A DNA stretch of 46,851 nt from NCBI GenBank assembly GCA_000310025.1, contig FN648739.1:10100-56950 (forward strand), read 5' to 3'. Source of the stretch: Ectocarpus siliculosus. Its lineage: Eukaryota; Sar; Phaeophyceae; Ectocarpales; Ectocarpaceae. The position numbers were made by a program, and so were the translations under genes. The notes beneath the pieces were generated by a model. The model made no database searches and was not told where the DNA came from. It was given only the letters and a program-made list of their open reading frames with translations. This document shows, one piece after another, positions 1 through 46,851 of the stretch (within the stretch, counting starts at the first letter, position 1; each line of letters opens with the position of its first letter).

Positions 1-35
1 TTTTTTTTTTTGTTTTTGGCAAGGAAACCAGTTAC

Positions 36-55
36 GGGGGGGGGGGGGGGGGGGG
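36..55. repeat. (G)20 homopolymer at the window start
   Basis: Twenty consecutive G residues follow GTTAC and precede CTGG. It may be a real G-tract with quadruplex potential or an assembly/sequencing length uncertainty. Confidence 0.85.
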
Positions 56-1055
56 CTGGTCCGCTTCAGGCGACAACTTTCGTCGATCGGAACGATCTCG
101 AATCGAGGGTAGATAGTGCGGAACGGTTAAATGTCAGGACCTCACAAAACACGACAATAACAAAACAGCAACAGCAGAAACAGCTATGAAGTGGCAGCAA
201 CATCCCAACAAACCTGTTGCCGGTTGATGGTGTGCGGATCCACAGCCAAGAGGAGTCTGCCTGGGAGGGAGGCAAAACCTTGGCCTTGAACGTGTTGGAG
301 GGGGTTTCCTGGACAGCTAAGAGATGGTGGAGCGGGGGGCTCGATAGGGCCAGGTGAGCGTCGAGACGTCCTTGCGGAAAGTTTTTCAGGACGCATCATG
401 GTACCGTCATAACACTTAATGATGTTGTCGTTGTAAATAGTCGGGTTGGTGTATACATATGGTGACAACAGGAAAAAGCAAAAAAACAGTAGGGTCAAGC
501 GGGTGGTAACACTTTTGTTCAGCTGTGCGGTGAGCGTTGACATGCCAATACTCCAAGTCAAGGCAAGGGCTACAACGGATTGGGTAGGTGAACGCCGTCT
601 CTGCCCATTATACAAAAGAACACCATTACTTGGGTTGGGTCATGGTTTGCAGGTTTTTCTTGTGTGAAACAGAACAAGCTTTATTGGGGTTCGGATGGTT
701 GGCATCGACGTGTCGCGTTTGAATGAGAGCGGAGGCTGCACGAATCCAAACGGGCAGTGCTGTTCTGTTCGCTATGTAGCGCTGTCCAGATGTTTCGCGT
801 TGTTCTCGTTTCCTTCCCCTCCTTGTGCGCACCTGCACTCCTTCTCTGCCGTCTCTCGGTGTCGCCCTCTATTGCACTACCTCTCCATGTGCCCTCTTTC
901 CGTGCCACTTCCCTTCTTAGTCGGGCTCTGACGCTCGACGAAATGATGAGAGAACAACACCCTAGAAAGAAGTAGGTACAAATGGCAGGCACCGCTGTCA
1001 AGATGCGAACGAACTGAGAGCTTCCGTTATTTTAATGTTGTTCGACCACGTGCAG
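56..1055. other. No gene recognised
   Basis: Mixed-composition DNA with short open frames on both strands, none with recognisable motifs or paired splice sites. Confidence 0.4.
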
Positions 1056-1176
1056 GGAGGATGTCTCATTTGCTGTGGGCCTTACAGATCCCGAATCGTT
1101 TGCGAGATCCGAGGAACAAGAAGAAGAAGTGCAGCGGCAGCAGCAGCAGCAGCAGGGTGAAGGGGAAGAGAAAGGG
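1056..1176 (+). CDS. Possible acidic, Gln-rich exon of unknown gene
   Basis: An open stretch of 40 codons lies between a CAG acceptor (1053-1055) and a GTGAGT donor (1177). It encodes EDVSFAVGLTDPESFARSEE then an E/Q-rich tail with a (CAG)n-encoded Gln run. It could be an upstream exon of the U-box gene, with the LINE lying in the intervening intron; this is a guess from strand and composition. The minus-strand reading of the same DNA is hydrophobic and less plausible. Confidence 0.3.
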
Positions 1177-1641
1177 GTGAGTGAGGATGAGGAAGGAGAG
1201 GACGAGATGGCGGTTGCGAGCAGGTGACAACCTTGGTTCAAGGTCGTCATTGACACCAGGGTTTAACGAGTTGTACGTCGGGTGTAACATAGTTCGCGGA
1301 CTGGAATATTCGTATGGAGGAGGGGCTGTACTCACGTAAACGCTGTCGTATTTGGTAGACCACTGATCTCGCGCGTGAACGGGGGACAAGGCTTCGATAG
1401 ATTGACAATAGAAACCCGCGGCTCACAGTAATGAAGTTCTTGCCTTGCGTCTTTCGGTTTGATGTTTTCGTGACTGAGATTGTTTGTTTTCTGTGGACAA
1501 ATGCTGGACGAGGCCCTCTAGTTTTCTTTGTCACGTCATGCATGGAATGCCTCCAAGCACGGCCGCACCTTCGATCTTGTTCCTGGTCGTTGTCGTGCGT
1601 GCGTTTTCGGTGCACGGTATTGCAGGGAAAAACAGAACGGC

Positions 1642-1684
<43 letters not shown>

Positions 1685-2500
1685 GCAGGTGCTGCCAATG
1701 AAAGGCTCCAAACACAGCAGCGAACGTGATGGTAGCGGCGATGCCAGCTCGAAGAAAGCGGGCCAATCGGTGCGCACCTATATAACTTAACAATTCGAAT
1801 CAAGCGTGATTTCTAATCTGGACTGCCAGCCCCTCGAGTTGCAAGGGCTCTCTGAAAAAAAACAATTCTTGTGTGTCTGTACGCACTCTATCTAGGTTTT
1901 ATACTACATCACTTTTTGATCGTAAAAGGGGTCAGTACATTCTTCTTTTTCGGAGCACACAGCAGAGTGCACCTGCAGAACATACGCACAGGCACACACG
2001 CAAAGCAGACAACACACGCTCAGCGAGCAGAGCGACACATGCACAGCGGGCACGGTGGATAGAACAGGTTATTGTTTGACAAACCGAGACATTGCATGGT
2101 GCCCTCGTCTGCGACTGCTGCTGCTATTGACGCACGGGAAATTGTTGTACCACACACATGACAAACACGGAAACAGCAGCATGAGGACAGCAGCAGCCCC
2201 AAGGCCTCCAACGCACTGATTTCTTCTGTTCGGCTGTCTATATGATCCGCACTCCCGGCGCTGTGCTGCTTCGTGGGTTTTGGGGGCATGGGTGCTGCTC
2301 TAGAAGGTGTATGAGAGATGTCTACCACCTCGCCAAACTGCCGTTTGAAAAAAAGGGGTGAGATGGCCTGTTTTGGGTCGGAGACCAGCCCCATGAACCC
2401 ACGGCACCACGCAGGTGTAGAGCAATCGGGCCTCCGACACGCTAATTATTTCGGATTGGTCATGTATATGATACTGACCCTCAGCGCCGCCGCCTCTCTA
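1177..2500. other. Non-coding stretch with the CAG microsatellite
   Basis: Apart from the (CAG)13 tract I see no supported exon. A short AAAAAAAACAA run at 1855 and CA-rich DNA at 1985-2010 are simple sequence. Confidence 0.4.
1644..1682. repeat. (CAG)13 microsatellite
   Basis: Thirteen uninterrupted CAG units followed by CGGCAG. All six frames stay open across it, which creates several spurious ORFs at 1431-1803. Confidence 0.95.
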
Positions 2501-3765
2501 TCATTGTTGAGTTCGTCTACCTTTCGACAGAGGAGAGGGGGGAAGTATCTTATGTTTTGCATGCCTTAGCGGGTAGACCATTGACCACGCGTCCTCGAGA
2601 AGACGGAGCATTTTCCCACAGGACCGATCACCGATGGCCAATCGTTCTTTCCTACTTTGCCAAAGGTGTCTCAATAATGTCTTCCCTAGTCTATCTGTCC
2701 GAATGATATCACTTCCCGCCTTTTCAAACCACTTCCTACTCCCCAGTACAGCTACCGTATTCTCCTCTCTATTCCATGCTTCAAACATCTCCCTGTACCT
2801 CCCTTCTATTTTTTTCCAGCTCATTCATGTACACTCCCCTCTCCTTTTCGTACAACTGACATTCCGCGACTTGTACATGAACACGGTCTTCGCACTCGAA
2901 GCCGCAATCACATTTGAACTTGTCGTCTTCGTCTTCTACCGTCCTATGCCTTCGTCGACGTTCTCGAAGGCCTATGTCCCCGGTCCTGAATTTGACCTTC
3001 AGCTGTGCCCCTGCATCCATTGGTCCGTGTCGGTAATCCTTGAACCCTATTCCTTCTTTCAACTTTCCGTACAATTCTAGACCCTCCTTATCCTCGGTGT
3101 CTTTCCTTTGATTATGTTCTTCTCTCTCGGCACAAGCAACAGATATCTTCTCCTTGAACCCCTGTAGACCCTCCGTTTCCAGCGTTTCATCGTCGTCGAT
3201 TTCGAACCCCTTCCGTACGTCCTCTACAACCTTGACCCATTCCGTGGGTTGTCTACCCCTCTTTTTGTTTGTCCACTTCGCCTCCCATACTACTCTCGGC
3301 AACCTTTCCTCTCCCATCCCGCACATGCGATACTGCCATGTTAGCTTCCTTGCGTCTCTTCCCGACCGTAGGGATTGGATCTCCAATTCTGCCGTGACGG
3401 CTGCATTACTTATGCGCTTGGAGCATCCTAGGATGATTTTCGCTGCTTTCATCTGCGCCGTCTCGAGTTCTTTCACTACCTTCTTGCTTCCTTCCCATAC
3501 TTCTCCGGCGTACTCTAGCGGCGGTACGATTACGCCCTCCAAAACCGTCAATTTGAAACGTGTATCGAGCAGTCTTTTGCGATCTCTACTCCGAGGTATG
3601 TGTACTGGTCCACTACTGCAATCCCCTCGATCCCCCGCTTCCATCTATATTCTACTGGTTCCTTCCTGTCCTCGTGGCATACCATGACGGCACTCTTCCT
3701 AACGTTGGCAGACAATCACCACTTATCAGTAAACTTCTTCGCCGCGTCAATTTGACGTTTCGACA
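2501..3765 (-). pseudogene. 5'-truncated LINE (non-LTR retrotransposon), RT C-terminal region
   Basis: Read on the minus strand it begins abruptly near 3765 with IDAAKKFTDKW then, after a stop near 3715, LSANVRKSAVMV and DQYTYLGVEIAKD. A frame change near 3555 leads into LTVLEGVIVPPLEYAGEVW, METAQ-like ELETAQMKAAKIILGCS and ARKLTWQYRM, the thumb/connection region of LINE RTs. A C-terminal zinc-ribbon-like CDCGFE...RVHVQVAECQLY follows. A second frame change in an A-rich run near 2825 continues into WNREENTVAVLG. The catalytic FADD region and ORF1 are missing. Truncation at the 5' end is typical of LINE insertion. Plus-strand ORFs here are shadows. Confidence 0.8.
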
Positions 3766-4698
3766 GGGGGCGTTAAAAAAGGGGGGTCACCACGGGAAAA
3801 ATGAGGGGAAGGACTTGAGGAAATCGCAGGCGACACCCAGTCTGTGACACTACTCCCTACCCCCAGTGCTGAAAACAGCAGGCCGGGTGGACAGGGTCTT
3901 TACAAGTGTGCTGTCCTCTCTGTTGGTGCTCATTTTTGTGCTTGTGCCACGGCTCCATGGTGAGCAAAGCCAATTTGACCTGTTGTGTGTCAAGCAAGGC
4001 GTGCATGCAGCGATAGGAAACGCTTGTTTGCGCCGATTTTTTATTGACCGATGGGGGATTTGTTTTGTTTTTATCGGTTAGACCGTTTTTTTTTAGGGGG
4101 TCGATACGTAGGAATATCCCTCTCAGTCACGCACTTCCGCCAGTGGACGCACACGTCTGACAACAGCTACATCTATCAGCTGTCGCTCGTTGTGGCGATA
4201 GCTATACTGTCTTCGTGAAGTCCACTCATTTCTCGTGCGACAATGCCGCGCGGCGTTCGCGGGTGGAGATGGAAGGAGGAGGACAACTACCCTCCATGCC
4301 GGTCGTTGCATTTTGCGCCAGGCGCCCTCCCCTCCGTGTCATTTCCAACGCAACAGCAGAGTCCGTCCCCCTCTCGATTTCCATTCGATGTTCCACACGT
4401 ATATTTCACCCTGAATAATTCGGGTCCCGGCCCTCTTGTCCGAGAGATGATACTAGTCCTTCTTGCGAGCAGCCCTTTCTTCCCAAAGAAGGATTCGAGT
4501 GTCTTCTTCAGAACGATTCGAGTGGGTGTTACAACATTTCGTTCGTTCAAGGCTGACACACATTGTCTTGGCATAGCAGCGCTCTGTCCGAGAATGCTAC
4601 ATTCCTTGTTGAAGCCATCACCTTATTTTGTGTGCACCACTCGCTTTCGAGAGCGGCGCTCGCTCTCGCGCCAGGACATAGCGTAAGCGTCGCAATGT
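3766..4698. other. Region between LINE and U-box exon, no gene recognised
   Basis: The frames at 4243-4686 (plus) and 4287-4574 (minus) overlap each other and show no domain motif. This may be intron or 5' flank of the U-box gene. Confidence 0.4.
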
Positions 4699-5813
4699 AT
4701 GTCAGAGTGTAGCAACAGGCAGCGGGTGACCCGCGTTACCTCCCTCGCGTCCGTGCTCCCTGTGTCATCGCTACCATCACCGCCTCTGTTCGTGTCGCCG
4801 CAACAGCAGCAGCAGCAGCACCAGCAGCATCAACATCTTTGCCCCATCACGAGGTGCCCGATGGAAGACCCGGCCGTCGCTGCGGACGGCTACACATACG
4901 AGAGGTATGATTTCACATACGTAAAGCATGATGTCGGAGTTGTTTTCAGTCTGTGGTATGTGTCTTGTTTGGTTCTTTGGTTTCCCAGTATTCAAGGCTA
5001 ATAGTTTTTTTTTTGTCTGTCACACGGCTCTGCTGTTCTTAACACAAGATTCCTCTGCAGTGCAGGCCTTCATTTCTATTGGCTGGAAGCTTGCGGAGCC
5101 TCGAAGTTCTCCGAAGTGCATAGGGAACTCAGAGTTTTGTTTTTTTTTGTCACTCCATCCAACCTCAAAATACAGAGACTTTTTGCATGTGTTTGGCGTC
5201 CCCTCGGAAGCGAGCATCGTTTTCCATGCCTGCTGCTGCTGCTGCTGCGGTGGTTGTTGTTGCTGCTGCCTTGACGTGAATAGTAGCACACCGCTGTTGA
5301 CCTATCATCGTACACCGCGCGATAGCCGGTCACGAAACAATATCCGTGGTGTGGCCACAGGGTGATCCAAATGCTTGCAAACGATTGAGGAAGATCCCCG
5401 TCAGTTTCCGGAGTACGTTTGTTTGCAAGGAGGAAACATCGCATACCTATCAAAGTTGATAATGGTGAGCAAGCTCATTTTGGGTGTGTAGGATCTTACC
5501 AGATGTCAATTTTCGTGCTCAAGTGCTGCGTGTGCCAAACCTTGTTGGATTGTTGCTTCCTCCCTTGTGGTCTCATCGCTCGAGGTAGCTTACCACTCTA
5601 CGGTTGGCATCTCAATTGAACACCTCCGATCGACGGATCTAACCTTTCTTGGTGTTTTGTTTATTCAACAGGACCGCCATCGAGTGCTGGCTTTCGGAGC
5701 ACGATACAAGTCCCGTCACCGGCAAGGCCCTCGAGACAAAGGTGGTCTTCAAGAATTGGTCGCTCGTTTCCTCGTCGCCATCTCCTTCCTTCTCTTCGGA
5801 GCCTGGAAGATGA
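4699..5813 (+). CDS. U-box E3 ubiquitin ligase with polyQ tract (two exons seen: 4699-4904, 5672-5813)
   Basis: The first exon encodes a Ser/Pro-rich start, a Q6HQQHQH tract, then HLCPITRCPMEDPAVAADGY and TYE, the front half of a U-box. The donor is GAG-AG|GTATGA at 4904/4905. The second exon follows TTTGTTTATTCAACAG and completes the domain in frame: R-TAIECWLSEHDTSPVTGKAL and TKVVFKNWSL. U-box proteins recruit E2 enzymes to ubiquitinate substrates. The frame ends at TGA 5811-5813, shortly after the domain. A hidden donor near 5763 could lead to further exons, and upstream exons may exist (see 1056-1176), so both gene ends are uncertain. The Met at 4699 is the first in this frame but not proven. 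Confidence 0.72.
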
Positions 5814-6604
5814 GGAGGGGCGAGGGAGGAAAAAAAGAGAGAAATGATGTTTCTTTCGGCGGGTCAAGTGGTCTTACTTTTGTTTTCCCTCCGTTCATAC
5901 TTGTCAATGACGGAGAGATTTGCTGTTTGAGCCTATCCCCTGTTCCGCCGAAAAGCAGTTATCTGTGCAAAAGCAGTTGTATGAATGCTATTTGGCTTGA
6001 CGACAGCAATGACTTTTTCCGGTCTGCGGGCCGATCCCTGTTCGCTTCTTCCTTCTTCCTGAAGCAAACGACAAGGCACGAGAGGTCTTCTTTTTGAATC
6101 ATGGTCAGCTTTGTTGTGCACTGCTTGGGTGGAGAAGCACTTGTTCGAAGGAGCTCGTACTGGTGATGCACAAGCAACGCTTCTGCAGAGTGAGAATATT
6201 TGAATTTCTCAAGAACTGTAAATACATTGCATGTGTCCAGCATCCCGCTGGTTTCGCGTTTGGATTGGGGCTGGCAACGCCCTCAGACTGTGAATGTAGG
6301 GGCAAGCCCGAGAACTGACGTCATCCTGGTATGATTTCATTTCTTCTCTTGCTTCTATTTTCACTTGCCAGCTCGTCCTGGTTTGATAAACACCTTCCTG
6401 TACAGTATAGGTTGTCGATCACGACTCAGACGAAGACATAGCTAGATCGACTTGATAATACTCCGGACATTTGACGTTGTGTAACGGTAGATTATAGTGA
6501 TAGCATCACCGTTGGAAAACTGGGAATACGAAAACAGATCTCACGTACAATCAACACCGACTCTCATGAGGAAGAAGAGCACGTACGTTGCAGCCCTACA
6601 TAGG

Positions 6605-6690
6605 TCGTTTACGCCTGTGAGCGTGAGAGAGGACCACGGAGTACGTTAGGACGTAAAGCGAAAGAAGAGCTAGACAACAGAGGTGGCCAC
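6605..6690. repeat. Dispersed repeat fragment, copy 1
   Basis: GTGAGCGTGAGAGAGGACCA followed by CGGAGTACGT resembles 29477-29510 (GTGAGCGCGAGAGAGGACAA then CGAAGTACGT); similarity runs on with gaps for about 80 bp. Confidence 0.6.
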
Positions 6691-7029
6691 AAAGCTCTAG
6701 AGTCAAATGCGATACACCCCACACGTGCGAGAACCGAACGATACATCTCTCTGGTGTCATCACCATCCCTGTCTGTGTCGTCGACGCAACTCTATGCGTG
6801 TTCCACTTTCGATCGTCGTTCGTCATCGTCAGGGCACCGTGCCCGGTAAGGGTTCATAGCTCCCCACGAACTGCTGTGGTGTTATAGCAATAGCACTCCG
6901 GATATGGTGTTTTTTTCAACATACTTCGAAGTACGACGTGGTAACGATGGGGTCTCATGTCACTCGAGGGAGCACGATCCTAGGAAATCATGTGGTTGGT
7001 TTTTAATGAGCGTGGATGCAAGTCGCGTA

Positions 7030-7144
7030 GCCCGGTCGACTACTCCCGGGCCCTCCCACACTATTTGACAAATGCATTCAGCTTCCATGGAAGTGAATTT
7101 TGACTTCCAGTCGTTGCCCGGTCGACTACTCCCGGGCCCTCCCA
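7030..7144. repeat. 29-bp perfect direct repeat pair
   Basis: GCCCGGTCGACTACTCCCGG plus GCCCTCCCA occurs at 7030-7058 and 7116-7144, separated by 57 bp. Confidence 0.9.
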
Positions 7145-8965
7145 GCACGATTCATGTAAAGCTCATCGTATTGCCTCATGCGCGGCATGCTGCAGCTTCC
7201 GGCAAACATACAACAAGAACCGGACACCGCTACGCTTCTCCGAACGAGAACCTATGACCTCGTCGTGGATTCTATCCCGGAGTTCGACTACAGAAAGCCT
7301 CGAGGGGATACTAGATTAATGCCTCCTCGGGCCCACGCGCAGACGAAAACGGACAGTTTTCGCCCGGTCTGCCCCCCATTTTCATGGGACAAGACACATA
7401 CCGCTAACCCACATGATTGCGCTTCCTTTTTATCCACACTTTCCAAATCAAGTAAGGCCATAATCAAGAACTGACCCAGTGTACATCCAAGGCATCGACA
7501 TTATGCAATAGGTCGCTCATTCAAGTTTCAAAAGGTGAAAATGATGAAGGTAAGTACTCGGTCATAGCCAGATGGAAGATTTAGACCCTGATGGCAAGGC
7601 CTACACGTATATTTTGCCGGAAACGCCTTGTACGAAACAATGAATGACCCAATATACTTCCTCTGTCCCATAAATCTAGTCGAATATGGGCGACATGTAC
7701 TTATAAGGTACAAAACTACCGTTCTAGTTAGGTTCGTTCGAAGCTCATACCCAAACACCATCCATACTACCATAGATTCCACGCCCGCTTGTGCTCTACC
7801 TTCCCAGGCTAAATCGCTCTTCATTCAACCGAAGAATGCAGTTTACTTCAAGACGGCCAGCCTACGGTCGCTCCCTAAATGATACAGTATGTGTACGCGT
7901 GAAAAAATGCACTTCTCGAATGTATATCGTTCATGTTGCTTTCACTGGTCCTCCACAGACGACAACCAGCTCCATGTCCAACTTGGTGAACTTTCCTGCC
8001 TTCTTTCGCCCTCGTCGACGGGCTCAGAGGTCGTTCACTGCTGCGGCTGTTCACACGTGCAGCCGTTCGGGTCTCCGCTCAGTGTCTTTTCATACCCCGT
8101 ACCGGTCCAACTGACGCAAGAGCCTTCCTCCCGTGGTCACAAGCAAGCACCGTTCTAGAAATGAAATACCGGCAAATACGGAAATACAAAACGGAAACGG
8201 AAACAACCCTCCAAAAGTGAAAATACCTGACCGGAAGACGAGGGAACCCGGCAAAAAATGAAATACCATTCAAACGAACAACAAAATAGAGATGAAGGCG
8301 GGATGCGTTCGCCACCGGGGTTGTTCAGGAAACAGGAAAATACACGTTCAACCCGTCCAAGCTCTACCGTTTCTAGAGATTCTCCTGCAACATCAGAAAT
8401 TTTCTTTACCACGACCATGTCTCGAGTGAAGTCGATCGTTCCCATCCCCGTTGCTTTCTCGTGTTCCCCAGAGTCGCTTCTCTTTCTCACCATAGCACCA
8501 GCAAAAATAAGGAAATAATTCGTGACATGTGATCATGTGTTTCCTTTTCTATTCCTGTTGTCGTCCGTCCCCGTTCAAGCGGCTGCCAAAGGGCCCACAC
8601 TTGCCGAAACAACTCAACAATAATTCTTGGCGCCAAGGCCGACTCTTTCACCACTCGCCCACCTAAATAGCCCCAGTTGAAGGACTACGAGTATCCTATC
8701 AAGACCGACTTGTTCAGCTTATGTTTCACTTTCGCTTCCCATTCGAGGTTTACTTTCGCCGATCACCTTGTTAGCTCCACCTTGCAGACTTCTCCAATAC
8801 ACTTAAGCACATGGTTCCGAAATAATAGCCTGGGGCACCCCAAGGCAATTGCAACTGATTGCGCATGCCCACGCTATTCCTCCGGTTCAAACATCTCGAA
8901 AAACTCTTCATCAAGCAGGGCGAAGATCTTTCATGTTCATGTGCTGCTGGTACACTATTGCTGGA

Positions 8966-11900
8966 CTAGGAAGCGGTGATGGCAGCGGCGGTGATGGTTC
9001 CGTCCGCATTGGCAATAAACTCCTGCCCACCGATGAGCACCTGTGCGAGTGTGAGAGCGCCGCAGAACAGCATCCAAAGGGCGGCAAACGAAAGAGCCGG
9101 TTCAGCACGTTACATACCTAGTTGCCCGAGCCATGAACATTGCATGACAGGATGACTACAGGGCTTCAGGTTGTATCATTCAATACACTATTTACCTCGC
9201 TGCGTCGGCCGTTGTGGAGACAAATTTCAGCAATGTTTACTTGCCGGCTTCGCATTAAAGAGTTGAACCCCGAAGAAGAATACCCCAAACAGTGAGGGAC
9301 TCTTCAACCAGGAGCGCCGTGGAAATGCTTACCTCATCAGCCACCACAAGAGCAACGCATCGTTTGCCGGCGGCGACACCGGCAGGCACGGACACAGTCA
9401 CCGAAAACTCCAGCTCCACGCCGCCTTCAACGTCCTCGTGGCCTTCGCTGGGAACTTGCGTGTGCCCCCAGGAGTTCAGTTCAAAATCTGAATCCCTGCA
9501 GGCCCATTCGATGTCAACCTTGTTATACGTCACCGCCTCGATCCCCTGCGTAGGTCCGTGTGCCACCGCCAAGCGAGGGAATTGGTTATGGGGCGCCCAA
9601 AGGGGTGCCTTCATCTTTAGTATGCGGCTGAAAAGAAACATCTCGTATTGTTGGTTCGAACGACAGCTACAATTCCATGAGACGATGATTTTCGATCGAT
9701 GCTGGTCTCCGACTCCCTGCACCATCGAGCGCGAAGAACCCCAAAGATGGCCGATTGGTATGATATGTATGGTGGGTCTACATGTGGTGGGGCCACCGTG
9801 CACATGCCTCCAGAATCTTCTCGACGATGTCCGAAGAGTCGCTCGAAGTCGTCTCGACGACTCCACCAGTTCCGAGGGCAACCGTGTCCATGTCGTCGCC
9901 CGCCCCAGGAGCCTTGAGGGCAAGGATCTATAATCGTACGAACGGCAAGGCAGGGGCCATTGTGACGTACGTGAAAGAAGCTCTGTGGTGACACAAGTCT
10001 GCCATTCCTTGACCCTCTCGTTCAGTTCACACGAAAGCCATAAACCGTTAGAAGAACGCAAAACAGATTAGTTCCGTGCCTACCAACAGCGTAAAAGGGC
10101 TGTTCGTTGTGTAGTTGACACGTCGCTTGCTGAGCAGAGGCGATATATATTGTTTTAGTCTTTTTTCCGCTTTCCCCGATACATCACGAGCGACGTCTGA
10201 CCTTCTGTCTAATGTAAGTTTCATTCATTTTTCGCATAGACATGTTTCGGTTTCTCTTGATCCGCTGTTTCATCGACTTTTCGAAGTGCGTACCCTATTC
10301 GGGATAGTTGACCCGTGACTACGGAAGACGTCGTTACTGGTCAGCCTCCCTGTCGGCGTCACCTTGATGTTCTTCGCCAAGCAGGTCGAAATAACCTGGT
10401 CGAGAGAATAGTATTCGTCCGCAAGTGCACTGCCGTCGCCAGGTACATGGAAGCTCGCGTCGGTCGTGATGACCAATATCTGAGGAGGGTTGGGCCCGAA
10501 GAATTACATAAGTTGTAGAGTGGTCGCTTGAGTACCTTGTCAGGTTCTCTGCGTATCGGACGTACCGGTAGTACAATTGAAACTCCGCCTAGTATATCCG
10601 AGGGGTGGACTGGGGCTAAAAGTACAGTAATTGTCGAATCTTTCACTGCCAATGGCTGATCAGCACACGAAAAGTGGTGGGCACGCCGCACTAGGCGCGA
10701 AAAGTGTTCCGCCCACTCAAGCGCGGACGAGTTGCGACACGTCCAAGTGTTACCATGTAAAAAATATGGTAGGCGTAGGAACTGCGACAGGTTTGTGCTG
10801 TGTGCACTGGTTCAATGATTGCAAAGAAGTGCGGTGCACTCGTTCTTCGTGTGCGCTGACGCTGACCAACGTCACAACGCATCTATTAGCTCGTACTTTT
10901 GTTACCGCAACATGTACTTCGACCCGTCACGGCTGCAAATGCCACCAATTCGCAATACCCACACCTTGAGGGCGGCGTCGCGCCAGGCCCATCCCTCGGC
11001 CGCGCTGACGAGCGCAACGGTCTGGCTCTCCGGTCCATCTCCACCACTTCCTAACTCGAGAGAATTGACGGCGGAGAGGAAGCTTGCGCGCTCTTCTTCG
11101 AAGCACGCGGAAACTTCCTCTTCCGTCCCTTCGCCGCAGTTTCCGAACGGTTTTAGCTCCGTGTATGCAGAGTCGGTAGAGGACCCCACCTCCTGGGGGG
11201 GGGAATTGGAGTCGGTATTAGATGGAATGAAGCTACGCGATTCGTGGAGCCTCCGTTGTTTTTCGGATTTCTCGTATTCAGCGAATTCGTTCGCGGGAAA
11301 AGCGCGACCATGCCCCATGCAATTGGTCTCAGTTCTAACCAATTATTATCTTGCAGTTGTCGGGGGTTCACCCCGTACCGTAGGACGCAAGGTTGAAGAT
11401 CAATTCTCGGTGAACTGCCGATGGTCGGCCCGCATATAGAGAAGTGTTGATGATCATATCCGAAAAAGTGGCGGGCGCACGGACCGTGTGTGTGGATACG
11501 AACATGTTCAAGGCACAGCACAACTTGCCATCCTGGCCCCGCCCTATTAGTGTGCCGTCGACCCGCACGGTGATACAATGGAGAATACTTCTTTACGCGA
11601 CGGTTGCTGTCTTGCGGCCAGCAGCCGGACATGTAGAGGTGCTTCTGAGCTGCCTCCAAAACACACACGCTCCGATATCCTGCTGCCGCTAGAGAGCTTT
11701 GCCATGCACGGTGTACTTAGCCACCGACGGCCGGGAACGCTTACCCACGTAGCATGTATTACAAAAGAGTGTATCAAAATCCTGCAATAATTTTTGTGTC
11801 TATAAAGACCAACGACATTTACGCCGTGTGCACACAACCACCCCGTATCACAATTGCGATATTTCTCACGGGGAAGTCAGAGTAGCTGCCGAGTGCCAGC

Positions 11901-12289
11901 CGATTATCGTCGACGTCCACCCCGGCACTGTCCGTTGACAATGCTTCCACCAGATCCGCAGCCAAGACCTTAAGATTGGCGATATCGTCCCTGCGTGTTG
12001 TATTTGGCGGAGTGACAGAGGTGTGGGACGCTTGATGCACGCTTGCGGACCGGGCGAGAAAACACACGTAACGGATGGGCTTGACCAGGTTAAAAATTCG
12101 ATGCTCACCCGTAGCTGCCGGAAACATCGACGAGGAGGCCGAAGTCCACGCTTGATTCAGCTAGGCCAGGCACTTGCACCGAAAACGATACGGTCAAGGA
12201 CTTGCGCTCGCCGCCCGCTGGTGCCGCCGAACAAGTAGGCAACGAGTCCATGTATCCGTCGCCGGCGTCTACGGGTCTCATTTCCAAAT
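8966..12289 (-). CDS. VWA domain with integrin-beta I-like motifs and C-terminus (exons 12109-12289 to 8966-9040)
   Basis: The MIDAS motif DVSGS lies in FGLLVDVSGSYG at the end of exon 12109-12289 and runs into DDIANLKVLAADL in 11870-11990, ending LALGSYSDFP. Exon 10965-11192 gives GGDGPESQTVAL. Exon 10363-10479 gives ILVITTDASFHVPGDGSAL. Exon 9808-9927 gives ETTSSDSSDIVEKILE. Exon 9333-9545 gives GIEAVTYNKVDIEW and CVALVVADE. The terminal exon 8966-9040 gives VLIGGQEFIANAD and a TAG. DD after MIDAS, GG-D-PE, TTD-FH-GDG and DSS-IV all follow the order of integrin beta I-like domains. The role is probably metal-dependent ligand binding outside the cell. The intron after 9808 uses a GC donor. 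Confidence 0.7.
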
Positions 12290-15200
12290 CTTCGATCGGA
12301 AACGCCGTGCGTAGGGAAGAGGGAGGGGGGAAGATATTGGTCTGGGTATCGGGCGAAAATACTGTTGTATTCTTATCCCTTACCCAGATCATTCAATGTA
12401 AGTATTGGATTTGGTTGGGTGAGGCCTCCTGCGCCTGCAGGAGGGCCTCGCCACAAGTAACCCTTTGGGCTGGGTGTACCCAGGCCCAAAGTGTTTGAAT
12501 GATCAGCAAGTTCATGAATATAGTAAGCATTGTGTAGGGCGGGTGGGATGGTCTCAAATATACCCCTTCTTCTCTGCTCCGGCGTATTTCGGGAGAGAAA
12601 AGGGGGACTGAACTAGGTGGGGTCATTTTCCAACATCCTTTCTGGAATATCTGACTCTTCTCGATTTCGTTCCGAAATCTAGATGCGTCTCAAATCCGAG
12701 ATTACTGTTGTATTCTTATCCCTTACCCAGATCATTCAATGTAAGTATTGGATTTGGTTGGGTGAGGCCTCCTGCGCCGGTCTGTGGTCCCGCCCATTAC
12801 TTTCTTGTTAATTATCCGATCTGTCACATCTTATTTATTGACCACTCACGCCTCTAAGCTAGGTCTCGCCCACCCAAACTTTCTTATTTTTCGCGGCGAG
12901 CACACGCAGAGAAATCGCATGTGAAGTCAGCCGACAACGGCAACACGTTTGAGTCTGCGTACAGCTCGCTCCGGATCCTCTTGGAACCCGTTGCCCCCAC
13001 ACTAGTAGTGGCGCCAACATATCGCTTCGCTACACTCTCCGTACGCCACCCGGCAATTTTCATGATAGCGTCCATCGCCGTTCCGTCAAGCGACTGCGCT
13101 ACCGAACCTCCAACGCCGGAACGAATGCATAGTGTAGCGGTGCGGCAGTCCCGCCGCTCGCAGATGCCCTTGTAGGGCAGCCGTCATCTGAACCGCCGTA
13201 AGCGGAGCACAGCCCCGAGTTCCATCCAGCAGAACGATAGGAAACAGATGTCCTTGGGACAAATCCCAGCCAATACCCCTCCGCCGCACTGATGTAGGCC
13301 GTAACATTGCTTACAGCACAAATAGACGGGCAAGCGACGTCCGGACGCACGACCACGGCATCAACGGAGTCGCGGAGGGTCTTGCCGAATTGGAAGTTGA
13401 AAATCAGACCCTGCCCCGCGGGCAACCGCAGAACTTGCGATCCCATAGTGAAGGAGAGATCATGGCCTCGCCGCATGGAGGCGAACGCCAGCGAAAACAA
13501 AGCGACGTCCCTGGTGAGCTCAATACGTTCCGCCAAAGAGGACGCAGTCTGCGCGCGAGAGCGCATGTCCCTCAACAGATCGATGAGGACGTGCGGTAAC
13601 ATAGCCTCTGCCTGGTTGACAGCGACACCCACACGTTTTTTGTTCCTCCCCCGTGAAGACGAGGTAGGAGTCGACGAGAGGACTACAACAGGGGTTGCCC
13701 GAGCGCGTGGCAGGGTCCCAGCTGCTGTCTTTTCCCAACTGTTCTTGCATCGCCATCTTCCACTTGGACACGATCCCTTTCTGCATGGACGCGGCAGCAT
13801 ACCGCTTAGCACATGGCGAGTTTGGAAGGCAATCGCGGCCGTGAGTCGTACCGACACCAGGGCATGCCCTGTCGTGCACCCACTTGGTACCACTACCTTG
13901 TGTGTCCAAGAAGCAGAGATAGTCAAACACGTCTCGGTCCGACGCCTGCTTCCAACCCCGACGTTGTTGAGTCGCCGAAAGTATGAAAGCGTCGAACCCG
14001 TCCGCTACGGCGCACTTACGCTGTTGAGCACGACGGTTAGACGCGGCCGAGAGGACCTGATCACCCCGAGCGCGCAGCGCGTCGAAATCGATCAACACCC
14101 GAGCCGCTTGGGGGTCACGCGGTACCGGACGCCCGCGGGCAGGCTGAACACCGCAGGACCAACAATAGTTGTAATGTCCCACGTTTTCCGTCTGGCACGA
14201 CGAACACGCGACAAACTGGACACAGCCGCCCGGAGGCAGGGTGGGGACCTGTGAGACGAAGCACAAGCCATCCACAAGCCAAAGGGAGGGAACTGGGCAA
14301 GATGGACGAGAGTCGCATGCTGCATTACAAGGTACCGGTGTCAATCAAAGAGATTTTTTTTTTTTTTTTTTGAAGAGCGGCGGCCACCTAAGAACAAGAA
14401 CCAAAATCAACCTCGTAAGCTACCATGGACCACCTCGGGTACTTCCACTCTTTCAGGGACCCATCTGGGCAGGGCCACTGGAAATATCCCCCCGCATTAG
14501 GCGGGGAAATCAGCAAAGACCGTACTGCCGCCTGCTGCACTCGAGGGAACCAGTAAGACCTAGAACCCGGTACAACAATAACCGCATGCGCGTGGCACTC
14601 CGCAAGGTGTTGCACTACGTGGCCCGCCATCACCGGCGGCGGGAAACAATAACCGAATGCTCGATCCAGAGAACCTGGGCGCAACGACACGTCTTGGGCG
14701 AAAACATCTACACCCGATGAACCCTCGCAATCATAGCGCGAGAAAAACGGCAGAACAACGTCCGACTCCGGGATACGTTGAGCCGAAGCGTCGGAGGCCA
14801 TGAGGTCGATAGTAAACGGCCCCATGTCTGCCCAGAGAGCCTGAAAGGCCGCCGGGTTGAGCCTGATGATGCCCTCACGCGAAGGGCGAGAGATATCATC
14901 AGCGACGACATTGGCAGCCGACGGGACCCATTTGAGGGACAGCATAAACTCATACTCGACTTGTAGCTCGAACAAACGAACAAGAAGTGCGTGCGTTTCT
15001 GGGTCGCGCGCTCGCCCCCTGTTGAAAGATCCACACACCGCGGTGTTGTCGACGTCGATGAGCACGTGCGCCCGCTGCAAGGAAGCCGGAAAGCGCGCAC
15101 AGAATAGGCGCAACAAGTGGTACAACGCAAACATCTCTTTCTTGTTAATATGTTTGTGTAGCCAATCGTCGGGGAACACGCCACCTGCGCGGTATTGAGC

Positions 15201-18200
15201 TCCCTTAATGTTAATAGCACCACCCCAGCCAAGGGAAGACGCGTCTGATGATCCGTCGATTTTGACGATGAGGTGGCTCGCTCGCTGCCACGGCCCTTCG
15301 TGTGAAGAAGCCGTCAGCGACAGCCACTTCTGGAATTCTTGCCGTAGATCCGCGTAAGCATCACGTGTCAGATCGATCTGACGCTGGTTGGTTTTGTCCA
15401 TCGCGGAAAGGACGGCAAACATGGCATGCGTCCAAAGCGACGCCGGCCGAATCGCCACCGTCATGCTCATGCACTTACCCGCAACGCGCTGCAGCGTTCG
15501 GTAGGACACTCCCCCATCGGCCAGAGCTGTCTGCAGTAAGCCATGCAGCTTGTCCAGCTTCTCTTGCGGGATCCGGAATGTCATCGTCTCCGAATCGCAG
15601 ATGATGCCGAGGTATTGTAGAGCTTTGACGGGTCGAAGCTCGCACTTCTTGAGTGACAGGAACTGTCCGCAGAAGAGCGAAGTCAGCATGGCGACGTGAG
15701 TCGCTTCCCCGGCTGCCAACCACTGATCCCGCGCCGGCCGACCATATGTGGCCAGAAAGTTGCTCCGCCAAGAATCATCGAGGTATGCGAGAGAAGGGGC
15801 GCCTTTGGAACGCTGAAAGGCCGCCTTCGCTTCGCTGAGAGTATGGTAGACGTACGGGCTGAGGCTAAATCCGAACGGGAGGACGCACCAGCAGTAGTCG
15901 ACGCCCTTGTAGGATAAGCCGTTGTAGGAGAAGCAGCCGCCGAAGCCGCCGCCGTGGCGCGCCGCGTGTTGCGAGGCGGCATGTTACGACTCTCGAATAT
16001 ATCCCTTCTCCTCTATAGCTCCGGCGTATTTCGGGAGAGAAAAGGGGGACTGAACTAGGTGGGGTCATTTTCCAACATCCTTTCTGGAATATCTGACTCT
16101 TCTCGATTTCGTTCCGAAATCTAGATGCGTCTCAAATCCGAGATTACTCGGGAAATACGTGCAGACTGTCCGACACGGTGATTTCACCAGTGTCACACCT
16201 TACTTACTCGTAACGTGTCGCCACTATATCATGGCATTTGAGGAAGGAGAGAGCGCGTATACATGGGGAAAACTTACACAGCTGACACAGCCAGGAATCG
16301 ACCGATGTTCCGCCACCGCAGCACCACGTGAACGGCAACGTGTCCTCTGTCTTGTGGTCAGACAACGCGCCGAGTTCCGATTCATGCCTGTTGACGGTGC
16401 CTCCGCCATCAACTGCGTCAACCAGTATATTTCCCGCCGTGTCGTAGCAGCACTGCAACACGTTTCAAACCAGGGTAAGAGCAATGGATATTATGGGCAG
16501 ACTTTCTGGATGGTGCATGCCAATAATTGTCGGCGGATTTTCATGAGCAATCAATTCGTGCTTGTGAAATTATACCTACCCGAACTGCCGTTCTCTCTTC
16601 ATGAGAAGATCTCTGAACAGGGGTCACATAGATTGTTGTGTTAAGGTTATTCGGGTGGACAAGGAAGTCACCATAGCCTCTCTGCTGTGCTCAGCTGGAA
16701 AACGTCATCCACTAAAATCCGACACCATCAGCGCGAAGCGCTTTCGGCGAGATTATGGGGTCTCGATGGTGCTTCACGCACATCAGGCACCGCATGGAGA
16801 AAAGACACCACCTAAGGAAAAACAAGTTGCTCATCTGAAGTCCAGTCGTCCCAATAGTGGGGTAAAACAATGCTCGAGGCACGACCGAAGAACAGGTTAA
16901 GTTGTGCGTCATAGGAGGTTCTAAAGTGAAGAAATATCGATACGCACCATCTGGCCAAGGGGTCGAGCACTAGAGCTTTACGGTTGTGGCGCGGCTTCAA
17001 GTCTTCTCGCAGATTTCCGGCCGGTGCCAAACGCACAGAAAAGTTTCAGGGACTCATACGGCCGGCCGCACACACACCTGGTTGCCGATGCCGGTGTTGG
17101 TGCCACCACTCGTGGCCTCGTTTGAACGCACACAGAACTCCGCTCCGGGGTGTAGGTCGCATGCCGGGGCAACTGATTTGCCGAGCGTTTTGTCCCAAAA
17201 CCATGCCGTAACGCCATCTCGTTTACACGACACGATTTCTCGGTCGTCTCCAGCGGAATCAAACATGCAGCTCCCGAAGGGACACGCTATGTCGTTTTTC
17301 CACCCGCTGATCAAGGAGTCCGATTCCAGGACCGTGTAGGTGAAAGTTGCCGCTCCACTCTATGGCATCATCCACAGATCGGCAACGTCCACCGCACAAG
17401 GTATGGGAAGCAGGGGTTACAACGATGACAGGTCACCTGTTGGTTCACGGTGTCTCGGCTCAGCCGCTCAAGTACAAAGTGACATCGAGTACGTTCCTGA
17501 GGTCGTCATGAGGATAGGTTAAAAATAATTACATACGGAGAGCGTGAAGCAGGCACTTGATAGACATGCGTCATACGTAGGTTCTCGGCCAGAGGGGCGT
17601 ACTTGGAGGATGTTCATGTTGCAACACAACGTTGAGCATGACCTCCAGGAGAACTTGCGTTTGAGGAATGTCGGCATTCGTTTGCATACGTTCGTACTGA
17701 ACTCGCTCTGGGAAATGCGACCTTTTCGTTCGTTCGTTGAGCTCAACAACTTGCCCTTGGTACTTGGATCAGTCATCGGTTCTCGGTGACGTATATCCTT
17801 GCATTCCAGTGTAGCGACTTGGTGATGATATTACACTGTGCCTACCGAATACGTAGAAGCAATCTCCTAGTTCAACATTCTATACTTTTTTTAAAGCAGA
17901 AGTCCTTGCGACACGTACATCTTGATTTTAGTATGCATAGACCATGCTGTTGGCTTTTTTGCCCCAAATTTGACTTCTTATTGCATTTTGTCGCCCTCGT
18001 AAATCATCCAAGACGCCTTTCATGTTTGCGTGTGAAAATGCACACATACAGTACATGCTGAGACCATTGCCCGTAAAACATAAAGCCCGTGCTTCCGTCG
18101 CGCTCATCGGCGAGATTATGGTGGGGCACGCCCGTGGAAACGAAAAAAACTGACATTTCTTACTTTCTTTCGTATCCCGAGTTTGTTTACGTATCATCCC

Positions 18201-21200
18201 TGTTTGACTTCATACTGCACACGGACGATCTGACACGCCATCCACACACTTCCAGCACATGTCGTTCCAAGTTGAGTTAGGGATGGGATGCCACCTCCTG
18301 TTGCGAGTTGCATGCCATCGCCTACCGCCAAAAAGGGAAATTGATCAATCCAATCAACCAGTATTATCATCATTTTTTTCTTATTTATGCATTTTATGCG
18401 TATGACACAACGAATCCATCTCTCTGTAGAAAAGCATCCAAGATAGATTGAATAGCAATGAATCCTAGCGTCAGCAAACCGCCCTCTACTCGTCCTACTC
18501 GTCTATCGCGAAACGATAACTGTTGCACCGCGTCACACGACTGGTGTTGCCTTCCATTCTCTTACTAACTTGTGGTGTGCCTTTCGGCATGCCTCCATCA
18601 CAAAAACGATTCTCCAAGAGTCAAATTCGACAGACGGTAGATGACACGCGTGAGAAATGCCACTCAGACGGATCGTTCGTCGAAATTCGATAGCTTCCCA
18701 CGCTCATATGACGATACCCCACACAGTTTTCTTTCAATCGGATCTACATGTAGTACCCACACGCCAAGACTATTGTGTGATCCCGGTGCGCGTCCCGCCC
18801 CACGGGCAGGCGGCCGCCTTACCCTAGTAGTTATCTATCTCCGATACACCGCGGCTTTCGGCGCAGTGTCGACAGCAACAACCTCAAGCAAAATGCAACT
18901 AAATACATACCGTGGATAACGTGACGAGACCTGGCGGTGCTTGCAAGATGCAGCCAATGGTCGACGGGCAGCGGAATTCCTCATCGAACATATCGAGCTG
19001 AACACCGCGGCCTTCCTTGACTTTCTCCGCTGCGAAAAAGCACTGGCATCTGAAAGGAAATTGGGTATTTATCAGACCTCTTGGATGCGAACTACTCGAA
19101 TGTGAAGCCTAACTCGGTAGCTGCGTAAGGTTAGGGCAAACGCACAGGTATACGCAGGGGCCTGGAACACAATTCCGCTTGCACAGACAAGTCGTGGGCA
19201 TGGGGCTGCGTTGACCATCGACTATATTCATTCTACCTTTGAACCACTGTGACTCAAGCAAAATATATGTTTGACGTAGAGCAGAACATACTCTGATTGG
19301 TGACCTGTCATTTGTGATGCTCTCCATCAACAGGCGATCGAATAATACCCAAGGTCGACCATACCTAGGTGAACCTCATCGCGATTTGTGAGGAAGGCAT
19401 CAGGTGACGACGATTTGGCGCATAAAACAAGGGTTTATTGCGTTACAGCCGTGGTTGCACTAGAGGAAGACCTCGTAGACGCCTGCCCCAGACTGACGAT
19501 GCATGACCGTAATTACATGTAACCCAACCTCGCTTTCCAGTGCCGCCTATTGTGCCGGAGTACACTTACCTCGAGTAGTCGTCGGCAAACGCTGTTCCAC
19601 ACAGGGTCGTGCTGGACTCGTTCCCGTCAAGATCTTCAATCCATTCCAGTTGGCCCGTGGTCACCATCTCGGGGAAAACGATCGGGTCGATCCCACTGTC
19701 CTGGAGACGACGTGTGAGGCTCGCGGTGCTGCCGACAATCTGCAGCAGGGGGAGGAACCCGGCCGCATGAATTATGTGCGCTTCTGTGGATATGCATCAT
19801 CGTATCAAACTCTTGATATGTACGCCACTGGTGCTTTCATTTGTCCGTATGGTGTAACATAATAACTCGCGGACACCACCAACTCGCAAACTCCCTACAT
19901 CCATACGTCTGTCTTCCAAGCGCGAAGTGTGAACCATTTCAAAGAGATTCCTCCAGAATATACATATTCATGTAGCTGCCGCCAATTTTTCCGCCGACGC
20001 CCAGTGATGTTATTACCGTAGAACACGGGCACTAGAGGGTCCCCGACAAATAACATGCACGAGCGGCAGCAGCCCAGAGACGAGCAACGAAGCACAATAA
20101 TTGAGATCGCCGGAAAGTTACCTTGAAGAAGACGTCGCTGCCGTCAAGGTCAAATTCGTCCAACGAAGTGGACGGGATGAGGTACGACCCCGTGTTGGGC
20201 ACCTCGACCAAGACAGCGACATCTTCAAAGCTTCCGGTGTCCTCCATGATAAGCGCCAATACAATCTCGACGGAATCAGCCGAAATAGATGACGCGTCCC
20301 AATCCAGCTGGAGATCGGAAGGAGGGTCCGTGATGACCGACGAGCGCGGGGCACCATCGGTATCGCTCACGCTGGCGAGAGGGGACTCCAAAAGGCTGAC
20401 GAGGTCGTACAGCATGATGTTGCCAACAATTATCTTCCCGGTAGTAGAACTAGCCACCACCGTCACGCCTAGCACGCCGATAAATATGGCGTTTCCAAAC
20501 ATAAATACGCGTAGGGGGAGAGAGAGAATGGTATGGTTCAGCAGACTTACCGGGGAGCTTTCGACCATGTGTCCTTGTCCCCGCTCGATTGGCCGATAGA
20601 ACACCAGTCCAAGACTGAAACTCTTGGCGGGTGCATCCAAGAGAGCGGGCTGACAATGACCTCATGAGGCAGTACGATCGAGGGGTAGGACTCGCTTTCA
20701 CTATCCGCAACAAGCAAGGGCGTCTCACTTGTGGTATCCGTGGGCAACGACGGCAAGGTGAACTGTGCGGTAGCAGCATCGATGACGGTTCCGGCCACGG
20801 CCTCCAAGCTGCGGGGGGGGGAGTAGCATGCACGTTGCAGGGTGACTACAAGAGGGTTATCCGAACGCGCCACACCTCGGCAAAGGTCTTCCCATATTGG
20901 TGTCATACAAGGCAGTCATCTGAGCCTGCCCCACTATGCCAAAGTTAAACAAAGAGTGCTTCAATCAAATGTCCACCCGTATTCAATCTTTCCAGTCTTG
21001 CCGAGGACTTGTTCCGCGTGAACAGGTTGGTAGCACTTGCGCAACGGCGCACATTACAGGTTTGATTATGTACTTACAGATCGTCTTCGCCGACAGCAAA
21101 GATTTCGAAGATGGCGGAGGGGTCGAACTCGCATAGAGACGATGTCACCGTCAACGACGATCCACCGAGAATTGTTGGTACTGTCGTCGCTTCCGTCAGC

Positions 21201-24200
21201 TCCATTGTGCACACGGTGTCGTCTGCGTAAGGGAATCAAGCGAGGGGGTATCACGTCGAAAATAGATTGCAGAGTAGATAAATTGGAAATCCATTAGTAC
21301 CTTCTGAGACGAACCAATCATAGTTGTCGTTATACAATGATTGCATTCTGTGCTGAAGTGACCTCGCGCATCTTGTATTTAGCGATGGTTTTCGCGACCT
21401 CACACGAAACTCTCCTTCTTGCATGAAAAGTGTTCAAGGTTCGCCAAGCAAGGTGCGGGTATGAATTCCGTAGTCGAGCTATCGTGGAATTCCGTCGTTA
21501 ACTATTCGACGGCGATTTCTTGAACAGGGAAATCAACCGTCCACACCGTTGGTAGATATGAGGAATTCAGGTGTGATCCAGCTATCCATGCCGGGCAAGC
21601 AAGTGTGTCACACGCTGACAAACTACCGCTATTGGCTACCGTTACACCGAGATTGCCGGTCGTATATGTGGATCGGTCGGAAGGAAACTGAATACCTGCA
21701 CGTACAGAACGTTTGGTGATCCACTTTGGCGACTCAGGGACACGTACCTGAGACCGGGGCAATCATCGGTGTGGGAGTTGACGCTGACGATGGCACAGGC
21801 GTCGCCCCTTGTGAAACACATGACGGAACAATAAGCCGATGCCAACAAAGGAGCAAGAAATGTCGGACGAAAGACAGACGGAGGGAGAGGAAACAAGTGT
21901 TCCATGAGTTTGGGGGGAGGCCAGAACGTGGAACACTTCATCGCCGTCATACTGACTACGACTCAGAAAACGTGCACACATTTTGCTTTGAGGTTTTTCA
22001 AAACGCTTGTCAAACGTTTGTTTCTAGCTTCATTTCTGGTCACGGGACATACAGGGTCCAAGGAGGAGGGCAAACGACCCTCGGGACCGCTCGTACCACT
22101 CGGGAATCCGGCTAAACTGAGGAGCCTTAATTCTAGCTGACGGTTTCAGTTTTTCGTCAGGTAGTTCAGAGATACGGTGTCGGTCAAGCAAAGCGCACTC
22201 ACCGAAAATCAAGACGAGACAGCGCGAAACGCGGGGGCAATTCGCCGATCAGTCAAAGAGTCGATAACCGTCCTGCAGATGGAACACAACATCCGCTGAC
22301 CTCGTATACATAGGCACAACAGGCGCCCCTGCTACGTGAGCTATGACGGGGTGCTCAAAACCCTCGCCATACCGGGGTGCTCAAACCCATTGTCAGTCTT
22401 GCTGTTCTGATCATCATCAGGATATCCAACCTGCAGCACGAAGCACGTACAGTTTCGAGGAGCCACGAATATCAAGTCGTGTACAGTGGACGGTGTTCAG
22501 GTCTCCAAGATATGTGATGCTCAGACATACTAAAGGTTTGGCACAAAGCGGCAACGGAGCACCGCTTACCTTCATCTGAAGGGGGTAGCGTAGGGGCCGG
22601 CGTTGGCTCCGGCGTAAGGGCCGGGCCTGTTTCACAAATAGTGCAAGCATCCGTTCATAGTATTGTTGGCGCCGTGTTGCCAGACAAGAGGACGTTCAAC
22701 GGCATATGTCGATGATGCATAGAACCGGAACGTTAGGATTCCGATAGCGCTGCCTGTTTCGGATGTGGTCTGAACATTGCCGTATCAACAAGTGCCTGAG
22801 CGGAGAGAATTCTGGCTAGCCGTTTCAACTTAATGTTAGGTTTTGAATGCTTAGTACGAACATCAAGATTCCCACCGTTCGAACTACCTCTCCAATATCG
22901 AGTGAGAGCACGGGGGAGCTACGATTATCAAGTCGTGCACAGTGGACGGTGTTCAGGTCTGCAAGGCATCTGATGCTCAAGGCATACTATAGGTTTTGGC
23001 ACCAAAGCGGCAACGGAGCACCGCTTACCTTCATCTGTAGGGGGTGGCGTAGGGACCGTTGGTTCCGGCGTAAAGGCCGGGCCTGTTTCACAAATATTGC
23101 AAGCATCCGTCCATCGTATTGTTGGCGCCGTGTTGCCAGACAAGAGGACGTTCAACGGCATATGTCGATGATGCATAGAACCGGAACGTTAGGATTCCGA
23201 TAGCGCTGCCTGTTTTCTGATGTGGTCTGAACATTGCCGTATCAACAAGTGCCTGAACGGAGAGAATTCTGGCTAGCCGTTTCAACTTAATGTTAGGTTT
23301 TGAATGCTCGGTACGAACATCAAGATTCCCACCGTTCGAACCACCTTTCCAGTATCGAGTGAGAGCATTGGGGAGCTAATGTTTCTGCAGTGACTGAGGG
23401 CCCAAAGTCGGAGGAGTCAACTCTAACGACATAACTTCCAAGAATGTAAGTTCGTCACTTCGGTGTTCGAACAAAGCGCCGTTCGATACTCTAGACTCAC
23501 CAGTCACAACGCAGGGTGCTTCCCCCGTAACAGAGCAATCGCGGCCGGAGGCCCTGACTCCTCCACCACAGCAGGCTTCGGATCCACCGTCTCGGGAAGT
23601 GCACCCGGTACCTCCGCAAGATCCGCAGCTTAAGGAGCAGCATACATCGCTCTGCTGGATGCCGACAATTCCGCCGTCGCACATCGGAACTGTTCGTTTC
23701 GGATAAAGACGCGATTCATATCACAGGCGTGCCATTTCGCAGAGTTAAGTTCAAGTGAGAAGACGCCGCGCAGACGTCAGGGCCGGTCTTAACGAAGAAT
23801 CGGTTCTCGATTTCGAATTTGATTATAAGAATACAAGAGCCGGATCTACCCAAATCCGGACAGAAATGGCCTGTGTGTCTTAACGGGAGATCTGCCAAAT
23901 GGAAACGAATTTCTGCAGTCCACCACGAACAACCCGAGAGGTCCGCCGCTTGCCAACTGCCAGATTGCTGTTGTGACGTACTGCTATGACGTGGCCACAC
24001 CACATGGGGAGCTATCGCTCCCGAGAAGCACACACCAAACGCGTACATGGTCTCTGTGTGGTACTGACACGATGTCTATGCATGTGATACTTTGAATCGA
24101 CCCTCGTCCGACGGAAAGCCGCCAATTCGTCTGTGCATTTGAAGTTCGTCAACCCACGGGAGATTGCCCCACAGACCAACACATACATCCCACACACGTT

Positions 24201-27200
24201 TTTTTCGGGACCAGATGCTGGTGATGCTCCTGGTCACGTCCCCCGCCTTGCGAATAGGACATTCTTCCTCTACTGCTCTTGCGCAACAAGGTGCCCCACC
24301 GTGGGTGTGCCTGTGCGCACTCCGTGCTGGATTGGTGTCGCGGCTTGGTGTGGCGCCTTGCCACGGCACTACTTTCTTTGCGTCAGTGCGTCACTTGCCG
24401 TCGACTGGACCGCTAATGTTCGAAGTTGGTTTCGTTTCACCCAAATCGGGATCCGATTAAATCATTTTACCTTTATTTTGATTCCCGATTTGGAGAGAAG
24501 GGAACCGATTATAAGTCCTAAAGATTCCACGGGTTCCAGAACTTTTAGCCAATCAACAAGAGAGTTCTTTGGATCTTGTGGTCTTATAATCAAATCGGGA
24601 AGTGAAATCGGGAACCGATTCCTTCGTTAAGACCGGCCCTCATAAATGGTCAACCCCGCACTCGCTGGGATCTGGCGTCGTTGTCTGCGAGTTGAGTCAG
24701 CTTGAAGCTTTTTTTTCGGCTTCGCATAGCGCTTGTTCAGATATCGACAATCAGTCAAGCACCCTCACAGATAATGCAAGACGTGGCAGAGCGAAACGTG
24801 TGGGCATTTGTGGATCAGTCAAAGAGTCGATGTCCGTCCTGCCGATGGAACACAACATCCGCTGACCTATAGCACGTCAGAATCATTTCCAATAGGTGCG
24901 GCAGGGGTCCCGCCTACATGAGCTATGACGGGGTGCTCATAGACCGTGTCGGCCTACTGATCATCATCAGGATATCGAAGCTGCAGCACCACGAACCTGC
25001 AGTTTCGAGGAGCCACGATTATCAAGTCGTGTGCAGTGGACGGTGTTCAGGTCGGCAAGGTATCTGATGCTCAAGACATACCGTAGGTTTTGGCACAAAG
25101 CGGCAACGGAGCACCGCTTACCTTCATCTGTAGGGGGCGGCGTAGGGGCCGGCATAGGTTCCGGCGTAGGGGCCGGGTCTGTTTCACAAATGGTACAAGC
25201 GTCCGTTCATAGTATTGTTGGCGCCGTGTTGCCAGACAAGAGGACGTTCAACGGCATATGTCGATGATGCAAGAACTGGAAGTTAGGCTTCCGATAGCTG
25301 TGCCTGTTTCGGATTTGGTCTGAAAACTGCCGTGTCAATAAGTGCCTGACCGAAGAGGATCGTGGCTGCAAGGTACATGTGGGGTCCTGGAGAAGCTAAA
25401 TTCTAGATGGCCTTCTCAATTGTTCGTTAGGTCTTGATTGGTGAGTACGAACATCACGCTTCACACCCTCAAACTACAGTACCTCCCCCAAAACAGAGTG
25501 AAGGCACGGAACATAACCCATATACGGTGACCGAGGTATCAAATTCGGAGGAGCGTTTCCGATATGCTCACTGGTCATGCAGGGAGCTTCTCCCGTTACA
25601 GAGCAATAGCGACCGGAGGCCCTGACTCCTCCACCACAGCAGGCTTCGGATCCACCGTCTCGGGAAGTGCACCCGGTACCTCCGCAAGACCCGCAGCGTG
25701 AAGAGCAGCATATATCGCTCTGCTGGATGCCGACAATTCCGCCGTCGCACATCGGAACTGTTCGTTTCGGGTAAAGACGCGATTCATATCACAGGCGTTC
25801 CATTTCGCAGAGTTAAGTTTAAGTGACAAGACACCGCGCAGACGTCACAAATGGTAAATCCCGCACTACCCGGCACCTGGTGCTATGGTCGGTGAACTGA
25901 TTCACCTTGAAGCGCACTTTGCACCTCGCCATGTCCTCACCATAGCTATCGTTCAGAGATAAGACAGTCAGTCAAGCAAAGCCCACTCACAGATAACGCA
26001 AGATGTGACAGAGAAAAACGTGGGGGCATTTTGCGGATCAGTCAAAACGTCGATGTCCGTCCTGCCGATGGAACACAAGATGATCTGGCCTACAACGAAA
26101 CCGTTAAATATAGGCACGACAGGCGCCCCTGCTATATGAGCTATGACGATGCGCTCAAATCTCTTGTCAGTCTTGCTGTTCTGATCATTGTCAGGATATC
26201 GAAGCTGCAGCACCAAGTACCTGCAGTTTCGAGGAGCCACGATTATCAAGTCGTGTACAGTGGACGGTGTTCAGGTCGGCAAGATATCTGATATACTGTC
26301 GGGTTTGGCGCAAAGCGGCAACGGAGTACCGCTTACCTTCATCTGTAGGAGGCGGCGTAGGGGCTGGCGTGGGTTCTGGCGTAGGGGCCGGGCCTGTTTC
26401 ACAAATGGTACAAGCGTCCGTTCATAGTATTGTTGGCGCCGTGTTCCCAAAGAAGAGGACGTTCAACGGCATATATCGATTTATAGAACCGGAACGTTAG
26501 GCTTCAGATAGTTCCGCCTGTTTCCGATTTGGTCTGACCCCATTGTGCCAACAAGTGCCTTAACGAATTAACGAAGAGAGTTGTAGCTGCATAAAGGTTC
26601 ACTGAGAGTAAAATTCTAGATTGCCGTCTCAACTTTTCGTCAGGTCTTGGTTGGTCAGTACGAACATCACATTTCACCCGCTCAAACTACAGGACCTCCC
26701 CAAAACAGAGTCAGGGCACGGAACGGAACATATACATATGCAGTGACCGAGGTCTCAAATTCGGAGGAGCGTTTCCGATATGCTCACCGGTCATGCAGGG
26801 AGCTTCTCCCGTAACAGAGCAAAAGCGACCGGAGGCCCTGACTCCTCCACCACAGCAGGCTTCGGATCCACCGTCTCGGGAAGTGCACCCGGTACCTCCG
26901 CAAGACCCGCAGCTTGAGGAGCAGCATATATCGCTCTGCTGGATGCCGACAATTCCGCCGTCGCACATCGGAACTGTTCGTTTCGGATGACGACGGTATT
27001 TAAGTCACAGCCGTCATACATCGTAGAGTTGAGTTCAACTCAGCAGACGCGGAACAAGCGGAGTATTGGTCAATCCCGCACAACCTGGGACCTGGCGTGG
27101 TCGTGGGTGAGTAGTTTCAGTTTTATAGCTCATTTCGCGCCTCACCATAGCCATGGTTCAGACAAATCCAAGATGTGACAGAGCGAAACGTGGGGGCACT

Positions 27201-30200
27201 TTGAGCATCAGTCAAAACGTCGATGTCTGTGCTGTAGATGGAACACAGCATGTCATACATCGAAACCGTTCAATATTGGCGGGACAGGGGTCCCGGCTAC
27301 ATGAGCTATGACGGGGTGCTGAAACCTCGCCAGTCTTGCTGTTCCGATCATTATCAGGATATCCAAGCTGCTGCACCAAGCACTTGCAATTTCGAGGAGC
27401 CACGATTATCAACTCGTCGTGTGCAGTGGACGGTGTTCAGGTCGGCAAGATATCTGATGCTCAAGACATACTGTCGGGTTTGGCGCAAGGCGGCGACAGA
27501 GCACCGCTTACCTTCATCGGTAGGGGGGGGCGTCGGGGCCGGCGTAGGTTCCGGCGTAGGGGCCGGGCCTGTTTCAGAATGGCGCAAGATCCGTTCATCG
27601 TATTGTTGGCGCCGTGTTGCCAAAGAAGAGGACGTTGAACGGCATTTGTCGATGCATAGAACCGGAACGTTAGACTTCCGATAGCGCTGCTTGTTTCCGA
27701 TGTGGTCTGACCCTGATGTGATAGCAAGTGCCTGACCGAAGAGAATCGTAGCTGCAAGATACATAGGTCCCGGAGAAGCTAAATTCTAGATGGCCGTTTC
27801 AATTGTTCGTCAGGTTTTGATTGGTCAGTACGAAAACATCACGTTTCACTCGCTTAAAATGAAAGTTTGTTGTCGAAGACCGAATAAACTGTAGTTTATT
27901 GTGCACGGAAGAATTCGGAACATCTCCCAGATCTACGGTTGTATTTGAGTTCTTGTTGTGGCGTGTTGGTTGGGTTGTCTTGGTTTGGTTTTCTGGGGTC
28001 TTGCAAAAAGAAAGGTCTCACGGAATTCTCATTCTGCTGCCTCGCTGCTCCTGCATCAAGAGTATGATAGACGCGTGTCTACTGGACCAAGGGCCACGTG
28101 TTGAGGAATGCACAGTGTGTAACACGCAGCCCGCGTCGGAGGGTCACGCGGGAAGGAGGGCAGCAGCTAGCTACATCGAAGTTTGGACCCGTAGCTAGCA
28201 GAAATTCGTAGCTTTTCTCCCGCCCACCCACCCCTTTTCTTTCGAAGGTGGGGGATGGGAGATGTTACGAGTGAGGACTCACCTAGAAGAGGCATCTAAA
28301 TATTTCTGTGACTCGGAATTGGTGCAACCGTTTGCCACGTAGAAGTATGGCGTAGCATTGGGGTGTTTTCTGAATGGTAGTGTGCGTACCATTGGGAGGC
28401 ATTGGGGTGTTTTCTGAATGGTAGTGTGCGTACCATTGGGAGGCTCAATCGTCCGAGACTGCTACTGTGCAACAGTTTCGTCCCGTCTGGTAGTATTCGG
28501 AGGGAGATTTTGTGTTTAGAAGCAGAGACACGTTAGGATACCGCAGAGGCTTTGTGCCGTGCGGAACGTGTGGTACGGGGGATGTCTCCCTCCGTAGGCC
28601 ACAGAAATATTAATCAAGGCAATTCGAAAGAAAACAAAAAACTGCAGTACCTCTTCACAACCGAGTGAGGGCACGGAACGGAACACATACATGTGCGGTG
28701 ACCGAGGTCTCAAATTCGGGGGAGCGTTTCCGATAGGCTCACCGGTCATGCAGGGAGCTTCTCCCGTAACAGAGCAAAAGCGACCGGAGGCCCTGACACC
28801 TCAACCACAGCAGGCTTCGGATCCACCGTCTCGGGAAGTGCACCCGGTACCTCCGCAAGATCCGCAGCTTGAGGAGCAGCATATATCGCTCTGCTGGATG
28901 CCGACAATTCCGCCGTCACACGTCTCAACTGCTCGTTTGAGGTGAAGACGTCATTTGAATCACAGGCGTCTTAGAAGAGGTGAGTTAAAGTCGGCAGACG
29001 CGGAAAAACCGTATATATTGGTCGATCGTGCACCCCTGGAACTTGGCGTCGTCTTTGGCGAGCTATCTCGCTTGAGACTCACGGCTTACCTTGATCAAGG
29101 TTTACAGATACGACAGTTAGTCAAGCAAAGCACACTCATAGATGTGCAAAACGTGACGGTACGAAACGTGGTGAATTGCAGATCGGTCAAATAGCCGATG
29201 TCTGTCCTGCAGATGAAGACAACATGCGCTGACGTACATCAGAATGATTTCAAATGGGCGCGACAGGCATCCCGGTTACATGAGCCATGACGTGGTGCAA
29301 ACTAACAAGCGAAGCTGTTGTCGGAGACGGAATAAACTGACGTTGGTTCAAACGGAAAGAGTTGTAACGCATTACGGTTGGCTACAGACATGTGAGCACA
29401 TTTCGCGTGCCCCCAATACCTTCTGGATACTAGCAAAGAGAGCACGCGTGGGCCGTAGTCGTCGACTGTTATGCTCGTGAGCGCGAGAGAGGACAACGAA
29501 GTACGTGAGCACGTCGAAGGATTGGAACATCGGCCAACGTAGACAAGTGGACACATGACGTAGTAGTGTCTTTTTCCTTCGGGCTGGAGGTGAGGCACCA
29601 GGCGCGGAACACGCTTGGCTGGCACGCAACAACATCTGGTCGTAGAGGCTCACTTTGTCAGGTGGATGCTGAAGAGAATGAGACGCGCCAAGCGTGCCGC
29701 GAAACCCTGAATCCTTTCTCTACTGCTACCGTTCTCTTCAGCCGGTGTTGTGCACGACAGCCGCGGCTCAGCTGTGGCGGCATACGCGGTCGCACGCATG
29801 CCCTAGGAGCACGCGCGGGGAACCGCTACCCGACGAGAAGTGAAGAAAACAATCGTAAAAAAATCGTACGTGATACGAGATACCACACACCCTGGGGCGA
29901 CTCAACAGACTTTACGTGCCCCGTTATTGTGCGCGTCCGGAGTGCGAAAAAAATTCAAAGTCCTTTGAATGGCGCCCTGTTTCTCAGCCTGAGGCCGGCT
30001 TCACACTCAAGTCGATCCCGAATGCAAAAATCAGAAGTCGCTTGCACGGCGCCCTGTTACTGAGCGTGGGGCTGGCTTCGGCCACCGTCGCACTCTCAGT
30101 TGATTGGCCGGTTCCGGAGGGCAGTGATGACGATATGGCATAGTATCATCTCCACACAAAACGTTATCGATCAAGGAGGGGCGGTAGTGAATATTATTAG

Positions 30201-33200
30201 GCCCGCGGAGAAGGGTCTGCAGGAAGTGGAGAGACCATTCGATGGAGACATTTCGGCGGTCAACCAAAATGAACGGTGGCGGCGTCCTTCCGCCCAACCG
30301 AAGGTCACCCCCAGAACACTTCGGCGCGACCTGAGTATAGCGTTGAAGCGCCGACCACTCTACCCCAAGCAAAGGAGCCCCGCGTCAAGTCGACTATTTC
30401 TGGTCTACAGCTGCAAAAGACGAGCGGCTTTTTAAACCATAGAGAGGGGGCGCGTGCGTCGGGAGTAGCAGAGGAACAGAGGGTATTCTGGGATAATCGG
30501 GTCTGCTTCAATACACGCGCGCTTGAAGACACGGGGAAGACACCATAGATCACGTGCGCCATATGGCCAATGGTTGTCGCCATGCTCTCACCAACTAGGG
30601 ATGACAAGCATACCATGTTGTCGGCGTTCGTCGCCCCCTCTACTTCGTACCTTCGGCCTGGAGGCTGCGCAAATTGATGTTGATCGTTCCATTGTCGGCG
30701 AGAAGTTCGACGTTTCCCTGTTGACAAAAACGGTTTAAGCAAGCAAGGGTTTCGAACACGTCGACGTACTCTTCAACCGGAGAAATCTTGTCCTTCTACT
30801 TGCCTATGACGCAGCGCGCGTAGTCTCAACAGTGGCCCGAGCCAAGGGTTTCATCCGCATTTAAAGCCTTGTGTCAACGGCATTTGTCGTGCTGTCATCC
30901 TTAGCATTATAGGTTAAAAACCAGGCAATACTCCAAAACGCGGCGAGAAAAAAGCGTTGGGTAGCCACCCAATATGAAGTGGAAGCCAAACTGTAGTGCG
31001 ATTTTATCAAGACGAACAAAGCAAAGGTCCGAACTAGCGCTTCCCAAGTGACAACTCAGATCTTCAACGAAAATAGAGGTCGAACACCGCCGCTGGCGTT
31101 GGTGTCTACATGTGGCACATACCTAACAAAGCGGTGAGAAGGACACCACCCTACACCTGAGGTACCTGAGGCCGCACGTGACCACGAGTGGTGTGCAGAG
31201 GCCTCTACAATAAGGCTTCATCGAAACAATGAGGGTGGACAGCGATGCGCTGCCATACTTAACATGGCCTGCGGCACGTTGGCGCCGTGAACACGTGAAA
31301 TCTATTGAGCTCTAAACCTGTTGTTGATTGGCCCCAAGCCGAGTGCTGCTGGATGAGCACGGCTGTCCCGTTTGACAATGTGAAGAGATGGTAAAGTCGT
31401 TTTATTGGTCGTCCTCGTAGACACAAGCAACGGAAGAGAGTGGGCACTCAGGTGCATCACAAACACCGAGGCACGCGAGCAACAGTCGCAAGACGCATTC
31501 GGAACTCGGAATACATGACAGCAAGGAATGCGCGACAACTTGCCAAAGATCCTACTACCGGAGATACCCCGAAGATCCAAATGACCGATGGACGGTCACG
31601 CACTTGCGCACCTGCATAGCTCAAAACCACACATGAGTACTACCGCAGTAGCCTTCGTAAGGATGGCATAATCCACCTCACGAACACCCTCCCTGATTCT
31701 GTACATCATAACGAATGCTCTCAAAACCAAAGCGCTCAGGGTACTCATAGAAAACTCCAAAAGGAAACAAAAATAAAACAAACGAAGGGAAACCCGGCCA
31801 CCGGATCAAAACCCTCCGCCCCCACGGGTCATCCTGCTGATTGAACTGTCAACACAATCAACACAGCAGTCACAAAGTTGCAAACCTACACGTCTACAAC
31901 TGTCAGGCATTTGTACTACCCCTTTTCAAGTAGTCCCCTCCCAGCCAACAGGATCCCTACTGTATCGAGTTGCTGTCAGCACCGCGGCGCGCCTAAGGCC
32001 ACAAGCACCAATGCCAAATTGCAGCGGAAAAACGTAAAACCTAACGCTACATCGCTAAATGACATTTTTATAGAGGGCGATCAACCAAGAGGAAGATCAA
32101 GCAGTATCTCAACCACAACGGTACCCCGCTTCGAGAGACACTGGACCTAGACATTTTTTCGCTACTCCTTCACAAGTAACTCCCTCCCAGCAACAGGATC
32201 CCTACTGCTGTATCCAGCTGCTGTTAGCAACGGGGCGCGTCTGCAACCAACCCCGATCACCATTGTCGATCACATGACAGTGAGGGGTGCCCCCCTCGGT
32301 CTGTACATCAATGAAAGATCATATAAAAGGGGCAATCAACCACATGTTAGGGGAGGGTGCCCCCTCTCAGCCTACACATCAGAGGACGATCGAAGCAGCA
32401 TATCAATCACAAACAGTTCATCAACCAGCCTGCCGGTACCTGCTAATATGAGAGACGCTGGTAGCCATCTATCACGGAAAAAGGCGTCATTCATCAGCCC
32501 TCCCTGATTTCAGGCGAAATAATTCCGAACATCATCAATCAAATTGGTGTGACCGCAGTGCCCTGCGGATCACCATTCCTCAAAGTGAGACGACAACGGA
32601 ATGCCACACCATCCTCAGTATTTCATCGTGCAATAAGCCTCATCATGGCTCAACCTACGCGGTTAGTTACTGAGATGCGCATGGTATACCGGACAGGCAA
32701 CATCGAGTTTCGTGGACTGCGTTCGTATCCCGATCGAACACACAAGAAAAAAACAACGAGCGAACGGCGGAAAAGTAACAGGCCAGAAAAAATTCCCCTT
32801 TGTACTTTCGTCAGTCGTATCATCAAAATCGGCTCTTTATGGGGGAATGCCGACGAGCCGAATTGCACGCAAGGCACGAAAGCGAACGGGCGTTGATGCC
32901 CCGCTGGGAAAACAGAACTAGACAACATCAGAGTGCTTCGTATGCGACGTCCAACTCGACACCACCGCCTCCAATCGCGGCGACTGCAGTTTCAGTTCTC
33001 GATGGGCATTTTTTCGCGTTGTGCCCCTTTTTTCCGCACCTCTGGCAAAGCTTCTCTGGGCATGCACTCGCATAGTGGTCACCATCACAGATGTAGCACT
33101 TGACTCTCTTGTCGCTAGCTAAATTCGCCTCTTCGTAACCTCGGTTTTGTTTCGGACGTCTCTTTCCTCCCCCCTTCCCCTCTACTGCTACGAACGCATG

Positions 33201-35054
33201 ATGGTTCGCTCGCCGATCACTCTTCCCCTTCTTTTCCTCCGCTTTCAGTTGCCCAGCCCGTGTTCGAAGCACTCTCAAAATCTCTTCTTCATCGAGTGTT
33301 TTCTGGGCGAGCAGCTGTTGCTTTTGAATCTCAAATTCCGGGGAAAGCGCATCGAGGAACCGTGCATACACGAGCATTTTTGGGATGGGCTGGTCGAATG
33401 CCAACTCTAGGTTAGTCACTACGGACTTGAACTCCTGGAAAAACACTCGGGGTTCCTGGTTCTTCCCTTGTTGGGCATTATAAAACTTTCCGATCAGCGA
33501 GATCTGCTCGCCGCCGGTCAAGGGGGTGAATGTTTCTTCTAACGCACGCCACGCTGCCGAGGGCCCCTTTCGATCGTACACCAGCATTTTTGTGGAGTTG
33601 TTGGATATCGCTCCGGTCAGCATCCCCCACAAATCCCGGTACATGGCTATCTCCCCTACTTCCACTCCTTGCTCTATCATGCCATCATCGTCTACGCCTA
33701 GGACCTCAATGTCTCTGCTGTCGCTCAGGGCGCGACCCATCCCACAAGTCTGAACCTGCGTAATGAAATCGTTTCGGAACATCAGCCAGTTTTTCTCGTC
33801 TCCGTTGAAGTCCAACTGTTTCAGGCGTGGGATACGGGCATGCGAGCTGAAAGCATACCGTGAAGCTTGCTCCTCTCTGCTGATTCCCTCTCGCGAGATA
33901 GCACCGTGTGGTGTAGGCTCTCGTGTTTCCGGGCCTCGCAGTCCTCTCGCTCCCTCGAGCCCTCGTCCAGTATTCGGCGCTTGATCTAGCTGACCCGCGC
34001 CAGGGAAGGCGTGCGTCCTCCCCTGTGACTCCCCCCCGCCGCCCGCTGCGGTCGCACTTCCGGCGGGCGGTGTCCCGGGCACTAACCGGGACAAGGTGTT
34101 CATGATGCCTTCCAGTTTCTCCGTCACCATCTTCTCCATTCTGGTGCTGGCGTCGCCCACGGCGTCGTCGATGGCCGTCCTAAGCTCCTCATGAGTCGGG
34201 CCAGCCTCGCCCCCGCCAGAGTTCCCGGAGTCGTTCGAAGACATGTGTGTCTGCCGCACTAGACTATGACGTTAACGCCACAAGAACTCTAGAGTGTTGA
34301 TTGGCCCCAAGCCGAGTGCTGCTGGATGAGCACGGCTGTCCCGTTTGACAATGTGAAGAGATGGTAAAGTCGTTTTATTGGTCGTCCTCGTAGACACAAG
34401 CAACGGAAGAGAGTGGGCACTCAGGTGCATCACAAACACCGAGGCACGCGAGCAACAGTCGCAAGACGCATTCGGAACTCGGAATACATGACAGCAAGGA
34501 ATGCGCGACAACTTGCCAAAGATCCTACTACCGGAGATACCCCGAAGATCCAAATGACCGATGGACGGTCACGCACTTGCGCACCTGCATAGCTCAAAAC
34601 CACACATGAGTACTACCGCAGTAGCCTTCGTAAGGATGGCATAATCCACCTCACGAACACTGTTGACAGAGGATAAGCGCTCGAAAGGAAAGCAACACGC
34701 ATGTTGAGGCATGACTGGCAAACCTTTGCAATAGCACGAAGAAACACTTGTACAACGGCCACTTGAAGCTGACTTGGTTCATTCTGTATGGCCCCAGCTT
34801 TTGCGTCAAGAAAATACTGAAAGGCGAAGAACTAACGCCAACAATATTAAGATGGCGAAGCATTTTCGCTCCTTTCTGTTCATGTGGTTTGAAAACAGTT
34901 TGAAGACGCAATGTCGCAACGCATCAAGAGTCAATCATACCTCGTTGTGAGCGCTACTGCCACTGAAAGCCGAGCCGGCGGAGGCCAAGGTTCCACTAAG
35001 AGCAAGCAGCACGATAGGCACGATCCCCATCGTCCCTGCCGCCATTGTCTTCAT
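8966..35054 (-). CDS. Large secreted multidomain protein: signal peptide, 10-Cys modules, Pro/Thr linkers, AMOP, integrin-beta-like VWA (26 exons)
   Basis: Exons read 5' to 3' on the minus strand: 34941-35054, 30651-30717, 28743-28928 (contains a stop), 27512-27568, 26788-26973, 26337-26393, 25572-25757, 25122-25178, 23501-23689, 23029-23082, 22570-22626, 21748-21807, 21078-21222, 20551-20808, 20122-20449, 19570-19739, 18911-19049, 17078-17359, 16278-16452, 12109-12289, 11870-11990, 10965-11192, 10363-10479, 9808-9927, 9333-9545, 8966-9040. Every boundary has AG acceptor and GT donor (one GC donor) and phases match throughout, which is strong internal support. If the stop-bearing exon is skipped the product is about 1,210 residues: signal peptide 1-25, modules and linkers about 61-361, beta-rich region about 362-700, AMOP about 720-880, VWA about 905-1140. 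No transmembrane segment is seen, so I infer a secreted cell-wall or matrix adhesion protein. Domain names rest on recognised motifs, not a search. A single gene is inferred; a split into two genes is possible. Confidence 0.72.
12109..17359 (-). CDS. AMOP domain exons (17078-17359, 16278-16452, start of 12109-12289)
   Basis: AMOP is an extracellular adhesion-associated domain known from animal MUC4, SUSD2 and isthmin. The visible hallmarks, in order, are ISGWKNDIACPFG with a following CMFD, a CVRS segment, then GNQ-CCYDTAGNILVD split exactly at an exon junction, then EDTLPFTWCC, and finally LCQLYLEMRP...GDGY. The last motif is formed only after joining 16278-16452 to 12109-12289 (phase 1, T+AT = Tyr). 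That join also fixes the acceptor, behind a long polypyrimidine tract at about 12290-12330. The intervening intron carries the DIRS-order element; without it the intron is 200 bp. The family call is from memory of the motif pattern and needs a profile search. Confidence 0.68.
12361..12435 (-). repeat. Split direct repeat B2 of the DIRS-order element (outer end)
   Basis: This is the terminal copy of the B repeat. Directly next to it (12436-12504) is palindromic sequence not shared with B1. Confidence 0.88.
12387..12504. repeat. Nested inverted repeats near the right end of the DIRS-order element (cloverleaf potential)
   Basis: The outer arms GATCATTCAA (12387-12396) and TTGAATGATC (12495-12504) are perfect. 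Inside are two hairpins: 12419-12454 (GTGAGGCCTCCTGC against GCAGGAGGGCCTCGCCAC, one bulge) and 12463-12491 (CTTTGGGCTGGGT against ACCCAGGCCCAAAG, one bulge). The second half lies between repeats A2 and B2. Confidence 0.8.
12552..12706 (-). repeat. Split direct repeat A2 of the DIRS-order element
   Basis: Matches A1 at 15991-16148 with small differences (A1 has a 3-bp insertion near 16013). It ends in GATTACT, which overlaps the start of B1. Confidence 0.88.
12704..12778 (-). repeat. Split direct repeat B1 of the DIRS-order element
   Basis: This is the internal copy of the B repeat, starting ACTGTTGTATTC and ending CCTCCTGCGCC. It is matched by B2 over 75 bp. Confidence 0.88.
12884..14344 (-). 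pseudogene. Tyrosine recombinase (YR) of the DIRS-order element, frameshifted
   Basis: The 5' part (14344-13650) opens with a zinc-ribbon-like CSSCQTE...YNYCWSCG. The recombinase core follows in other frames: FASMRRGHDLS (first catalytic Arg region), then MHSFR (H-x-x-R box), then AGWRTESVAKRYVG with the candidate nucleophile Tyr. At least three frame changes are needed, near 13650, 13280 and 13115; the last is one extra base directly after the HSFR box. Canonical copies of this family integrate circular cDNA by strand exchange. This copy is inactive. A run of 18 A residues (minus strand, 14354-14371) separates it from the RT-RNase H frame. Confidence 0.78.
14388..15983 (-). pseudogene. DIRS-type reverse transcriptase (C-terminal part) - RNase H polyprotein, 5'-truncated
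   Basis: The frame is open for 532 codons from 15983 to the stop at 14388; the first Met is at 15719. Visible in order are VLPFGFSLSPYVYHTL, the catalytic box AYLDDSW, the thumb-like LRPVKALQYLG, and RNase H motifs VKIDGSSDAS, NKKEMFAL, LIDVDNTAV and SAANVVADDISRPS. A C-terminal region follows (DLMASDASAQ, PFFSRYDCEG, YCFPPPVMAG) that is common downstream of RNase H in DIRS-like elements. The fingers and motif A Asp are missing because coding begins abruptly next to repeat A1. An internal deletion after A1 is inferred, so this copy cannot make an active RT. Confidence 0.8.
15991..16148 (-). repeat. Split direct repeat A1 of the DIRS-order element
   Basis: This is the terminal copy of the A repeat. 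It starts TCTCGAATATATCCC (plus strand) and ends GATTACT at the element border. Confidence 0.88.
18911..19739 (-). CDS. Ectodomain exons upstream of AMOP (19570-19739 and 18911-19049)
   Basis: Exon 19570-19739 has acceptor CTGCTGCAG and donor GTAAGT. It encodes IVGSTASLTRR ... QLEWIEDLDGNESS ... LCGTAFADDYS. Exon 18911-19049 has acceptor TTTCCTTTCAG and donor GTATGT. It encodes CQCFFAAEKVKEGRG ... FRCPSTIGCILQAP. The two join through phase 2 to give DDYSRCQCF. Several cysteines (LCG, CQC, RCP, GCIL) suggest disulfides. The next exon begins in phase 0 as required. These segments form the N-terminal part or flank of the AMOP region. Confidence 0.62.
20122..21222 (-). CDS. Ectodomain beta-rich region (three exons: 21078-21222, 20551-20808, 20122-20449)
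   Basis: Three exons join with perfect phase (1 to 2, 2 to 2, 2 to 0). The first encodes DTVCTMELTEATTVP and ends FAVGEDDL. The second starts LEAVAGTVIDAA. The third runs STTGKIIVG ... LDWDASSISAD ... VEVPNTGSYLIP ... DVFFK. Alternating hydrophobic strands and the LDWD / VPNTGSY pattern suggest an Ig- or FN3-like beta-sandwich immediately before the AMOP region; I cannot name the family. Acceptors have clear polypyrimidine or C-rich tracts (CCCCCCCCGCAG at 20809). Confidence 0.6.
21748..21807 (-). CDS. Pro/Ser/Thr-rich linker exon, non-homologous sequence (last linker)
   Basis: This 60-nt phase 1-1 exon (acceptor TTTCACAAG, donor GTACGT) encodes GATPVPSSAST then PTPMIAPVS. It differs from the tandem linkers but has the same phase and composition. 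Its end joins in frame with the exon at 21078-21222. A neighbouring minus-strand stretch at 21502-21695 (starting IQFPSDRS) is also open after a CAG, but no good phase-1 donor was found, so I left it out of the model. Confidence 0.5.
22570..22626 (-). CDS. Pro/Thr-rich linker exon, copy 5
   Basis: This 57-nt phase 1-1 exon encodes a PALTPEPTPAPTLPPSDE type spacer with intact splice sites. It follows linker copy 4 with no Cys module between them, as expected from a local duplication of the linker exon and its flanks. Confidence 0.6.
23029..23082 (-). CDS. Pro/Thr-rich linker exon, copy 4 (one codon shorter)
   Basis: This 54-nt phase 1-1 exon encodes a spacer of the type PAFTPEPTVPTPPPTDE with CAG acceptor and GTAAGC donor. 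It sits in the downstream copy of a 457-bp tandem duplication, the other copy of which carries linker copy 5. Confidence 0.6.
23501..23689 (-). CDS. 10-cysteine module exon, copy 4 (most diverged intact copy)
   Basis: This 189-nt phase 1-1 exon is one codon longer than the other copies at its end (EAPCVVT). It has SDVCCSLSC at the first CC pair and GRDC later, but all ten cysteines are kept. The donor is GTGAGT. The intron upstream (23690-25121) holds the TCA-flanked TIR element. Without that element the intron is 572 bp, close to the 579 bp of the equivalent intron after linker copy 2. Confidence 0.68.
23780..24639. mobile_element. Non-autonomous TIR DNA transposon (860 bp) with 3-bp TCA target duplication
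   Basis: Ends are GGGCCGGTCTTAACGAAG and its reverse complement. The inverted similarity extends about 50 bp (GATTATAAGA inside both ends), the left arm having a roughly 10-bp deletion. TCA flanks both sides (23777-23779 and 24640-24642). The paralogous unit at 25837-25850 reads GACGTCACAAATGG without the insert, which shows directly that TCA is present once in the empty site. The 3-bp duplication and GGG termini would fit a PIF/Harbinger-like superfamily, but no transposase is seen, so the family is tentative. The open frames inside are not recognisable. Confidence 0.75.
25122..25178 (-). CDS. Pro/Thr-rich linker exon, copy 3
   Basis: This 57-nt phase 1-1 exon with GTAAGC donor encodes PAPTPEPMPAPTPPPTDE, with one Thr-to-Met change relative to copies 1 and 2. 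Splice sites are intact. Confidence 0.65.
25572..25757 (-). CDS. 10-cysteine module exon, copy 3
   Basis: This intact 186-nt phase 1-1 exon has the same ten-cysteine spacing as copy 2. It carries SSRCGSC where copy 2 has SSSCGSC. The donor is GTGAGC after ATGACCA. It lies 1,216 bp from copy 2, which gives the length of one undisturbed tandem unit. Confidence 0.68.
26337..26393 (-). CDS. Pro/Thr-rich linker exon, copy 2
   Basis: This 57-nt phase 1-1 exon has CAG acceptor and GTAAGC donor and encodes the PAPTPEPTPAPTPPPTDE type spacer. It has the same boundaries as the other linker copies. Confidence 0.65.
26788..26973 (-). CDS. 10-cysteine module exon, copy 2
   Basis: This intact 186-nt phase 1-1 exon runs from VPMCDGGIVGIQ to TGEAPCMT. 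The cysteine spacing is C-x12-CC-x3-C-x2-C-x4-C-x9-CC-x10-C-x7-C, ten cysteines, consistent with five disulfides in a secreted module. I do not recognise a named family. The acceptor follows CGAAACGAACAG and the donor is GTGAGC. It is flanked by Pro/Thr linker exons, so it is one unit of a tandemly amplified module-linker cassette. Confidence 0.68.
27512..27568 (-). CDS. Pro/Thr-rich linker exon, copy 1
   Basis: This 57-nt phase 1-1 exon has acceptor GAAACAG and donor GTAAGC. It encodes a spacer of the type PAPTPEPTPAPTPPPTDE. Such stretches usually act as extended, O-glycosylated spacers between extracellular modules; that role is inferred. Confidence 0.65.
27857..28640. mobile_element. Unclassified ~780-bp insertion in a module intron
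   Basis: Comparison with the unit around 26660-26700 shows this block is extra: the left flank CACTCGCTTAAA and right flank AAACTGCAGTACC match the uninterrupted CCGCTCAAACTACAGGACC. AAA on both sides could be a short duplication. It holds a 44-bp tandem repeat and ends in an A-rich stretch. No terminal inverted repeat or coding homology was recognised. Its left part shares a GTTGTCG-AGAC-GAATAAACTG match with 29317-29340. Confidence 0.5.
28355..28444. repeat. 44-bp tandem repeat, two copies
   Basis: Copy 1 is 28355-28398 and copy 2 is 28399-28442, identical, starting GCATTGGGGTGTTTTC. The repeat lies inside the unclassified insertion. Confidence 0.9.
28743..28928 (-). pseudogene. Cys-module exon copy 1, carries an in-frame TGA
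   Basis: This 186-nt phase 1-1 exon is homologous to the three downstream 10-Cys exons. It begins VETCDGG instead of VPMCDGG. At 28813-28811 the codon that is GGA in the other copies is TGA, just after the second CC pair. Splice sites (CAG acceptor, GTGAGC donor) are intact. Because the exon is symmetric, skipping it keeps the frame, so the gene need not be dead. Either this copy is a decaying pseudo-exon, or its inclusion gives a short secreted product, or it triggers decay of the transcript. Confidence 0.65.
29465..29560. repeat. Dispersed repeat fragment, copy 2
   Basis: Partner of the fragment at 6605-6690, same orientation, located in the intron between exon 2 and the first Cys exon of the large gene. 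Confidence 0.6.
30651..30717 (-). CDS. Exon 2: short N-terminal segment (phase 0 to 1)
   Basis: The acceptor is TTTTTGTCAACAG and the donor is GTACGA. The 22 codons plus one base read GNVELLADNGTI and then NINLRSLQAE. The exon starts in phase 0, as exon 1 requires, and ends in phase 1, as all following module and linker exons require. No domain is recognised. The short acidic/hydrophobic segment probably links the signal peptide to the module array. Confidence 0.6.
31322..31686 (-). repeat. 3' LTR of the gag-only element
   Basis: The 365-bp terminal repeat starts TGTTCGTGAGG on the minus strand and ends CAATCAACA. It is identical by eye to 34295-34659. Confidence 0.88.
31930..32260. repeat. 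Degenerate ~235-bp direct repeat in the non-coding part of the gag-only element
   Basis: CCCTCCCAGC-AACAGGATCCCTACTG occurs at about 31938 and 32182, followed in both by GCTGCTGTTAGCA-like and GGCGCG sequence. It lies between the gag stop and the 3' LTR; its function is unknown. Confidence 0.6.
32928..34259 (-). CDS. Copia-type Gag protein of the gag-only element
   Basis: The 443-codon ORF is intact. The N-terminus is acidic and Gly/Pro-rich. The central part has PRLKQLDFNGDEKNWLMF, then AWRALEETFTPL and VFFQEFKSVVTNLEL, patterns of the Copia gag (UBN2-like) fold. The C-terminus has a basic region and two CCHC knuckles, CYICDGDHYASAC and CQRCGKKGHNAKKC, both C-x2-C-x4-H-x4-C. The protein should bind RNA and assemble particles. 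It stops about 24 residues after the second knuckle with no frameshift into pol, so the element depends on other elements for enzymes. Confidence 0.88.
   Translation of the reverse strand: MRQTHMSSNDSGNSGGGEAGPTHEELRTAIDDAVGDASTRMEKMVTEKLEGIMNTLSRLVPGTPPAGSATAAGGGGESQGRTHAFPGAGQLDQAPNTGRGLEGARGLRGPETREPTPHGAISREGISREEQASRYAFSSHARIPRLKQLDFNGDEKNWLMFRNDFITQVQTCGMGRALSDSRDIEVLGVDDDGMIEQGVEVGEIAMYRDLWGMLTGAISNNSTKMLVYDRKGPSAAWRALEETFTPLTGGEQISLIGKFYNAQQGKNQEPRVFFQEFKSVVTNLELAFDQPIPKMLVYARFLDALSPEFEIQKQQLLAQKTLDEEEILRVLRTRAGQLKAEEKKGKSDRRANHHAFVAVEGKGGGKRRPKQNRGYEEANLASDKRVKCYICDGDHYASACPEKLCQRCGKKGHNAKKCPSRTETAVAAIGGGGVELDVAYEAL
34295..34659 (-). repeat. 5' LTR of the gag-only element
   Basis: The 365-bp terminal repeat is followed (minus strand) by CTCTAGAGTTCTTG, the candidate primer-binding region. 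Confidence 0.88.
34941..35054 (-). CDS. Exon 1: start codon and signal peptide
   Basis: The start codon is at 35054-35052. An in-frame TAA lies a few codons upstream, so this is the first in-frame Met after a stop. The 38 codons begin MKTMAAGTMG, continue with a hydrophobic core (IVPIVLLALSGTLA) and a small-residue cleavage region (SAGSA), then end SSAHNE before the donor GTATGA (phase 0). This is a classic Sec signal peptide and implies export through the ER. A CAG acceptor-like site just upstream of the ATG (about 35070) could end a 5'UTR intron. The exon is separated from exon 2 by intron 1, which carries the gag-only LTR element. Confidence 0.75.
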
Positions 35055-36008
35055 CGTTGTGGTCCTCCTGCATTAAAGCAGGCAGGGGGCAGAGAACGGT
35101 CCAGAACGAACACTTAAGAAAAGTCCTTGTGTCACTAGAAACAGAAGGAAAAGAGAAAAAGTGGACGCGTCGCCATCACAAGGCAAGCGTGAGGACACTA
35201 GTCTGGATGGCGACAGAATGTCGTGTTGAAACTTGAACATTCAAAACCGTCGGAACCATTTGGACTTACTTACCGTCCGCAACACGTTACAGACTTCCGC
35301 ACTCCCCTTTGGTCGGGCTACTATGTCGGACGGAATGTCCAACGGAGGTGGTTCAAGATGTATTTTCTCCAGGCAGCACAGCTGGCCAAAGCACGGAGGT
35401 GGCGGTGGTATCTTGGGGACGGGGCGGGAGAGGTGGCAAGTAAGAAAAAGGCGGCGTCTTTCGTCATTGCCATGCTGGATCCTTCGAGGCGGTATTTCTT
35501 GACGCGCCAACGAGAGCAGTGACGGGGGTGTGCATGGAAATGAGGGTGTATTGGAGGTACGAGCTGCCAACGGAGGTACTGGATGAGGATGAGGCAGATG
35601 GAAGAAGGGTATGCATCAATGCACCAGAAGTGATGACAATGGTGATGACGGCATATGTGATGGTGGGGGTAGGCCGAAGCGGATGGAGTAAGCGGTGATG
35701 TTGACGGCGGATATCGATACGCGACGTGCCATGGGTGAAAATGCGTGGTGGGGGGGAGAGGAACGCGGAAGAAGGTAGGGGTACCAATGAGGGTGACAGG
35801 AGCCCTGAAGACGGTCAGGGGGTGGTACTTCCAGGCGGGACATGTAACCGGTGCGGTGGGGTCTTTATTCACGCACGGAGAAGCGAGACCCCACTAGAAC
35901 CGCGGGCCATTGGCGGGCCGCAGCGGCTTTGCATTTCAATGGCGTACCGCCATGATGTATTTTGACAAAAAACGCGTTTAGTCTATTGTACGTGTCACCG
36001 TAGTCAGC

Positions 36009-36291
36009 TTGATTTCGGCTTCTTGAAAAAATTGTCGGGCGAGACCCAGGCTGAATGAATGAACACTTTGAATATTTTTTTCCTGAGACCCTGGATACTC
36101 CCGGCCAGAGTATGGGTGACGAAAGGACTCGTCGACCCTGGGACATTCTGCAGGATGTGGGTGGCGAGCGATATGAAGCGAAACAAAGATTGGACGGAGA
36201 GTAGCGCTGGCAAGGGGAGTCACCCTCCTCGGAAGTGAAAGTGAAGGGGCTCACCAACCCCATGACTTACTTTTCTAGGAGCCGAAACCAA
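36009..36291. mobile_element. Small MITE-like element with ~21-bp terminal inverted repeats
   Basis: The left end TTGATTTCGGCTTCTTGAAA (36009) and right end TTTTCTAGGAGCCGAAACCA (to 36291) are inverted copies with a few mismatches. No coding capacity is seen. A further end-like copy follows at 36312. Confidence 0.55.
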
Positions 36292-36340
36292 ACCATTAGA
36301 CTGGCTTCAGAGGTTTGATTTCGGCTTCTAGAAAGTTAGT
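36265..36340. repeat. Foldback: ~30-bp inverted repeat with 17-nt loop
   Basis: ACTTACTTTTCTAGGAGCCG through CCAAACC (36265-36294) pairs with GGTTTGATTTCGGCTTCTAG through TTAGT (36312-36340) with few mismatches and one gap. It looks like two MITE ends abutting tail to head. Confidence 0.65.
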
Positions 36341-37742
36341 CGCAAACAAAAATGGACCCCCCAAAGGAGAGCGGAGAAAAACGACCCTGCATCGTGGCGG
36401 ATGGATGTGGTAGTCACCATCGTAATTACCGTTTTCCGTGGCGACGAGGCATGTTGCCATGTACGGGATAATGACCTCGACCCTTCTTGACAACGGTAGG
36501 GACGATAGCACATGGTGGCCCAGAACAACATTCGTTTGCTCAGATATCCAACCATAATTTCGATCATCCCACTGATACATGCTGGAGAAGTGGAGAAGTG
36601 GGGTGTAGAGGGATAGACTATGATGAGAAGATGTTGGGCGGCGGGTACAGAATTTATTTGTGTTTGTGGATTTGTGGTGGTGCCGATAGTTAGAAGTTCA
36701 CAACAGCACTCATTATTTTGGTGTGTGTGCAACTTTATTTTAATAAGGAAAAAAATAGTCCAAATGGATATCGATTGCCCAAATGAACATCGATTAGATG
36801 TGCAGTCCATATATATTCCATACACGCTGCTCTATTGCGTCGTGCATCAAGAAGTATGTGTATGGTGCATTCAAGACAAGATGAGCAGGGTTGGTCAAGG
36901 AATACGTCGTTTAGGCACCTATCTATGCGAGTACACAGGATATATAGGATCCTGTGTGGATGTGATGTATACGTGTGTACGGTAAAATATTGGTACGCCC
37001 TGTTTCCGTGTTGGCTCTTGGTTGATGGCTGGGGTATCACGTTAGCAACACAATACGCAGGGTGCATGCGCTTGAAAGTGAGGCGTTGGTCTGTTTTAGT
37101 ATCATCAGTGGTATCTGTTCAAAGTTCAAAGAGGGGTCGAGTTTTCTCAGGCTGAAAAAGGCGTGGATGCGGGGACCGATTGGTGGGTTGAACACCAGAA
37201 CAAAAGAACAGTTGCTGTTTCACGTACGTACGTCGAGAAATAATCCCTCCACTATAGACATTAATAGGTTGAACAGTTCATCCGTTAGTATTTTATCGTT
37301 CGGCCGGTATTTTTCTCTCTACCCAACGTTCGCCGGGTGCGCGTGAAAGAAATGGGGCGGGCGTGTTTGACTCGCCTCCGTTTTGTGTTCGTGCGTGGAG
37401 GTAGATTGTTCGGATTGTGCCGATACTGGCGGTTTCGTATCTCGCGGATGGGAATGACCTTCAGGGACGAGGAGGTACTTTGGGATACAAATTGCGCCGC
37501 CCCCTTCGACTGGTTTTGGCCTGCCTGGCACTCCTCCACTCCTCGTTTCGCCTACTCTTCCTCGCTGATGTCGCCCCTACAATTTATGTATTACATGCGG
37601 TTAACGACACTCACTCCTCCTTTGGACTCTGGGGGTCACACAACATGGACGCATAGATAGGCATATACACTTTGTTGTCAAGGACTATAATACTACAAAC
37701 TGCAAACACGTAAAACATGAACATCATCTGCATACATACGCC

Positions 37743-38020
37743 GGTCGCCCCGGTGGTCTGGTTGGTAGCCTCGTAACCTTCTAGAGGTCAGGTCAGAGGT
37801 TTCTTGCAAAGGGAGTTTTTCTCTCGCTTCCGCTCCTGACCAAGTGTATAGCGCTAGTTCGTGTGTACACAAGAGGGAAGGGAGTGCTAAACTCTTCTCG
37901 CATTAAAAATTGAAGGCGAAGTACCGCAGGACGGGAGGCTCTTCTGTGTGACCACGGGTTGGAATACACGGCACTAGTGCTGTGAGCGCGCTGATTTTGA
38001 AGTGAAAAAAAAAAAAAAAA
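37743..38020 (+). mobile_element. SINE-like element with tRNA-like head and poly(A) tail
   Basis: The head CCCCGGTGGTCTGGTTGGTA resembles a tRNA 5' end with an A box (TGGTCTGGTTG). A weak B-box-like AGAGGTTTCTTGC lies about 50 bp downstream. The body has no ORF and ends in 16 A residues (38005-38020). No clear target duplication was found, so the call is tentative. Confidence 0.4.
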
Positions 38021-39258
38021 CTGGCTAACTGTTGCTGTGTTATTTTATTGCGAAAGTGGTATGTAGACAACGCACGCGTGTATCTTCTCGCAGAGGGAAG
38101 AAAACTGCAACTCTGTCTGTGTGGTCTAGAGAGACTATTCGCACGGCGCGTACGAATAGTGTGCCGTCATGGAAAACCGTCGACCCCACTTTGCAGTACA
38201 GAACGGGCCCGAAAAGCTCAAACGTTTACAAAAAATAAAAAGAGGGCTAAGAAACTCAACTCAATCCCGGCCACGAGATAGGCGATGATACTCGAGACAC
38301 AAGAAAAAACGGATAGCTGAGGAAGCGTGCCCAATAAGAAACGTCCTATAATACTGCTGCTGCTGCCGCCACCTCCCGCTCATCATTTTAATATTTTGTT
38401 AGGGGGAAAGCGTGGATATTTCGCGTCGCCCCCCGCGCCGCCGCGGGCAGCGCTACCCTCTGCTGTTGTTGTACGTACTGCTGTAATGCCACAAATATCG
38501 GGAGGAAGGTCAGGAGAGCCAACCCCATAATCAACGTTGATGTTTGCCACCACCGAGCTGTCGATTTAAAATGCTCCGAATTAAGGCTTGGTGTGTTGTT
38601 GGTTTCTTCGCCAGAAATAAAGAAAATAGGAAAATGTGATCACCAGGATGATGCGACAGCCCAAAGGCATTAAGAAATCCGTTTTAAGAAATTGGCCAAC
38701 TTTGGTGGGTCCTTCGGGCGAAATTAAGAAATTGAGGCTCGACCCGAATATGACGTTTGTTTCTTATCTCCGGGCCCGTTCTGTAAGAAACCGAATGATA
38801 CTGCTGTGCCTCCTCTCGCCTCCTCTGTCCATCCTTTGTGCGGCACCCGCGCCCAGGTCTCGTTTATAAATAGAGACATTTTCAGTCGGTAGGGAACGCG
38901 CTTTTCCCTGAAGTTGTTCGTAAAATTGTGAAAAAAATAGCCCAGAGCACCTACAAACCGAGGCGTGCAGGGCTGGCTGCACCTACCCAAGGAATGTTCC
39001 AAGATATGGTCTTCCGACATGGAGACCACTGCTTTCGACCAAGTCGTCAGCACTGTTGTTGTACAAACCCGGGTGGTCTGACGTACTTGGGTAGGGTACT
39101 CCGCATACGAAACTTTTGTAATCGGAAATTGAGTAAATAACGCATCGAACGCATCGCGTTAAAACCTTTTCAATGAAGTCATATGCATATATATATATGA
39201 ATGATGAGCGGAAAGAATTGCCGCCGCATACACCGTTATCTGCTCGAGCTGCATATGG
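38021..39258. other. Repeat-bearing non-coding DNA left of the Copia element
   Basis: The stretch 38935-39180 (GAGCACCTACAAAC ... GAGTAAATA ... TTTCAATGAAGT) is related to 44693-44835 on the other side of the Copia element in the same orientation. No gene is recognised. Confidence 0.45.
38935..39180 (+). repeat. Dispersed repeat flanking the Copia element, left copy
   Basis: Shares GAGCACCTACAAA, GGTGGTCTG, TTGAGTAAATA, CGCGTT and TTTCAAT-AAGTTAT-like blocks, in the same order, with 44693-44835. Confidence 0.6.
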
Positions 39259-39263
39259 CGCAT

Positions 39264-39517
39264 TGTTCGTGGGTCTACGGACATGGTTTGGATATGTTAG
39301 CCGTACGTACAAGTGTGACGCAGATGGTGTAGAACCTTTTAGGTAGGGGTACGGTGATAATGCACCGGGGCCCCCTTTTGTTGTGTGCAGCAGCCCTGCT
39401 GCCACTCCTCCTCTCTGAGCACGACAGCGCCCTGGGTACGGGCGTTGCCTCACCGTCTGAAGTTAATACACTACACAAACAATACCCGATAAGTACGCGG
39501 AGTACGGCCGACAAACA
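39264..39517 (+). repeat. 5' LTR of the Copia element
   Basis: 254 bp with TG...CA ends. It is preceded by target duplication CGCAT and followed by CTCTAGAGTT. Confidence 0.92.
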
Positions 39518-39565
39518 CTCTAGAGTTTAGATTGATTGTCCCTCGAGGGATAGCCGCATCGGGTC

Positions 39566-42500
39566 ATGTCTGCGTCGGACAGCGGTTCCGTCGCAGGGCT
39601 GGGGGAAGAGACCTCAGCCACGCAACAGCAACACGCCGAGGATCCGGCGATTGCGAGGCTGGAGGGCCAGTTATCGCAGCTGATGAGCGTATTGATGGAG
39701 TTGAAGAGGACGGAGCCTGGTGACGCCGTGGCGGGCGATGCCAGTAGGGGCGGCGGTGCTGCCGTCCCAAGCCAGAGAGAGGCTCTGCCGCCTGGGGGCG
39801 GCGGGGCGTTTTCCCGGGAAACGGCCCGTGATGGGCGAAATCACCCGCGGGAAAGCAGCTGGGACAACATACCGGGAGCGAGTCCTGGGGTTCCAGCGAG
39901 AGTGACGACTGGCTGGGCAGGTAGATCGGGAGCGAATCCTGTGGGGCCAGCCGGAATGAGCCCGGGCGTAGGACCGGACCGCGGGGAAGCGAGGGGGTTA
40001 AACCCCCAAGGTGAGCAAACCGCAATTCGAGGGGCCGGAGCATTTTTTGATGGGTACAGCAGTAGTAGCCAAAAACGTGTTACGGTCAATGCACCGCGTC
40101 TCGAAGGGGAGAGTCGCGGCCACGGGTACGACTCGTGGAGGAAGGCACTTATTCAAGCCGCAAAAACCGTAGGCTTGGACGGGCAGCTTATCGGCAACGC
40201 CGAGAAGCACGCACCCGTCGGTGACCCAAACAGGCCTAGCTCGGAGCTGTATAGCTTGGGCTACACAAGTGATGAGGTTCAGAGGGGCCTCCAGGCGTTC
40301 CACTTTGTGACTACAGCCATCGTCCGAGAAGCCGACAAGGCAATCGTGAATAAATGCGAGACCGCAAAGGAGATCCTTGCGGAGCTCGACAAAGTACACA
40401 ACCCGGAGTCGCAGGGCTCGAAACAAGCCCTCATGAAGAAGATGTTTCGATTCACGATCCCCGCACACAGCAACAGCAACCCTGTCGAGCATCTATACAC
40501 GCTCGAGCTGCTGTACTCACGACTGCGGGAAAAAGGGCTCAACGCTGACACACCCTTTGTTCTCGCACACTTTGTCGATGCCCTTCCACCCGAGTACCAA
40601 CAAGCCAAATTCTTGTTGGAGACGGCTACAAACCTGGACCAGGGCGAGATAATCAGGGTAGTCAGTACCGTGCACGCGAGCCTCCCGGAGGGGAGGAGGG
40701 CCACGAAGGGCCAGCGGAAGGCGGAGCATGCTTTCCTCGCGAGCGACGGTGGCAACAGGGGCGGAGCGCCCGGCCGCAGCAGCGGCGGCCACAGCAAGGG
40801 CGGCGGCGGCGGTGGCAGCCAGAAGGGGAAAGGGGGTGGTCGCAAGGGCGGTGGTGGTGGCAACAGCGGCGGAGGCGGCGGCGGTGCAGGTAGCATGCAC
40901 GGCCGCTGCTTCCGGTGCGGAGAGAAGGGTCACCAGGCGGCCGCCTGTACCAAGCCGGAGCCCCTGCGATGCGAGAAATGCCTGGGCTACGGACACGACA
41001 AGAGCAAGTGCTCGTCCGAGCAGGCGGTGCTCGCGGTGGAGCTGCCGGTCTTGGACGCCACCGCACTGGACGTGGCAGAGGAGGCGCTAGTGGTCCGTGA
41101 CTTCACAGGCGAGTGGAACAGAGTCGTTGATCGAGGGGGTGTAGAGCAGGCCAGGCAGGAAAGGTTTGTGGCCGATACCGGCGCAACCAACCACATGTTC
41201 CCGAGCGCTAACGCGTTCGAAAACTACCATGAGTGCGATCGACGTTTGAGTGTCGCCGCAGGGAAGCAAGCCTTCGCCATAGTAGGCTACGGCGACGTGA
41301 GGGTGACCATCGGTTCTCGCGTTGGGACCACAGACCTGCTGTTGAAACGGGTCGCTCATGTGCCGGAGCTGAATTACAACCTCGCGTCCCTCACAGCCCT
41401 TTTGAAGCAAACCAAGGGCCGCTTAGCCGCAGACGAGCGTGAGTTGGAGGTGTTCGTTGGTGGGGGGGAGTCGGTGTACTTCCCTCTATGGGGGGACCTG
41501 TTCGTTCAGACTGGTCACCGCATAGACTCGGGTAGGGAACTAGCCTGTGCCATAATTGCTCCTGGTAACGCGAAAGCGAACCGCACCCCCGTTGACATCA
41601 ACGACTTCCACTGCACGCACGGCCACTCCCACGAGGTGCTACTGAAGAACACGGCGAAGCAGCAAGGGGTGACGCTGGTGGGCCAGCTCCGGGAGTGCAT
41701 GGGGTGCTCGACGGCAAAGGGGCTATCCAAGCCCATCCCCAACAGGACGTCAACCCGAGCAGTTAAGAAACTGCAGAGAGTGTTCGTGGATTTGAGTGGG
41801 AAGGCAAGGGTGCAGAGCTTGGGGGGGAAGTGGTACACTCTCATTGTAAGGGATGACTGCACGAGGTGGAACCGCGTCTACTTCTTGAAAAACAAGTCAG
41901 ACGCTGCAGAGGCATTCGAGAGATACCTAGCGGAAAACAGGGCAGACGGAGCCCCATCCGAGGTCATGGTCGTGCGGTCTGACAACGGAGGAGAGTTTTT
42001 CGAGGGAGAATTCGGAAAGCTGTGCCGCAAGTATTGCATCAAGCAGGAGTTCACCCCCGCATACAGCCCAGAATACAACGGTGTAGCTGAGAGAGCACTG
42101 GGACTGATAAAGGATGCAGCACTAGCCGCCCGCATACAAGCGCCGATTCTTTACCCCGAAGCACCAAGCTACCCCTCCCTTTGGGCCGAAGCCACAGCTT
42201 GGGCATGCAACGCCCTGAACTACACCTCCACCACATCCAACCCGGACAAGAAATCGCCGTACGAAATGTGGCACGGGCACCCACCTCCCCCAGAGGCGAC
42301 GTACCCGTTCCTCAAACCCGCCGTATACAAGGTCAAGCGCACGCACAAGTCAGAGCCGAAAGCAAAAAAGTGTTTTTACCTCGGCCCTGGAATCAACACA
42401 AACCGTGATTGCGTGCGCATCCTGAACGAAAAACGCCAAGCGATCACCACTCGCAACTTCACCTGGCAATCTGTGCCCGCCGCCCCGACCGCGCACCCCC

Positions 42501-44029
42501 AGCCGCTGCCTCCCATTGCAGAGGAGGACGAGGAGCTCACGACTGGGGAGCACGAGGGCGGAGGGGGTGCGTCATGCCACGGTGGAGGGAGGGCGGAGGG
42601 AGAACCTGAGGATGGAGGTTTCCACCTTGACACGACGGCAAACCCGGGGCCCGCGGAGCCGCCCGCGCGCGATGCGCCGGCGGCGCCGCCGGCCGCGCCC
42701 CAGGAGTCGGGCGCGGGCGACGCTGGCGATGGCGCCCCCTCGAGCAGGGAGGGCGCGAGCGTCGCCCCATCTACCACGTCGACCGGGATGGCCGATGTGG
42801 GCGGCGGCGAGGACGACCGCCGCCGCAGCAGCAGCAGCAGCAGCAGTCGCGGTGGCGGCGGCAGCAGCAGCAGCAGCGGTGGCGGCAGCGACGGCGGCAG
42901 CGACACGGATATTCCGGTGCTCCGCGGGCCCGAGGAACGGAGGCTCGCCCGCTTTGGCGAGCCGGCCGAACTCACCAGCCGCCGACTCAGGGAGAATCCT
43001 CGCCGGAACACGAGGTACGAGTCGTCAACGAGTGCCGAAGGTCTGCTCGCCCGCCATGCATCGGCGGCCGGGCTGCCCACCCTGCCCATCACCAGCACGG
43101 AGGAGTACACCCACTGGATGCTCGCGTGTGTGGTCGACGTGGTGGAAGGGCTAGAGGCGAGGGCGGTGCAAGCGCTGCTGTGCGAGCGCGCGGAGGAGGC
43201 CAACATCGCGCGCCAAGAGGCAGAGGACTTCCTGCTGGGAGCGGAGGACCTCGTGCTCAACTCTCCAGACGCCTTCGTGAGGGCCCTGGCGTCGACCGAG
43301 CTGAGTACAGAATCCCCCATAGGACCGAAGCGAGATAACGAAAGTGGAGGGGAGTGGCCGGTGAGGGAGGCCATCGGCAGCATGATGTGGGTGTCGACGT
43401 TCTCGCGCCCGGACATCTCGTTCGCTGTGCGTGCGGTAGCGCGCCACGCCCACGCCCCTGCCGAGAGGCACTGGAAGGCGATACGGAGGATCCTCGCCTA
43501 CCTCAAAGAGACGAGGGACCTCGGGATCACCTATAAACGGAGATCGGGGCTGGGGCTGGCGGTGTGCGTGGACGCTAGCTACGCCGACGCTGAGGATAGA
43601 CGTTCGGTGTCAGGGCTGGCAACAACGGTTGGAGGAGCCGTCATCAGCCACGGTAGCAAGACGCAAGCTATCGTATCTTTGTCGTCTACGGAGGCAGAGT
43701 ACATTGCTGCCGGAGAGGGTGTGAAAGAAGCTTTGTTTGTGCGTGCAGTGCTTTCGTTTATTGCCCCAGAGACCAGCGGCGGTAGCATTCAGGTCCTTGA
43801 GGACAATCAGGGGGCCATGGCTTTGGTGCAGAACCCCCTTAGCTCAGCGCGTAGCAAGCACATCGACGTGCGGTACCACTTCATTCGTGGATTGTTTAGG
43901 TCGGGTGACATCTCGATCAAGTTTGTGTCGACGTCGGAGCAACATGCAGACATGCTCACCAAGGCTCTTAGCAAGAGCAACCTGCAGTACCACCGGAAAA
44001 AGCTGATGAATTTGCCGGAGCTTCTGTAG
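39566..44029 (+). CDS. Copia Gag-protease-integrase-RNase H polyprotein, RT core missing
   Basis: The ORF has 1,487 codons without a break. Gag occupies about residues 1-430 and is followed by a Gly-rich stretch. Two CCHC knuckles follow (CFRCGEKGHQAAAC, CEKCLGYGHDKSKC). The protease motif is ADTGATNHM. The integrase zinc region is HCTHGHSHE...CMGC and the core is VFVDLSG, VRSDNGGEFF and NGVAERALG (D, D, E). A long Ser/Gly/Pro-rich linker follows. RNase H motifs are VCVDASYAD, SSTEAEYIA, LEDNQGAMAL and SKHIDVRYHF. The usual Copia RT boxes (KARLVA-type, YGLKQA-type, YVDD) are not present. The text passes from RALASTELSTESP straight to EWPVREAIGSMMWVS, a motif normally after the RT, near residue 1247-1255. 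The deletion is in frame. Confidence 0.9.
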   Translation: MSASDSGSVAGLGEETSATQQQHAEDPAIARLEGQLSQLMSVLMELKRTEPGDAVAGDASRGGGAAVPSQREALPPGGGGAFSRETARDGRNHPRESSWDNIPGASPGVPARVTTGWAGRSGANPVGPAGMSPGVGPDRGEARGLNPQGEQTAIRGAGAFFDGYSSSSQKRVTVNAPRLEGESRGHGYDSWRKALIQAAKTVGLDGQLIGNAEKHAPVGDPNRPSSELYSLGYTSDEVQRGLQAFHFVTTAIVREADKAIVNKCETAKEILAELDKVHNPESQGSKQALMKKMFRFTIPAHSNSNPVEHLYTLELLYSRLREKGLNADTPFVLAHFVDALPPEYQQAKFLLETATNLDQGEIIRVVSTVHASLPEGRRATKGQRKAEHAFLASDGGNRGGAPGRSSGGHSKGGGGGGSQKGKGGGRKGGGGGNSGGGGGGAGSMHGRCFRCGEKGHQAAACTKPEPLRCEKCLGYGHDKSKCSSEQAVLAVELPVLDATALDVAEEALVVRDFTGEWNRVVDRGGVEQARQERFVADTGATNHMFPSANAFENYHECDRRLSVAAGKQAFAIVGYGDVRVTIGSRVGTTDLLLKRVAHVPELNYNLASLTALLKQTKGRLAADERELEVFVGGGESVYFPLWGDLFVQTGHRIDSGRELACAIIAPGNAKANRTPVDINDFHCTHGHSHEVLLKNTAKQQGVTLVGQLRECMGCSTAKGLSKPIPNRTSTRAVKKLQRVFVDLSGKARVQSLGGKWYTLIVRDDCTRWNRVYFLKNKSDAAEAFERYLAENRADGAPSEVMVVRSDNGGEFFEGEFGKLCRKYCIKQEFTPAYSPEYNGVAERALGLIKDAALAARIQAPILYPEAPSYPSLWAEATAWACNALNYTSTTSNPDKKSPYEMWHGHPPPPEATYPFLKPAVYKVKRTHKSEPKAKKCFYLGPGINTNRDCVRILNEKRQAITTRNFTWQSVPAAPTAHPQPLPPIAEEDEELTTGEHEGGGGASCHGGGRAEGEPEDGGFHLDTTANPGPAEPPARDAPAAPPAAPQESGAGDAGDGAPSSREGASVAPSTTSTGMADVGGGEDDRRRSSSSSSSRGGGGSSSSSGGGSDGGSDTDIPVLRGPEERRLARFGEPAELTSRRLRENPRRNTRYESSTSAEGLLARHASAAGLPTLPITSTEEYTHWMLACVVDVVEGLEARAVQALLCERAEEANIARQEAEDFLLGAEDLVLNSPDAFVRALASTELSTESPIGPKRDNESGGEWPVREAIGSMMWVSTFSRPDISFAVRAVARHAHAPAERHWKAIRRILAYLKETRDLGITYKRRSGLGLAVCVDASYADAEDRRSVSGLATTVGGAVISHGSKTQAIVSLSSTEAEYIAAGEGVKEALFVRAVLSFIAPETSGGSIQVLEDNQGAMALVQNPLSSARSKHIDVRYHFIRGLFRSGDISIKFVSTSEQHADMLTKALSKSNLQYHRKKLMNLPELL
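42826..42905 (+). repeat. AGC/GGC simple repeat encoding Ser/Gly tract in the Copia polyprotein
   Basis: Serine and glycine codon repeats lie in the linker between integrase and RNase H. The tract lies upstream of the inferred RT deletion point (about 43310). Confidence 0.8.
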
Positions 44030-44339
44030 GATTTTCTAGCGCTTGGGGAAGGTCATGTATACCATGCGGGGAAAGATGCATTACTGTCGCGGGCTGTGTC
44101 CCAATGGCAGGAGTAGGAGGCTTGCCTCACATTCTTGTCTTCGCCTTGGCCTTCCTGATAAGTGCGGCCGTTGTGATCCGCCGTGATAGCAATGGTTTGT
44201 GTTGGATGGGATTTATTTTCGAGGGGTTTTGCCCGGGCGCCGGGTTTCCCCTCGACCACCGTATTGGCATTTTATTGATGTATCCGGGGTGTTTTTGCCC
44301 CACTGATGGTTAGTCACTTGCGTGAAGAACCAGGGAGGG

Positions 44340-44593
44340 TGTTCGTGGGTCTACGGACATGGTTTGGATATGTTAGCCGTACGTACAAGTGTGACGCAGA
44401 TGGTGTAGAACCTTTTAGGTAGGGGTACGGTGATGATGCACCGGGGCCCCCTTTTGTTGTGTGCAGCAGCCCTGCTGCCACTCCTCCTCTCTGAGCACGA
44501 CAGCGCCCTGGGTACGGGCGTTGCCTCACCGTCTGAAGTTAATACACTACACAAACAATACCCGATAAGTACGCGGAGTACGGCCGACAAACA
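44340..44593 (+). repeat. 3' LTR of the Copia element
   Basis: 254 bp, preceded by the purine tract AGGGAGGG (44332-44339) and followed by CGCAT. Confidence 0.92.
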
Positions 44594-44692
44594 CGCATAA
44601 CACCAACACACGTCAACACGCGAGCATATGCAGTTATGCAGGTGGTAGGCCACGTACACCTTGTCCATACGGGGCTCGTATATTTGAAAGCC

Positions 44693-44840
44693 CGGAGCAC
44701 CTACAAACTAAACCTGGGTGGTCTGTGCTATTTGTGTAGGTTCAAATACTACGTACAATATAGGAAACTTTTTTTGTAAACGGAATTTGAGTAAATAGTA
44801 AATAAGGCACCGCGTTGACCTACTTTCAATAAAGTTATTG
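44693..44840 (+). repeat. Dispersed repeat flanking the Copia element, right copy
   Basis: Right partner of 38935-39180. It ends TTTCAATAAAGTTATT, which contains AATAAA, so the repeat may derive from a transcript 3' end. Confidence 0.6.
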
Positions 44841-46851
44841 TGATAGCAACTCGACGAGTATCATCGCGTTGCCTGTCTGAAGCTTTCCTGTTTTGTAGCG
44901 GTTGGTAAAGTCGAGGGTGCACACCGCGACACGCTCGCCTACCGAGCACGACAAAGAGTTCTGTAGGCATAAGATATCACACCCACTCCCTGAACAGTTT
45001 TTAATTTTCAAAGCTCGATTACTCCACAGCAGAAAGCGTGGCCGGGCGGCGTTGGCACCGATAGCGCTTACTTTCCGAAACCAAAATAATCGTTTGACAT
45101 CCTCGTCGTCGTGGACTAACATTATTAGCTGTGCATATTGATGATGCGATACATTTTATGCCACCTACTGCGGGTACATGCCATGAATAAGAACAAGGAG
45201 CACCCTCAATACTCCAGTAAGTTATTGTACTGTAGTAGTTGAATTTAAACGTTTCATTACCCATCCATGAAGAAGTCGTTTTTGTACACCAATACTTCAT
45301 CAGTGCTGCATAGTGCTGCAAAAACTATCCGTGGACGGACCCCGCAGTTCTTCTGTCTGTTGTCTCCATAATTAATTACAAAAAAAACGTTCGTTCTGTT
45401 CTCTCTACCTTGTTCGTCTGTCCGTACTATCTATCATGTAGATCGTCTGAGACTTGACGCGGTCGATTCCCGCCGTGGTTACAGGCTAACTTACCCACAG
45501 AGGTTACACGAAAATAAAATAGACTCGAAGAAGGGTCAGCAAGTCAACGACAGATTATTATTAGTCCAGGACCCTCCGCTCGCTTCATTATGGTTTGCGA
45601 GGTAGTAACCATAGACTGGACAATATTGCAAAAAAAAACAAAAGGAATAGCGTCATGATGACGTACTTCATTCTGCTTGCCGTGGCAGATGCGTATCGTT
45701 ACCCGAGTAAGGTGTTAACTCCTCGCGTAGAATATGCTGCCGTAGAATATGCTGTAACTCACTTTGCAAGAAAAGCTCGCTTACGCCGGAAATCGTACCC
45801 CTGCCCTGATAAACCGGGGCGACCGGCAGTTAATAGGGGACCCCAAAAAATGGAACAGTCGCGGTCCGCGTTGTTCTGGGGCCCTACCGGCGAAAAACAC
45901 CGCCGCCGCTCTGCACCGCTGGAAGCTGCAGTCACACAGCACTGCATGTGCGGCGAATCGTAGGGGCCATGCGCATTATTGCTTGACGCAAAGAGGCGAC
46001 GCCCATCGCCTCACATGCAGCAGCCGGGTACACGGGTAGCTTCCTACTCAATAAGATGCAAAACGATTGCCGTTGACGTTCGATGTTATTGGAACCCTAA
46101 ATGCATCCTAATAGAGAAGAGAGAGAGGTAGACTTAAGGAAGAGAGACTCGAGAAGACATGGCATGAACTCTCGAGAACACACTCACTCTCACCCCTATG
46201 GCCCACCGTAGGCTTGAACACGTGTAACGAACGGCGACATCCGTTATGCGCTCAGCAGCAACAAACACGACAAAAGAAAAATAGTCGTCGTTTCCGAACT
46301 GCTGTGGAGATACCGAAAGTTGGTGGAGACTCATTCTTTTCTGGTATGAAGTGGCAACAAAGAAGGACACGACTATCTGTGTAGACTAGAAGCACGACGG
46401 ACGAACTATTTATTATCTCAATGCGCTTACCGTCGCGACAGATGCGCACCGCTACCGCTATACCATCGAGCAGACTGTTGTTAAACCTGACTACGATAAC
46501 CGTACGACCATTGCAGCACACGAGCGAGCAGCAACCGCGGCAGCAGCCGGATGTATCGTATGTGTACAATGGTCACTCAAGAACAAACGCACAAAAAGAA
46601 AAAAAGATGTGGCGCGCAGCACGCATGACCCTTTTTCGCTGTAAATCTGCTCGAGTTGCATATATATGGCGTAGAACACCAGCGCACGTCAACACGCGAG
46701 CATATGCAGTTATGTAGTTGTAGATGGACGTGCACATACATGTCCATAGGCAGCTCGTGGTTTTGAATTTCAAATGTGTGTTGCATCTAGCTCATCGGAT
46801 TGCCTATCGCGTCGTATCATATGTTCATGTGGTGCCAGGGTCCATTCCAGG
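44841..46851. other. No gene recognised
   Basis: Short open frames on both strands (for example 45019-45321 minus and 45595-45963 plus) show no recognisable motifs. The end of the window contains the empty-site repeat. Confidence 0.4.
46645..46735 (+). repeat. Paralogous empty site of the Copia insertion
   Basis: CTGCTCGAGTTGCATATATA followed by TGGCGTAGAACACCAGCGCA and CGTCAACACGCGAGCATATG matches the left flank (39240-39263) joined to the right flank (44599-44640) of the Copia element, without the insert. Confidence 0.75.

Follow-up and report, generated by a model that had tools for sequence, protein, structure and literature searches.

The predicted 26-exon gene

The window, namely the whole stretch of 46,851 nucleotides from Ectocarpus siliculosus analysed here (contig FN648739.1, positions 10,100 to 56,950), contains on its minus strand a predicted gene that starts with an ATG at 35054 and ends with a TAG at 8966. 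Its 26 predicted exons (Table 1) join in phase to 3822 nt, a multiple of three, and are separated by 24 GT-AG introns and one GC-AG intron. The first-pass annotation, made from the sequence alone, had claimed a span of 8966-35054 with 26 exons of consistent phases, and our model likewise has 26 exons joined in phase, with the start and stop codons at exactly those bounds. A single internal stop codon (TGA) is found in exon 3, and the remaining 25 exons are open. When this stop is counted as one place, the predicted protein has 1273 residues, 64 of which are Cys, and is composed of a signal peptide, the part encoded by exon 2, an array of four 10-Cys modules and their Pro/Thr linkers, a pre-AMOP stretch, an AMOP domain, an integrin-beta VWA domain, and an end of 95 residues. 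Indeed, the signal peptide, the 10-Cys modules, and the Pro/Thr linkers noticed in the first pass are all encoded in the joined model, and the motifs follow one another in the order described there: CCYD at residue 865, LPFTWCC at 903, LYLEMRP at 922, DVSGS at 977, GGDGPES at 1073, TTDASFHVPGDG at 1104, and DSSDIV at 1168.

Exons 3-12, which encode the Cys modules and the linkers, are all in phase 1-1, and the pre-AMOP stretch of about 350 residues is encoded by exons 13-17 with exon 14 included. After exon 23, other joins were also considered, namely a read-on into 10362-10303, a PFYAVG exon near 10090, and a VKEW stretch near 10030; these were dropped because contig C21 breaks their frame and contig C272 passes directly to exon 24. 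In the intron after Cys module 1, a 44-nt unit occurs as a tandem pair (28362-28443). Neither structured RNA nor tRNA was found in the whole window by Rfam and tRNA scans.

Table 1. Predicted exons of the gene and the mobile elements in its introns (positions in the window)
Feature	Position	Strand	Evidence or remark
Exon 1: start codon and signal peptide, 38 codons	34941..35054	-	same exon on C417, C303, C229, C207
Exon 2: links signal peptide to array, phase 0 to 1	30651..30717	-	kept in C417, C303, C229, C207
Exon 3: Cys module 1, in-frame TGA	28743..28928	-	C417 without this stop
Exon 4: Pro/Thr linker, phase 1-1	27512..27568	-	gene model
Exon 5: Cys module 2 (10 Cys)	26788..26973	-	module search and gene model
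Exon 6: Pro/Thr linker	26337..26393	-	gene model
Exon 7: Cys module 3	25572..25757	-	module search and gene model
Exon 8: Pro/Thr linker	25122..25178	-	gene model
Exon 9: Cys module 4	23501..23689	-	module search and gene model
Exon 10: Pro/Thr linker	23029..23082	-	gene model
Exon 11: Pro/Thr linker	22570..22626	-	gene model
Exon 12: Pro/Thr/Ser linker	21748..21807	-	similar Pro/Thr stretch before exon 13 in C21
Exon 13: pre-AMOP stretch begins	21078..21222	-	conserved in C21, Ka 0.044, Ks 0.247
Exon 14, doubtful: 258 nt, phase 2-2	20551..20808	-	open here; frame break and stops in C21
Exon 15: pre-AMOP stretch	20122..20449	-	conserved in C21; no Pfam hit
Exon 16: pre-AMOP stretch	19570..19739	-	conserved in C21
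Exon 17: pre-AMOP stretch, Cys-containing	18911..19049	-	conserved in C21
Exon 18: AMOP, first part	17078..17359	-	Pfam AMOP over cut-off
Exon 19: AMOP, second part (CCYD...TWCC)	16278..16452	-	Pfam AMOP over cut-off
Exon 20: LYLEMRP (AMOP end), pre-VWA strand, DVSGS	12109..12289	-	Pfam Integrin_beta; PDB alignments
Exon 21: VWA first helix and GSYSD strand	11870..11990	-	Pfam; PDB alignments
Exon 22: VWA two-Cys loop and GGDGPES	10965..11192	-	Pfam; PDB alignments
Exon 23: VWA, TTDASFHVPGDG	10363..10479	-	PDB alignments
Exon 24: final VWA strand and helix, with DSSDIV; donor GC	9808..9927	-	same GC donor in C21, C272
Exon 25: position of integrin hybrid domain's second half	9333..9545	-	conserved in C21 (Ka 0.019), C272
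Exon 26: C terminus and TAG stop	8966..9040	-	conserved in C21, C272
LTR element, gag-like ORF, in intron 1	31322-34659	-	absent from C417
Mobile element, RT-like ORF, intron between exons 19 and 20	12354-16148	-	absent from C21 at same site

As regards the hydropathy of the joined protein, the threshold of 1.6 was reached only by 19-residue segments of the signal peptide; outside it, none of the 1217 segments did so. The highest value among the latter, 1.54 at residues 1241-1259, is close below the threshold, and this segment holds charged residues. The earlier claim of a signal peptide and no membrane anchor is supported as far as a membrane helix is concerned.

The near-identical contig C417 (99.7-99.8% identity) has neither the stop codon in module 1 nor the LTR element in intron 1; it may be another allele, or a duplicate that arose either recently or in the assembly. 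The terminal repeats of this LTR element are identical over 300 nt, and its absence from the near-identical C417 points to a recent insertion. The mobile element located between exons 19 and 20 has direct repeats in a split arrangement, 131 nt long at 12576 and 16018 and 82 nt long at 12354 and 12697, together with an RVT_1 match below the cut-off, a layout that resembles that of Ngaro-type tyrosine-recombinase retroelements. Outside the gene, the plus strand has an open copia-like ORF at 39554-44029, which is 1491 residues long and matches integrase and Pol over the cut-off.

Paralogous loci and the Cys-module family

When the joined protein was used as a query against the genome, three copies were found, namely the window itself, C21, and the more distant C272. 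Exons 13-26 were mapped singly to C21, and 13 of the 14 were found to keep their length modulo 3; in C21, these 13 exons are bounded by AG and GT at the same places, with GC instead of GT after exon 24, and the GC donor of exon 24 is common to the window, C21, and C272. Over 757 codons without exon 14, the comparison of the window with C21 gave a Ka of 0.065 and a Ks of 0.186 (Ka/Ks 0.35, Fisher p 2.8e-12). As controls, the wrong frames had Ka/Ks values of 1.03 and 1.75, and the introns other than those after exons 17, 19, and 20 had values from 0.74 to 0.98. Furthermore, only one gap (3 nt) was present in the 2294 nt of the 13 exons, in contrast to 125 gaps in 5717 nt of intron, from which the intron after exon 19 with its insertion was excluded. 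Judging from these substitutions, the AMOP-VWA part is under purifying selection. As for exon 14, Ka and Ks against C21 are 0.126 and 0.123, with a frame break and stops in C21, and the exon is by the same measure unconstrained; given its length of 258 nt and phase 2 at both ends, it would be skippable without harm to the frame. In exons 1-12, the comparison between loci covers exons 1, 2, and 3 and the module exons.

Exon 1 is also present on C417 (100% identity), C303 (89%), C229 (74%), and C207 (66%), all of which carry Cys-module exons, and three weaker matches were found on C472 and C479. Exon 2 is free of gaps in C417, C303, and C229 and has two gaps, of 9 and 6 nt, in C207. The Cys module had been proposed as a novel one, and this still holds after our search, in which no family in Pfam or NCBIfam was matched. 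In the genome, on the other hand, 136 matches to the module were detected at E up to 1, and AG and GT were found at the phase 1-1 positions of all 14 distinct module copies obtained by a pattern search of the window and the extracted loci. For exon 15 taken by itself and for the Cys module, structure prediction gave a mean pLDDT of 39.0 and 41.4, respectively. On C4 (5399571-5436873), 27 Cys-module matches are located on one strand within 37 kb, perhaps forming a cluster of genes or a single array gene of great length.

What the array and the head are joined to varies among the paralogs. C303 shares the Cys array with the window (91-95% identity in the best blocks), and the similarity continues down to 21508, beyond which other exons are found (region 7835-10000 of the C303 extract): namely, a stretch with a CCNHDYC motif (no Pfam hit), which is reminiscent of phospholipase A2, and a piece that we call only VWD-like, as two frame pieces combined scored 20.6 bits against the VWD cut-off of 22.9. 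In C21, the Pro/Thr stretch upstream of exon 13 is itself preceded by pieces that are WSC-like only, the one short exon piece scanned having scored 22.6 bits against a cut-off of 27.8; farther upstream, 6243 positions are N, which may be a gap. In C272, a Cys module is located upstream of the VWA, Pro/Thr-rich stretches are also present, and AMOP was not found in the 20 kb examined of this 36 kb contig. The paralogs join the same array or head to WSC-like or VWD-like parts, or have the head without AMOP, and probably constitute an exon-shuffled family. Also, a long Thr/Pro repeat (TTPAPTSVGG, TTPTPTTVTASPG) with the look of a mucin-like stalk is located downstream of the Cys-module array in C229 (1-1600 of the extract).

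AMOP domain and integrin-beta-like head

The AMOP domain (PF03782), which is best known from animals and had been recognised in the first pass, was also detected by a profile search, with 25.2 bits against the curated cut-off of 25 in the window protein (E 2.1e-5) and 26.8 bits in C21; the margin is thin, but two paralogs pass, and the match spans positions 47-107 of the 143 in the profile. None of five shuffles of this region matched AMOP. The AMOP proteins named in PMC4902942, namely MUC4, SUSD2, ISM1, and ISM2, share the AMOP Cys pattern with the window protein. In MUC4, however, AMOP is accompanied by NIDO, vWD, and EGF domains (PMC4902942), whereas the integrin-beta VWA comes directly after AMOP in the window protein. 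Judged by titles and the starts of abstracts, no report of an algal AMOP domain was found in the open-access literature, and no mention of AMOP in choanoflagellates was found there, either. A stramenopile host is supported by another exon of this genome, which matches PDB 4b0n, the polyketide synthase III of Ectocarpus siliculosus, at 90 of 90 residues. The locus places an AMOP domain in a stramenopile, and its fusion to an integrin-beta VWA seems to be new.

The assignment of the VWA to the integrin-beta type also stands. Integrin_beta (PF00362) matched the window protein with 37.7 bits (cut-off 24.8, E 2.5e-9) at profile positions 4-154 of 248, and C21 and C272 with 35.4 and 34.7 bits, while none of five shuffles of the VWA region matched it, one of them giving an unrelated sub-threshold hit. 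When the PDB was searched with the window VWA, all 60 matches at E up to 1 were integrin beta chains (best E 2.5e-4), and the alignments run from DVSGS through GDG. With a profile of the three paralogs, integrin beta chains made up 59 of the best 60 among 62 matches (best E 1.8e-5), the single other one being an NADH dehydrogenase chain, and C272 alone gave 56 integrin chains among the best 60 of 61. The strand preceding the VWA was found to align with beta-8 in the search with the three-paralog profile, and the beta-3 matches begin at the same place; no PDB match was obtained with a profile of the part before the VWA. Neither the later half of the VWA nor the protein end matched integrin by sequence, and a profile of this part gave three unrelated weak hits. 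The only family hit of the exon 25 region was sub-threshold (PF10633, 18.0 and 19.3 bits against a cut-off of 24.4), and from its position this exon may encode the other half of a hybrid domain.

In the alignment with beta-1, DVSGSYGDD, GGDGPESQ, and LVITTDASFHVPGDG of the window VWA are paired with DLSYSMKDD, NLDSPEGG, and LVFSTDAGFHFAGDG, respectively. The metal-site residues are kept, namely DxSxS and the following DD, the Asp of GSYSD, DxPE, and TTD, and we assume that the paired motifs correspond to MIDAS, ADMIDAS, and the third metal site of integrin beta. The Asn two places ahead of DxPE in beta-1 is replaced with Gly; C272 does not have the first of the two Asp in DD, and its alignment shows neither the Asp nor the Pro of DxPE. 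As far as the sequence can tell, the VWA head would work like an integrin head. Nonetheless, no Pfam hit to a PSI domain or EGF repeats was obtained at E up to 1 in the entire 1273-residue model, which is also devoid of a transmembrane helix (by hydropathy) and a cytoplasmic tail (the stop at 8966 being 95 residues past the VWA exons). Because the EGF repeats, the membrane helix, and the tail were looked for and not found, the predicted protein is considered not to be an integrin subunit.

The integrin beta headpiece (hybrid and beta-I-like domains, PF00362) has the same MIDAS-type DxSxS, DD, DxPE, and TTD and the same pre-domain strand as the window protein, but in the latter the head is at the C terminus of a predicted secreted protein with no EGF repeats, membrane helix, or tail, and the second half of the hybrid domain is not recognised by sequence. 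The Sib proteins of Dictyostelium (vWA_SIBA-E, PF24909), which are membrane proteins, likewise possess an integrin-beta-like VWA outside animals, and C272 gave a weak hit to this family (15.5 bits, below the cut-off of 27). Scans of viral, bacterial, and archaeal contigs with patterns from the three paralogs, two short patterns each that could miss some, revealed no relatives.

Integrin-like sequences have nevertheless been described before. An Ectocarpus protein of 348 residues, CBJ33612.1, was aligned in 2011 with residues 99-358 of human integrin beta-3 at 23% identity (PMC3192720). It is of the same genus and matches the same part of the beta chain as the window VWA; it may be the window locus, C21, or C272, and AMOP and the Cys array go unmentioned in its description (PMC3192720). 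The same paper presents an alpha-like sequence from Ectocarpus, which can be aligned with human alpha-V, and also an integrin-beta-like sequence of the cyanobacterium Trichodesmium erythraeum, which likewise matches the head region of the beta chain and has neither EGF repeats nor a membrane segment but is bacterial (PMC3192720). The alpha-integrin-like proteins of brown algae were reviewed together with talin and alpha-actinin in PMC8307928, where an animal-like pathway was doubted, and a kelp transcript was annotated as integrin beta 1 (PMC6742357). An integrin-beta-like head in Ectocarpus is therefore not new, and the first-pass view of the locus as a candidate undescribed system is weakened (PMC3192720); it is the AMOP fusion for which novelty seems to remain.

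Proposed role and alternative readings

The locus is probably a member of a small, exon-shuffled Ectocarpus family of secreted modular matrix proteins with a metal-dependent head, and from its sequence we infer a function in adhesion or in the matrix. Given the signal peptide and no membrane helix, the protein is proposed to be secreted into the cell wall matrix. The array of Cys modules and linkers would form a stalk and might also bind glycans, as the C21 paralog carries WSC-like pieces upstream. Since the integrin metal-site residues are conserved, furthermore, the VWA head may bind an acidic group of a partner via a divalent metal ion, by which wall polymers would be linked to a protein of the matrix or the cell surface; the partner may be an integrin-alpha-like (FG-GAP) protein.

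It is unlikely that the window copy is a decaying pseudogene and that only the paralogs work; the in-frame stop in Cys module 1 and the mobile elements in two introns would fit such decay, but the other 25 exons are open, both elements are intronic, and the near-identical C417 has neither the stop nor the LTR element. Constraint over the 757 codons also argues against decay, as a pairwise measure in which the window branch alone is not separated and with exon 14 broken in C21. The model might instead have joined two adjacent genes, one for the Cys modules and the other for AMOP-VWA, given that C303 follows the window with the same array down to 21508 and then has different exons. The reading frame, however, stays in phase 1 from exon 2 to exon 12 and continues correctly into exon 13, a like Pro/Thr stretch precedes exon 13 in C21, and a Cys module is upstream of the VWA in C272, so that we regard two genes as quite unlikely.

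The head and an FG-GAP alpha-like protein might form a true alpha-beta receptor, in which the alpha chain alone is anchored; the integrin metal-site residues kept in the head, the FG-GAP exons detected in the genome (six matches), and the alpha-like sequence known from Ectocarpus (PMC3192720) would all be consistent with this. Such a receptor is nonetheless rather improbable, considering that the model is without EGF repeats, a transmembrane helix, and a cytoplasmic tail and that brown algal integrin-like molecules were judged unlikely to act as they do elsewhere (PMC8307928). Least of all do we expect the protein to be secreted for recognition, in defence or in gamete contact, with its array and C-terminal domains swapped between paralogs to vary the ligand. 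Domains are indeed swapped among the paralogs, related module exons are many (the 136 genome matches at E up to 1), and exon shuffling has been reported for candidate immune receptors of brown algae (ROCO; PMC11378527); the AMOP-VWA part is, however, under apparent purifying selection and is therefore ill-suited to fast-changing recognition. We thus prefer the secreted modular matrix protein.

A bolder reading, which we put forward as an unlikely one, is that brown algae have an integrin-type adhesion of their own, in which a soluble, wall-held beta head with AMOP and swappable Cys or WSC-like modules would bind in a metal-dependent manner to an FG-GAP alpha-like membrane partner. If this were true, the integrin head would be far older than, or have been acquired outside, the animal and amoeba lineage and would have been reused for multicellularity.

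In conclusion, we have described a locus with an AMOP domain and an integrin-beta-like head in a brown alga. Cell-wall attachment in brown algae and the place of integrin-like parts in their own multicellularity were raised as a question in PMC8307928, and the locus is a concrete candidate for it, with an exon map, two control paralogs, and conserved metal-site residues in a model genus. These features of the predicted protein suggest that seaweeds built their own integrin-like matrix protein.
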